Below, piece after piece: positions 1 through 64,000 of a stretch of 64,000 nucleotides of DNA; position 1 is the first letter of the stretch; the number at the start of each line of letters is the position of its first letter. The translations under genes and the position numbers were made by a program. Source of the stretch: Cystobasidiopsis lactophilus (lineage: Eukaryota > Basidiomycota > Agaricostilbomycetes > Agaricostilbales > Chionosphaeraceae); the NCBI GenBank assembly GCA_001599975.1, contig BCIO01000003.1:372001-436000 (forward strand), given 5' to 3'. The notes below the pieces were generated by a model that saw only the letters and a list, made by a program, of their open reading frames with translations, ran no database searches and was not told the DNA's origin.

Positions 1-259
1 GCCGCCACCGGAGTGCCACCCTTACCACTTCGAGAGTAATCTCTTGCCTTGAATCCTCTCGTAGTTATCTGGTCTTGACTTGCAGAATTAGATACGACAA
101 CGGGATACCGCGTGGAGCCATGCGGCGCCCTCAGCATGGAAAGAATTTGCCATCGACCAGCCAGCACTTCTCGTGAGCCTCCGTCTGGGTTATCTCTCTT
201 AGCTGTCTTTCCTTCTGTTTGTCTGAACACACTCTATCAGTGGCGGTCTCCAGCAGCAG

Positions 260-1221
260 ATGGTGCTTTTTCCTGACGTCTCAATCAATTGCCGCTGCCC
301 TTTGCCGGACAGCCCTCGCTCGGCACCATCACCCCAGCGCTCTCTGGCTCCGTTGAGGCAAACCCCGTTTGTGGACTTGCTGACATCACCTACAAAGTCG
401 ATTCGTCTCTCGCCACTGAAGCTGCTCAAACGGAACTTGGGAACCGATACCGACGTCTTGCTGTGCAGGCGAATTGAGACGGCACCTGACACCCCTTTGC
501 AGAGCCAGCCCCGAACTCCTGCTGGGGGCTCCGATGCTTTCCTCGTTATCAAGGTCTACCCGCCGCACTTAATCCGTCCCAGCAGCGTCCCAGAGGTCCT
601 CGCCTACCAGCAGGCAGCGCGCCTGCAAGGAATGACCCTCCCCTCTTGCTTTGGCGTGTTCTTGGTCGAGGTCCCGGATGAGGTCAGGGGCGGGGCAGAT
701 GGCCGCCTTGTGCTCGTTTTGGAGCACATGAAGGGCATTTCTCTGCTGGAGCATGTGCAAGAGCAGGCAATGTCCTCAAAGTCCAAGTAAGTTCCAACAT
801 TGCATCAAGGCTAGTCTAAACGTATTCCATCGCAGCGACGGCTTCAAGCTGCTCCATGATGGACAAGACAACACGCACTTCCGGTGGCACGATGCCATCG
901 CCTGTCAAAGGCTGCAGAAAAAACTTGAAGACGGTTTGGCCGAGCTGCACGCTTCCGGCATCGCGAACTTGGACTTCACTTTGCAAGATATACTCGTAAA
1001 TCATGCCCGCTTCTTCAATGGCTTTCATGAAGCTGAAACAGCGATAAGCGCAGATCGTCCCAAACGACGACAATGTCAACGACCCTCACGTTGTCTTCCT
1101 CGATCTAGAGGCTTGCCAGCTGCAGAAGAACATCTCTCAAGCAGATTGGGAACACTGGGTTCGCGAAGATCGGGAGCTGCTGTACAAAAACATGAGCGAC
1201 GCCGGCATGACGAGCATTTGA
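260..1221 (+). CDS. Degenerate protein-kinase-like protein
   Basis: Three exons (260-786, 836-995, 1054-1221) joined at GT-AG introns of 49 and 58 nt give an open frame of 284 residues. The N-lobe shows a VIKVY strand (a VAIK-like lysine) at about residue 98, followed by PEVLAYQQ, which could supply the paired glutamate. A hinge-like LVLVLEHMKG follows. The C-lobe carries ASGIANLDFTLQDIL, a degenerate form of the H-x-D-x4-N catalytic loop, then VVFLDLEAC in the place of the DFG motif. This order is typical of fungal kinase-like or phosphotransferase-like orphans. It lacks a clear glycine loop and a canonical HRD, so activity is doubtful. The start is the first ATG of the open frame, and an upstream exon before the ATG cannot be excluded. 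Its 3' end faces the SEC24 3' end across about 80 bp. Confidence 0.6.
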
Positions 1222-1301
1222 GGCTGGCAACAACGAGAATGGCATGAACGTGTCGTGGGAGTGCATGGGCGCTAGTGCCAATAGAAGGCAACCGTGCTAT
1301 G

Positions 1302-4300
1302 CTACCAGATGCCCTTGAACATCGCGGAGTTTTCGGCTTCTGCGTCCCGCTTCTCCCCTAACAGCGCAGATTGGATCTGCTTGTGAGCGAGACAAAGGTA
1401 GTCGGCGTAGCTGTGTATTGACCGGTCAGCTCACACGTCGGGAGATGATCGAGAAGCAAGGGAACGCACCTTAACGAGTCGTTGTTGGGGTCCTCGATGA
1501 GCATGTTGGCAAACTCCATCTGACCCCAGAGATTGAGCATCAACTAGCCAACAGTTGATAAAGATGTGGACAAACCTCGGTGCCATCAATCCCTTGGCGA
1601 GCAATTAGGATGGGGAGCGTCCGGTGCCGCTGCTTGGTGGCCAACTCGGCGACTAAAGTTCTGGCCTGCTCCGAAAGCAGTGTCGGTAGATTCGGGAATT
1701 GCGTCTGCGAATGATGTTGGACGCTTAGCAAGCGATCGCAGCTGCCGGGCTGCAAGACCACCCACAATGCGCGTGTCAATATCTTTCAGGTCGTCAACGC
1801 CGTACAGGTCTTGCAGCAGCTGCGGGGAAACGGCGGCCCCTAGCCATAGGATGGCCGTCTCGCCATTTTCTGTGTGGTGAAACGTTCGCAAAGTCTCTTT
1901 CATGAAGATATAGGCGATCGAGGACGCACCTATAAGGTATGCTCCGTGAGCCTCCATCCGCTGGTAGCTGACTCGGATCTGTTGCGGTAGACGGATCCGA
2001 CCGTTGGCCATGGGTTGGCAGTCATCAGGGTGAAGGTTGTGGAGAGGGAAGAAGCGGGGGTAGAGAAACTCGACGGTGGCGAATACGCCCATGGACTTGA
2101 TCATGCGCATATAGTAGGTCCGGACGTCGGAGGCGACAGGCCCGCCTTTAAGAGCCTTGGTCTTCATCACTGATAGAGCGTAGAGAGGGAAGAGCTTGAA
2201 GGATTCTGGGAGGATGAGCTGTACGAAGCGAAATTGAAATCTCGGGCAAAATAGATGTAGTGATACAACAAACGCACCTGGCCAGGAGAGGTTGCCGAAG
2301 CACAGTGCTTCCGGTATGATAGCAAAGCTTTGACGCAGTGGTCGGTCAGCGTATCCCGCACATCCCGTAGCGTCTTGGACAGAGTGTGGGTAATCGCTGA
2401 GATTCAATCCACATCACTGAGCAACACATTCCACTGGCGAAGAAGATTCCCGCTCACCTTCTTTGAGGACGACAGTGATAGTGGCGTCCATATCTGCCGT
2501 CCTGAACACATCCCCCAACTTCGAGCTGACGCCCACCGCCAAGTTGTGGCACCGGACCCGCCGCTGCCCGCTCGCCGACGTGTACAGCACGGCGCACTGG
2601 AAGTAGGCCGGCAGCTTCTCGTCCAGCTTGGACTCGTGGCGGATGATGGCGGCGATGGCCTTGTCCGAGTCCAGGGTGCCAAACTCCAAGTCGGTCACGT
2701 TTCGCTGCCACAGGTTGCCAAAGTGGTCCGAGATCCGCAGGCCCTCCGAGCACCGGATGCGCATGGTGATGGAGTAGCCCGTCTCCCTGGTCAAGACGCC
2801 CCACAGCTCAGACTGGACCCGAGCGCCTTCCCGCACCAGGTCGAAACGGGGGTGAAAGAACATTTCGCCGCCCGTCAAGCCAGACAGCACTCCGATGGAG
2901 GCCACGTCAATGTATTGGGTAGGGAAGAGAAAGAGGTTGACGCCGATCCCGGCGTCGGCGCACTCCTCGCCCAAGGTGCGATAGAGCGGATCTTGCGAAG
3001 TGAACAGGGTGCGCTCTTTGTCTGTGCCGTAGAGCTTTTGGTCTTCTCGATGCTTTAGAGCGCCTGGGCCGAGAGTGGGAAGGCAGGATTGGAAGAGGTT
3101 GATTTGCCCGCCGAACCGTTTCTGTCCGCGCAACCATTTTCAGTACTTGAGCCTCAACTCGAAGAGGGCAAACAAACGAGGATGCAGATGCAAGCCTTGA
3201 CGGCAGCGCCCATGGCCGCTTCGACGATCATGTTGTCGTTGTACACATTTTCGATGGTGGTCAGGAGCTGCTCGATCACCGGTCTGTTGAGAGCGCATCA
3301 GACGATCTTCCTGATCATGGCAAGCAAGAAACCAACCTGGACTCTATTGGGTCGACCAACAAGCCTTGGAAGAGGGGCAAGAACATGTCCTCCAAGTCTG
3401 GGACCACCATCATTTGGGGCTGCTCAAGCTCTGGAGACAAGTTGTAAAACTGGACGGTGGTGTCGAAAGTGATGATGGCAATCTGCGACCCAGGCGGCAG
3501 GCTTGTCCGTTGCGGGGGCGAGTCCCCATTTGCGCCGTCTGCGTTCTCTTCGGGAGCAAGGGCGGGCGGGTAGAGGCACTCGCGGATGGAGTGGCACACC
3601 TGGCGGATCATGTGCGACTTGCCGGCCGTGAGGGAGACGTCGATCGCAAAGACGTACTTCATCGGCTCTGGCGTCCGCGGCTGGCCCTGGGTCGTCACGC
3701 TCGATGTGGAAGGGGTCGGGTTGGAGGCGGCCATCTCTTCCGCTGTTGGCTGAACCCAGTACTCCTTGGGCACGATGAAGTCCACCGAGCCAAAGGTGAG
3801 CTCTGGCCGTTGGTCCAGGTCGAGTCGCCGGCCAGAGACGTCCAGGTGGCTGAAGTACTCTTGTGGGACTGTGCATACGCAGACCCCGAAATGAGACCCA
3901 ACCCCCAGATCTGACGGTGAGAGCAGGCAGCGCACCTGGAGTGACACCTCCACACAGGTTGCAAACGAACTGCTGGCCGCCGTCTTGGAAGCGGCACCAG
4001 GCGTTGATGTAGCCCCGGCAATGCTGGCACCTCGGCGGCCCTTCCGTCGCGCTAAAGTCGGTCAAGGGCACCGGCTGCTCCCCTGGTGCTAGTTCTGCAA
4101 ACGGTTGGGCCACCAGACCCAGCGGCATTTGCGCGGCGATGGCCAGGTCGTCCGAGTGCGGCAGCGTGTACGTGGTCATCCTCATGAACCGCGGGCTGCA
4201 ATTGCCTGTGCGTCGAGCAATTCTTGGACGTCAAAACGGATCTAGATTATATATGGCAGCACAGCAATGGACGCACCTTGATCCACGGCGGTGTAATCAA

Positions 4301-4739
4301 CCATGGCGAGAGGCACGCTCGCTTTGGCGCACGTCAAGTAGTAGCCGTCCTGCTCGGTGTCGATGCGCTGCTGGTCGATGGCCTGAACGATGACTGGCGA
4401 TGGGATCTGGTCGACGTCAATCTTGGCGGCGGGCCTCTGTTGGCCAGGCGCGAGCTGCTGGCCTGCTGAGTGGACGGGCTGGGCAATGTTGCCATGAGGC
4501 TGCTGGTCGAGCTGGGGGCTGTTGTAGCCTGGTTGATGCTGCGCTGAGGAGGTTGTTGCAGGCTGCGGCGGTGGCTGCTGCTGCTGAGGGGCGCCAGAGC
4601 CAATGGCGATGTCCGAGTGGTAAGCTCGCTGCGACCGCTTCGTTTTGGGCAGCGGAGCGTCCTATTCGCGGGCCCTGGCGATCAGTTCTGATACTCCAAA
4701 GCAGGCAAGGACCCGCACATTCAGAGACAAGTGCTCCAT
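1302..4739 (-). CDS. SEC24: COPII coat protein Sec24
   Basis: Sec24 is the cargo-binding subunit of the COPII inner coat and pairs with Sec23 on ER exit sites. Eleven predicted exons (4719-4739, 4277-4661, 3936-4205, 3337-3868, 3178-3283, 2458-3121, 2278-2396, 1766-2218, 1576-1704, 1470-1519, 1302-1410) sum to 2838 nt, exactly 945 codons plus stop. Visible in order: a Q/P-rich N-terminus; IPSPV...DQ and GNCSPRFMR; the zinc finger C-x2-C...C-x2-C (PPRCQHCRGYINAWC, FVCNLCGG); the trunk domain beginning KYVFAIDVS; the beta-sandwich and helical regions (FGGQINLFQS, GVNLFLFPTQY, GGEMFFHP); and the gelsolin-like end with TLPILIARQGIDGTE and FANMLIEDPNNDSL. The tiny first exon (MEHLSLN) is chosen because an in-frame TAG sits just upstream of exon 2. 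The length is usual for the family. Confidence 0.95.
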
Positions 4740-5114
4740 CGCGCACTCCCACTGCGACAGGCCAGGTCCAATGCGCTCAAAACTTGAGCGCGCCTCTTTG
4801 TTGATCCTCCCGCTCCAAAGTTGTGGTGTTGGGCTCTAGCTTGTTTCTTGGCTAAAGGTCAAGCGCGTAGCTTTCCAAAATGTGCTCTACAAGTCAGAAG
4901 GATCCCTGTCAAACCCCGAAGTCCAAGAGTTCACCATGCACAAACAGCAACGTCGCCGCCACCAAAACCCATAACCACCACCACCCGAGCCAACGTGCAA
5001 GGGGCAGGTAGGCCAGCCTAGGAATCATGCCTCACTCGCGCTCTTCCGCCAACCAAACCATGAAAGGATCGCCAAACCGCCATCCCCAAATTTCTCAAAC
5101 CTGCCACCTGGGAC
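4740..5114. other. Intergenic, SEC24 promoter side
   Basis: About 375 bp between the SEC24 start and the 3' end of the short F-box gene. It must hold the SEC24 promoter and the F-box terminator. No coding pattern or distinct motif is visible. Confidence 0.6.
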
Positions 5115-5813
5115 CTACCCGTTCGCCGCCACAAGCCCCGACGGCGCCTTCTTCCGAGGCGACTCGACAAGAAGTCCGTCGGCTATCGTCCACTCCGTTG
5201 CTCCCTTCCCCGTCGGCGTGTAGCGCTTGCCTCTGTAGACCAGGACGATAGCGGAGCAGTTCGTCACCCGTTCCAGTCGAGGCAGATCATCCAGCGAAAC
5301 CTCGTCCTCAACAGATCCATAGCGGAAGGTTAGGTGGGTAATTCTTTCCAGGCCAAGCGTTTCCAGCGCTGCCACGTTGATCCAATCCGACCCTTCGTAG
5401 AGGTCGATTTCCAGGTCGATGTCGAGTTGGGACCGATTGTTGGCAATTGCAGGGAAGGAGAGAATCTGGCAGGCATAGTCGGAGTAGGTCTCTTCGAAGA
5501 GGATCCAATGGATTCGTCGCACATGAATCAGAGAAGGCGCAAAGCATTCCAACCACGCCTGAATCTTGTCCGTGGCCTCTTCGTCTGGGCCATCATCAAG
5601 ATAGATCTGCAACGAACGCCACATGGGAAGGGCGAACGCGTCCCGAAGCTGGTGATTGACATGAAGGGCCCATGGGAAGGGCGTCATCCTGCAAGAACAA
5701 CGCGACCGGAATCGACCGTGCTCGGTGCGGCCGACATTCAACGTCATTTGCATCATTTCGGCAAAGCCACCAATGTGGATCAGGATCTCCTTTGGCAGGT
5801 CGGTGAGCCGCAT
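5115..5813 (-). CDS. Short F-box protein (left cluster, copy 1)
   Basis: Single-exon gene of 232 residues. The N-terminal RLTDLPKEILIHIGGF is the first half of an F-box, which would recruit Skp1 for an SCF ubiquitin ligase. It continues with VNHQLRDAFALPMWRSLQIYL, where the family P-x-L-W becomes LPMWRSL. Next comes the family segment APSLIHVRRIHWILF (about residues 92-106). The shared C-terminal module follows: LDDLPRLERV, YRGKRY and ATEWTIADGLLVE. There is no hydrophobic tail, unlike some paralogues. The substrate is unknown. It belongs to the ten-gene F-box family of this window and is transcribed in the same direction as the next short copy upstream of it. Confidence 0.75.
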   Translation of the reverse strand: MRLTDLPKEILIHIGGFAEMMQMTLNVGRTEHGRFRSRCSCRMTPFPWALHVNHQLRDAFALPMWRSLQIYLDDGPDEEATDKIQAWLECFAPSLIHVRRIHWILFEETYSDYACQILSFPAIANNRSQLDIDLEIDLYEGSDWINVAALETLGLERITHLTFRYGSVEDEVSLDDLPRLERVTNCSAIVLVYRGKRYTPTGKGATEWTIADGLLVESPRKKAPSGLVAANG

Positions 5814-6396
5814 GACTTTTGATCGATCTGCTCGCCTCGAATGAGCTCACTTGTCGTCCTGGAATGAAGCGCACATACATTTTCGAGCTTCCAGGAAGCC
5901 ACGAATGGCTCAACAAAGGCACACAGAGACGACAATTTTGCCGTGACAAGTCAGTGCCGCAGATTTGCAGTTGAGTGACCAATGCCAAAACGGAGGCGCG
6001 GCTTGGGCTCGCTGCACAGGTTGAGGCAGGCTCTCTTTCAGGCAGGTTGACGCTCCCTTGAGGTTACAGTGGACGATGCGGCAAGAAAGCGAAACCGAGA
6101 TGTTTAGGTGAGGGATGTCGTATCGGCGAAATGCCTTGGTGGTGGCCAGCCTTTTGCCACCCAATGCTTGCAACCCGCTCTGTGTGCTCTCCAAAAGTAC
6201 AAAGACAGATAGAAAGGTACGCCCAGTGTTAACCAATCCCGAGATCCTTCGATCCCTCCAGACCCACCAAAACGCCACTCACCTCATTGACTCCACAAGG
6301 TAGAACTGTTCGGGAACCAGCACTCTTGAGCATAGACCTTGAGAGCGCGAGATTTTGAAAGTAGCTCACAAGTCTTCCTTCTTCCGTGTCCACCCG
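5814..6396. promoter_or_regulatory. Intergenic with a GGTGGCAAA motif
   Basis: 583 bp between two short F-box genes, serving as promoter of the lower one. TTTGCCACC at 6153-6161 (GGTGGCAAA in the direction of the minus-strand gene) lies about 340 bp upstream of that start. It matches the yeast Rpn4 (PACE) core. Function here is inference only. Confidence 0.3.
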
Positions 6397-7143
6397 CTAC
6401 AACAGGCGCGGACGATAGCAGGAATACTCGATGAGCTCGCCATCGTGAACGGTCCACTCGAACTCCTCGGTTCTCTTGATCTCCAAGCGCTGGTCACCAA
6501 GAATCAATGTGCAAGCGGTACTCTTGACTGAAACCGACTGAAGGCTAGGGAAGCCGTCTAAGTGGATGGTGGCCGGAGCGGAAGAGTAAGACCCGATTTC
6601 GATGCGGGTGATTCGGTTCCAGTCCATGGCGTCCGTTGCCAGCACCTTCTTCCACTGCTCGCCGAAATGCATGCCTTCTAATGTGATGCCGATCTGCTCG
6701 CTGTTGTCCCTAAGTGAGGGAAAGGACAAAATCGATGCGGCGAGCTTGAGACAAGAGGCTTGCGTGCCAAAATTGAACACGACTCGTCGGACGAAGGTCA
6801 AAGGACGGGCGTAGTGATTCAGAAAGAGGAGGAATCTGAGCAGAGCCGTATCTTCTTTGATGATATCAGAAGGAAAGTCGAATGCAAAGCGAGAAGGAAA
6901 GTCGAATGCAAAGCGGAAGATGAAGATAACAGATCGCCACAAAAATGGAGAAAACGCTTTGTGGAGCTGTCGGTTGATGCCAAGCGCACTCGAATGGCGA
7001 GCGGGATGGAAGTCCATCTCTTGCTCTGGTCGGTGGTTGGAGGTGAACGATTTGAGCGGTGGCAAAAATGATATTTCTGGAGAGCCTTCGAAGAAGGATC
7101 CAATGTGTTCGAGGATTTCAAACGGCAAGTCAGTGAGGAGCAT
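6397..7143 (-). CDS. Short F-box protein (left cluster, copy 2)
   Basis: Single-exon gene of 248 residues. It starts MLLTDLPFEILEHIGSFF (F-box), followed by NRQLHKAFSPFLWRSVIFIF, the second half of the F-box with the family P-x-L-W-x4 signature. YARPLTFVRRVVF is the R-P-x2-x-V segment. The C-terminus has the shared module LDGFPSLQSV ... LGDQRLEI ... FEWTVHDGELIE. An exact 24-nt tandem repeat duplicates eight residues (RFAFDFPS) right after the F-box. The length and module order match copy 1, which lies 583 bp downstream in the same direction. Skp1 binding is inferred from the F-box, and the target is unknown. Confidence 0.75.
   Translation of the reverse strand: MLLTDLPFEILEHIGSFFEGSPEISFLPPLKSFTSNHRPEQEMDFHPARHSSALGINRQLHKAFSPFLWRSVIFIFRFAFDFPSRFAFDFPSDIIKEDTALLRFLLFLNHYARPLTFVRRVVFNFGTQASCLKLAASILSFPSLRDNSEQIGITLEGMHFGEQWKKVLATDAMDWNRITRIEIGSYSSAPATIHLDGFPSLQSVSVKSTACTLILGDQRLEIKRTEEFEWTVHDGELIEYSCYRPRLL
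6868..6915. repeat. Exact 24-nt tandem duplication in a coding region
   Basis: Two identical 24-nt units, 6868-6891 and 6892-6915, sit inside the short F-box gene. They keep the frame and duplicate eight residues. The identity of the units points to a recent slippage event. Confidence 0.9.
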
Positions 7144-7725
7144 GGTCTTCTGTCCACATTCCCGACATCAGCCTCTGCTCTTTGCCATAAAACAATCACC
7201 TGTACCTTTTTTCCAGCTTCGAATAGCTTTAGATGGGTCTGGGATGGCCAAGCTAGGAGCGCAGATCGTAGATTGAAGACAGCACTTTGACAGGCCCGCC
7301 GGGCAGACGATGGAAGATTGGGGTTTGAAAGAGGCAAAGCTTGCTTCAGGGCTGAGCTTGCCTCAGGCGCAGCGCGGATGCTGTAGTTCTTGCAAAAAAA
7401 CGACGTCGAGGTTGACAGGTCGGCGGAGAGGGAGAGAAAGAGAAGCCTGCTGTCAAAGTTCGCTGAACGCCCAGGCGTGCGCTGGTGGTGCAACTTTCGC
7501 CGCCGCGGCAGGCCTTCGAGAAGGAAAGCGCAAGCCTCATTGTTGTCCTGGAGATACTTTCATGGGTAGGTAGGGTAGCCGGAAAGCCATTGAAATTCAA
7601 ATGGCATAAGTTCGTTTCGTGAGTACATGTACTGCAAGTGCCTGAGTGAGCCTTTTATGGCCACCAAGAAAGAGAACGAAAGGCAAGCTCACCAAGGGAG
7701 CAGGCCGAAGAGTCAGGGAAGATGT
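7144..7725. other. Intergenic between short F-box and DUF7726-like genes
   Basis: 582 bp between the short F-box start and the 3' end of the next minus-strand gene. Small open frames exist on both strands but none shows family motifs or a coherent splice pattern. I see only promoter and 3' UTR space. Confidence 0.5.
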
Positions 7726-8781
7726 CTATCCCATGAAGACCCAGACCTTGCGGTTGGCGGCATGAGCATCCATGTGGTGGCCATCGGCTGTTCAGGGCGC
7801 ATCAGAACTGCATTCCACAGGGTTCATTCAACTTTCGATGGAGTACTGTTCATTCAACTTGAGACGTACCGCCCCAGGCCTTCTCGTTCTTCTTGCGGGT
7901 GGCGCTCTTGGGCTTGCCCTCGGCGATGCGCTTCTTCTCAAAGTAGTGCTGTTTTCCTACCCATCAGCTATGCTGCACACTCAAGAAGAAAGAAGAAGAT
8001 GTACGTAGGCGGCCCAGTAAGTGCCGTTGCCTTTGAGAACGCGTCAGCACGGGAAGGATGGAAGAGGAGAGGGGCCGACTAACCAGCGCCGCCGTCAGGT
8101 CCAGTCTGAGCCATCTGGTGGGGGGAATGAGACGTGGAGTTCAAATAGATCTGAGGATCAAGCGCTTACGAAGCGGCCGTACTGTAAGTGGATGAGAGGA
8201 ACGTTAGTGCCACCACCCGGAGAGCAATTGAGGTGCGGCGTACAGAGTTGGAGTTGACCCTGTTCCGTTGACGTGGTCAGCATCACAGAGTCACTTCAGA
8301 TGAGAAAACGCACTGGAGCTCCTTCTGGAAGTGGGTGACCTTTCGAGTGAAACTGCTGTCAGCCTGGTTCAACGCGCAAGTCTGGCAGCTCGATTCACCT
8401 TGTTGCCCTCAGCGATGTGGGCTATAGAGCTCTGTAAGCATCATCCAAGAGTGACGAAAGGCAGACGAACCTCGGATCTTGCGGCGGACCTCGTTCTGCG
8501 CACCGACCTTCAGGAATGTGCAGCGAAACAACAACGCGGGACAGACGTACGCAGTTGTCGTAGATGGGGGCCTCTTTGGGCTGCACATTGTCAACATTGT
8601 CAGCTGACATTGCCCTGGCACGCCACAGAAGCTTCGGCGCGCTTACATCGTAGGCGGCGAGCTCCGCCTCGATTTGGGCCTCTTTGGTGAGCTTGACCTT
8701 CTTGCTGCTGCTGGTCGAAGCCTTCTCGGCCTGCGGCTCGTTCGCGTCGACGTCGTCGAGGGGGCGCTTGGTCGAAGGCAT
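7726..8781 (-). CDS. DUF7726-like (homeobox-like) fungal protein
   Basis: Spliced by eye from about ten small exons. The start is MPSTKRPLDD with a basic SSSKKVKLTK stretch resembling a nuclear signal. Then follow APIYDNC, NEVRRKIRAHIAEGNK, SSFTRKV, YGRFMAQTGPDG, GTYWAAYHYFEKKRI and AEGKPKSATRKKNEKAW. From memory, this order matches a fungal domain listed as DUF7726: a D-x-C-x-x-(V)RRKI start, a NRFM-Q-GP centre and an AY-FFEK-RI-EGKPK end. That domain is small, helical and often called homeobox-like. Function is unknown; a nucleic-acid role is only suggested by the basic stretch. Some exons are very small (for example the 12-nt exon for YGRF), and one predicted intron is only 35 nt, so the model needs transcript support. 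It sits inside the left F-box cluster but is unrelated to it. Confidence 0.65.
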
Positions 8782-9104
8782 TGTCAACCAAGGGGATGGG
8801 TGGTTGGTGCAGAAAGAGGAAATCAAAACGCGTCACAGCAGCGCAAAATGTAAACAAAGATTCCCGAAGTGTGTCCCAGAGCTGCTGTCTACAGTCTGAC
8901 CGCTGAACGCCGCTGAAGCGCAAGGAGAGAAGGGCTAGGCAATGTCTCAAGGGCGCAAGCGATTGCAGGCAAAAACCGGGGCAAGGAGGACGACTTGGCC
9001 TCCAAACGGGTCCAAGCATACAATCATTCTGCTCTTAAGTCTACATACAAGATCAGACAAAATTGATGTTCAGAACACACCATCTCCCTCTCCAGGGACG
9101 CCCG
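8782..9104. other. Intergenic
   Basis: 323 bp between the DUF7726-like start and the B-type F-box stop, both on the minus strand. It is promoter and 3' UTR space, with nothing else recognised. Confidence 0.5.
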
Positions 9105-10776
9105 TCACTGGTTAGGTTGCCCATCACTGTCGCCATCTGCGGCCTGATCGTCGTCTTCTGCTGCTTCTTCTTCATCATCATCACCGTCTCTTGCGTCTTG
9201 ATCACCACTGCCATCTCCTACGTCCGGCTCATCTGGTGGTGCGTACGCGACATCAACCCCTGAACGACAGACATTAGCTCTCGACAACGAACGCCAGACC
9301 ACAGACGAAGACACCGTACGCGAGACTGAGCCAAAGAGCCCTCGGACACGCATCACATCTTCCACGATGTCTAATGCGAGTTTGTAGCGGCTGCATGCGG
9401 TCAGGTGCACTTGGGTCAAGGCGGGAAGCGCGGACGGCGTGCAGAGCAAGCGACCCAGGGCAAAGAGGACGGGCTGGTCGGACGGCATGTTGCTTGATAT
9501 GCTAATTGTCAAAGTGGTGATTGTAGGGTGCGACAGCATATCGACGTTCATGGCGTCCAGTGCCGAAGGCGTCATGGTGTCGGTGTCGGCCTGCGGGAAC
9601 GCGTCGCTCTCCTCGCCAAAGATCAGGCTGAGTCGCTCCAGTGTCGCGAACCGCTGCAGTCCGCGCCAGTCAAAGTGGCGGAATCGGCTGTCGTCGGCGT
9701 CCGCCTCTTCGTAGCAGAACTTGAACTGGAGCGAACACAGCGAGACCGGGAGCTGCTGCAGGAACACGGGCCAATCCCTGCTCCAAATTGATGAACGAAC
9801 CACTTGAGAACGCTTTCGTCGAAAAGAAAAGACAGCTTGGAGGAGCTCACACTTGCAGGTCTAGGGAAACGACACCCCAGACGTCGACTTCAGCTTCGAT
9901 TAAGCCAAACCGATCTCCCATGTCTTTGACCGACCCAAAATCCTGCGTCATGGCCCAGCGATGGTTGTCGCCCATAGAGATGCGGAGTTTCACCAGCCGC
10001 AGGCCTTCCGGTTCCACCACCCATTCGCAGTCATCATACCAAGACGACGTGCCGTACTCCACCCCTTTATAAGTGAACCGAGCACTCGAATAGCAGACTA
10101 CCGCTATCGACGTCAAAGCTGGAAACTCCTCGATGGCAAATCGGAGCGGCGGGGGTTCTGGAAAGTCTGGGTCTCCGCCATCATACTCCAGCTTGAGGTG
10201 AGTCAGCTGAGCGAAGACGGCAGGTATGAGCTCGGTGCAGGTGGAGGAGGCAGCTTGGGTGAAGTGCGCCGCAATACTGATCTTCGGTTGCGTTTCGTTT
10301 AAATGAGCCTCTTGAAGGCGCTTCAGAAAGGCGCTCATGAACGTCGAGGCCAGCCCATCTGGTACACCACCCTCCACGTGCAAGATGAGCGATGTGATTT
10401 GCACCAGGGGCGTTGGCGCAATCGCAAACAACGAGGCCACTGCTGCTAAGGCGTCCACCTCGATTTGGTGCCAGGGCAACAAGGGAGCCCTTCCTTCCTT
10501 TGAGAAGCCGACGCGCACCGTCGCCCAAAGCAGAGGATACACCAATTGAAGCACTCGACGATTGACCAAGAGCAGAGACCAGGCTTTCGGGCCTCTGAGC
10601 GTAGCACGGAGGATGCTGTGTTCATCGAAGCGGATCGTGATTGAAGGAGGCTGAGAGTCAACGCCCGCCGGCATGCAGAAGCCGAAGATGGGCGAAAGCA
10701 GCTCGTCAGGTAGCCCTAAGAGCCCGGACGATGGTATTGGGGCCGGATTGGAAGCCTGCGAAGGGCGCATTGCCAC
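9105..10776 (-). CDS. Long F-box protein, B-type (left cluster)
   Basis: Three exons with introns at 9778-9850 and 9260-9319. It starts MAMRPSQAS and has the F-box at GLLGLPDELLSPIFGFC, then VNRRVLQLVYPLLWATV. The shared module reads IEEFPALTSI, YKGVEYGTSSWYDDCEWVVE. VWGVVSLDLQ leads across the first intron into DWPVFLQQLP, opening the second C-terminal module (FRHFDWRGLQRFATLERL, LIFGEE). The last exon encodes a strongly acidic tail of D and E residues. Its closest relative is the plus-strand gene at 52087-53602, which has the same two intron positions but a much shorter tail. The acceptor for intron 1 was chosen because it is the one that keeps the conserved D-W-P frame. Confidence 0.7.
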
Positions 10777-10993
10777 GAAATGAGAGGATCGCCGGATCGA
10801 CCGGGAAGCAGTGGCGACTGACCATTCTTCTTTGCTCTATGGGATCTAACTGGAGCCGTTGGTGTAACCAATGGTCGCACTTCACAATGAGATGATCGCC
10901 TGGGTCAAAGCGCATAGAGAACAGCCTATTAGTTAGTGAGGGAACTCGAGCCCGATGTGGCAGACTCGAGAAGTGGTAGGGAAGAAGTGGTAT

Positions 10994-12582
10994 TCAAGAG
11001 TTCAGCCTAGAGTACACCGCCCAGAGGATGATGAGAATGTTTAGGGCCCACACAACGTAGCTCCAGTCAAATTCGAATCCTCCCCCGTCTTCCACTCGGC
11101 CCACCACTTCAAACTCTGGGACAAAGTCTTGATGCGATGATTTGACGGTGTTGAAGCTGCGGGTAAAGGTTAACCTATAGGGGGACAACGAAGTGCGGCT
11201 CACTTGTAGTAGGAATGCTCGACGCCCTTGATCTCGCACAATCGCCTGAGTTCGTCCACCTCTGCATCGCTGTTTTCAGATGCGGTCGTCACGCAGAGCC
11301 CTTTCAAAGCCGGAACTGCATAGGGTCTGCGCATGAGTTCGGTGAGCGCGGCGAAAAGGACGGCGGAGTGGCTGGGCGGCCCTTTGAGAGCAATGTGTAC
11401 GGCCAAATATTCGAGCTTTGGGAGCCACAAGGTCTCCAGAGCCAAGAACCCGCCGTTTGGAGATGTCGATCGCGAAAAGGACGGGTCCAGGATGACTGGG
11501 TTGGAAAAGGAGTTGTAGAAGGAGAGCGTCAAACTTTGCAGACCACCGAAGCGACTGAAGTTGTGCCACGAAGAAAACCCGGTAAAGTGGAGGTCTTCGA
11601 GAGATTCCATCCGGTAGTAGAAGGCCAGAGCGAAGTCAGAGAGGTCGGCCGGCAAGCTGTCGACGAACGCGGACCACCTCATGCGGCCAGTCGACGACGG
11701 GGCTTCGCCAGCTGTCACCAGAAGTTTGATCGCAGAAAGAGGTGTATTGTCGGCGAGTCGTGAAATGCTTGCCATCTGGGTGTTGTTTGGCTGGTGCGCG
11801 AGAGTCACTGAAAGGGATGACAGCTGAAGGGACCCGCCGCCGCCGCTTGCAGACCAGTGTGCATAATCTCGAGGCTGCAGAGGCAGCTCGTAGATCTGAC
11901 CACCATACAGATACTTTTGAGTGGCGTGGCCGTGGAGGGAAAGCGACTGCAGTTGTTCGAAGGCGTCGAGTTCAAGCGGGTTGATAGTAGCAATGTGTGG
12001 GGGGAGCCAGGAGCGACCTTCGATTTCGAGATTGTTGAAAAAGGTCGGTTTGAAGCTGGGAAGCTTCGCAATGCCGGCCAAAATCGTGGGAGGTACGCCA
12101 TCGATCGCGAGACTCCCGTGCAGTTCGTGGTTTGGAAGAATGGTGAACAAGGCGTCACATATACCCAGCAAGAAGCTGGAGTCGGCCACAAGGGCGTCGG
12201 AGCGGCTCTCTTTGGTGAGCGAGACGCTGAGGCGTTTGATATGCCCGATCGGACGTTGACGCTGACGAAAGGACGAGGACACGCGAGCGACAACGGCATC
12301 CTTTTGTTTCTGAGTGTAGTTCGAGCTGGTATTATCTCCGAGAACAGACAGTTGGTGCCACCAAGATACCGAGAGATAATTCCAGAGCACCGGCGAGGCG
12401 ATACGATGAAAGCGGCGGCAGACGCGGAGGAAATATCGGGATTTGGAAGACCAGAACAAAATCTGCACTTCCAGCTTGCCTCGTCGGTCGGTGTTGTGGA
12501 TGTGGAAGGAAGGCGAACTGGTGACAATTTTGCTGCAAATGATGCCGAGCAGCTCATCAGGAAGGTCCAGAAGCCGCGCCAT
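10994..12582 (-). CDS. Long F-box protein, A-type with C-terminal hydrophobic segment (left cluster)
   Basis: Main exon of 460 codons plus a last exon (10994-11156) after an intron at 11157-11203. It starts MARLLDLPDELLGIICSKI, then VCRRFHRIASPVLWNYL completes a good F-box. RQRPIGHIKRLSVSL is the R-P-x2-H-I segment. LDAFEQLQSL ... YGGQIYELPL is the shared module. WSAFVDSLPADLSDFALAF begins the second module. The final exon encodes DWSYVVWALNILIILWAVY, a likely membrane span four residues from the end (followed by SRLNS). Without that exon the protein would end at HSYYK. The plus-strand gene at 50331-51983 has the same layout. The model suggests a tail-anchored F-box protein; the membrane location is inferred. 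Confidence 0.7.
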
Positions 12583-13617
12583 CGCTTGCTACACAGGATA
12601 CAGCTCAATTTCAGCAACTTGACACCTCAAAAAATGTGGTCTGTGGCTCGCCTTCGTCAGTCGAAGTCCGAATTGTGATTGGTGACAGCTGTGTGGGCTC
12701 GGTCTCTTCGGGGCAGTCTTGCCGCGAAGGCGCCTCAAATGGCAAATTGCTTCACCTCTAAAGACTATTCAAATACAGGCCAGACCTGAACAAAGCGAGA
12801 AGACAAACCTTCAGCGGCCAAACGGATACGTTGACTCCAGCTTCAAGCAGGCTGAGCGAATAGGCGAGGTGTTTGAGCGGACGACGAGTTTTCGCTTGCG
12901 CCAGGGCAGGAGATCCAAGGGAGATTCGATTTAGGACTGGGGCTGCTTCTGCGCTGCAGGGAGCAGCTTCTCCTAGGACCTGCAAGCCGAGCAGTAGACG
13001 GACAACTTGGGATGGGCAGATTGAGGGACGGGCTGCTTCGCACTGTGGCCGAGCTCCTCGATCTTGTACAGCACTGCCTTAGCTGCAAGGTCAGCGAGGC
13101 TAAGCGGGCTTGAGGAGCTGGAGAGAGGCAGAGCTTCACTCGGTTCGCGCTCTGTCTCCGACTCGAGTCACTCCTTTCAGACCCGAGTGGTCTGCCGCCC
13201 TCACTCTTTCCTGCACGACGGTGCTCGGGAATGTTCGCACACGCAGGAGTCAAATCTGGTACGCGGTTCAGGGGTTGGGTCTTCGTCTGAGTACAAAAGG
13301 CGAGTGCAGGACGGCGCTGACCCCCTCCGCACGTGCATTCCGGTCCTCGTCCTCGCCGACTCTTCCTCCCGTCCCTCCATACTGTCTTGATTGAAAGCGC
13401 TATGGCACAGCGTGCTAGGCGGAAGGAGACAGAGCTGCTGCATAGGGCAAGCTCTCTACGAGAGCTGATATCCAACCGTCGCCCTAAAAAGGCCCAATCT
13501 GAAAGAAGGGCAAGGCCAGAATCGAAAGGGGTGGCTGCCAATGCGGGTGGAAGGTTGCGGCGGGTTTTGATCATGACAGCTGGTCGACCGACTGGCAGCT
13601 GACAGTCTGCCTCCGAG
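12583..13617. other. Large gap with an uncertain open frame
   Basis: 1035 bp between an A-type F-box start and the PD-(D/E)XK-like gene. A minus-strand open frame at 12843-13574 (243 codons) is rich in S, R, P and L and has no family motif or convincing codon pattern. I treat it as probably spurious. The gap must contain the promoter of the A-type F-box gene. Confidence 0.35.
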
Positions 13618-14588
13618 TCAGGGAATGTTGTTCCAGATCATGTGAACCTCTTCCAGAAGTTCATTCAGCTCTTGCCCCTCCATCAGAATCTCTTGTAAGA
13701 GGGCTGCCTGGACGACTGGTGGGAGGTCAGCCTCATGGACCATGAAGTCGCTCCCGTAGAAGGACAGCGAAGGGTAGTCGAGCCCATGGTGCCATGACTT
13801 GACGTATTGCTGGACGGCTTTGATGACAGTACCCCCGCCGAACGTCGTCGGCTGAGAGCGGACGAGCTCGAAAGTGAAAATTGGGGAAACGCCGTCTGCA
13901 TTGTTGTCGATAGAGACGACCAGAACAGCCATGACCTGAGATTGTAGGATGTTAGAGCTTGTTGCTTTTAGCAGCGTCACGGAGACGTCTCACTTTGCCT
14001 TTAGTGTCTTCGGACTCGATCCATCTATTGGCATCCGACCTCAACTCTTCCACTGTTTCTGCCGAGCCGATTTCGAGTAACCATGTAGCTGGGTCGCGAT
14101 ACTTGCCCCTTGGGCGGAAACTGCCGTCGGCTTCCTTGGCCGATCCGGAGTGTAAGCGGGTCCCTGGTTGCCATTTCCACACCGTGAGGTTGCGGCCTCC
14201 GCAATCTGAGAAAGACCCTACTGCCAGATCCGACTGACCGCACACGAGGGACAAGAGCTGGTGCATGAGCTTCCAAGGCCTCACTCAGACACTGGACCAG
14301 ACCAGCAGCACAAGTCTCGTGCGCGCTGCCAGCAACCAACTTGATTATGACGGCCTCGGAGTCATTCCACCCCAGTCTGCAGCAGCCGGCAAGCCTTCGT
14401 ATAGCATTCTCAATCTGGTCGTTCAATTGCTCGGGTCGTAGAGGCAATCGCAACATCGTGACAGCGTGTCCCTCTTCGTCGAGCGTGGCAAGGACGGGCC
14501 GGATGGCGTCGGAGCAGAGCGAGATGAGTTCAGAGTTGGAAGTGCTGGATGCAATCGAACCAGAAGCAGATTGATGTAACGGAATCAT
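13618..14588 (-). CDS. PD-(D/E)XK nuclease-fold-like orphan
   Basis: Three predicted exons, starting MIPLHQSASG. The third begins with VMAVLVVSIDNN after a normal 58-nt intron. The first intron is short (about 40 nt) and less sure. The middle shows KEADGSFRP, then about 15 residues later WLLEIGSAETVEELRSDANRW, then a hydrophobic strand VMAVLVVSI. The spacing D...E-x-G/S followed by a helix with DA-x-x-W is what fungal PD-(D/E)XK-type orphans show (D-x-S-x-R-P, E-V/I-G-x-S/A). The usual E-x-K lysine is replaced (E-I-G), as is common in these orphans, so activity cannot be assumed. The C-terminus is HMIWNNIP. It lies between two A-type F-box genes on the same strand. Confidence 0.5.
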
Positions 14589-14795
14589 CTCGCATCGTGG
14601 CTAGAGGGTCAGCAGCTTTCAAATTGGGCAAGGGCGAGTGCCACCAAGTTTCTTTACAAGTGGTTGGCGGGCATTTCGTCAGAACTGTCATCATGCGTAT
14701 GAATCACACAAGTGGACTCAAATGTTGGAAACCCCAATTGCCCGTCTCCTATGCCCACAGCGGAAAGCCATCATCAATCTCGTTTCTCACGTTGC

Positions 14796-16292
14796 TCAGT
14801 AAGTCCGACAACTGAGCGAATCGGTGTTGCCAGGCCACCCATAGTCAATCCGATATCGGATACCTCTTTGCTCACAGCGTCTCTTGAGTTCCGCAGGAGT
14901 CGCGCCAAAGGCTTGAAGGCTGCTAAGCGATAGGCGTCGCATGGCGGGACAGCCGCCAGAGTCGAGCAAGGCGAGCAGAGATGCAAAGAGGCTGAAAAAG
15001 TGCGGTGCCAGCGGGCATGGCTCCGGTGCCGATGCCGGGGCACCGATGGAACGAAAGGAGAAGCGCACGGAGAGCTCCTCCACGTGCGGCAGCCGGAGCG
15101 TGCTGAGGTCCAAAAAGGCGAGGTTGACGTTGGGTACGAAGGGCGCGATGGTGTGTGGACGCAAGATCACGTCGTTGCCTTCGGTGAACACCAGTTCCAG
15201 CCGGCTCACGGCGGGAGTGAAGCGTTCGAGGTGGTGCCAGCCATCGTGCTGGCAGAACGGCAAGTCCGACAGATTGTGCCATGTGAAGGCGATGTTCAAA
15301 GTTGAGACGTGCGTAGGGAGGTGGCTGAGAAAGGTCTCCCACGTCTCCGGCACCTCGTCCGCCGCCAACTGATACACCCTCAGCACCAGCGAAAGCCCTT
15401 TGGCCGTTGGGCGCTGCCACATCTCTTGGCAGTCAGCGACAGTCATCTGCCGATGGTGCGCGTCCAGCCGAGCGTCGAGCCAATCGAGGCAGAGCGTGCC
15501 TTCTCGCACGGCCCATCTCCCAGCAGTTGTACCCATCCGCAGGGCGCCTTTCTGGCCGTTCAAAGTGGCAGACAGGTTCTGGTACATATTCATGGTGATC
15601 GCAGTCAGCCGCAGGAATGGCTCCAGAGCCAGGGCGACGGGCGACTGCGGCCGGCCAAAGGCGCGCCAATTGTTGAAGAAATCGATCTTCGTGATCCGAA
15701 GCGGGTCCATAGCAGTAGATCTCAGAATGTTTATCGCGGTAGTAGGGCCAAGGGACTTGAATGTGAGCTCGATGCCGACTGGCGGGCGGCAGGGACCGGT
15801 TGGGCTGGCGAGTAAACCCTCGAGCAGCGCCCAGCAAAACTCGGAGAGGCTGTCACCACGCCCGTCCATCGCTTGTTCAAATGTGAGGGCTACTCTTTGG
15901 ATGTGCGAAAAAGGGCGGCGGCGGCGGTCGATATCGTCGGCCAGTCTGGTGGCCCGGGCGGCGAGTGCGGCCTCAGAAAAGACGGCTGGCTCGGCCGGAG
16001 ACGAACGATTGGTCCGGGTAGCGAAGGTGTGGAAATGGACGGTCGCCTGCTCCCAGATCATGGGGTAGCACAAGCGAGTGAGGCGGCGGCAGACCAACAG
16101 CTGGGCGATGCCGTCTTTCCAGGTGTCAAAGACGTGGTCGCCAAAGCGAAGGAGTTGCGGTGAAAGCCCTTGGAAGTCCATGGCGTCCGGGACCACACTG
16201 AATTCCCTGTAGCTGTAAACTCCAGCTTCAAAAGCGGCGATCTTGAAGATGGCTGAGAGCAATTCGTCGGGCAGGTCGAGCAGGTTGGCCAT
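14796..16292 (-). CDS. Long F-box protein, A-like (left cluster)
   Basis: Single open frame. I prefer the start MANLLDLPDELLSAIFKIA (498 residues) to an in-frame ATG 21 codons upstream, because all paralogues begin right at the F-box. Then come VCRRLTRLCYPMIWEQATVHF (rest of the F-box), RRRPFSHIQRVALTF (R-P-x2-H-I segment), LEPFLRLTAI ... LNGQKGAL ... GRWAVREGTL (shared module) and WETFLSHLPTHVSTLNIAF with HHLERFTPAVSRLELVF (second module). It ends near IDYGWPGNTDSLSCRTY with no hydrophobic tail visible. A last-intron arrangement like that of the other A genes was looked for but not found. It shares a divergent 348-bp promoter region with the Rieske gene. Confidence 0.7.
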   Translation of the reverse strand: MANLLDLPDELLSAIFKIAAFEAGVYSYREFSVVPDAMDFQGLSPQLLRFGDHVFDTWKDGIAQLLVCRRLTRLCYPMIWEQATVHFHTFATRTNRSSPAEPAVFSEAALAARATRLADDIDRRRRPFSHIQRVALTFEQAMDGRGDSLSEFCWALLEGLLASPTGPCRPPVGIELTFKSLGPTTAINILRSTAMDPLRITKIDFFNNWRAFGRPQSPVALALEPFLRLTAITMNMYQNLSATLNGQKGALRMGTTAGRWAVREGTLCLDWLDARLDAHHRQMTVADCQEMWQRPTAKGLSLVLRVYQLAADEVPETWETFLSHLPTHVSTLNIAFTWHNLSDLPFCQHDGWHHLERFTPAVSRLELVFTEGNDVILRPHTIAPFVPNVNLAFLDLSTLRLPHVEELSVRFSFRSIGAPASAPEPCPLAPHFFSLFASLLALLDSGGCPAMRRLSLSSLQAFGATPAELKRRCEQRGIRYRIDYGWPGNTDSLSCRTY

Positions 16293-16640
16293 CGTGAGCC
16301 TTTGCGTTGCCCTCATCAATTCTCTTCTCCATCTCAAGAATGATGAAGAGGGCATACAAACGGCACTTTCACCAGTCCAAGAAGCCCTGCGCGAAGCAGA
16401 CGCTTTTCAAACTTTGGGCCAAGGTAGAGCCGAGCAGCGGGCAAATGGCGGTCGGTAGCGGCGGGCAAAGCTCTACAGAACACTTCAACTAGTCAGGCAA
16501 GCGTGTCAGAGGCAACAAAAGCAAGCTGCCGTTGGCTGCAGGCGGCAACAAACAAATGCTCGCCCAAATCGGCGTGGGAAAAAAAACTTGGGAGCTGAGC
16601 GGGCGATTCCGATGGTGGCCAGCAGCAGCCAATTAGAGTC
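16293..16640. promoter_or_regulatory. Divergent promoter region, F-box / RIP1
   Basis: 348 bp between the F-box start (-) and the RIP1 start (+). It should carry both promoters. No TATA box or other motif is clear. Confidence 0.5.
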
Positions 16641-18092
16641 ATGGCGTTTGCGCGGCAGGTAGGCAGCAGCGTCCAGGGCTCCAGCAGCGGCGGGCGCTGA
16701 GTGACAAGCGGCAGATCTCGAGGACGGCGTACACTCTGCCGGCCACGGTCAAGTCGAGCCCGTCCGGCGCTCCCTTCGCGCCAGCTTTGCTCAACCTCCG
16801 GGCTTCCTCCGGCGGCAGCGGCGACCACGGCCACGATGGCGAGGGTGCGCGGACGGACTACAGCCAGGTGCCAAAGTGGTCCACCCAGGCCACCGCTGGC
16901 CCGCTCGGCTTGACCCTCAAGACGGCCTACACCAGTGCGTTGTTGTCTCCGTCCCCCATGACCTTGGGTCTTGAGTTAGACTGTGCACAGCCCGTGTCAC
17001 TGGCCGTCGCATGATGTCCACCTCGGTGCCGCCGCCAGAGGATGTGCCCGACTAGTGCGTTGGCTGCCTTTGACCGTATAAATTTTGTGATCCCACGATT
17101 TATGCCCATTGGCTGTTCGCACAGCTCCAAATACACCAGCAAGCAGTCCGAGGCCGGCTCGCGCAACCTGTCCTACTTCATGGTCGGCTCCATGGGCCTC
17201 TTGACCGCCGCCGGCGCCCGCTCGACCGTGTCCGACTTTATCGCCAACCTGACCGCCTCCGCCGACGTCTTGGCTTTGGCTAAGGTCGAGGTTGACCTGA
17301 CCTCCATCCCAGAGGGCAAGGTGCGTTGGCGATCTTACCTTGTGAGCTCGAGCATTTTGGGCTCAAAACGTCGCTCTGCGCACAGAATGTTATTATCAAG
17401 GTTTGCTCTCTTTTACCTAAGCCACACCCTGTGAGGATAGCTTTTAATTGGTCTGTGAACAGTGGCGAGGGAAACCCGTGTTCATCCGCCACCGAACCGC
17501 CGACGACATCAAGGACGCCGAGTCGGTCGATGTCAAGGAACTCCGGGATCCCCAGCAGGTGCGTTGATGGCCTTATGCTTCAGCAACGCCTTTTGTTGTT
17601 GCTGACTATCGGGAACCAATGCACAGGACTCGGAGCGAGTCAAGAAGCCCGAGTGGCTGATCATGCTCGGCGTGTGGTGAGCGCCTTTTGCCTTTTCCCA
17701 TTTTGACCTTCCTGGTCTAATTCTCCAACGAAAAAGCACCCACTTGGGATGTGTGCCAATCGGAGAGTCGGGCGATTACAACGGGTGGTTCTGCCCTTGC
17801 CGTGAGTGGACCTCATCCTCAGCATCTAGTCTGCAGAACTGATGCTCAATGTTCATGGCTGCTTCACAGACGGCTCGCACTACGACTCCTCGGGACGCAT
17901 TCGCAAGGGCCCCGCTCCCCTCAACTTGGAAGTGCCAGGTGCGTTTGCCGAACCTCCGATGAGAATCGCGCTCATCTTGATTCCACGCGTTCACAGAGTA
18001 CGACTTCCCAGGTTTGTTCCATTCCTTCTATCTCTGCACGAGATGGTGCTGACTTCTGCGCAACAGAGGAGGGCAAGCTCATCATCGGTTAA
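16641..18092 (+). CDS. RIP1: Rieske iron-sulphur subunit of complex III
   Basis: Rieske 2Fe-2S subunit of ubiquinol-cytochrome c reductase, mitochondrial inner membrane. The N-terminus (MAFARQ, then [12 protein letters not shown] after intron 1) looks like a matrix presequence. Then come VPDYSKY, the transmembrane region [20 protein letters not shown] and the hinge [15 protein letters not shown]. The soluble head carries [22 protein letters not shown] and WFCPCHGSHYD; the two C-x-H and C-x2-H motifs are the cluster ligands. It ends EEGKLIIG. The gene is cut by many small introns; one exon is only 15 nt (NVIIK, near 17388-17402), and CPC and HGSHYD lie on different exons. The start ATG at 16641 fits the splice phase of exon 2. 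Confidence 0.93.
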
Positions 18093-18730
18093 ATCAAGAC
18101 GGACTTTCAAGGTTTGTTGCCTGTCCACTACAGCCCCGCTGCTCAAGCGTCTCAAGCAACGCACCGAATAGAGGAGGACTGATGCCTTACGGGTCCACTT
18201 CAAGAGAGGGGTTTCCGCTGGCCCTTTACACCACATCAAAAGATTGGGGGCTTTCTCCCTTGCCCGCTTGCCATTTTTTACTATTTGTCGGATATTGCGC
18301 TTCCGGCTTCTTGCTTTTGAGCTTGAGATGCTCGCATGAGACAGCCAGAACCAGCAATCGATCATCCAGCGGCGTCGCGTCGATATTTCGGAAGTCCAAC
18401 TTTTTTGGAGGAAGCCCTCCATGTCGATTTGAGTCCTCGCTTTCCTTTGTGCGAAGACCTAGAGAGATGATCCAGAGCCTGCCCCTTGCTCGCTCGATGC
18501 CCACACTGATGGAGCTTCCTCTCTGAAACCGGCGCGGCGGCCGGCGCCGCCTCAACAAATCGATGAAGGCGATGGCACCTTGATTCTCATCGATTGCAAC
18601 CCACGCAGCGTGCCGTAGATGAAATGCCTTCTGGCTTCGTTGCTCTCGCACCGCCCGGCGCCGACCCTTGGCCCTCGACCTCTCTGCTCTCTTGCTCCTC
18701 GCAGCCACAGTCTTCACGATCCGCCTGCTC
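18093..18730. other. Intergenic RIP1 / hydrolase
   Basis: 638 bp holding the RIP1 3' UTR and the promoter of the next gene. Upstream non-ATG frame (about 18668-18730) is hydrophobic and in frame with the hydrolase, so an upstream exon or longer N-terminus is possible. Nothing else is recognised. Confidence 0.4.
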
Positions 18731-20066
18731 ATGTTCTCCGTCTTTAAGAAACCGACTGCTTCTGCTGCTTCCGGCACCGACCAGGCGCAAGACCCGCCTT
18801 CAGTCTATGGCAAGGGCCTGAACCCGGTCGCTCAAGCTTCGGTCTCTCCGGAGCTTCAGATCGAGTTAGCCATATTTTCCTCCATACTCAGACACTAGAG
18901 TATCTAGCTGAGATGGGGCGACAGCGTCGTTTTCATCCATGGTCTGGGAGGAGACGCCTACCGCACTTGGACCGACAAAGGTGAGAGTTTTTGACTCACT
19001 CGTCGAACACTTTCAGCCTCTCTTAGTAAGAATCAATGTTGAACAGCGACGAAGACCTTCTGGCCCAGAGATGTGCTCGCGAAGGAGTTTCCGCGCTTCA
19101 ACATTTTCACTTACGGGTACTCCGCCGACCCTTTGTCTTTCTTGCGTGATGGCAACCAGAACGTCATCCGCCAGCACGCCGAGAACTTGATGGAAGCTCT
19201 GTCTGCTAGAGACGACGTGCGTGCTTTTGCCTCATCTAGGCACACCGTGTCAACGTGCAGCTCACCTCAACCGCAGGACGGTGGTCGCCCTACTTTCTAT
19301 ATCGTGCACAGCCTCGGTGGTCTGGTGATCAAGAATGTAAGCTGACGCAGTGTGCTCTCCCTCATTCTTGACGCATTTTGGCACCAGGGCTTGATCCATG
19401 CTCGCGCCCAAACGTCCCAGGGACACCTTCAGCCCGTGCTCTCTGGCTGCAGAGGAATCATGTTCTTTGGTACTCCCCACCGTGGCGCTGACCTGGCCTC
19501 CTGGCTCGGCCTCTTGACCTCCTTCGTCAGCTTGGTCGGCGTGTCCTCCAACAAGAAACTCTTGGGCGAGCTGGCCACCGGCAGCGAGAAAGTCATGGAG
19601 CTCTCGATTGCTTTTGCTCCCCTTTACGAAGCCTTGGGTCCTGCTGCGCATACCTTTTGCGAATCTCGCACCTACGCGCCCATTGGCAAGAAGGTGGGCA
19701 TTTTGCCTCGCATGCTGCTGGATCTCTGCTTGATTGCCCACACACGAATGAAAACAGATCGTCGAGGAGTACTCCAGTCGCATGGGCTTCGCTTCCGAAG
19801 GCGCCGGCCTCATTGACGACGACCACGTCGGCATGTGCAAGTTGACCGGACAAGGCGATCCCAAATTCCCGCCCATCCGCGCAGTTCTCAAGCGTTGGGT
19901 CAAAGCGCTCGATGAAGCCCAAGGACGCGCGGCTGGGCAGGGACAGCAAAGCGCACCGGGCCCTCTCCTGGCCATCGAAGCTCCCCCAACTCCGAGAACG
20001 GGCTCTGTGCGCGACAAGCTACAGGCTGCTATCGATAAGTCGGAGGCTGTGACTGGTTTCAGATAG
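18731..20066 (+). CDS. SERAC1-like alpha/beta hydrolase
   Basis: Several exons. The frame runs from MFSVFKKPTASA through VVFIHGLGGDAYRTW (oxyanion strand and H-G-L-G-G), RFNIFTYGYSADPLSF, FYIVHSLGGLVIKN (nucleophile elbow H-S-L-G-G), IMFFGTPHRGADLASW, then a C-terminal lid region ending AVTGFR. The H-x-L-G-G ... V-H-S-L-G-G-L-V ... F-x-G-T-P-H-x-G series is the signature of SERAC1/LipA-type serine esterases (DUF676-like), which act on phospholipids or GPI-type lipids at mitochondria or ER. The start is uncertain: the first safe ATG is 18731, but hydrophobic sequence in frame just upstream could be a signal anchor if an earlier exon exists. It lies in tandem, 305 bp before the AAA ATPase gene. 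Confidence 0.75.
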
Positions 20067-20371
20067 GCAATGGAGGGACTTTGTGCTGCGGCTACATCGG
20101 TCAAAATGGCTTCTGCGACCTCCACTTCAAGAGTTTGCCACCCATTTTCCGGGCAGATGGGAGCCCCACGCCTCCGTAGATCTGCTGTCATTTCACACAC
20201 CAGTAAAGCCATCGGAATGGATTTCGGTTCAGGAATCGAGTCCACAACTTGACACTTCCCCATCGGCGGTCGGCGCACCGTGCATTCAAGCCTTGACTCC
20301 TTGGACAGCTCCCACGACCTTTTTGACCCATTTCTCCTGCTCCATCTACCTTCAACAACTAGAAAGCAACA
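20067..20371. other. Intergenic, AAA ATPase promoter
   Basis: 305 bp between the hydrolase stop and the AAA ATPase start. Pyrimidine-rich, with CAACAACTAGAAAGCAACA just before the ATG. No motif recognised. Confidence 0.4.
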
Positions 20372-23300
20372 ATGCCTGACGGAGTGCTGCTGGCCAGCTT
20401 TACCGCCCTCCTCCTTACCGCGACGATCGCTTTGGCCTTCCTGCAGGAGCTTCACCCCGGCTCGAGCCTGATCCCCATGCTTCTCATGGTCTTCTGCCTG
20501 CCCATGCTCCTCTTATCAACACTGTTGACGCTGCTGGCGCTCTCCTTCGCCACGTACCAGTCCTTGACGAAAGGATCAGCGCGGAAGAAGTCGAAGAGCT
20601 CAGAATCGACTTCGGACTCGTCGGCTTCTACGAAAGCGGCGTCGGAGAAGAACGAAGCTGCTGAGGACAGCGATGAGAAGACAGACTCGAAAGAGGACGA
20701 CAAGAAGAAGGAGGACGCCAAGAAGGACGAGCCGGCCCAGCGGTGGAAGAAGGTGACGTGGCCTGCCTCGTCTAGCCACGCCACACTGAACCTCCTTGTA
20801 GATCAACCAAATCTGGAACGAAAAGTCTTACGTTTGGGAAGAGCGGAAGGAGGCGACCAAGGACTCTGAAGACGACGCGGATGCCAACTTGCTCTTCCAA
20901 GCCTTGCACCGCACATACCAGTTTGTACGTGAAGATTTGGCCCCTTTGTCCACCTCCCTGTTCTGTTTTGGCTTGATTGTCAATTCGGACTGGGATCTGG
21001 CATGGGTGCTCGGCGGCACCGATCTGCAGGCCAATCGAACTCAATTTGATTTGATTCTTTGCAGGACGACGCTGAGGGTTATACCTTGATCAAGCTGCTC
21101 TCAACTCCACTGGTCAAAGTGATTCGAGCTCAAGCGGACCTCAAAGACTCAGAGGAACTCTGGGCGGAGGAGCCAGCTCTCAACGCGCGCGACTTATTTC
21201 TCTTCTCACCCGAGCTCCGAGCCGAGATCGCCAAGCGCAAAGAGCTTCTGAAAACCACTAAAGATGACAAGGAGGAAGAGAAGCCGAAGGGCAAAGGTAG
21301 CCCCAAGATCGGCAGCAGCCCGGAGAGGAAGCAGTCTGTCTCGACCACGAAGATGGATGACCTCGACTTGGAAGACAGCGAGCGGGTCTTGACCAAGGCC
21401 GAGCTGGAAGAGTCGATCGATCATTTGGAGTGCTTGATGGACTTCATCGATAAGGTTCGTGATTTTCGTCTCCCCTCGACACTCGAAGTTGACCCGAAGG
21501 TGTGGCGGCACAGGACTTCCACTCCACCCAGATGAAGCTCGACCATCTTCAATCGCAGAGCAAGATCTCCTTTCGCCTGTTGTGGACGCTGTACAAGCCA
21601 GGATCCATCGCGGTGTCCGTCCACTCGACCACGTAAGTCGCGATACTTTATTTGACATGCCAATTCAGCTCACCCCGTCGTTTTATCCTATAGTGAAGAC
21701 AAGGTACGGATTACAAAGGCTTTCGCTTCGCGCAAGACCTGACCTTCGGTGCCCAGATCGCCATGAAAGTGACGAGAGCCGTTTACACTAAGCGGGACGA
21801 AATCGACATCTTCCTCATCACCGGTCAATCGGTCGAATGGAACGGCGAGAAGATCTACCGCAACCGGATGGTCCGGTCCATCACCTTCTTCACCGGCCTG
21901 CGCAAATTCAGCCAGCTGATCTGCTACCCGATCTCACCCAAGCTCAAAGAGGAACTGACCAGCCGCGGAAAGCGGTATCTGACCTATATCGGGGGTCCGA
22001 AATACTTGTCCTACACGGGACCACTCATCCAGCGAATCGGCAAGGACCTTATCAAGACGCGAGCTGATGGTCGGGTCGTTGCGGATATGGCCAACTACCG
22101 CCGACTCAATCCCGGTCTCGACATGTGGTCAGGAGACGACGACTATGACGACGACTCGGCAGACGATGTGCCGACTGAGCAAGTTGACGACGAGAACCCG
22201 ATCTTGGACGAGGAGCTCTGCCTCACGCCGCCCACCATCTTTGGTTTCTCGATGGTGCTCAAGGAGTGGGGCGAACTGCAGTACATGAACTTTTCTCCGC
22301 CTCAATTCGACGAGCATGCTTGGGACCACCTGTGAGTGGTGCTCGCCACCCTCTGCTTCCAGACAAACGGAGCTGACTTCGATGCAATACAGCGAACTGG
22401 ATCCTCACTACAAGAAGCTTGTCCGAGCGTTGGTGGAAGCGTCGTGCACAGAAGCCAAGAGCGAACAAGTTGTCAAGGATGTCATCCAGGGCAAAGGGTG
22501 AGCGATGTCTTTTCTGACTTGGCAGTCTCAGTGGCTCATCGAACCAACAGCGGAGGATTGATTGCTTGTCTACATGGGCGACCAGGTGTGTCTTGCTCTG
22601 ATCTGATCGCCTTGTGTCGGGCGCTCATCGTGAACCACACACAGGAACGGGCAAGACTTTGACCAGCGAGTCGATCGCCGAGCTGCTCAAGCGTCCGCTC
22701 TACTCCATCAGTGCTGGTGAACTTGGCACCGAGCCGAGGAATCTTGAACGGACTTTGCGAGACACGCTCGAACTGGCCAAGACTTGGGATGCTGTCCTGT
22801 TGATCGACGAGGCAGATGTCATCTTGGAAGCTCGTTCGCAGCACGAAATCCAGCGGAATGTGAGTCCACCCTCTCTTCCTCAAGACGGCACTTCCTCAAT
22901 TGCGACCGCCAGGGCTTGGTGTCGATCTTCCTGCGGTTGTTGGAGTACCACAGTGGCGTGCTCCTACTCACTACCAATCGCATCAAGACCTTTGACGAGT
23001 AAACATACTATTTGCTTGCCCGTTACAAGCAAACTCTGATATTGGGCCAACTTCCAGGGCATTTTTGTCGCGGTTCTCAATCGCAATTCGCTACCCTGAC
23101 CTTGACTTGGTATGTCTCCCATGCGCGAGAGTAGGGCCTTACAATGACAAAGCGCTTTCTCCAGCCCACCCGGAAGCTGATCTGGGTCAAATTTCTGAAG
23201 CTGGCGGGCGTCGAGGTTGGCCACCCCAAAGATGCCGCCACAAATGGGACAGACGTCTCTACATCCACCGCCAAGTCGAGCATTTCGAAGGCACAACTCA

Positions 23301-23651
23301 ACGAGTTTGCTCAAAAACACGTCAACGGCCGTGAGATCAAGCAGATCGTCCGGACTGCCCAAGCCATCTCTTTAAGCGAAGGCAAGCCACTGCTGGCTGA
23401 GCACATCGAGGTCAGTTCTTTTAGGAATCGATAGTCATCGACAGACGATAAGAGCTGAGAATGGGGTGTCGTGGTCGCAGAGTGTCATCAAGATGCAAGA
23501 TAAGTTCATGCAAGATTTCCAGCGCTATGACGCAGAATCCATGTACATCGCGCCCGACAGGGAACCCGAAGGTGCCAGTGTAAGTCGCGCTCTGTCGAAG
23601 CGTTGCCACCTGGGAATGAACTAAGCTTGCTGGCTTCAGCTGTACCACTGA
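20372..23651 (+). CDS. Membrane-anchored AAA+ ATPase with DUF7025-like domain
   Basis: Starts MPDGVLLASF and has two hydrophobic segments in the first 60 residues (LLLTATIALAFLQEL; LLMVFCLPMLLLSTLLTLLA), so the protein is probably membrane-bound. A long charged linker of K, E, D and S follows. The middle part (SKISFRLLWTLYKPGSI, FGAQIAMKVTRAVYTKR, LITGQSVEWNG) matches the domain that precedes AAA in many fungal ATPases (DUF7025, from memory). The AAA module has Walker A GRPGTGKTLTSE, Walker B AVLLIDEADV, sensor LLLTTNRIKTFDEAF and the arginine-finger region LSRFSIAIRY. The last exon encodes only LYH and a stop at 23649-23651 after an intron. Many introns. The substrate is unknown; related proteins act as remodelling ATPases. 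The 3' end converges on the transcription-factor-like gene with a 123-bp gap. Confidence 0.8.
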
Positions 23652-23774
23652 AGCAGATACCCCTCTCGCATTGTTCATACCTCGCATGCATTCCCCGTCT
23701 AGACTAGACTGATCAAAGCACTTTCCCATCGTCGTGCATTTACATCCGAAATTGATACAAGTCTTTGCTCAAGG

Positions 23775-25819
23775 CTAATGCGCAAAGTCCACCATCGATT
23801 GAGCTGTTACAAGTGCCCTGAGGAAAATGGAGTAGGAGTAGGTCACATGGGTTGGTGCTATGGCTGCCTTCTCGAGCACTTCTGCCGTTGAAGCAACGAG
23901 CTGCAAGATGGAACCTTGATGAGAGTGGAGCTCTGCGGGTGGCGACTCGCCATGTCAATTACAGACGTGAGCGGTCAAATGAGAAACTCACTGGAGAGAT
24001 CTGCCTGACACAGCCGAAGGAGAGAGACTGCAGCATATGATGTTGACACGAAGAAAGAATCGGTGGAGTATTTGAAACTCTCGCCAAACTCGGTCAGACA
24101 CTGCTTCGCCGCGCGTAGAGCTGTTGTCGCCGCGGGATACAGTTTGTTGAAGTAGCTGTCAAATCCATCAGCCTAGCCCGTAGCTCGATTTGAGTGGACG
24201 CTCACTAGCCAACGTCGAGCGGTTGCCGCTCCAGCGCATCGGCGAGGCCAAAGGAGGACACGCATAGGAGAGCGACGTGATACTCACTGCCTTTGGATAT
24301 GAGTACGCATTCTTTTTTAAGTTGTTGATGGCCAGGGAAGCACTCACAATCGTCCAAACGCCAGGAACTCTCGGAGCCCAAAAGTATTCCGGTGAGGCAT
24401 GCCCTTCTGGTCGCCTATTGCCTGCTTGAAGAGCTGGTTATAGCGCTCCATCCATCCGTTGAGCTGGTCTTCGAATTGCGAGATGATCATCCGATAGTTG
24501 ACTGCCTCTACGATGTCGGAATTTGAGTTGCTGTCCAAGCCCAGCAGCGATGATTGGAAGTATTCCTGCGGCACAGTGAACATCGGATCAGGGCACAGAG
24601 AACTAGACTGACCATAGTTCGAGAGAGAATCCGGTAGTACTCGATCATCATACAAGACGCTAAGTCTTCTAATGAGAGCGGTGAGCTTAGGTATAAGTCG
24701 GGCTGAGTGAACAAGGGAGTCAGAAGGGTGTTAAAGAAGGCAAGATGTGGAACTCACGTTGCGAATGGTGGGGGTTTCCCGCACAGTGGGTAGTCGGCCA
24801 AGCTGTTGTGACAACTCTTGGTCGCGGAGGTAGCAATACAAACTGCACACTCTCGGTCAACTGCGACTCTGAAGCTATATCACAGGGCCCACTCACAAAG
24901 TGCGAACACGATTCTCCGCCTCTAGTGACTTTTCACCAGTTTGAGGCCGGTCCGTTCGGTGCAGCCCCAAATCCATCATGGTGCTCTTGGCGAGATCCAA
25001 GATAATGTATGATCGATCCTCTCTGAGGCCACATCAAGTCAGTGGCAATAGGGGTCAAATGCAGAAGGAGCTCACTCTTCCCGCGTCGGCTGGTCAGAGA
25101 CGGACCAAGTACTGAGGACAAGATAAGCCTGCACAATCTCCAGCGTTTTGGAACCTCTTGAAGGCACTTGGAAGCACAAATTCCGAGCCAGTTCTCCTAG
25201 ATGACCGGAGATGTGTTGGTGCGCTGGGGAGAAGTGGGCCGCTACCGCACAAATGGTGGTGAGCAAGAAGGGGGACCGCTGAGCCACCTTTTCTGGTTTG
25301 TGAAGTACCGGGTTGAGGATAGCAAAGCGGCGGTGGAGGCAGCGAAAGTAGACGTCGAACAGGGCGGCAATGTCGTCCTTGTTCACCCAGCGAATGAGCG
25401 CCGGCTGCTCTTCTAGGATCAGTTGCCTCCGGCTCGACAAATCGCTGAGTGGCCCTATATTTGTATTCGTTCTTAGAAACTACCTCAGGCATTCAAGATG
25501 AGGGGCAAATACCTGGCAGAAAGTAGGTCGCATTTGCCACTCCCGCGGCGTCAAACGACCGGTTGGAGCTGGAAGCAGGCGAGAAATCGTTGGCGTAGAA
25601 CTCAGCAGCACCGGCCGTTTTTGCTTCGCGCTCCCTGGTCTGCAACGCGGCCTGGCGAATGACGGATTGGGGATCGAGCTTTGAGAGCGAAGCCTTGTGC
25701 GCGTCCTGCATCTCGGCGTCCTCCGTCCCTTCGCGGTCCGACAGCTTGATCCTAGAGGTGGAAGCCATTGGCTGCTGGAGCAAGATGCTGCTGAATGGGC
25801 TGGAGTCGAACATGTCCAT
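23775..25819 (-). CDS. Fungal_trans-type transcription factor lacking a visible Zn cluster
   Basis: Starts MDMFDSSPFSS. Predicted exons run through an acidic/low-complexity N-terminus (AEMQDAHKASLSKLDPQS), then the middle homology region of fungal Zn2Cys6 regulators: WVNKDDIAALFDVYFRCLH, RFAILNPVLH, RSPFLLTTICAVAAHF, TLEIVQAYLVLSTW, RSYIILDLAKSTMMDLGLHR, NRVRTLYCYLRDQELS and DLYLSSPLSLEDLASCMMI. It ends SIFLRALVTAQSMVDFAH. No C-x2-C-x6-C cluster is visible from this start or in the roughly 480 bp upstream, so either a further 5' exon exists or the DNA-binding domain is absent. One intron pair (about 24140-24350) is unclear and may hide a small exon. Probably nuclear; targets unknown. Confidence 0.65.
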
Positions 25820-27600
25820 GCGCTGTTGATTTCCTGGCTTTCACAAGACGCGGTCGGTCGGGCCTGGCAAAGTTGATGGCCAAACCGCTTGAGGCCGGGC
25901 GTGAATTGTTGTCCAGCTATGAGCTGCTGGTCGTGGAACAGAAGGCCATGCGATGCCAAAGGCCTGCTTCCGCACGGCACTCCACACAAAGTTGGGTTGG
26001 CCGCCGGCTAACAAGGCACGAACAGTGAGGAGAGCTTGTATTGCTCGTACGGCCTACAAGAGCGCACTACAACCTCAATCTCTACAGCACAGACAGAGAG
26101 CGAGGGCAAGAAGCAAGGCAGGGCATCTGGAAAACACGGGCAAGGACGGGCAAGGGCGGAGCTGCCTGGACAAATCGGCTGGTGTGGCGCCCGGAGTTGC
26201 CTGGCCTTGCAACCTCGGGAGTCAGGAAGCCAGCAAGCAGGCGAGACGGTCGAGCTGGTCCAAGCTGCTCCTCGGTGGCGCAAATGTTTGCATTTCCGCA
26301 AGCGCGTGAAATCAGCAAGGGTGCGCTCGATCCTGCTTGAATTGAATCTACCGCCTGGCGGGGGGTGATCTGGGCGCGTTCAACAGCTCTTGGACTGATG
26401 TGTGATGTGTTTGTGGCCTGCCCATGCGCGCTGGATGCCGGCTGAGTGGCTACTTTGACCGACAAATGCTTTTGCCTGCCTCGCTCGCGTGAATCGCTAG
26501 CCGCTAGCTCCTGCAGCGCTCCTGGTCTCTTCCAACCCCTCGCCGTCGATATTTGTCGTTTGCACTCCAAAATGGCGGCAGCCTTCACTGTGATCGATTG
26601 TCATGCATCGCCGGCGGTCGCCACATTCTAGGCGGCAACAAGCAGCAATAGCCGCCCGTGCACCTGTCGCCTAGACATCTCTCTTATTCTCTTGTTGTCT
26701 CTGGCGAAGCACCTTGACATGCAAGCTTCAAGGCGAGCGAGCGGTTCGGCATCGTCAATAGGAATGGACTTTCCCAAGAGATCCCTTGGTCACTTTTTAG
26801 CAAATCACAACAGCGCCATCTCAAGAGAAAGAGCCTACACCTTTGAATGGCGTAGAGCGCTAATAATCCCGTTGCTTCCGTTGCCGAGCTCGGGATCTTC
26901 GACTCTGTGAGTGCTTGCCTCTCATTTTGCCACACCCTTTTCTCACACCTGCCCCCAAAGCTTGCATCGACGTCAAGCAGAGTGTTGAATGCACTTTATT
27001 TACGGAACAGCTTCGAGATCAGCTCTACAAACGGCTTGACAACTTGCAGCGCCGCATCGGGCTCGGCATGCATTTTGACTCGACGACCTCAAGGAAGGAA
27101 CGCATGGGAGCGAAGGGGCTGTCGCCCAACTTCTATGTGCCAGCTTGATCGAGCCTCCTCTTGTTGCGGGAGTCTGCCAATCTGCATTCATGCATAATTT
27201 TGCCACCCACCGATCTCTTTCGCCGCCTGAGCATCGCCACTTTTCCCTGCCGCTCTTCCGTCTTGAAATTGTCCAGAGCCATCCTGAACGCTGAGGACGC
27301 CGCTGGCAGCTTCTCGCACCTGTTGGATCGCCATGGATCGCCGTGGAAGAAATATCACAAGATTTTGCGGGTGACATATTGCCTGTCCCCTGTGACGTCT
27401 CTGGCAAAAGTTCTCGAATTTCCCAAGGAGGTGCATCCCTCGAATTAATTTCTTCTTGGTTCGCTACCATCGCAGTTGTCTTCGCAGCTTGCACCCTCTC
27501 CACATTAATCGTGAGCCTCCTGCGCCTCCTCCGTCCATATCCGAGCTGAAGCAGCGTCGCACGCAGGCAGAACTACACTTCCAAGAACCTCTTCTAAAAA
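25820..27600. other. Large gap with an unresolved plus-strand candidate (about 26692-27549)
   Basis: 1.8 kb between the transcription-factor-like gene and HSP70. On the plus strand several short frames look non-random: 26692-26910 (starts MLSLAKHLD), FTEQLRDQLYKRLDNLQRR near 27000, and 27343-27549, which ends in a hydrophobic stretch (ISSWFATIAVVFAACTLSTL). I could not join them in a consistent splice model and recognise no family. A TTTGCCACC motif at 27199-27207 lies 394 bp upstream of the HSP70 start. Confidence 0.3.
27199..27207. promoter_or_regulatory. GGTGGCAAA (PACE-like) motif upstream of HSP70
   Basis: TTTGCCACC is the reverse complement of the yeast Rpn4 core GGTGGCAAA. It lies 394 bp upstream of the HSP70 ATG. 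Rpn4-type control of chaperone and proteasome genes is known in yeasts; relevance here is inference. Confidence 0.3.
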
Positions 27601-30070
27601 ATGGCCAAGAAAGCTAGTGCGTTGCCTGTTCTCTGCTTGCCACTCTCTGGACTTCTTCTGACAACTCCAATTCACAGTCGGAATCGACTTGGGGTGCGTC
27701 GCTTGGCCGGTATCATTGCCATCTCAAAACTGACTTTTCATGCGCAGAACGACCTACTCCTGCGTCGGCGTTTGGCAAAACGACCGAGTCGAGATCAGTG
27801 AGTCTTGCATCCTCTACAGCATCACCAGCAGCTGCTCATCCATTTCTGCGCAGTCGCCAACGACCAGGGCAACCGGACCACCCCTTCTTATGTCGCATTG
27901 TACGTCTTCCGAACTTTTCTCTCTCCTCGGTGGCAAGGCTCACAGGAGGCCTCACAGCACCGACTCTGAGCGTCTCATTGGTGACGCCGCCAAGAACCAG
28001 ACTGCCATGAACCCCCACAACACCGTCTTTGACGCCAAGCGGTTGATTGGGCGGAAGTGGAGCGACGCCGAAGTCCAGTCTGACATGAAGCACTGGCCCT
28101 TCAAGTGCATCGCCAAGAATGGCGACAAGCCCGTCATCCAGGTCGAGTACCGCGGCGAGACCAAGGAGTTCACCCCGGAAGAGATCTCGTGCGTTTTTTT
28201 CGTCTTGCCACCGCCCAGGATCAACTTTTGTGCTTACATGTTTCACGAACAGTTCCATGGTCCTTCTCAAGATGCGCGAGACCGCCGAAGCCTACCTCGG
28301 CACTTCCATCACCGACGCCGTCGTCACCGTTCCCGCCTACTTCAACGACTCTCAGCGCCAGGCCACCAAGGACTCTGGCATGATCGCCGGCCTCAACGTC
28401 CTCCGCATCATCAACGAGCCCACCGCCGCTGCCATCGCCTACGGCTTGGACAAGAAGTCGACCGGCGAGAAGAACGTGCTCATCTTCGATCTCGGAGGCG
28501 GCACTTTCGATGTCTCCCTCTTGACCATCGAGGAGGGCATCTTCGAAGTCAAGGCCACCGCCGGTGACACCCACTTGGGTGGTGAGGACTTCGATAACCG
28601 CCTCGTCAACCACTTTGTCGCCGAGTTCAAGCGCAAGAACAAGAAGGGTGAGCAGGCTTTCACCTTTACCTCCACCTTCGAGGTGCTGATCCAAGTGCGT
28701 TCGCAGACCTCTCCACCAACGCCCGCGCCCTCCGTCGTCTCCGCACCGCCTGCGAGCGCGCAAAGCGCACCCTCTCTTCCGCTGCTCAGACCTCCATCGA
28801 GATCGACTCACTCTTCGAGGGTGTCGACTTCTACACCTCCCTCACCCGTGCCCGCTTCGAGGAGCTGTGCCAGGACCTCTTCCGCTCCACCATGGACCCC
28901 GTCGAGAAGGTGCTCCGCGACTCCAAGATCGACAAGTCCAACGTGCACGAGATCGTGCTCGTCGGCGGCTCGACCCGTATCCCCAGGATCCAGAAGCTCG
29001 TCTCCGACTTCTTCAACGGCAAGGAGCCCAACAAGTCGATCAACCCCGACGAGGCCGTCGCTTACGGCGCCGCCGTCCAGGCCGCCATCTTGTCCGGCGA
29101 CACCTCTGAAAAGACCTCCGAGATCCTCCTCCTCGACGTCGCGCCGCTCTCGACCGGTATCGAGACCGCCGGCGGTGTGTTCACCGCCCTCATCAAGCGC
29201 AACACCACCGTCCCCACCAAAAAGTCCGAGACCTTCTCGACCTACGCCGACAACCAGCCCGGTGTGCTCATCCAGGTCTACGAGGGCGAGCGCGCCCGCA
29301 CCAAGGACAACAACCTGCTCGGCAAGTTCGAGCTGTCCGGCATTCCTCCTGCGCCTCGCGGTGTGCCTCAGATCGAGGTGACTTTCGACATCGACGCCAA
29401 CGGCATCTTGAACGTGTCTGCGTCCGACAAGACCACGTAGGTTTTCAATGTCCAATGTTTCATCGACGAGACGCTGATCTTTTATGCAAAACAGTGGCAA
29501 GTCGAACCGCATCACCATCACCAACGACAAGGGTCGTCTCTCCAAGGAGGACATCGAGCGCATGGTCTCCGAGGCCGAGAAGTACAAGCAAGAGGACGAG
29601 GAGGCTGCCGCCCGCATCGCGTCCAAGAACGGCCTCGAATCCTACTCTTACAACTTGCGCAACTCGATTGAGGGCGACCTCAAGGACAAGATGGACCCCG
29701 CTGACAAGGAGACGCTCACCAAGGCGGTCAACGAGACCATCTCGTGGCTGGATGCCTCGGCTGAGGCGTCCAAGGAGGAGTACGACGACAAGCAAAAGGA
29801 GCTCGAGAGCGTGGCCAACCCCATTATGCAAAAGTAGGCTCTTCATCTTCTATCAGTATTGGATCCAACGCTGACAGTCCTTTTTCCAATTCAGGGTCTA
29901 CGCCGCAGCCGGAGGTGCGCCACCAAACATGGGCGGCGGAGCTGCACCAGGCGGCTTCCCCGGCGCGGGAGCTGACGAGCCGTCTGTTGAGGAGGTGTAA
30001 GCATCGACTCTTTGCTTGACCATGTCGTCGGACGCGGTTCTGACAATCTCTTCGTTTTGACAGTGACTAA
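27601..30070 (+). CDS. Cytosolic Hsp70 chaperone (Ssa type)
   Basis: Cytosolic Hsp70. Nine introns. It starts MAKKA, then [17 protein letters not shown] (phosphate 1), [71 protein letters not shown] (phosphate 2), [15 protein letters not shown] (adenosine site), then the peptide-binding domain ([12 protein letters not shown]) and lid ([19 protein letters not shown]). The tail is [11 protein letters not shown]...[14 protein letters not shown]. The final V codon is split by a 67-nt intron (29997-30063): GT before it joins T after it, then GAC and TAA at 30068-30070. Reading straight through would end at EEV, so the intron is needed for the EEVD motif that TPR co-chaperones (Hop, CHIP) bind. Length is typical. 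Confidence 0.96.
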
Positions 30071-30949
30071 AGTCTTCTTTGGGACCGGGCCCCTTGCATT
30101 TCTTCCCACAATAACGAATACCCTTTGCTTCCTCCCACCCTGCCTGCAGGAACCCCCTTGTGAAATATTTAGAGCGAAAGAAACCCGCAACTTTGAGGAC
30201 TCTGGTCCGCGCGAATTTGCCACCCGTTCCGCTTCCCCTTGACCTTTTCCCCCTTCCTTTGCACCTTGCGTCCGCCTGCAATGCCCTGTTCGCTTTGAGT
30301 CCTTGTCGTTGTCGTCGTTCGCTGCTGTTCAATGGGCCCTCTTGAACCGGAGCAAATTCCAGAGGCGTCTTCCGCGCTCGCCCGCCTCAAGACTGCCTGC
30401 CGTCCGTTCCGATTTCCCATGCCCTGACCGTTCTTGGGTTGAGTCGAATCTTCAAATCCATTATTGATGCATCACTGCGTCTAGCTATGCGTTCGTCAAG
30501 CGCACACGACAGGCAGGCGCTTCAAGAGGCTTCCAAATTCGAACGAAGCCTTGCCCGCGCTGCTGTTGTCCCCTGCGCGTTCCTGCGTCCTAGTGCCTCT
30601 GTGCATTGCTTGACAGAGATCATATCGAGCCATCGTCGACCTCCTCTGGAGTCCTGGGCACTGGCCTCTGTGCTCTTTGGACTTTCACCTCGGACGCGCG
30701 CATGTTCCTCCGCCATCCGTTTCTGAGCCTGCAGTCGGTCAATGCTCCATACCTTCTCACCATCAGGCTGGGTTGACGCGTCTCAAGAACAAGAAGGCCC
30801 ACTAATTCATCCTTAACTGAGAACTCGCAGCATGCCGCTTTGTTTTGACGATCAATTGCCGAGCCCGTGAAAAAGAAGTCCGAAGCAAACTCCAAGCCTT
30901 TTGCGTCTCCCCTCTTGCTCCTCAACGACCAAAGAAACGACAGTCAGCT
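30071..30949. other. Intergenic HSP70 / secreted protein
   Basis: 879 bp: HSP70 3' UTR, then promoter of the small secreted protein. TTTGCCACC occurs at 30216-30224, 146 bp after the HSP70 stop. Small open frames on both strands show no motifs. Confidence 0.45.
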
Positions 30950-31781
30950 ATGAAGATCGCACTGGCCGGCTTGGCATTTGGATTATTGGCGAGCGCGATG
31001 CCTCTCCAACCTCGGGCTGCGGAGGGCAACTTGCTGAACGACCCGTAAGGCGCCTCCACTCTCAAGACCGTATCGGCTGTAGCTGGAGGGCTGTATGGAG
31101 GGGAAACACAGGTCACTGAGCAAGATTGGCTACGACGGCGCGCCCTGGTCCTACAGGCGGGACCGGTCCGGCGTCTTCTCGCTGTCCAAGACTGCGTACT
31201 ACAATTGTGGGTTTCTGTCCCTATCCTTCATGCTACGATCGGCCAGGCTCATCAGCTATCGCCTCCCGTGTAGCGTATTGGCAAGATGTGCACACCACCG
31301 CCGGCCGGTCCGTTCTCTTCTTCCTAAACCTACTCCGATGGCCATCTTGAACTCAAGCAATGTCGCACAGAGTGTACAACTTTGGCTGCAAGATCTCCAA
31401 GGGCGCCAGCTTTGACCCTAAAGTGAAGGTGGACACCTTCGCCAGCTTTGGGGACAATTCCGGCTCGGGCGAGTTGCCCTCTCCCTCCCTCCCTCCTCTT
31501 GGCTGGGGCCCTCCATTGTGAATTAAGTTCTGACGGGATTGTTCTCACTTACGCAGAGGCGGCGACGTTTGTGGGCTACTTGAGTGGCGACCGACTGACC
31601 ATTGACGGGACTCGAAGGGCCACCTCGTGCGGTTTCCACGTTGCTCTCAGGTCAAATTGGCCTTCATGTTCATCTGTTGACGCACAGGGACAACATGCGG
31701 TTCCAGTTGAAGATCAACGAAGCGGCCGGCTTGCTGGGCGGCCACACCGAGGCGGACTGCTTCGTCACGCTCGTCGACTAG
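30950..31781 (+). CDS. Small secreted protein of unknown function
   Basis: Starts MKIALAGLAFGLLASAMPLQ, a clear signal peptide with likely cleavage near residue 17-24. Exon 1 ends at NLLNDP; the following exons read SLSKIGYDGAPWSYRRDRSG, SYWQDVHTTAGRSVLFF, VYNFGCKISKGASFDPKVK, ATFVGYLSGDRLTIDG, ATSCGFHVALRDNMRFQLK and end EADCFVTLVD with TAG at 31779-31781. The mature part is small, with few cysteines (GCK, SCG, DCF). The splice between SVLFF and VYNFG is not certain. No family recognised. The beta-rich look of the C-terminal half (alternating G-x-L/V-x strands) is only an impression. It could be a cell-surface or effector-type protein. Confidence 0.6.
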
Positions 31782-32100
31782 TGGCCCCCGGAGCCGATTT
31801 TCGCATTTCTTTGTTTCTGTATGGGGTGGCTTATATTCACGGTGCCACGTTGATGGAGGGGACCATTTAGGGCCATTTGCCACTCACCCTTTGAGTTGCG
31901 CAACAACTTTGGGCTCCTACCACCTCTCGAGACTTGATCCAGCGCTTGAGAGCTATTCTACAAGCTACTTCCAAGCAGCATTGAGAGCCCAAAGTGGAAT
32001 CTGAAGAAAGAGCCCGCCAACCACAGTTTGCGCGGCGAGCGAAATCCGCCTGCGACTGGCTGGGCGCAAGAGCTTGAAGGGACAACGAGGCTGTTATAAG
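31782..32100. other. Intergenic, QCR10 promoter
   Basis: 319 bp between the secreted-protein stop and the QCR10 start. No distinct motif beyond CATTTGCCAC, an imperfect copy of the GGTGGCAAA motif, near 31873. Confidence 0.4.
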
Positions 32101-32766
32101 ATGGTGTCTGGAGTGTGAGTCTTAGTTCTTGTAACAACGAAGCAAGTGGCTGATGCAAAGCGACGCAGGCGGCCGTTGCCCATCAAGGTACTGCTCCAAG
32201 TCCCATTCCCGGGTTTGCGCGATTTGACACTGTGTTTGGGCTCAACAGCGACAAGCGTTCAACTTTATGGGCTTCGTTCGTCGTCTCCCCACTTTAGACT
32301 TTGGCCTAGTCTGACAGTGTGATGCGTGGAACAGACGCCCTCCGTGATTGGCCGCTGGGTGCCGTGCGTTTTTGGCGAGCAGCAAGCAGGGGAGCGGCGA
32401 ACTGACGAGGGCAACAGGACCTTGGCCATTTGGGGCGCCTGCGTCACTGGCGGCGTTCTCTGCTTCGCCTCGAGGATGTACGTCGCAGCCTTGCCTTTTG
32501 CCCCAGAAGCAGTCTCTGATTCTGGATGCACTGTGCCGTCGTACAGACCCCGATTCCAAAAGGTGCGCTTTGGGATCTTACTATAGCTCATTGGACTAGA
32601 GCTCATCAAAGATGTGCTGCGCACAGGACGTGCTCGACTACGTGCCCGTCGTCCGCAACGAGTTCATCGACAAGACCCCGGATGTGCGTTCCCCTTCCAC
32701 CCCATCTCTTTGCATCTTGCTGAGATAAGTATGTCGGCCACGGCACAGTCGGACAAGCCATTCTAG
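32101..32766 (+). CDS. QCR10: Complex III subunit 10 (Qcr10)
   Basis: Supernumerary single-helix subunit of ubiquinol-cytochrome c reductase that contacts the Rieske protein. Eight exons (32101-32114, 32169-32187, 32249-32275, 32335-32363, 32418-32477, 32547-32562, 32627-32683, 32749-32766) sum to exactly 240 nt, 79 codons plus stop. The product begins MVSGVRPLPIKRQAFNF, then VPTLAIWGACVTGGVLCF (membrane helix), PRFQKDVLDYVPVVRN and ends DKTPDSDKPF. Yeast Qcr10 (77 residues, recalled from memory) has the same order: A-P-x-L-x-x-W-G, a helix, P-K-F-Q-D, a short linker and an ending D-H-T-P-x-x-D-K-P. All eight borders are GT-AG and only this combination keeps one frame. An unspliced reading shows no meaningful protein, so standard gene finders may miss it. 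Confidence 0.88.
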
Positions 32767-33411
32767 AGAGCTCGCATGTTCATCAAGGGCGGGGAAAGAC
32801 GCCCACTTTGCTGGCTTCATATCTTGAAATCATTTGGCAAAGCGCTGTCTGACCCTTTGCACCCCCTCTCTACCTCCCTGCGCTACTGCCTCCCTCGTCC
32901 TCCTGCTCTGGCACCACTTCCTGCGCGCGTGGCTGGCTGCTTGATCGTGGATCGTGAAGGCTTTCCTTGGCCGCACTCGCCCGGTGGCACACCTCTCCAA
33001 AGACCGACTTGAGTCAGACCTCAAGTGCTCATGTATGCTCAGTCATTGCAAAGACGGGCAATGCTTGCTCAAAAGGATGGTCATCTGAGCGATTCCCCAA
33101 ATCTGCTGGAGAGGCGCGCGAGTGGTCTAAATGCCCAGAGAAGCGCGGCCTGCCTGCCCGCCGGTTCTGGTTTTTTTGTTGTAAAATGCAGCATATCATC
33201 GAGGCGAAGAGAGGGTAAAACAATGAAAGACGTTTCCATAATGCCAAGGCTTCAACTTGCTCGGCGCCACCCATCATTTGCGCCCGAAAACCCCGGCCAG
33301 TTTCTGTCCGGCATTCTGGACTTTTTGAGGAGTTCGCACGAGGTTTGGAGGGGCCAGGCTGTAGGGAAGGTGGACGCTGAGGGCCGCAAAACAAGACGGG
33401 CAGGTCAGAAC
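32767..33411. other. Intergenic, convergent
   Basis: 645 bp between the 3' ends of QCR10 (+) and the unknown minus-strand gene. Nothing recognised in either strand; the open frames look random. Confidence 0.45.
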
Positions 33412-34600
33412 TTACACCGCTGCCAAATCAATGTAGTCGCTTGATGGGTGGTCGGAGTTCGGTTGGTGGAACACAAACTTCTGGACACTTTGAATACAGG
33501 TGACAAGGGGAGGAAAAGCAGGTGCTCACGTCAAGATGAACATCGTCCTTTGCGAGCTTCGAGAGGCTCTTAGCTTCCTTGCCCAGGCGCCCGCGCCGAC
33601 AGAACACCGTTCTAAGAAAGAGGTCATGGCCAATAGCGTCCTGCCGAACTTGTGGAAAGAGCGTCTTGCAAAATTTGGTCAACGTCTCGATGAACCCTGG
33701 ACATCTCAAAGAGTCAAAGGCGACGCATTGTGAGCCAATACAGGCACTTACATGGATGGTAAGTCATGTGAGAGTTTGGATCGGTGGATAAAGCGTCGGG
33801 CGCCTTATCTACAACGAATAGCAGCAAGACGGGCTTCGGTTTGGGCGAGCTTTGGCCGAACGCTCTGGTCAGATTGTGTTCCAGAATGTATTCGGTCTTA
33901 TGCTGATCCTTATTGATATTATATGCCTGGCCAATGGCTTTGTGATGCTGGCCGGCTTCGGGTCCCGCCAAGTTGAGAAAATCTTTGGCGCCAAATTGGC
34001 GAAGAGGGAGCTTCTGCCCCGCCTTTGAGCGCCAAACGTAGGCCATAGCATAGAACGCCTTACTTCGAATCCTTTGACGTAATTGACTGGCCCAAACTGC
34101 CGGACTCGTCTGTGAGCTGTATAAAGCTGCGCCATTCAAAAGAAGCGCACCTGAACCGATGCGTCGACCGTGTAGCAGACTCGTAAGACAGCGCCCACGA
34201 TGTTTCTCACCCAGGAGGCGTATGAGCCTGTTTGGAAGTCTGGATAGACGCCTTCGACCAATAGACGCAGGTCGTAGAGGACAAACGTGAGCAGCAGGTT
34301 GGCAAAGTATTCGGGTCCGGGTCCAGAGAAGGCTTTGTTGAGTTCGATCCAAGGCGCAGGCCTCTCGGCTAGGCCCTTCGCAATGCTTTCGCAGGCTTCT
34401 TCTCTCTCTCTTTCGGTATGATGACCCAAGAGCCATTCGGCGTCCGGCCGTTTGAGGAGTAGTTCGGCCAACTCCGGGGCAGAGAAAGTGCGTAGAGCCA
34501 TAGCCAGATAGCGTCTGTCGAAGTCGGTGATGGCAGTCGAACGAAGAGAAGGCCAAAACAGCCCAACTGACAGGTTTCGGGCCAACGAACAAAGGGGCAA
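33412..34600 (-). CDS. Unknown conserved-looking protein
   Basis: Four predicted exons. It starts MPLCSLARNL, or 33 codons later at MALRTFSAPELAELLLKRPD, which may be the better start. Then GPEYFANLLLTFVLYDLRLL, SYASWVRNIVGAVLRVCY, an intron, SPAVWASQLRQRIRSKAFY, AKDFLNLAGPEAGQHHKAIG and KPVLLLFVVDKAPDALS. A further intron joins in phase at HP|WFIETLTKFCKTLF. The last exon gives FVFHQPNSDHPSSDYIDLAA. The three splice joins keep phase and look natural, so I think the gene is real, but I recognise no family. It seems to be a soluble, helix-rich protein of about 330-360 residues. Confidence 0.55.
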
Positions 34601-35310
34601 CTCGGCATTCGCAGTACGTCAATGGATAGGCCTTGAAGTCTGCTTAACCTTGACTACCGTCTACAGGGCAATGGCAATTTTGGCGCCCATCAGGCTGAGG
34701 CGCGAGAGATTCCTTTGGGAACAGACAGTCTGCGGTCGATTTTAAGGCGAGCATAGCAAGTCTCGGAAGATTCCATCACCAGGCACGCCCAACAGAATTC
34801 GAGCCAATGGACGAAAGGGGCCAAAAGGCAGCAAGGCAGCATTCTCTGCCCAGGCGGGTAAAAGATTTACCGAAGCGCCAGGGTGGCCATGCGACCTTGC
34901 ACCTCTGCCATTTGGTCCAAGTCTAGCTTTGCAGCAACTGTCAACGGCAGTGAACGCTTTCAATTTGATAGAGCGCGCCATTGAAGGGCTCGGCCGCTGC
35001 GCCATACCTTGCCGCCTCCGAGCGCGCTTTCCAGAACCAAAACGATTCATGCCATGGTCTGCCACCTGGCGCCCCATGGCAGTAACCGTCTCTTGTGAGG
35101 ACTGAGGGAGGCTCAAGAAGGAGACGGCCTCAGGCCTCGTCGTGAAGGCTTGTTCAGAAGGCGTTCGAGGGTGTCTTCCCATTATAGGATTCCCTAGGCC
35201 TTCTTTTCCCTCTCTCCAACCAACTCATTTTCGGTATTCAAAGTAGGTCCCTTCATTATTCCACCGAAAGCTGGTTGCTGAAGCCTAGGGCCAGACCGGA
35301 ATCGGGAAAC
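34601..35310. other. Intergenic, divergent
   Basis: 710 bp between the unknown gene (-) and the GPI-anchored protein (+). A 146-codon minus-strand frame at 34742-35182 lacks any motif and is probably spurious. Confidence 0.4.
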
Positions 35311-35682
35311 ATGAAGACGAACGCCACCACCGCTCTGTCCTTCCTGGCCCTCGTTATGCCCATGATGACCGCTGCCGCTGCTATGTCTCAGGCTCCTCCT
35401 GAAGCTGATCTTGGCCGCCGTGGTGCTGCCCCTGCAACGACTTCGGGCCCTGCCGAGATTGACCCGTCCAGCTACTTGGCCATCTTGGAAGGCCTGAAAA
35501 CCCAGACTGGGGCCTTACCACCTGGCTCGCCGGACTACGTGAACGGCGCTCCGGTCGTCGCTAGCGGCAACAATGGCAATGCCAAGCCGACGTCCGCCTC
35601 CTCCGACGCCAACTCCGCTCACCTGGCTTCGGCCACCCTGGCCTTGCTCCTTGCCGCCCTCGGCTTCTGCCTCTTTGCTTGA
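35311..35682 (+). CDS. Small GPI-anchored cell-surface protein
   Basis: Single exon. I chose MKTNATTALSFLALVMPMM over an in-frame ATG 12 codons upstream because it places a classical signal peptide at the very start (A-A-A-A cleavage region near residue 20-24). The mature part is about 80 residues, rich in A, P, S, T and G, with one short helix-like segment DPSSYLAILEGLKTQTG. The end is a GPI-anchor signal: a small-residue site near SSDANSA, a spacer, then the hydrophobic tail LASATLALLLAALGFCLFA. It is probably a wall or membrane mannoprotein. A (TC)n run follows in the 3' UTR. The function is unknown. Confidence 0.75.
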   Translation: MKTNATTALSFLALVMPMMTAAAAMSQAPPEADLGRRGAAPATTSGPAEIDPSSYLAILEGLKTQTGALPPGSPDYVNGAPVVASGNNGNAKPTSASSDANSAHLASATLALLLAALGFCLFA

Positions 35683-36307
35683 AAACCATATCTCAAGTCT
35701 CTCTCTCTCTCTCTCTATCATTATTCTCCTCTTTGTTATATCAAGTCGGACTCGCTCCCCTTCGCAAGAGTTGGTGGCAACTCTACATCCCGTATCATTA
35801 TTCTTTTTCATCGTTTACTGTACAAGTTGGGTTGGTAGCAACTCTTGGGTCTTCTATCGTCATTTAGAGAAAAAAGCAAAGCATGCAACAGATGAAAAAT
35901 CGGACAGTGAGGCCGGTGTTCGCGGCAGAATACAGTGTGATTGAGAGCTTCGTGAGGTCTGAAAGCGTTGAAGAGGTTCGTTAGAGGTATAGGTGAAGCC
36001 GGTCAATCCAGTGAGAGGCGTCTCGGTGGGTTGAGCCGGGGGGCCAAAGAGAGCAATGAAAGCGAAATGAAGAGCGGAGAGGGAGTTGAGAGGAGATGAG
36101 AACGAGTTGATAGTTGCGCATGCGGCCGGGCATTATTCTGTGAAGGCAAGAACAATGATCATCAGAAGATGAGACTTAGACTGATGGAGAGCCAACGCCC
36201 TCACCTGAACCAGCAGAAACTCGCCAAGCCCCAAGCGATTAGCAACAGCCGGCCATCCATGCACTCCTCCTGGCGAATTTGACGACAAAACATAGCGCAA
36301 AGACGGT
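35683..36307. other. Intergenic, convergent
   Basis: 625 bp between the GPI-protein stop (+) and the ZUP1 stop (-). It begins with a (TC)n microsatellite; the rest shows no genes. Confidence 0.45.
35698..35714. repeat. (TC)n microsatellite
   Basis: Seventeen bases of alternating T and C directly after the GPI-protein stop. Confidence 0.8.
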
Positions 36308-37986
36308 TCACCGATACACCGTCATCGTAACCGGCTGCTTCCGATACTCCTTCTGCTCCGCCGTCAAGCTCGGTCCTCGGGGGTCCACATACAGAATCTG
36401 TTCGTCAAACGCGCCTGACCATCAGACTCTGTCTTTCTGATAATGCTGGTAAGAGACGAACCTGATATTCGGTGTGCTTCTTCAATTTCGCCGAGTTGAC
36501 GCGGTAAGGGCTGAGCATGTCGGCCGGGCGAGATCCCAGATCCAAAGCGGGCTTGCGGACGGGCGACTTGAAAGAGTTGGTTTTGGGGCTTGAGGAATCC
36601 AACTTGGCTCGTTTGGCAGGTCGCTCTCCCTCGTCGGTGGTGGTGGTGGAAGCTTGGAGCGCAGTGGCGGCCTTGGTGATCTTCGGTTTGTCTCGACTGT
36701 TTCGCACCCAAGAAGAATAATTAGGCACCATCTAATGACGCGGGAAAGGGGACGAACGCAGAAGGATCGAAGACCAGCAAGCCCACCGTCCCATCCTTTG
36801 CCCTCTCCACACCGACAATGACCCTCGAATGGCCCGAGTGCTGCAAGAACAGCGGCTGTTTCTTCCCCTGGCGCACGCTCGATCCTTTGCTCTCCATCAG
36901 ACCGCCCCACGTTTGCCCCTGCGGCCGCACGTCCTCCTCGAAGTAGTCCGCCACCCACTTGACCACATGCTCCGTCGTCTTGGGGCCCTTGACGAAATCC
37001 ACAATGACCACTTTCACCCCTAACCAAGTGAACGCCGACCAGAGCTCGGTGGTCCCGATCCACTTTCGGCGGCCGACCAGCTTGCCGCCGTAATGGCGCG
37101 CAGCAGTGGGGTCGTAGCCTTTGGCCCAAGCCTGCTCGAGGATCAGCTGGACCTCCTTAATCGTTGGTATTTCGCGCTTGGGAAACAGCCGGGAGTAGGC
37201 GGGAACGTGGAGGAGGGAGGAGAAGAGCATCTGGAAACACCGGAAGCCGCAGCCGTACCCTGCGTCGCCTGTTTGATCGTATCAGCAAGATTTCTCGTCG
37301 ACTGAGCAAGTTAGGAGAACGAACCAAAGTGGACGCTGACATGCTGCGTCTCCCTGTCGCACAACACCGCAGAAGCCACGGTGCTGCTCTTCTCCAGCAA
37401 CGCCGCGAGCACCGGCAAGACGGGCGGCTTGACTGTGACCCGCTGTTCGAACCTGCCCTCCCCGCCTTCAATGCTCACGCCCTCTTCACCGTCATCATCG
37501 GCCAGGGCAGCAGCCGCGTCAAGGGAAGCCAAGCAGGCGTCCAAGTGCGCCGAGGACAGCGCTTCATCCTCGTCCAAATCCACATCGCACACCGGGCAAG
37601 CCTGGCCTCCCAGTCTCTGAGCGGGTTGGTAGCTAGCAACAGGGCCAGGCAGGGCAGACGTGGAGGCGGTGGCAGAGGCCAAGCAGGCTTGCACATGCGC
37701 CTCTCGCTCATCCAGCAGCAACAGGCGCAGTAACACGAACGGGATCTCGCACGACGGGCAGCTGTCCTCTTCCGCTTCAGTAGCGGGTGCTGGAGAGGGC
37801 GCAGCCAGGGCAATAGCGAGCGGCGGCGAGGGCGAGCGAGCGGAGCCATCCAGGCATTTGTTCTGCGCTCGCGTTGCCTGCGGTCAGCTCGGGCTAGGCT
37901 GGGGCAGCAGAACCGCGTACGACGTGGTAGTCAAAGTACTCAGAGTCGCCGTCGATCGACCGCGAGCACAGCGGGCAGGCCGGCAT
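36308..37986 (-). CDS. ZUP1-type K63-ubiquitin peptidase (C78 family)
   Basis: N-terminal start MPACPLCSRSIDGDSEYFDY. An intron joins it to HVNKCLDGS, giving a C-x2-C...H-x3-C ubiquitin-binding zinc finger of Rad18/UBZ type. Two more fingers follow: SCPSCEIPFVLL...HVQACLAS and ACPVCDVDLDEDEAL...HLDACLAS. The peptidase C78 domain begins HFGDAGYGCGFRCFQMLFS, with the catalytic Cys in Y-G-C-G, then IPTIKEVQLILEQAW, WIGTTELWSAFTWLGVKV, PLFLQHSGHSRVIVGVER and LLVFDPSA (catalytic His and Asp). After another intron it continues RDKPKITKAATALQ, a linker with a basic PAKRAKLD signal, and ends YRVNSAKLKKHTEYQ then ILYVDPRGPSLTAEQ. The family (human ZUFSP/ZUP1, fission yeast Mug105) cleaves K63-linked ubiquitin chains at DNA-damage sites. 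An in-frame ATG about 40 codons upstream is possible. Confidence 0.9.
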
Positions 37987-38365
37987 CCCTGCTTGAGCCT
38001 CGTTGCGCGAGAACAACAAATTGCGGTCAGAGCTGCGTGCGGGTGGCGACTCAAAATTTGGGCCACTTTTGGGGGGTTCGAATTGTGACCTATTGGAGTG
38101 AGAGTACAAGCAGGAACTATGGGCGCAAAGGCAGGTGGCGAGAAGAGAGGGACCATAGAGCCAAACCGAATCTCTCGGAGAGTCGGAGGTCGCGCGCGCA
38201 GGGTGGCGAGACCTAAGTCCCGCGTTTGGATTGAGATGGGGTCTATGAAGAATGCTAGTACATGGAAAGGAATAAGAATCGAGAGAAAGAAGCTAGCTAC
38301 AAGAAAGAGAAGCTGAGAATCTCCATCCTGCTTGAGATAACCGTAGCAAAGCAAGAGGAGAGCTT
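37987..38365. other. Intergenic, ZUP1 promoter
   Basis: 379 bp upstream of ZUP1. It contains GGTGGCGA near 38043, close to AAAATTTGGGCC. No other signal. Confidence 0.35.
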
Positions 38366-38778
38366 TCAGAATAGAGAAATCGAGTTGAAAGGTGAGGGGC
38401 AGTTGACCGCCTCAAGCACGACCAGGTCCGTTGGCGGGTGACTAGGTGGCGCCATTGGTCGCGGCAGGGGGATGAACTTGAGTATGCAGCTGCTTCGCTG
38501 TCGGTCGCTGACACGGCTAGACTTGCAACAGAGGGGCATACATGAACGTAGCCATCGCGGCGGAAACCGGCGGCCAAGAACATACCCGGGACAGGCTTCA
38601 TATATTGGTGGCCAAGCTGGCAGGGCTTGCCTGGCGCAGCATACGGGCAGTGGTTCCGGACCCCGGCCAGCTGAAATCGGCGGCCGTCGTGGTCGAAATA
38701 CATTTCTCTGCCAGGCCCAGTGCTCTCGAACCATGGGACAGCTGGAAACTCGTGTCCGCCGATGTTCGTGGTAGCCAT
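38366..38778 (-). CDS. Small protein of unknown function
   Basis: Starts MATTNIGGHEFPAVPWFEST. The first exon runs through YFDHDGRRFQLAGVRNH, CPYAAPGKPCQLGHQYM and GFRRDGYVH. A 44-nt GT-AG intron then leads in phase to RSSCILKFIPLPRP, ending NCPSPFNSISLF at 38366. Without splicing the frame goes on to 38293, so the exact end is unsure. The cysteine/histidine set C-x7-C-x3-H could be a small metal site, but I recognise no family. The short second exon is low-complexity, and the gene may be a relic. It is on the same strand as ZUP1. Confidence 0.4.
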
Positions 38779-39918
38779 GCTGCCTCGTTCTAATGGATCT
38801 TTCGCAAGGTATGCGGCGCAACGACCGCTCTTGGCAGTTCTTCCAGCAAGAAGATAAAAGAATCGAATCGGACGATTGCAAACGGCAAGGGCGCCGATGA
38901 GGAGGGGCTGAACAAGCTAGAGCTTTCTCAGTCTCGATGCGGGTGCGATGCAAGGAGAACTACGATACCTAACCGGCTCGGACACATCCAAGAGCGAGCT
39001 TCCCAGGTCCAGGTCTGAGGGAGAGACGACTGATGCCCGAGTCGAAAACCTGCCCGACTCGAAAAGCGCCACTGGCACTTCTCGCCCGAAGTCACTTCTG
39101 GTTGGTGGCGAGCTTGCGCCTTGGCCACCGCCTTAACCCACAGTCGGCTATAGTCATCCTGTTGGAGGTTTCGCGTGATGATAGGGCAGCAGCAGCGTCG
39201 AGGGAAGCCAAGCAGGGGTCCAAGTGCGACGACGACAGCGCTTCATCCTCGTCCAAATCCACATCGGAAACCGGGCCAGCCTGGTCTCACAGTCTCTGAG
39301 CGGGTTGGTGGCGAGGAACAGGGCCAGGCAGGGCAGAGGCAGAGGCCTCGCAGAGGCGCGATAACTTGACATGTGGCAGAAGCGGGCTGGCAAACAGGCG
39401 ACAATGGGTACGCCGCCAGACAGATCCGTCGTCAATACCGAACAACACTCTTTGGCTGCTCAAGGACAAGAGCACGCAGAGGTCCATGCAGCGCGAGAGC
39501 TCGGACCTTTGGCAACGAATCACAATCGCGTGAGCGGGCGGTCACTCCGTGCTTGTTTGGGATCGATTTAGGACGTGTTATGGACGCTCATATCTCTACT
39601 AAAGCCACACGAGACGCCGGAAGCATGAGCTAAGGAGGACAGACGGCCGTGAGCAGTGAGCCACCGCCGAAACTTCTTCATTTGCGCTTCGAGTCTAAGA
39701 TCGATGGTGCGCTTTCAATTTCAAAGGCAAAGCAGTTTTATGGCAGGTTCAGTAGACTAGTCCAGGTTGCCGCTTTCCGATCTCCGATGTATCAACACAG
39801 ATGAAATTTTGCCACCTCATCGGCATTCCGCAACCCTGGCTATAGACTGTCTGTGGATTGGCTGTTATTGAGCTGTCACGACGATACATGTTCATCAGTC
39901 AAGCGGGCGCACCTGTGC
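38779..39918. other. Gap holding a decayed ZUP1 fragment
   Basis: 1140 bp between the small gene and the F-box gene. Apart from the ZUP1-like fragment at about 39175-39350 and a TTTGCCACC motif at 39808-39816, I see nothing. Confidence 0.5.
39175..39350 (-). pseudogene. Decayed partial copy of the ZUP1 third zinc finger
   Basis: About 150 bp here match 37509-37660 of ZUP1 at roughly 90% by eye, in the same orientation. The copied part covers the third zinc finger and the linker on either side. The first two ligands of C-P-V-C have become G and S (GPVSDVDLDEDEAL), and HLDACLAS reads HLDPCLAS. The finger has lost metal binding and there is no start or peptidase domain. It is a short segmental duplication about 1.6 kb from its source. 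Confidence 0.8.
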
Positions 39919-41313
39919 TCAGACGATTTCGATTTCCACTTCAGCCTTGACAGCTATTGCTTCCAAATCGTTTAGCTCTTGCGCCACTTCCCCTCCAACT
40001 CCCTTATCCGCACCCTGGACGGCAAAGTAGATATACGAAAGCTCTGGCATCCTCGCCACCTTTGCGCCAAGCAGGTGAATCAAAGACCGAACTAGCAACG
40101 CGGCGTGCTCGGAGGGTAAAGCGACGCCCCAATACGACAAAACAGAGAGGTGTTCCAAGCTGGCCAAAGACAAGTGCTCGAGAGACATGATGCCATCGTT
40201 GTCTGTAATCGGAGCAACCTTTAGATCGACGTCGCCACGGCTGCCGGGAAAAATCCACGCATTCGGTTCCATTGTGGCAAAGACATGGCTGAAGCCAATC
40301 TTCAATCGCTTCAGGGAGGAAAGATGGTTTAACGATGACCAAGTTTGAATGGCGGAAAGAGGAACGGTCCGAAGATCACTCAGGATGTAATCGAAGTGAA
40401 GGGTGAGATCGACCAGCGTGCTAGGGATGTCGGACAGCGTCTGATTCCAGCTGAGCGATTTTTGGGCTTGTGAAGCGAATGCAAGAGCGATGCTTGGTCG
40501 GTTAGGGCAGTCGGGCAAAGTGGAATGAAGCTGAAAGCTGGTGGGGCCACGGGAGCGGGAATGCTGCCGGCACATCTTCAGCCACCAGTCTCGCCCTTGA
40601 GCCTTCAACCATGGGTGTCCATCTTCCACCACTGACTCCAAAGTGCTAGTGATAAGCCTATCGTCCTTCACATGCCAGCAAACGATGTCCGGTTCGGCCG
40701 CCGTATAGATCTGACCGTTCAGAAGGAAGGCGCAGGGCGTATTGATGGCTTGAACACTCTGGAGGCCTACAAGGGCGTCCAGGCAAATGGGATTGCTGAG
40801 GTGGTGACCGCCCCCTCGAAAGACTAGGTCAGTCAACCAAGCTTTCGGCCACGCTTGATTTGCCAAGAGAGCGTGGACAGCGTTCTGCGAGAAGTGATAC
40901 AGGTTGAAGTTCATGCGAACTGATCTTCCTTTGAATGGCGTCGAGGAGAGCACAGTAGCTATAAGATGGCCGTATTCTCGCTGGTTCATTTCGAATCGGA
41001 CAGTGCGTGTGTGCGAGAGTTGACGGTGGAAATGGGATAAAAGAAGCCGCAAAGGTGCAAGAAGAAGAGTGTTGCCGGCTGGGAAGTGCACGGGGTCTGG
41101 CATGCCGAAGGTGAGCTCTTGCCAAAGGGCTGGTGCGAACAATCCAGCAATTTGACGGCAGGTCGTGAGTAGATCGAAAGCATTGTCGTGACGAAAGCGC
41201 CAAAATGCAGCTCGGGTAGACGAGTCGTATAAGGGCAGAAAGGCAGGAGACGAGCCCATGTGAGAAGCGATCTCCAACAGCGCGTCCTCAGGGAGCGAGA
41301 GAAGCGAGGGCAT
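39919..41313 (-). CDS. Long F-box protein, A-like (solitary copy)
   Basis: Single exon of 464 residues. It starts MPSLLSLPEDALLEIASHMG, an F-box first half, then TTCRQIAGLFAPALWQELTF (P-x-L-W-x4). FHRQLSHTRTVRFEM is the diverged R-P-x2-H segment. LDALVGLQSVQAINTPC, LNGQIYTA and IVCWHVKDDRLI form the shared module with its W-x-V-x-D-x-x-L ending. WNQTLSDIPSTLVDLTLHFD and WSSLNHLSSLKRLKIGF form the second module. The C-terminus (ELNDLEAIAVKAEVEIEIV) is soluble. It lies midway between the two clusters, on the strand of the left one, and is the most diverged member. Confidence 0.65.
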   Translation of the reverse strand: MPSLLSLPEDALLEIASHMGSSPAFLPLYDSSTRAAFWRFRHDNAFDLLTTCRQIAGLFAPALWQELTFGMPDPVHFPAGNTLLLAPLRLLLSHFHRQLSHTRTVRFEMNQREYGHLIATVLSSTPFKGRSVRMNFNLYHFSQNAVHALLANQAWPKAWLTDLVFRGGGHHLSNPICLDALVGLQSVQAINTPCAFLLNGQIYTAAEPDIVCWHVKDDRLITSTLESVVEDGHPWLKAQGRDWWLKMCRQHSRSRGPTSFQLHSTLPDCPNRPSIALAFASQAQKSLSWNQTLSDIPSTLVDLTLHFDYILSDLRTVPLSAIQTWSSLNHLSSLKRLKIGFSHVFATMEPNAWIFPGSRGDVDLKVAPITDNDGIMSLEHLSLASLEHLSVLSYWGVALPSEHAALLVRSLIHLLGAKVARMPELSYIYFAVQGADKGVGGEVAQELNDLEAIAVKAEVEIEIV

Positions 41314-42087
41314 GCTGCAAGCCGACTGCCTTTTCGCGGGTTAATACTACCAAACGAATGTTCAAAGATCGCGATTGCTCACTTGGGTGGAGAAATCTCG
41401 CGCAGAGAAGGGCAGAGCTTTTGGTCAGAGCTGCCAATCGGGGCGACGATGAGGAGGCCGCCGGCAGATCCCTCGATGTCGAACCTCCTCAAGTGGCTGT
41501 TCAGGAGAAAGAAGCACTTAAAGTCCACGGAGCGCAGGCCCAGACATCCCGCTCGGATCGCTCAGGAGTCATTGCTGCCAGGAGGCACACAAAGTCACGA
41601 AACGCGCGTGGACGGACAGTGATTTCTGGCCACAGCTTCCAACACATCATCATGCAGATGGCAAAGGGTGATGGACAAAGCCTGAGAATGTTAGAGAGAG
41701 AGAGCTTGTGTCCTGAAGGCCGCCGCTGCCTTTCGCTTAGAAATGGAGAGGCTGGAACGGAGTTCCACGGCGCGTATGAACGATTTGTACTGCTCAAAGA
41801 CTGCTGTAAACGATCAAGAACGAGATTGTCGCTCGGCAAGAACCGAGACTGGCCCTGGGTTTTCGCCGACTTCGCCGAGTTTGAAGCGGACAAGTGGTGT
41901 CTAGTCGTCGATCACTTCCGTCGTAAGGTGCAGCTTATATGAAAGCTGAGAGGCGGCAATAAGCATTTCTAGTGAAAAGCGAAACTTCGGACAAAATAAA
42001 CAAGCAACCCTGAACCTAGCGCCTTTTGTGCCACTGGCGCCCGAACCTAGCTCTTGAAAGCTCTCCGAGACTTGATCTGCCTAGCCA
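41314..42087. other. Gap with a 194-codon open frame
   Basis: 774 bp upstream of the solitary F-box gene. A plus-strand frame at 41358-41942 (starts MFKDRDCSLGW, ends HFRRKVQLI) overlaps the F-box promoter region. It has no family motif or signal peptide. I cannot tell whether it is coding. Confidence 0.3.
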
Positions 42088-43044
42088 TTATGGCAATCCG
42101 GGACAATAGGCCTTGCCCTTGGAAGTGTTGTACTCATGTTCCATGTTTTTGGCTTGTACTTGAACCAGGTAGACCGTTTGGGCGATGGCCGCGTTGATCT
42201 TGGCATATGCAGAAGTGGAAATGGCGGCTGCTTGGGAGATCCCGTGGCATGCCGTGGTTTGAGGTTGCTTGGTGCTTTGAAGCTTGGAGATGCGAGCCGA
42301 AGCGCCGGCCAATTGGGCAAGATAGTTCTGCAGCCGACCAATGCCAGCTGTGACTGCCGTGGACATCCGCCCCATCTCTTTGAGCATGTTGGCCTCACTG
42401 TTTTGTCCAGCCGGCGTCAGTTTGCGTGCACGCGCCCTAACAGCGAACCCACTCTGCGGCAGCAATGACAGCCTTGTTGTTTGTCGTTCGCTTGGAGAGT
42501 GTGGGACAAGCTATCGGATAGTACTTGGCATAGTTCTGATTAAAGCGCTTCTGTGACGCTGCGACCGCAGCCTTGAGGTTGCTGCTGGTGGTCGTTGTGA
42601 GCGTGTAAGCCTTCTGGAACAAATGGTAGGCGTCCACGCGTGCGTCGCAAAGGGTGGCAGTGGGCAGCTTGCCGCTCTTCTGCAGAGCGAGGATGTGGTT
42701 GGTAACCTCGGTCAGAGCCGTGTTGTAAGACGTCAAGCGCTCGATGCCGCCGTTCACGACCCTGGTAAGATTGGCGATTTCCGAGACTGTGTAAGCTTCA
42801 CTGTGAAGCAAACGTGAGCCGCGTATTGCCACGAATCGGAGCAAGTCCAATAACATACAGTTCAGCAGCCGCCTGGGCATTGGTCATCGCCGCTCTCTTG
42901 CCCTCCAGATGGCTCTCTTCGCCCAGACTGTGCATGCCAGTCAGTCCAAGTAGAAGCCCGGACAAGCTTTTGGCCTTACGGAAGGGCAGCCGCAGACGCA
43001 AAGATGGCGCAACCCAGCGCAAACAACAAAGAAGGAAAGTGCAT
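42088..43044 (-). CDS. Secreted helical protein with an internal repeat
   Basis: Four predicted exons. MHFPSLLFALGCAIFASAAA is a clear signal peptide. The mature protein has two halves of about 100 residues. Half 1 runs from EAYTVSEIANLTRVVNGGIE through LQKSGKLPTATLCDARVDAY to YYPIACPTL. Half 2 runs from EANMLKEMGRMSTAVTAGIG through QSTKQPQTTACHGISQAAA to GKAYCPGLP. Both show the pattern E-A...E-h-x-x-h...V-x-x-G-I-x-R-L, a K/T-rich loop with one Cys, a long helix, and a second Cys before P, so each repeat may hold one disulphide. The end is TAA at 42088-42090. Splices are in phase at L|P, AEL and AAD. The function is unknown; it resembles hydrophobic surface-binding (HsbA-like) four-helix secreted proteins of fungi, a tentative link. 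Confidence 0.65.
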
Positions 43045-43425
43045 ATTTTTCGCCAAACAATCAAAAACCTGTCGATATAGTAGTGGTCGTTGTCTACAAA
43101 AGCTGTCTCTTCCGAAGCTGGTCCATCGCGCAGCTCTTGTCGGGGTCGCAAGAGAGAGTTTACTGAAATTCGGGCGTCACAACAAAGCGCGGTCAAGGAT
43201 AAATGAAGCATCAAATCAGACGCGACACCAGCACAACGCAAGGCAGGACGCAAAGTACTACAAGCCATCGCGCGAAAGCCATCGAGAGGAGAGGCGGGGC
43301 GGGAAGAAAAAGGGGAAACGTCAAGGCGCTTCGTCAAGCTACGCGTGGCGAGGTTCGAATGGTACAAGTGGTGTTAGGATTTCAGCAGTTACAATCACTT
43401 CGTATTCACGACATGGGGGAACACG
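43045..43425. other. Intergenic
   Basis: 381 bp between the YME2 stop and the secreted-protein start, both on the minus strand. No motif seen. Confidence 0.4.
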
Positions 43426-46400
43426 TCAATAGTCTAGCTTGAGCTGCGCCTTGAGCTCGGCCGCCTCGTCGCCCAGCGCCTTCTGCTTCTCTTGAGCAGC
43501 CCGAATCTTGGACAGCAAAGAGTCCACCCTGTTTCACCACAGTTCAGAAAGGTGAGATGGAGAGTGTAAGGACGAAAGAACGAACCGAGCGGCAACTTCG
43601 ACCGGGACATAAGATGAGCCGGTGAACAGCCATTTGCCACCAGAGGGGAAGAGCGAGCCAAGAGAGATGAGCTCTTCCTGCGCCGACTTGATACTCGATT
43701 CGGTCGAGGCGGTGGCGTCCTTGTTGACCTGTAGGTTTTGGACGGCAGAGAACACGGGGTCGCTGCAGAGGCGCTGGAAGGCAGCTCGCCAGACCGGCTT
43801 GCCCGGCCTCAACAAGGAAGGTGCGCCTGTCTCTATGTAAGTTAGGTTCATATAGAGTCAGTTGTGGCACGTACCTTCACGATGCACAACAGAAATCATC
43901 TCGGCTTGCTCAAGCGCATGCAGCGCCTTGTCATCGCCGCCAAATGGACCATTATAGAGGACATCTTCGTAGCCAGCCTGTAGGGCGAAAAAAAAACCAA
44001 GTGAGTGACTTCTGACTTGAACCACAAGAGTGAGATCTTCCCTACCTCTTCCCTGTCGCTGAGCAGCTGGGTCAAAAACCAGGCTTGGGCCTGGGTCCAC
44101 TCCTTTGACTTTGACTCTTCCTTGTCATCGCCAAAGATGTTCTTCTTGACTTCCGTTGCCGACCCTGTGCGTTTCTTGGTAAGCACCATCCAACATGGAT
44201 CAAAGTGAAGAGTGAAACGCACGAGCAATCATTTCTTCGACCGCCTCGTCCAACGGCGCTCCAGACCTGAGCTTCTGCACTAGAATCTCCAGATCGCTGA
44301 GCCGCCCGCCGAGGAGAGCGATCAAGTCCCGGTTGCTCTGCTGCACCACGTCGCCCTTGCCAATCTCGGACAGCTTGGCGAGCACGTAGTCCATCGCATT
44401 GTCAGCGGACGCATCAGCAAGCATGATGGAGTTGGTGGGCTTGGATGGAAGGGCTGTTCACAGCATTCTCATGCAACTCTGGACGCGAGCAAAGGGAGAG
44501 GTTGTTCGAACCTTTCACTAGCGGCTTGGACACCAGCACGTTGTCGGAAGTCACGACCACATGAGCAATCTATCGACCAGGACGGGAGTTCAGCCATGGA
44601 TAGCTGAGGCAAAATGGTGGCGCACCTTGTTCTCGACCAAGCTGGCACCCCATTCGGCCAGCGAATCCCATAGGACATCCTTGCCCCGCCCGTCTTTTGC
44701 GTTGAATCTGTGCATTGGAGAACGTCAGTTAATGAAAACGTAGTCGAATTCATGGGGTAAGCCAAAACGCACCCTTTGAGAATGACGATGGGCAAGCCTT
44801 CGCTGATGCTGGCTATAGCTTCGTTCGAGTCTTCCTCGTAAAGGATGCCCTTGGCTTTAGAGATGCTGTTCGGACCAGCCAAAACCCTGCACGGCGCTCA
44901 GGCGAATGAATCAGCTGTGGGCTGATTGAGGAAGAACGAAAGCGCGCACATGGGCAACCCCTCCTCTTTCTCGACCCCGTGTCCCAACTCCGACATCGCT
45001 CCGTTTCCAGCGACAGTATCGACCCGGCCATCCTTGATGCCTTCGCGCTGCAACGCTTCCCGGATCTTGTCCCGGTGCTCCTTGGTGTTGCGCCTGTCCT
45101 CGGCGATGGCCACGGCTTTCGCCTGCGCTTGCTTGGCCTCGTCCGAGAGACCGCTCAGGGCCGCTGCTGTGACGGCCAGGATGGACTTGATCTGCTCATC
45201 CGCGGAAGTCGCAAAGCCAGCTTTGGAGCCAATCAAGCCCACGGAGGCCAGATCGATCAAATTGTTGAACTGGGAGAGGAAGCCGAACAGTGGGAAGTAG
45301 CTGTGCACCGGTTGGGACATTGTGAGATCAAAACGTCGATCTACATGAGGGAACATGCGCACCCGGTTTGGCTGGCGAGTTCAGAGACAAGCTTGTTCTC
45401 GGATTCGCCCGACTTGCAAAGCACTTGGCAGTCGATGGTAAGAACGTTCCTGTGCATTGTCAACAAGGCGCAAACATCAGATGGGTCGATTAGATGTGAG
45501 CGCAAGCCAACGCACGAATGCTTAGTGGTGATCTGATCCATAAGCTGCGTTTTGCCGCTGCCTCTCGGGCCGGAGATGACGATGAAAGCGTCCGGCCAGT
45601 CTTTCAACCACGAGTCGAGCATGGAGGCCGCCTCCTCTCTTTCCTTCTCGATGCCCGTGATCTTGCCGTCGCCATCTTCCTTCGAGTCCTTCTCCAGACC
45701 CAATCTTCCAAGGGTCTCCTTCTTCACCCATGCAAAGGTGGAGTACTTGGACAGGTCAAAGGTGCCTTTGACGTTGGCCTGGATGAAGAAGGCGCGGATG
45801 GGGTCGAAGATGAGGAAGGAGAGGCCGCCGAGCAGGACGGCGAAGATGGGGAGCACGATCCGGGGGTGGTTGGTGATCCAGTCTCGGACGGTGTGGCCGG
45901 TGGTGCGCTTTTCGAAGAGGATGTGGAAGGTCCGGTTGGACACTTGCACGCCGTCCAAGCAGTTTCGGGCAGCAGCGGCGTAACGGACTCGTCGGTCTGT
46001 GCGTCGCTAAAACAACTTAGATCTGTTCCATCTGATAAAAGGAATTCGTCGCACAGCAGATCAAAGCCGACTTGGCGTCAATCTGTATGTCCCGGATTCG
46101 CCCGTACTGGATGCATCAAAAGGGAGTGAGCTTCTACCAAGCTGCCAGAGTCAATGTGAGTGTAAGTCTGCTTACGGGCCTGGCAATGTCATATAGAGCC
46201 TCCAAGGATAATGGTGAGCCGCCTTCGAACTCGATGCGGATGGCGTTGTTCGGCCAGAGCTCCATATCTTCTAAGAACGGCTTTCCCTGTTCGCAATGTC
46301 AAGACAACTTCAGGCATTGAAGCGTTGCCTAAGGTGGGAGCGCAACGAACCTTGACCAAAAAGATGTTGTCCGGCCCGCTCAAAAACCAGGCCTTGTAGA

Positions 46401-47045
46401 CGACCCCGCTCTTCTTGACCTGACCGCGCACCCAGTTCTCGATGGCTTCTCCAATGATCTCCGAGTTCTTCTCAGCCTCGGCTGCGGTGCCTTTGACCTT
46501 GGTGAACAGGGTGGGCAGCGGGAGGTAGGAGACAAGCGCGAAAGCCCCGCCGTCCTTGTCCCTCGATTCGACCTTTTCCACTCGGAGGTCAATGTCAGAG
46601 TTAGCCTGTTCCGGAATCGCAGCTTTGAGGTCGTTTAAAACGGCTTCGCGGCGGAGGCGGGACACCCAAATTCGAGGGTCGAACATGGACGTCCTGATCG
46701 GGAACACGGTATCGAAGTACACTTCAAATATGACCTTGAGCATCTCCGTGAATCGAATGACAGGCAAGAAATGAGCTCACGCCACGCCTGTTTCCGATTG
46801 GTCTTCGCTTTGGATTGCGCTTCCGTCACTTGCTCCGTGATGGACTGCGACTCCTTCTTGGCCTTCTCCTCGGCCGTCTCTGTGGACCCTGAGCTACTCG
46901 TGGAAGCGTCATCCTGCCTGAAAGCGGAGCTGTGCAGGCGCGCTCTCGTGCAAAGCGAAGGGAGGACAGAGCGCTGGACAAGTTTGGGCCCAAAGCGGGC
47001 GAGCCTCGGAAGCCGCTGCAGTCTGTACATCTCGCGATCGATCAC
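43426..47045 (-). CDS. YME2: Mitochondrial inner-membrane protein Yme2/Rna12
   Basis: Starts MIDREMYRLQRLPRLARFGP, a basic, serine-poor presequence (a second ATG five codons on is also plausible). An S/T/E/K linker follows. Then RTSMFDPRIWVSRLRREAVL and an RRM-like region (NIFLVKGKPFLEDM, NAIRIEFEGGSPLS, GRIRDIQIDAKSA). A single membrane span is near LPIFAVLLGGLSFLIFDPI. The C-terminal half has the P-loop AFIVISGPRGSGKTQLMD and VLTIDCQVLCK, then YFPLFGFLSQFNNLIDLAS, GLPIVILKGF and ELISLGSLFPSGGKWLFTGS. It ends AAELKAQLKLDY. Yme2 faces the intermembrane space with its ATPase-like domain and influences mtDNA nucleoid structure and escape. Many introns; the model agrees with family order throughout. 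It shares a divergent promoter with a short F-box gene. Confidence 0.9.
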
Positions 47046-47473
47046 GGCCTATCAAACCCTCCTGCAGCACATAAGAGCAGTCGCCGTCGTCGACTTCGAG
47101 CAAGCACCAACCTCGTCACTGCGGCAGATGTTTTTTTTTCTTTTCTCTTTTTCTTTCCCACCTTGAAGCGGTGAGCCCGTTCTCTTCTTCTGTCCACGTC
47201 GGCCACCTCTGACCCTGACAGATCATCGACTTGCATCACATTGCATCACAGAGATCCTGCCCTAAGCTCAAAGCCATCCCAGACCTCTCCCAAAGCCCGG
47301 CTCGAGCCCAATTTTCGCCACTTGACGAGGAAGCTGTCAAAAGAGCTGTCAGAGCGATTGCTGTCTGTAGCGTGCCGTGCTTGTGCCTTTTTTGGATTGT
47401 TTGAAGCCTCAGAAAAGGTATATCTTATGTAATTTGGCTAGATAAAGGTCTCAAGGCGGGAACAGAAGCGATC
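47046..47473. promoter_or_regulatory. Divergent promoter with F-box leader module
   Basis: 428 bp between YME2 (-) and a short F-box gene (+). The part nearest the F-box gene (about 47190-47473) is nearly identical to 54020-54304 upstream of its sister copy. It includes the element CTTCTGTCCACGTCGGCCAC followed by TGACCCTGACAG. A long T-rich tract lies at about 47130-47158. Confidence 0.6.
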
Positions 47474-48229
47474 ATGGTGCTGCTCACCGACTTGCCGATG
47501 GAAATCCTCATCAAAATCGGGAGCTACTTGCAGGGCAATCTCAGGCCGTGGATCTTTCTAGCATATGATGATGCTACGATCCACCACGTCGGCGGAAGCA
47601 ACGGTCCCAATGCTGCCGCCGCTCGGACCTGCCGCCAGCTTTACAACGCGTTCATGCCGTCGCTCTGGCGGTCGGCCACTATAGAGTTCTTACCACCCAC
47701 TCACACTACTAGCTCCTACAAATGCTTGAACCCGGGCCTTGATCATTCTATTGGCGTCACGCCTTGTGTGCTCCATCGCCTTGGTCGACCTTTGCAGCAC
47801 GTCCGCCACCTGACAATGGTTTTCCGTACCCTAGAAGACTACACCAGCTGTTCGTCCAGATTTCAAGAGCTCCTGGCACTGCCCTGCTTCCCCAACAATC
47901 GCAACTTGATGGATTTGCACGTCGAGTTCTGGCACATACCGAACATTGACAAAGCCTTGCACGGCCTGTTCCCGGCCGCAGGAGGGTGGATCGACAGAGT
48001 TATCCAACTTGAAATCCAGTACGGCGGACAGCAGCGCTCTGATCCAATCTGGTTGGACCGATACCCTCGGTTGCAGAAGGTCATCCTGAACGGCACCCAG
48101 CGCACCCTCATTTTTGGCGGCCAAACCCACGAGTCACAGTGTTCGAGGGAAGGAATGGTGGAGTGGAACGTTAAAGACGGCCAACTTGTTGAAAACAAGC
48201 GATGGACATGGGACGGTGAGCAGTGGTAG
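47474..48229 (+). CDS. Short F-box protein (right cluster, copy 1)
   Basis: Single exon of 251 residues. It starts MVLLTDLPMEILIKIGSYL, then TCRQLYNAFMPSLWRSATIE (F-box with P-x-L-W-x4), GRPLQHVRHLTMVF (R-P-x2-H-V), LDRYPRLQKVILNGTQRTLI, FGGQTH and MVEWNVKDGQLVE (shared module). The reading frame beyond the stop still encodes CVGPVFFEQVVSFLTFTFLG, matching the hydrophobic tail of the sister copy at 54305-55201. A TGG-TAG here stands where the sister has TGG-CAG, so this copy ends about 60 residues early and has lost a likely membrane tail. Otherwise the two proteins are alike through most of their length. Confidence 0.75.
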   Translation: MVLLTDLPMEILIKIGSYLQGNLRPWIFLAYDDATIHHVGGSNGPNAAAARTCRQLYNAFMPSLWRSATIEFLPPTHTTSSYKCLNPGLDHSIGVTPCVLHRLGRPLQHVRHLTMVFRTLEDYTSCSSRFQELLALPCFPNNRNLMDLHVEFWHIPNIDKALHGLFPAAGGWIDRVIQLEIQYGGQQRSDPIWLDRYPRLQKVILNGTQRTLIFGGQTHESQCSREGMVEWNVKDGQLVENKRWTWDGEQW

Positions 48230-48854
48230 CCTTGCGTGGGTCCTGTCTTTTTCGAGCAAGTGGTCTCCTTCCTGACATTCACATTCCTAGGCTGTCTCAA
48301 ACTCGGCTTCTCATCGATAGCCAAATGGATTGGAGTGGTGGCAACTTCACTCGTGGGTTGGAATGGGCGGAGTAGGGTCAAAAAAATCATTCAGCTTCTT
48401 CATCTGGGCTCTCGGGACACTTGTTGTACTTTTCGGTGTGCTTTTCTACGCTTTCGCTTGTACAAACTTGCAAACGGTCTCCAGTAGCACACAAACCCAG
48501 CACCAAGGCATCTGCCTGGACCTCAATTGCGCCTTCCCTTCTTCCGTCCGCGTCGGCCACCTGTGACCTTGACAGATCATCGACTCGCTTCTCAGAAAGC
48601 CTGCATCCTCTCCACTCGAGTCTAAACCGCTCCTCAAAGCCCTTCCCAGGACCAGGTTTTTGCCACTGGACCGAGAGCCGTGCCAAAAAGCTGTCGGCGA
48701 GAGCAGTTGCCTTCCTTCATCGAAGCCGTCGACTTTTTTGCGCTGCCTAGTCGTGCATTCCTCGCCTCCTGATCGCTTGAAGGCTTGCCTCAGGTGAGGT
48801 GTGGGTAGCTCGACCAGAAGAGGAAGGCTGACGGTGAGCTCAGAAAGATCCATC
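48230..48854. promoter_or_regulatory. Gap: fossil tail plus F-box leader module
   Basis: 625 bp. The first part (to about 48420) is the former tail of the preceding gene, still readable. The second part holds a diverged copy of the F-box leader at about 48500-48720 (CACCAAGGCATCTGCC, CTTCCGTCCGCGTCGGCCAC, TGACCTTGACAG). Confidence 0.55.
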
Positions 48855-49739
48855 ATGCTGCTCACCGACCTGCCTTTCGACGTTCTTTTGCACGTTGGCG
48901 CTTTTTTGGACCCCTCACCAGTGCCTTCACATGTCTTGGAGCCCAACATATGCATACGCCCTGACAATTTCAATCCATCGTCAGCGCAAATGGAGGTTAG
49001 GGTTGGCCCAGAGATGGTAGCAGCTCGAACCTGTCGTCAACTTTTCGAAGCATGCTCTCCATTCTTGTGGCGCTCCATCCATGTCCAAGATCGTCTTCCT
49101 GTAGAAACGCTTGGATGGGAAGCAATTGCTGACCCCTGTCTCGCTCGCCTCGCTCGCCCCCTCCGGCACGTTCGATACATCTGGTTCAGTCCCACCGAGA
49201 GCAAGAAGTTTGGATTCTTCTCTATGATCCTTGGCCACGCTTCCATTCGCCCTCACATTGACCAAATCGACATACGCTGGACTCAGCAGTTGGGCGGCGA
49301 AGACTGGCGTTTGGCATTGGACGTTAACGAGCTGCCATGGGACAGGATAACCCACTTGGATCTCATTTGGGGCAACGACGAGCCTCTCCAAATGAGCTTG
49401 GACGATAACTTTCCACGTCTGCGCTCGCTCACCCTGTACGACACCCCGTGCCGCTTTATCTACGCTGGCGTGGAGTACAGGGTGGACGCCATGGGTTGTT
49501 TTGTCGTTTACACGCTTCGTGATGGCAAGGTCTTTAGGGGCAAGCAAGGGGAATGGCTCAATGACAAACCAATGGAAGGAACGCCCGTGGTGAGCCCTGC
49601 CTTTATCCCTCTCTCAATGATCCTCCTCAATAAGTGCATTAGAGCTAGCACCATACCGCGCTCGGTCCGTCCTCAAGTGGCGGTCATGTTTAGAAAGTTC
49701 TTGGGTCAGTGGCGGCGCGAGCTTGACCAACTCAGCTGA
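48855..49739 (+). CDS. Short F-box protein (right cluster, copy 2)
   Basis: Single exon. I start it at MLLTDLPFDVLLHVGAFLDP, not at an ATG 18 codons upstream, because paralogues begin at the F-box. It continues TCRQLFEACSPFLWRSIHVQ, LARPLRHVRYIWFS (R-P-x2-H-V), then LDDNFPRLRSLTLYDTPC, YAGVEYRVDA and VVYTLRDGKVFR, a diverged shared module in which the tryptophan is replaced. A longer C-terminus than in the other short copies ends PLSMILLNKCIRAS ... GQWRRELDQLS. The N-terminus and R-P-x2-H-V segment resemble the left copy at 6397-7143 (both begin MLLTDLPF). Target unknown. Confidence 0.7.
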   Translation: MLLTDLPFDVLLHVGAFLDPSPVPSHVLEPNICIRPDNFNPSSAQMEVRVGPEMVAARTCRQLFEACSPFLWRSIHVQDRLPVETLGWEAIADPCLARLARPLRHVRYIWFSPTESKKFGFFSMILGHASIRPHIDQIDIRWTQQLGGEDWRLALDVNELPWDRITHLDLIWGNDEPLQMSLDDNFPRLRSLTLYDTPCRFIYAGVEYRVDAMGCFVVYTLRDGKVFRGKQGEWLNDKPMEGTPVVSPAFIPLSMILLNKCIRASTIPRSVRPQVAVMFRKFLGQWRRELDQLS

Positions 49740-50330
49740 TAGAGCAGAAAAGGCTTTGGGTAGCTTGGTTTTTTGTTTGTGGCCCTGTTTTCTGGCCTTC
49801 TTCTTCTGCATACCTGTAATCAGATGGCCTTGCAAATCGAGATGGTGGCGAAATTTGGGGTCCTCACCAAGGCATCTTGCCGAATCAAAGCCGGCGCTTC
49901 GAAATCCGCCTTTCGCTTCTCTGGTCGCAGCCGCCACCTGTGACCTTTCCAAGCTGTGACGGTTGCGCTCAACCAAGGTCCTGCCACCACCGAAGCGAGC
50001 CCACGCCTCGAGACGTCTCCCAAGCGTTCTCGTTCGACCCTCCTCGCCTGGACTGACGGCTGAAATTCAGTCTTCGCCGGCACGCCATCTGGTCTTGGCT
50101 CCAGGATAACGAGCAAGCCAGGGCCCATCTAAAAGCTTTCGCAGCCAGAGCTGTTTGCACGATCTCTTGGCGAGCTAAAAGCGTCGAAGCGAGCTCCAAA
50201 GTGTGCGGGCAATTGAGGTCTCTCAGAGCCTGAGCATCACCTTTCCCGTCGCTGCTCCGAGGTGAATGACTCCCTTCATATTGGTCGGTGCTGTAGCTCA
50301 ACCCACACTACGAAGAAACAGCGCGCACCA
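49740..50330. promoter_or_regulatory. Intergenic with partial leader element
   Basis: 591 bp before the A-type F-box gene. It includes GGTGGCGAAATTTGGGGTCC (about 49842) and a degenerate leader copy, CACCAAGGCATCTTGCC then GCCGCCACCTGTGACC, near 49867-49945. Confidence 0.45.
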
Positions 50331-51983
50331 ATGGCCGGCCTCCTGGACCTGCCCACTGAAGTCTTAATCGTCATCTTTTACTACACCTTTGACACCCACC
50401 CGAGCCTCTCGATCACTTTCAGCGAGAGAGCCGATGGTGTGCTGACTTGGGGCAGCGATCTTCGAACCTCCCCATCCCACCAAGTCTTGCGAGTCAATCG
50501 CCGCGTATTTCACATCGCCAGCCCGGTACTCTGGTCTGGCATGACATTGGATTTGGCCGAGAAGGAAGTCAGCCGCGAGCACGCCGAGTCGCGCCGTGTT
50601 GGCGAAGTTTCAAACCTTTTCAAGCAAATGCGACCCTACTTGGCGCACATCCACAACTTTTCGCTTTGCTTGGTGGCCTTCAAAGTTCCCAGCTCGCCTC
50701 CGACGTACTCCACTCTTTTGCCGGTCTGTGACGCCTTTTTTGCTGCTCTTCCGCCGTCCGATTTGGTCGGTTGCCTTATTCTGAACGACATATCGCCAAC
50801 GCTGCTGCCTCACCTCGCCAACTTGCAACATTTCAGGCCAATCTTCCACAAGCTTCAGGTCTTGACACCCCTGACCCCACACCTCCCTACGCCTACCCCT
50901 ATAGCGCTCGATCAGCTTGGCCCCCTTAAACGCGTCGAGCTTCCTGCACATCGAGCCCAGCGTTACGAGTACCACGGTAGGGCCTGTGGTGTCATGCTAG
51001 GCCCATCCATGTTTGGGACCTGGGACTCAAAAGGCAACGAGGGCGTCTTAGAGCTTACGCAGGTCCGGCTGTACCTTTTGCGCAATAGCGACTTCGGCCT
51101 ACCTTCAGATCTGTCGGCCTTCAGCCAAATAAAAGACGACTTGGGCCAGAGCGACCTTCGTGTCAGCGTTTCAGCTCTGGAGGCCGGCCCTTTCCACTTG
51201 CACTGGCCCTCTTTCGCCCAAGCTTTGCCAGCTGCCATCACGGAGCTCAGCTTGACCTTTCATTACAAGCGCGAAGACTTGGAAGACCTTCGGTTCGGCG
51301 CCTTTTCGAACTGGCAGCCAATCCATCATCTGCCCAACTTGCGCCACCTTCGTCTCGGCTTTGTCAATTCCGGAAAGGCCATCTTGGACCCGTCCTTTGT
51401 GGCAGGACTCTCCCAAAACGGAGGCCTCCTCTGGCTGCATACTTTGCCTTTCGCCAGCCTCATCACCCTCAACATTTCCATCGACAGCCACATCCCTTCT
51501 GCCCATCTTGCCACGCTCTTGTCCACCCTCGCCACGTACCTGCACAATCTTCCTTTACATGCTCCCCTGGAGAGTATTGGCGTCAGGTCTTGCTACAAGC
51601 AAGACGATCCAGAGGTCGAGGCGTTGCGCACGGCTTGTGGCGCTCGCAGCATCCATTTCGACCATAGCCTGTAGGTCGCCCTCTCCTCCAGATCTCTGTT
51701 TATTCTGTGCTGACTGGTTGGATCGACGAAGGGTGGCTATACGAGGGGAGCAGAGGGGTTCGACTGCGCCATCGCCGGGTGTGACTGGACGGCCGTTCAG
51801 CTGATGGGAGTTGTTGCGCTTCCCGGTTTTCTTCACGCTGTACTTCTTGTGGCTTGCCTTCTACTTCAAACCTCAATAGACTCCTTGAAATCACCAAGAG
51901 TCACAAACTCAAGAGGCGGCGCGGCCCTCTCCAAGTCGACTCGCCCCTTTTCTTCCCCTCCAACTTCCTGGCCGCCTCCCTAA
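50331..51983 (+). CDS. Long F-box protein, A-type with C-terminal hydrophobic segment (right cluster)
   Basis: Starts MAGLLDLPTEVLIVIFYYTF, then VNRRVFHIASPVLWSGMTLD (F-box). MRPYLAHIHNFSLCL is the R-P segment. LDQLGPLKRVELPAHRAQRY, YHGRACGV and GTWDSKGNEGVLEL form the shared module. WPSFAQALPAAITELSLTFH and WQPIHHLPNLRHLRLGF form the second module. The first exon would end at FDHSL with TAG. A predicted intron (51671-51745, phase 2, as in the left A gene) leads to GAEGFDCAIAGCDWTAVQ and the hydrophobic stretch LMGVVALPGFLHAVLLVACL, then a basic S/P-rich tail with TAA at 51981-51983. The same intron phase and the same D-W-x-x-V start of the hydrophobic exon in both A genes support this model. 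Confidence 0.65.
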
Positions 51984-52086
51984 ATGAGCTACTCCACGAA
52001 CGAGTCTCTTTTCGAGCACCCTATACCAAGTGTGAGCTGCGAAAGGGAGCACCTTGGCAACCTCCCATTGCCGCATCGCCACCATC

Positions 52087-53602
52087 ATGGCTTCTGACTT
52101 GAGTGCGCAGTGCTCACGGGCGGCACCTTTGGGGCTGTTGGACCTGCCCAATGAGATCCTTTCTCCAATTCTGGACTACTGCTGGGATAGGGAGATGCCA
52201 TGGGTCAAGGTCGCCTTCAACAAGGGCTCACTGCGCACAACCTTGACCGGCTCCGCAACTTGGCGGCCTTTGCTTCTGATCAACAAACGGGTTACTCAAG
52301 TGGCGTATCCTCTGTTGTGGGAATCGCTTGGTCTCGAGTTCTTTGTGGAGGATGATGAAGCCCCTCGTGTTCTATCGGACCAAAGGCAGCCGATCGACGC
52401 TTCAGCTGCTGTGGCTTCCCTCTTTGCGACCGCACTACGCCCTTTGTCTCATGTGATCAACATCGGCTTGGATGTGCGGGGGGAGGTCCCAGAAAGTCTG
52501 ACATGCGCTTTTATGGCCACATTCTTGGCACGCTGGCGAGACCACGATTTGCCAGTCCGTGTCGCCATCTACCTCACCCAAGTGGCCCACCCTACTTTTA
52601 CAAGCTTAATGGAGATAGCAAAGACCCTTCTGGTCCACCTAGTGCTGAAGTACGACGACCGCGATCCAAGAGTGGTGCCGCAACCTCCGGAGCCGCCTTT
52701 GGCTATCGACCTCGACAACTTCCCAGCTTTGGCTACTGTGATATCTTACTCCAGCATCCGATTAATCAAGAAGGGCAGAGCGTACAGCACGACGTCGTGG
52801 CATGATGGGTGCACGTGGCGGGTCGAGGAGGACGAGTTGCGGCTGACGGGGCTGCAGCTCTCGGTCAGAGACGATCACCACTGGACCATGACGCCGAACT
52901 TCTCTACTGCAAAATACTTGGGGACCCTCTTTGGCCCAGTAGAATTGGAAATGGTGGTGTACGGCGTGGCGTCGCTGGATCTGCAGCTGTACGTGCTCGC
53001 TGAGCGCTTTGATTTAGGCAGTCGCTCATAGTCAGTCTCATTCAAGGGACTGGCCGCTATTCCTTGAACACCTCCCAAGCACCATTTGCAAGCTGCAGAT
53101 GCATTTCGTCTACGAAGAGCCGGATGTGGACGACAGCCGCTTCCGCCACTTTGATTGGGCGGGCCTACAGCAGTTTCCCGCTCTCCACACTTTGAACCTA
53201 ATCTTTGGCGATGAAGTGGACCCTTACCCCCAAGTGGACTCCGACATGTCACCGTCCGCGGAAGATGCGATGCGCATCGACAGGCTTTGCCATCCGACCA
53301 TCTCTCGCCTCTCTATCCGCATCGCCAACACCATTCCTGTGGAAGAAGAGATGTTATTGCTTCTCATCAGCCTTTTGGGCACGCGGTCCTTGCTCCCCTC
53401 GTTGGCCCAACTAGACGTGACGGCCTGCAGTCGCCGCAAGGACGCGCTGGATGCGCTAGAAGAAGCGATGCGAATGCGTCAGCTTCTTGGGGCCGTTACT
53501 CGTAGGTTGCCCCTTATTGTGGACCATAGGGGAAGTCTCAACTCGAGGTTCGCTGCCATGCCAGGTCTGGACGAAGGCATCGAAGAAGAGACGGTTGGCT
53601 AG
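52087..53602 (+). CDS. Long F-box protein, B-type (right cluster)
   Basis: Three exons with introns at 52989-53031 and 53502-53564. It starts MASDLSAQC (an ATG 11 codons upstream is possible), then GLLDLPNEILSPILDYCW and INKRVTQVAYPLLWESLGL (F-box), ALRPLSHVINIGLDV (R-P-x2-H-V), LDNFPALATVISYSSIR, KKGRAYSTTSWHDGCTWRVE (shared module) and VYGVASLDLQL. After intron 1 comes RDWPLFLEHLP ... FRHFDWAGLQQFPALHTLNL (second module). The end is TRLDEGIEEETVG, a short acidic tail. It is the counterpart of the left B gene (9105-10776). An alternative 28-nt last intron would give a basic tail ending WELEE at 53717, but that intron is too short to favour. Confidence 0.7.
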
Positions 53603-54304
53603 CGCACTAGTTATCCACTTTTGGCGGTCGCGAGCGTCATATGGCTTGTGTGTGAAGCAGTTCGTTCTGCACGAAATCTCTCGCCAAGAGCTGTGGGAAT
53701 GGGAACTTGAAGAATGACAGAAGTCCCGCCGCATTCACTGGGTGAGAAAATGTCGCTGCTCGCTTTCTGACCGTGTTTGATATGTTTTGGATCACAGAAT
53801 CAAGCTCAGACCACCAGCATCTGTCCTTGGTGGCGGCTTCAGTCTTTTTGTTCGGTGGGCGGATAGGGCCAAAAGCCTTGGGATTTCTCATTTAGACTGC
53901 TGTGACACTTTTTGGACCATCAGTCTGTGCTTCTCTCCGCTTTCTCTTGTACCAAACCTGGGAACAACAAAACCCAGCACCGAGGCCTTTGCCTGGGCTT
54001 TGCCACGCTTCAGTCGCGCCTTCTCTTCTTCTGTCCACGTCGGCCACGTCTGACCCTGACAGACCACCGATTTGCTTCTCAGAGATCCAGCCCTAACCTC
54101 AAAGCCATCCCAGACCTCTCCCAAAGCCCGGCTCGAGCCCAATTTTCGCCACTTGACGAGGAAGCTGTCAAAAGAGCTGTCAGAGCGATTGCTGTCTGTA
54201 GCGTGCTGTGCCTGTGCCTCTTTGGGATTGTTTCAAGCCGCAGAAAAGGTATGTTTTGTGTGCTTTGTCCAGATGGAGGGCTCAAGGCGAGGGCAGAAGC
54301 GATC
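53603..54304. promoter_or_regulatory. Intergenic with F-box leader module
   Basis: 702 bp. The part at about 53950-54304 is the best match to the leader upstream of 47474. The frame of the following F-box gene stays open upstream to 53912, including KRAVRAIAVCSVLCLCLFGI, so a longer N-terminus with a hydrophobic segment is possible here but not in the sister copy. Confidence 0.5.
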
Positions 54305-55201
54305 ATGGTGCTGCTCACCGACTTGCCGATGGAAATCCTCATCAAGATCGGGAGCTACTTGCAGGACGACCTCAGACCTCGGGTCTATCTACGAGCTGAT
54401 GATGCCACGATCCACCACGTCGGTGGAGACAAACTTCGCAATGCTGCTGCCGCTCGGACTTGCCGTCTGCTTTACGACGCGTTCATGCCGACGCTCTGGC
54501 GATCGGCCACCGTACATTTCGAATATCTCAGCTTCATTGCCTATGGCTCATGCTTGAATCCTCGCCTTGATCATACTATTGGCGTCCTGCCTTGTGTGCC
54601 CCATCGGCTGGGTCGACCTTTGCAGCACGTCCGCAACCTGAGGATCGACCTTGATGACCTATGCATCCACTACAACTGCACCTCCAAGGTCCAAGAGCTC
54701 CTGGCGCTGCCCTGCCTCGCCAACAATCGCAACTTGATGGATTTGCACGTCGAGTTCTGGCACGTACGGCTCATTGACAAAGCCTTGCACGGCCTGTTTC
54801 CGGCCGCAGGAGGGTGGATCGACAGAGTCACCCAAATTGAAATCTTGGGTGGCGGACAGCAACTCTCTGATCGAATCTGTCTGGATCGATACCCTCGGTT
54901 GCAGAAGATCATCCTGAACGGCACCCAGGGCACCCTCATTTTTGGCGGCCAGACCCACGAGCCGAGGGAAGGAATGGTGGAGTGGAGCGTTAAAAACGGC
55001 CAACTTGTCCAAACCAGGCGATGGACATGGGACGACGGGCAGTGGCAGGAATGCGTGGGTCCATTCTTTTTCGAGCGAGTGGTCTCCATCCTGACATTCA
55101 CATTCCTAGGCTGTCTCAAACTCGGCTTCTCATCAATAGTCGTCGTTCCAATCGATCGTTGTGGTGGCGGCTTCACTCGTTGGTCCGAATGGGCGGAGTA
55201 G
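54305..55201 (+). CDS. Short F-box protein with hydrophobic tail (right cluster, copy 3)
   Basis: Single exon, near-twin of 47474-48229. It starts MVLLTDLPMEILIKIGSYL, then RTCRLLYDAFMPTLWRSATV, GRPLQHVRNLRIDL, LDRYPRLQKIILNGTQGTLI, FGGQTHEP and MVEWSVKNGQLVQ. It then keeps the C-terminal extension ECVGPFFFERVVSILTFTFL and GCLKLGFSSIVVV, a likely membrane tail, ending RWSEWAE. The frame is open for 131 codons upstream of this ATG. I keep the ATG shared with the sister copy because the sister has a stop in that upstream frame. Upstream and downstream flanks are also duplicated, so the copying event was recent and included several hundred bases either side. Confidence 0.75.
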   Translation: MVLLTDLPMEILIKIGSYLQDDLRPRVYLRADDATIHHVGGDKLRNAAAARTCRLLYDAFMPTLWRSATVHFEYLSFIAYGSCLNPRLDHTIGVLPCVPHRLGRPLQHVRNLRIDLDDLCIHYNCTSKVQELLALPCLANNRNLMDLHVEFWHVRLIDKALHGLFPAAGGWIDRVTQIEILGGGQQLSDRICLDRYPRLQKIILNGTQGTLIFGGQTHEPREGMVEWSVKNGQLVQTRRWTWDDGQWQECVGPFFFERVVSILTFTFLGCLKLGFSSIVVVPIDRCGGGFTRWSEWAE

Positions 55202-55558
55202 GGTCAAAAAAATCATTCAGCTTCTTCGTCCGGGCTCTCGGGACACTTGTTGTACTCTTCTTTGTGCTTCTCTACGTTTTCATTGTACAAATCTTTGCAA
55301 AACGCCTTCGGTGGCGACAAAACAATGATCAGCACCAAGGCATTTCCCCGGTCCGAGGGAAGACGCGCGACATCCCTTTTGCCTCACACGCTCCCCCCTT
55401 GCTCTTCCGCCGCCTACGACGACGACGCCGCTTCCATGGCCGCGTGCTAGGTGCTTGATCTCTGACGACGAACGACGACGACGCTGCGGGGCGGATTTGA
55501 CGACGGCCGAGCTCGCTGAAAAGGCTTCCTCCACGTCGAAGCAGAGTAGCAGCCGAGG
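55202..55558. other. Intergenic, striatin promoter
   Basis: 357 bp. The first part continues the duplicated F-box 3' flank, ending in a leader remnant (CAGCACCAAGGCATTT near 55330). The second part is GC-rich with CGACGACGACG runs just before striatin. Confidence 0.45.
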
Positions 55559-58500
55559 ATGCTGCCCTGGCGCCCTAACCAGCCGCCACCTGGTGGGCCT
55601 GGTCCACAACAGCAGCAGCAACAAGGGCAACAGCAGCAGGAAGGGGAGCCCTTGTCGCCGACGAACAATGTTCCCACTCAACAGCAGAACCTCAACAACA
55701 TGCGTGAGCCTGTCGCTCGCTTTAAGTTACCGAGTGCACTTGGGCTGACAGCGAGAGTGTGACAAGCACCGCCGCCTGTGCCAGCTTCGTCCACGGCGGC
55801 GTCGCTGAGCCCGTCGAGCCTGTCCCTCTCGCACGTCTTGCACTTCCTCCAAACCGAGTTCCGCCGTTACGAGCGAGACCGGAACGAGTGGGAGATTGAG
55901 CGGGGCGAGATGCGCGCGCGGATTGCGCTGCTCGAGGGCGAGCGCAGGGGGAACGAGAATGCGCGCAGCGATTTGCTCAGGAGGATCAAGATGCTCGAGT
56001 TTGCCCTCAAAGGCGAGAGGTCAGTGCCTTGTTGTTGTTGATCATGTTGATGTGGAGGTAATTAATGGCGAGGGTAACAGGTCCAAGTATCTGTCATTAA
56101 CCCAAGCTCAAGCCGCCACTTTGGTGCCTTCCGCCTCTTCCACGACCGCACCTGGCGTGCCATCTACCGCCACTCCAGCAGCGGCGACTAAGAAAGAAGA
56201 CCGGCCTTCCTCGCCGACCACTTCCTCCTCAAGCGGCGGAGAGGCAGACATCATCCCGGCTCCCCAAGACCCGCCGGCCATAGCTATCAACCCGCCCACT
56301 TCCCAGCCTTTGGCACAGGGTCCAAGCGCGATCCCATCCCACCTCAACCTGCCCGGGTTGTCTCGACCGCCCTCGGCCATGTCCAACAACAATGGCCTCT
56401 CGCAACAGGGCGTTGATAAAATGGCCACTACGGTCGCCCCGTCTGAGAGGGCCGGGCCTGGTGTTGCAGCTGGGGGTCAGACTTGGAATCCAGCTATAGG
56501 CAGGGACCCGAGGGGGAGAGCTAGGTCCAGGGACTACCTCAAGCAGTTTGTCTTCCCTCCACCATCTCCCCATTTGTGGCCCCCTTGACTGACGATGTGG
56601 GGTGTCAATAGGTGCCTGCAGGAAATCTCCTACCTCACCTCACCCGCCACCCTCAACCCTTTACCAGAGCAATCGGCAAGCGGGGTCAGGCGCCCCCAGA
56701 AGATCTTGGTCCAATTGCCCCATGTTCCAACTCCTCCCAATAATCAAGGCCAAGGGGGCGCGGAGACGAGACAGGCGCCAGTCATGGAAGCTAGCACCTC
56801 CATGATGCCCCCTACCGTCCCTGTTCCGGCGCCTTCGGGTGGTGCGTTAGCTCCCTCCCTACCAGATAATCCACTTTGGCTTATGTTTGCGGGTGGTTGT
56901 TGCACAGTGTTTGTACCCAAGTTCCCATCGTCCCTCGCCACTTCAACCTCGGTGGAGGAGGAGCAACAAGACCCAGGCCCGTCAACGACGACCAAAGCCG
57001 AGGACGGGACGGACCTGCTCTCCTCTGACCCTCCCACTTCCAACCCTTGGGGCGGTAACCCATCAACAACGACAACCAACGGCATCCTCCTCCCCTTACC
57101 AACATCCACCGTCAAGCCCCCGCCCACGCCGACTTCCCCCCTCAAAGACCTGCCTCTAACCGACGCCTTTCCGACTTCGATGCCCACATCGGTGCCGATG
57201 GCCGCGGAAGACTCGTCGGACCGGTTGACCGCTATTTTCAGGCCCAAGTCGGGCCAGGCGTGGAAGGACCAACTCCGAGAAGCCTCCCTAGCTTCAGGTG
57301 GCAAGGCGGGCGCGACGACCAGTTTGTCAGTGGGCAACTCCACCGAGGACTTCCCCTCGACGACGACGGCGGTCAGCGTGGTGGAAGAAGAGGATTCCAT
57401 CTTGCCCACGCCGGACGCGACGACCACTTTGGCGAGCGCGACGACGGGTTTGGGGTTGGTGCCGGCTGACGACGAGAAGACGTGGCGCTCCCGACGGGTG
57501 CTCAGGTCACACCTTGATGGAGTCAGGGCGGTGGCTTGGGGGAAAACCACCGATCTCGCCCTCGTCTCTGGAGGGGACGACATGACGGTCAAAGTGTGGC
57601 GGTTGAACCCGCACACCTTACAAGCTTCAAAGTGCGTTCTTTCTCTCCCTTAGCAGTCCTGTAGAGGAGTGCTGGATTCTCCGAATCGCACAGCTCGCCA
57701 TCGCCCGAAGTTGAGCCTCAAGTCACGCTAAGACACCACTCGGCGGCCGTGACAGCGCTAGCGGTCTCCCCTTTGTCCGACCGCATCTACTCGGCTTCCT
57801 TGGACCAAACCGTCCAAGTCTGGTCCCTACCACCCCGCGACCGGGAGACGTACGCCGCCTACGACCCAAATCTACACTTGGCTCAGTTTGAAGGTCACAC
57901 CGACGCCATTTGGGACCTCGCCCTCCTCCCTTTGCGGGTCCAAGAAGAGGGGTTGCTAGCGACGGCCAGCGCGGATGGGACGGTCAAGATTTGGAGCACC
58001 GACGAACTCCAATCGCCTTTGAAGCTGTCCTGGAGGTATAACGGCACCGACGACAACAACTCGCTGGGTCTGACGAACGGCACTTCCAATGGTCACTCTT
58101 TGCCCAGCCCGACGAGCGTTTCGATCGTCTATTCCGACCTGAGGAAGTTGGCCGTCGCGTACCAGAACTCGGTGGTCAAGCTGTTCGACGTGGAGACGGG
58201 CAAGGAAGTGCTCAAGTTCAAGAGCGACGATTCTTATGGTTCGATCACCTCCCCTTACTTTAGCTACTACGAGATGGGAGTTGACCACCTGGTGGTATGA
58301 ACAGATAATACGACCGCCACGCAAATCAACGCCGTCGCTACCCACCCCACCCTGCCCATCTTGGTCACTGGCCACGAGGACCGGTTCATCCGGATCTTTG
58401 ACATGAACACAGGTGCGTGGCCCGATTACTTTAGACCTGTCAAAAGTGTCTCAAAAGATTTCGATCCCTTCACAGGCGAATGCACGCACTCGATGGTTGC

Positions 58501-58750
58501 TCACCAAGACGCGGTGACCTGCCTGGACGTTGGCAACTCGGGGCTCAACCTGGTTTCGGGCGGGCACGACTGCTCGGTCCGGTTTTGGGACCTGATGTCG
58601 ACCCGCGTGTGCCAGCAAGAGGTCTCCTCCCACCGCGCCAAGGCTGGCGAGGGCGTCATGGCCGTCCAGTTCCACCCGTCGCTCCCTTACGTCGCCAGCG
58701 CCGGCGCGGACGGCATCGTCAAAGTAATGAGCCGCCAGCTCCCGCCGTGA
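55559..58750 (+). CDS. Striatin (STRIPAK scaffold)
   Basis: Striatin family (Pro11/Far8/Csc3). It scaffolds PP2A and GCK kinases in the STRIPAK complex at the nuclear envelope and ER, controlling cell fusion and septation in fungi. It starts MLPWRPNQPPPGGPG with a glutamine-rich run. The coiled coil reads LSHVLHFLQTEFRRYERDRN, EWEIERGEMRARIALLEGER, then LLRRIKMLEFALKGER, the family signature. A long disordered S/T/P linker follows, with RDYLKQ and a CLQEISYLTSP helix. The WD40 propeller has HLDGVRAVAW, GGDDMTVKVWRL, HHSAAVTALAV, ASLDQTVQVWSL, GHTDAIWDLAL, ASADGTVKIWS, GHEDRFIRIFD, AHQDAVTCLDV and GGHDCSVRFWD. Several introns. The end ADGIVKVMSRQLPP is unusual (relatives stop soon after V-K-V/L), so a last intron is possible. 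Confidence 0.92.
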
Positions 58751-59108
58751 TCACACACTGGCATGGACACTTCATGTACATAGAAGACTCGCCGCCCAAC
58801 TAAGAAGAGCCCGCTCAGATCACCAAGAGGAGCAGGCGAACCCTTGAGTGCTAAGGTTTACGAACGGACGAACCCCCAAGGATTTATTTTCTCAAAATCA
58901 AAAGCTCAAAAGAGGGCTCAAAGAGCAAGGGCCCAGCCATCTTTTTCCTTTTAGCATCACATTTTTTCTATGGATACCGCTGCACTTAGACGCGAACAGG
59001 AAGAGGATGACCGACGCGAACAAGAGGAGCATGACTCTCTCTATGGCCACTGTCGAATTCGACGTCGAGACAACTTGCGCTGCGAGATTGCACGCTACAG
59101 CATCCCCT
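58751..59108. other. Intergenic, convergent
   Basis: 358 bp between striatin (+) and PDX1 (-) 3' ends. If striatin has a last intron, its true end may fall here. No other content seen. Confidence 0.4.
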
Positions 59109-60496
59109 TTAGTAGCCTCTGTTCGACATGTTGACCACTTTCGACAAGTCGTTGTCGCCCTTCATGGCAGGACCTGCATCTTCGAACTCAGCGCACGTTG
59201 AAAGCAGAGGAGGGACGAGAGGGCTACCCAGGCCGCTGCTGATCTCTGCCAGCTTGAGGGGGTCTTGGTAGTGGGTAACTGCCTCGACGATAGCCTTGGC
59301 GGTGGCCGCCGGGTTGGCGCTGTTGAAGATGCCAGAACCGCTGCAGGGGCTCACGCTCAGTGAAGGAAACGACCATCAAGGCAATGTTGAACTTACACAA
59401 AGACACCGTCGCTGTGCATACCAAGAGGCATGAGATGTGTTATAATTAGAATGCTAAAGGCGGAGCCCACCATCCAATTTGCATGAGAAGAGCCGCGTCT
59501 GCTGGGGTAGCAATGCCTCCAGCCTGGTAGCGAAAGTTGAGCAGTGGAGTACAACGTGCAAAAGCAAAACGCACAGCAAAGTTGACGACAGGCAAGCGCT
59601 TCGTCCGCGCCACCTCCTTCAAAAGGTGAAAAGGCGCTCCGATGTCCTTGGCAAAGCTGTACAGCTCCGACTCGTCCATCGCCGCCGCTCGTCGGATTTC
59701 CGAGTTGACGGTCCTGGCGTGTCGAACGGCCTCGATGACGTTGCCAGTGCCAGCCTCGCCCTTCGTGCGGATCATCGCTGCGCCTTCGCTGATCCTGCGC
59801 AATGCCTCGCCCAGGTTCTTGCAGCCACACACGAACGGTGCCTTATAGCTGTGCTTTGCAATATGGTTTTCCGGGTCGGCGGGCGTCAAAACTCTGAGCG
59901 ACGACATCAGCGATGCTAAGATCGATGCGGACTCATGCCTACTCTGACTCATCGATGAAGTCGACGCCAACAGCCTGCAAGATCTGAGCCTCCACGATGT
60001 GCCCAATACGGCATTTGGCCATCACAGGGATAGTCACGGCCTCCATAATGTCCTGCGTGAAAGCAAGCCGTCAGGCAGCTTCGAAAAGCAGCGCATGAAT
60101 CTTGCAGACCTTGATCATTTGAGGGTCCGACATCCTTGCGACCCCTCCATCTGCACGAATGGCACTAGGGATCCGCTCGAGGGCCATGACAGCGCATGCT
60201 CCAGCTTCCTCGGCGATTCTGGCTTGTTCTGCTCGAAAGCGTCAGCCGAGCCTCCCGTTCGTCAGATCGCCTTCACGAACCTGCGTTCATGACATCCATA
60301 ATCACACCTCCTTTAAGCATCTGAGCGAGGCCACTCTTGATGCTAAAATTTGTCGACGATGCTGCGGTCTTTCGCGTGAGTCGCATTTCACAGACTGCTG
60401 CTTGGCCTCACCTCCGCCCGTCGAGGGGGTGCCTCTTTCGGCCACCGGCTTAGTGTGTGTAATGGTGGGCTCAGCTGGTGTACCGTTCGCGCTCAT
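59109..60496 (-). CDS. PDX1: Pyridoxal 5'-phosphate synthase, Pdx1/Snz subunit
   Basis: PLP synthase subunit that condenses ribose 5-phosphate, glyceraldehyde 3-phosphate and ammonia (from Pdx2/Sno glutaminase) into vitamin B6. It is a cytosolic (beta/alpha)8 barrel, usually dodecameric. It starts [20 protein letters not shown], with an intron before [20 protein letters not shown]. Then [91 protein letters not shown] (catalytic lysine region), [36 protein letters not shown] and CDGVFVGSGIF (phosphate site). It ends [10 protein letters not shown]. The length is normal. Its start is about 100 bp from the GT90 3' end, on the same strand. Confidence 0.95.
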
Positions 60497-60594
60497 TTTG
60501 AGTTGGTTGGAAGGGAGAACAATTTCGAGTCGACTCCGAGCGTGACCGGCGCCAAGAATTTTGGATGTGGTGATGGTATAGGGAATTGCACACG

Positions 60595-62852
60595 CTAGGG
60601 CCTATTCATGACTCTAGCATACTCTAGAAACAGGCGAAAGAGGTAGGCTTTCCGACAGTTGTCAGCATGGAGAATGCGTGAAAGAAGGGCTTGGCTCACC
60701 TGCCATGTCTTCCTCTCTCCAATCTACCGAAAAAGGGTCAACAACGGATCACAGAAGATGTTGCGAAGGCGCGCTCACACTTCTGTGTCCATTCGCGGCC
60801 TTGGTGGGCAATGTGGTGGGCAAGTTCGTCGTGCGCTTCCGACCCATCCTCATGGCCCAAAAAGAATCCCATCACGTCATGTCTGCTGTGGATCAGACCG
60901 AGATCTTAGAGAGATTACAGATCGACTCACAAGTCAGAGTAATCCAGTTTGATCGGGACATAGCTGCTCGACGGAATCAGGAGGACGCAAGAAAGCATAC
61001 GCAGGAATATCGTACTGTAGCCATGGCTGAATCCTGTCTTGATACCACTCGGAGAAGACTGTAACGGATGTCAGGAATCTCTTTTCGGGACATGTTCATC
61101 ACGCACTAGTTGACTTCAAGACCACCGATCTGGTGGACATCAAGCGATGGAATCGCCCGCTCTGCGCGATGTCAGTCGAATCAGTTTCCAAATAAGCTTC
61201 AGTTACTCACCCAGCCATTCCCATCGCAATCCAAGACATATTTGTACTTGTTGGCCTCATCTAAGTCCATCTGGTCCGCAAAGCGGTAGGCCGACTTGAT
61301 CGCTGCACATGTACCATCGCCTTGATCGCATTGGATAGGGTCGCCGGTGAATGCCACATCGAAGAACCGGCGGCTGACGGACTGCATTGGCTCTTGCACC
61401 TTTTCCACGCCCTCGCCCTTCGCGTACATGACGTCCATGCTGCCCTCCTGCGCGTTGGTCACTGTGACGGAAGATTCATCAGCAAGAAAGAGAATTTGTC
61501 CGAGCTAGACTGACGATAGTTCAATCTTGTCCGCTGGCTGGGCTTCCACATTGTCACCCTGTCGTAGCGGCTGCCCGTCGTCGACCCTCGCCACAGAAGC
61601 CGATTTTCCGTCTTTTGCGACCAAGAAGGATCGTTTCCGGTAGAGGTGAAATATTGCTCGAGCGGCGTGAGCAGCAGGTCGCTGTACATCTTGGTCTTAC
61701 AGTTCGAAAAGATGGGGAGGAAATCGACCGCCGAAGGGCCAAGACCGTAATTTGAGGTGAGACTGTGGAGATTGAGGTACGATGGGTGATGGCACATGTC
61801 CATAGCGACCTCGTGGTCGGCGATAAAGCTGTGAGGCGGTTCGGTGTGGACGATCCCGGCCATGTTCTCCTTCAGGTTGGATGAGGGCGGGCAAAAGCTT
61901 TCCCATCCGACGTGGAAAGCACTGCTATAAGTGTCATCTAATCGGTTGCTGGGCAGGCCTGGGCACCAGCCATGGGGGTCTCAATACAGGTCGGGTCGAA
62001 GAAGACAATCAAACTCACGCTGGTCCTTCTGTGCCAGTCGGGCAAGCTCTGCCTTCTTGGCTCCACTGGTGTGCAAAATTGGGGTGTCGTGAGCCCAAAC
62101 GGTGACGTTAAGGTCCGGCAGCAGGTGCTGGAAGCGAGCGATGACCTTGGCGAATTCGGCGGCGCGGCCCGAGTCGCTATAAGGTCCAGTCGTCTCAGCA
62201 AGCTTGCCATCAACGAAGTGCATCGTAAAAGATCCTTGGTGATAGAAGTTGGACCGGTCGTTGATGATGATGTTGGAGCGCTCCCGCATCGTGGAAGAAG
62301 GAAAGCCGAGCAGAGGTTTGATGTCCCGCTCGATTTGGTCGTACTCGTCCATCAATTGGACCTCGTTGTCGGACGCAAACTTGTACCTATGTGATACATC
62401 AGCAACGGATCTCCGGACTAGTAGGCCACTTGCCATTTGTCAAATCCCGGCGGCGGCGCTCGCGCATAACGCTTTCTATACGTCGCTACAGCTTGATTAT
62501 AGCTGAGACTTTGACGTGCCAGCTTTGCTTTCCAGTTGAGTTCTGCCTCTCGGATGAGATGGAGGATGGGATGCCGCGTGTTGGACGAGTTTGCCTCTGG
62601 GGCAAACAGCAAGCCATCGCGCTCCGAAAACTTCGACGTTAGACGCGACGACTGGGTTGTGGCCGCCTCAGCAGGATCTGATTTGAAGTAGTCGCTTCCT
62701 GAGACGTAGTAGAAGAAGCCGAACGCAAGGATGAAGAGGAAAAGTTTGAGATTGGTGTTGCGCCGCTGAAGGAAACCGGTCGACGAAGGCGAGGGCGTCA
62801 AGGGCTTGGCCACGGGCAGGAAGCCACCGGAGGAGCGGTTACGTCGATTCAT
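60595..62852 (-). CDS. CAP10-type glycosyltransferase, family GT90
   Basis: Type II membrane enzyme. It starts MNRRNRSSGGFLPVAKPL, then the anchor NLKLFLFILAFGFFYYVSG. The luminal part has ARAPPPGFDKWQ, VQLMDEYDQIERDIKPLLGF, MHFVDGKLAETTGPYSDSGR, EPPHSFIADHEVAMDMCHHP, NRLLWRGSTTGSRYD and YKYVLDCDGNGW joined to SGRFHRLM. Small exons follow: FSEWYQDRIQPWLHYVPIKL, DYSDLHDVMGFFLGHEDG, YWREEDMAAYLFRLFLEYAR and the end VMNRP (TAG at 60595-60597). L-W-R-G-S/A-x-x-G, Y-K-Y-V-L-D-x-D-G-N-G-W-S-G-R-F and Y-V/I-P-x-K-x-D-Y-S-D-L are the GT90 hallmarks shared with Cryptococcus Cap10 and animal POGLUTs. The sugar is unknown; xylose or glucose on Golgi glycans or proteins is likely from the family. The spliced end was missed by any single frame. 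Confidence 0.9.
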
Positions 62853-63007
62853 AACTGAGAGGCATCGAAAGTCGTTACATTCATTCTGTTGCTTTGGTTC
62901 GGCGGCAGGAAGTCCAAAACCGACAGCATCCACTCTCAAACCTTAATTTGCAAGTTCCGCCCTGAACTGATATTGTACATGAATAAACTGCAAAGAGGGC
63001 ACTGTAT

Positions 63008-64000
63008 CTACTGTGTGATGTCGTCTGGGTGCGAAGGCGCGGCCTCGTAAGGGGGAGGGGGGACATAAGAGGTCGGCTGAGGCAATGCTCGTGGTGGCCG
63101 ATCCAAGAAGCCTTTTGCGGCATTCCTGTCATTGGTGGGAGAGGAAGAGCGTTGAGAAGTTGCACCGGTTGAGCCGCTTGATGTGGCCGAGGCAGCTGGA
63201 ACAGGGGGAAGAGGCGACTCGCGATCGAATGAATGCTGAGTGGACGGAGACCCCGTGTCGCTTTCGCTGTGGCTTGTCGCCGTTCCTCCGTGACTGACAT
63301 TCCCAAAAGTGGACGAGACTCCGGTGCCGAGTGGAGCCCCTTCGGGTGCTCGTGAGCTGGGCGCGCTAGTGGCGAACGAAGCCTGCGTTGACAAGACTTC
63401 CGCGGAATCGGGTGGCGTAGTAAAAGGATTGGAAGACGTCGCAGATGGCTGGTCGACCGCATACTGGGACGGGTTGAGTGACTCGGTGGAAGGGCGGGAC
63501 TGGTGCCGACCCAAAGGTCTCGACGATGCGGTAGACAATGCTCGGTCTGTGCGACCGCTTGAGTGAACAGGTGTCACCGGGAAGCGCAAAACTCTTACTC
63601 GGTGTAGCAAAAGGGTTGATGGGCACTTGCACCATCTCTCCAGGTTCATCCTGATCAATCGCTGCTCGCTGACGAGGCCTGGTGTAGCCGGGCCGCCTTC
63701 TTTTGCAGCAGAACCAGATTCCAGCAGCAAGACCGGCCAGTACTATGAGGCCGCCCACAGCACCACCGACGATCGCGCCGATGGGAGTTTTGGAGCCGGA
63801 TGGGTAACCAGTGGATCCCACGCCAATCGTTTCAAAGCTGCCACTGGTGGTCAGTGAGTCGGTCAGCCTGGTGCTTCCAAGTTCAGCTCGTTCGCAACAG
63901 ACAGCAGTGATGACTACTGACTGTGGTCCCGTTTTGCTTGCGTGCAAAGCGGCAGAGAGGACCGACGCTGCTGATTGGTACGATGCCAGCAAGGCGGAAG
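63008..64000 (-). CDS. Single-pass membrane protein with cytosolic tail (5' end outside window)
   Basis: Only the 3' part is present. An S/T-rich stretch (about 63790-63990) leads into the membrane span PIGAIVGGAVGGLIVLAGL, followed by FCCKRRRPGYTRPRQ, a basic stop-transfer. An intron joins INPFATP to NRALSTASSRPLGRHQ. The cytosolic tail is low-complexity S/T/P with NPFTTPPDS and ends PQPTSYVPPPPYEAAPSHPD (a P-P-P-Y type motif that WW domains of Rsp5-like ligases bind) and TAG at 63008-63010. The layout is like fungal Mid2/Wsc-type sensors or other S/T-rich surface proteins. No extracellular domain can be named because it lies beyond the window. Another intron is likely near 63840. Confidence 0.6.

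Follow-up and report, generated by a model that had tools for sequence, protein, structure and literature searches.

A clustered family of F-box proteins with an insert-split F-box and a predicted LRR solenoid in Cystobasidiopsis lactophilus

The window, the whole stretch of 64,000 nucleotides that was analysed (C3:372001-436000 of a 22.1 Mb genome in 8 contigs), contains eleven related genes, six on the minus strand and five on the plus strand, whose F-box, as judged by sequence comparison, is interrupted by an insert. This insert is the more unusual element of the family and was overlooked in the initial annotation. We consider it highly probable that the family consists of FBXL-type F-box/LRR proteins, with the F-box placed on Skp1, the LRR solenoid presenting the substrate, and a short class derived from a long one.

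Results

Gene models in the window

The eleven genes, named here by their lowest coordinate (Table 1), comprise five of the short class (232-298 aa) and six of the long class, of which four consist of one frame (447-498 aa) and two have one putative intron each and would encode 532 and 485 aa if spliced as proposed. A family of ten had been described at the outset; the family itself is real, but the gene at 52087-53602 had been missed. The frame at 9105, previously taken for a whole gene, turns out to be just exon 2 of a gene that extends to 10776, in which the first ATG is at 10770. Exon 1 of this gene encodes the F-box, the first predicted LRRs and the meander described below, and exon 2 the C-terminal LRRs. 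A boundary formerly placed at 10994 is unsupported, the open reading frame having its stop at 11200-11202, the same end as in the paralogue 50331. Other frames in the window match Sec23/Sec24, HSP70, RNA12 and WD40 models, which together with the putative introns identifies the DNA as eukaryotic; the HSP70 frame matches proteins from many fungi with similar strength, and a frame at 21763-22335 has a Pfam DUF7025 match (E 6.7e-7).

Table 1. Family genes and their features, in coordinates of the window
Feature	Position	Strand	Remarks
Short-class F-box-LRR gene, 232 aa	5118..5813	-	
Short-class member, 248 aa	6400..7143	-	
Long-class member, two exons	9105..10776	-	Exons 10776-9851 + 9777-9105, putative intron 9778-9850
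Long-class member, 460 aa	11203..12582	-	
Long-class member, 498 aa	14799..16292	-	
Long-class member, 464 aa	39922..41313	-	In the tree, on the side that also holds the short class
Duplicated segment with gene 47474	47180..48522	+	83% DNA identity to 54021-55354, with gene 54305
Short-class member, 251 aa	47474..48226	+	AlphaFold2 model made
F-box insert of 47474, residues 21-43, predicted beta-hairpin	47534..47602	+	
Region initially described as a module in 47474	48044..48208	+	Last LRR strand with its approach (191-206) + beta-meander (207-245), as predicted
Short-class member, 294 aa	48855..49736	+	
Long-class member, 447 aa	50331..51671	+	AlphaFold2 model made
F-box insert of 50331, residues 22-46, predicted beta-hairpin	50394..50468	+	
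Predicted beta-meander of 50331, residues 207-250	50949..51080	+	Between fifth and sixth LRR strands
Predicted C-terminal LRR half of 50331, residues 262-447	51114..51671	+	Absent from the short class
Long-class member, two exons	52087..53602	+	Exons 52087-52988 + 53047-53602, putative intron 52989-53046
Short-class member	54305..55198	+	73% identity to 47474

Similarity beyond the F-box

Alignment indicates that the members share a common ancestry, and the likeness past the F-box that had been proposed was recovered both as conserved columns in a multiple alignment and with a profile of the post-F-box part. In the alignment of the 11 window members (first exon only for the two split genes), M1, L4, L7, P8, L12, W65 and L200 are invariant, and the nearly invariant columns include L194, G216, W231 and L238. 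At E<=1e-3 the post-F-box profile, built from 16 short members, detected 25/33 long members and none of 693 shuffled or reversed control sequences (best control E 0.029). The eight long members below the threshold are 50331 (E 4.8) and seven others; 50331 is tied into the family by its match to 11203 (E 6.6e-55), which spans nearly the full length and includes the F-box.

A wider alignment was made of 49 of the ~90 family places in the genome: the 11 window members and 38 other loci whose frame is usable and mostly full-length, the places outside it being fragments, duplicates or loci never retrieved. Its long class numbers 33 if the first exons of the split genes are counted; the conservation, strand-alternation and variability analyses used the 31 members that remain when they are not. 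Across the 49 members, identity to the nearest paralogue has a median of 32%. As for the literal motifs of the initial annotation, the tryptophan column is well conserved (at least 90% W in the 49-member alignment), but the patterns are weaker than claimed: RPxxH[VIL] is present in 6/11 window members and 16/49 members overall, and the expression W.[VILA]..[GD].[LVF] matches 19/49 members versus 165/2450 shuffles.

An insert within the F-box

In all 49 aligned members, extra residues (median 23) separate helix 1 of the F-box, where many short members have LTDLPxEIL, from helices 2-3 (AARTCRQLYxAFxPxLW). P8 and W65 are 52-78 residues apart (median 58), and the smallest insert, of 17 residues, comes from the unsure L046 row. 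PF12937 matched 8/49 intact sequences at E<=0.01 (best 1.2e-5; a few may pass the curated cut-off) versus 39/47 with the insert removed, when PF00646 also matched 6/47; controls shuffled so as to preserve composition alone gave 0/47. Two members were left out of this comparison, 14799, for which the cut lost helix 1, and the L046 member, in which part of the insert remained. Among the other F-box models, PF13013 matched two and PF00646 none of the 49 intact members at E<=0.01. None of the 10 intact window queries passes a Pfam curated F-box cut-off, with 47474 at 24.1 versus 24.3 bits. In the best ordinary F-box of the genome, 44 codons span profile positions 3-46, without an insert.

The AlphaFold2 models of 47474 and 50331 both contain the three F-box helices, and the insert is predicted to form a beta-hairpin, with strands at 25-30 and 36-41 in 47474 (block pLDDT 53-72) and at 25-32 and 38-45 in 50331 (block pLDDT 84-91).

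A predicted LRR solenoid after the F-box

The C-terminal region had been put forward as a separate, undescribed fold. Structure prediction for the long class instead gives an LRR solenoid, the outcome that had been named beforehand as speaking against that proposal. In the model of 50331 (AlphaFold2 with fold comparison), the F-box is followed by the solenoid, as in FBXL proteins: chains of SKP2, FBXL2, FBXL3 and FBXL17 align with the model in VIA-align from residues 1-3 to 447 (chain 4i6j is presumably FBXL3). The motif that defined the proposed module corresponds to the fifth LRR strand, into which the conserved LDxFPxLxxV runs, plus a segment, W-x-V-x-D-G-x-L, predicted to be a beta-meander within or at the end of the solenoid. 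The meander is followed by six further LRR strands in the long class or by the end of the protein in the short class, giving eleven and about five predicted strands, respectively. Hydrophobic alternation is seen on the predicted strands in the 31 long members, and the non-hydrophobic strand positions are more variable on sequence comparison. The short-class model (47474) has the same order of strands and helices as the homologous long class, and its fold comparison is weak; Foldseek hits to KaiC and PEP carboxylase (E 0.009 or worse) were rejected as noise.

It had also been remarked that no named domain was known to match this region, and Pfam agrees, with no significant match there in window members and a single weak LRR_4 match (E 0.0015) among the 49 members. 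Weak Pfam matches to STAT, JmjC and R13L1 in window members (E 0.14-0.23) were attributed to chance, and no significant sequence match to solved chains was found.

Genome-wide extent and relatives elsewhere

Five protein searches, with a family place defined by E<=0.01 in at least one of them, gave 87 merged places in the genome, or 90 after three two-gene places were split; some of these are partial or have weak scores (E up to 0.01), and counts over the genome are lower bounds. The first 800 kb of contig C3 hold 49/90 places, versus 3.3 expected (the binomial p for this clustering assumes independent places, and tandem copies are dependent), and a second cluster of 8 places lies at C6:1.704-1.720 Mb. 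Most listed places are in open frames of at least 230 aa. Frame changes or in-frame stops were observed at C3:1709002-1709527, C4:826759-828053 and C3:628718-630004, which may be pseudogenes or contain unrecognised introns. PF12937 finds 30 places in the genome, none of them within 3 kb of a family place. The genome also has one SKP1 locus and several cullin loci.

No relatives were detected in the protein database with the short-class alignment (E<=0.001) or the long-class alignment (E<=1), and the window's own proteins were likewise absent from both searches. The same database is rich in fungi, the 120 of 7999 matches listed for an HSP70 control including Rhodotorula, Sporobolomyces, Microbotryum, Mixia and Puccinia. 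Since a match depends on identical 5-residue words, and the number of candidates was limited in the long-class search, relatives that evolve fast may have escaped. A plasmid tblastn with 47474 gave no match, as did NCBIfam, a bacterial and archaeal library, for seven members. Among the matches listed from the open-licence literature, none described an insert-split F-box or such a family in a basidiomycete yeast.

Duplication history

The tree of the 49 members, drawn with a midpoint root for display only and with 13/46 inner branches strongly supported, splits into 19 and 30 rows (support 100/100), the 30-row side containing the short class as one group of 16 (98/96). On that rooting a single origin is most likely for the short class, by loss of the C-terminal LRR half in a long-class ancestor, and growth to ~90 places is proposed to have occurred by tandem and segmental duplication. 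Two pairs are joined in the tree: 11203 and 50331 are nearest to each other (99/95; 33% identity), and the 9105-10776 gene pairs with 52087 (100/99; exon 1 is 45% identical over residues 8-302). Read in the direction of transcription, both blocks have the order 11203-type, 9105-type, short, and this agreement on opposite strands suggests an old inverted block duplication.

The sole recent copy seen in the window is the 47474/54305 pair, with an overall dN/dS of 0.67; the value is 0 for F-box helix 1, where there is no amino-acid change, and 0.94 for residues 67-110 (one pair, few sites). The frame of 54305 runs ~50 residues beyond the stop of its duplicate, and part of this extension is similar to the 3' flank of 47474 when that is translated. 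Direct repeats of ~176 bp (89% identity) lie beside the 39922 gene at 37504-37679 and 39183-39357. Shorter repeats near short-class genes (47180-47240/48534-48594, 87%; 48364-48695/53856-54181, 68%) are perhaps flanks carried along by duplication.

Discussion

Most likely the members serve SCF ubiquitin ligases as substrate receptors whose LRR face varies; from known FBXL biology (PMC7729025) we infer Skp1 binding, substrates and degradation. The hairpin-interrupted F-box would dock on Skp1, and hence on a cullin-RING ligase, and the concave face of the solenoid would bind the substrate and present it for ubiquitylation.

That the insert has instead disabled the F-box, leaving LRR scaffolds that act outside SCF complexes and do not bind Skp1, we regard as unlikely. 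Residues are inserted between helices 1 and 2 in every aligned member, and the 10 intact window queries score under the Pfam cut-offs, but conservation in the short class is highest in the F-box helices (2.87 and 2.73 bits per site, versus 1.45 for the insert), and helix 1 is unchanged between 47474 and 54305, as expected for binding a fixed partner. A decaying birth-and-death family, under weak constraint and mostly functionless, would be in keeping with the low nearest-paralogue identity (median 32%), the in-frame stops or frame changes at some places and the dN/dS of 0.67 in one pair. We find this improbable, given that most listed places are open over at least 230 aa and that the F-box, LRR core and meander are conserved despite deep divergence. 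It is more doubtful still that a separate, undescribed substrate-recognition domain follows the F-box: modelling and fold comparison of the long class yield an LRR solenoid, strand alternation holds across 31 members and in the model LDxFPxLxxV runs into the fifth LRR strand, even though no significant Pfam domain falls on the region in window members, sequence searches gave no relatives and the meander is fairly conserved in the short class (2.07 bits per site, ranking fifth among 11 segments).

Within the SCF receptor reading, a repertoire for intracellular recognition or defence (against viruses, mobile elements or non-self proteins), in which the concave LRR face would vary and the hairpin-split F-box would form a Skp1 interface specific to the lineage, is a speculative and rather unlikely specialization, which would be suggested by family size, clustering, concave-face variability and analogy with nematodes (PMC8665587).

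One short insert is enough for ~90 F-box-type places, three times the 30 found with PF12937 in the same genome, to escape a search with that model. Published fungal F-box counts, e.g. PMC4469406, use Pfam models, and expansions in such lineages may therefore be undercounted. In Table 3 of that paper, six Pucciniomycotina have 7-18 PF00646 proteins and three Ustilaginomycotina 3-11, with 43 in the column for Agaricomycetes; beside the Pucciniomycotina counts a family of ~90 places that PF12937 mostly misses is unusual, in a comparison that is rough as the Pfam models differ (PF12937 versus PF00646).

An interrupted solenoid, as by the predicted meander here, also occurs in plant LRR proteins with non-LRR island regions; these are receptor kinases and similar proteins, and the passages on them in PMC4030839 name no F-box family of this kind. 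FBXL proteins (SKP2, FBXL2, FBXL3, FBXL17) likewise have an N-terminal F-box followed by an LRR solenoid, the F-box binding Skp1 and the substrate lying mostly on the concave LRR face, according to an FBXL review (PMC7729025). The present family differs in the insert between helices 1 and 2, in the predicted meander after the fifth LRR strand and in its short class, which has about five predicted LRR strands and ends in the meander. If Skp1 binding holds true, the hairpin-split F-box would be an unusual construction of the Skp1 interface.

The FBA2 and FTH F-box families of Caenorhabditis are large and lineage-restricted and owe their growth mainly to tandem duplication; purifying selection acts on their F-box, and the substrate-binding C-terminus has diverged more (PMC8665587). 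Their C-terminus is FBA2 or FTH, whereas here it is a predicted LRR solenoid, and their dN/dS peaks above 1.5 (PMC8665587) have no equivalent in the one pair measured here. In size, mainly tandem growth, conserved F-box and divergent C-terminus the two resemble each other and, again provided that Skp1 is bound, the LRR receptors clustered in this 22 Mb genome would be to a fungus what the F-box expansions are to nematodes.
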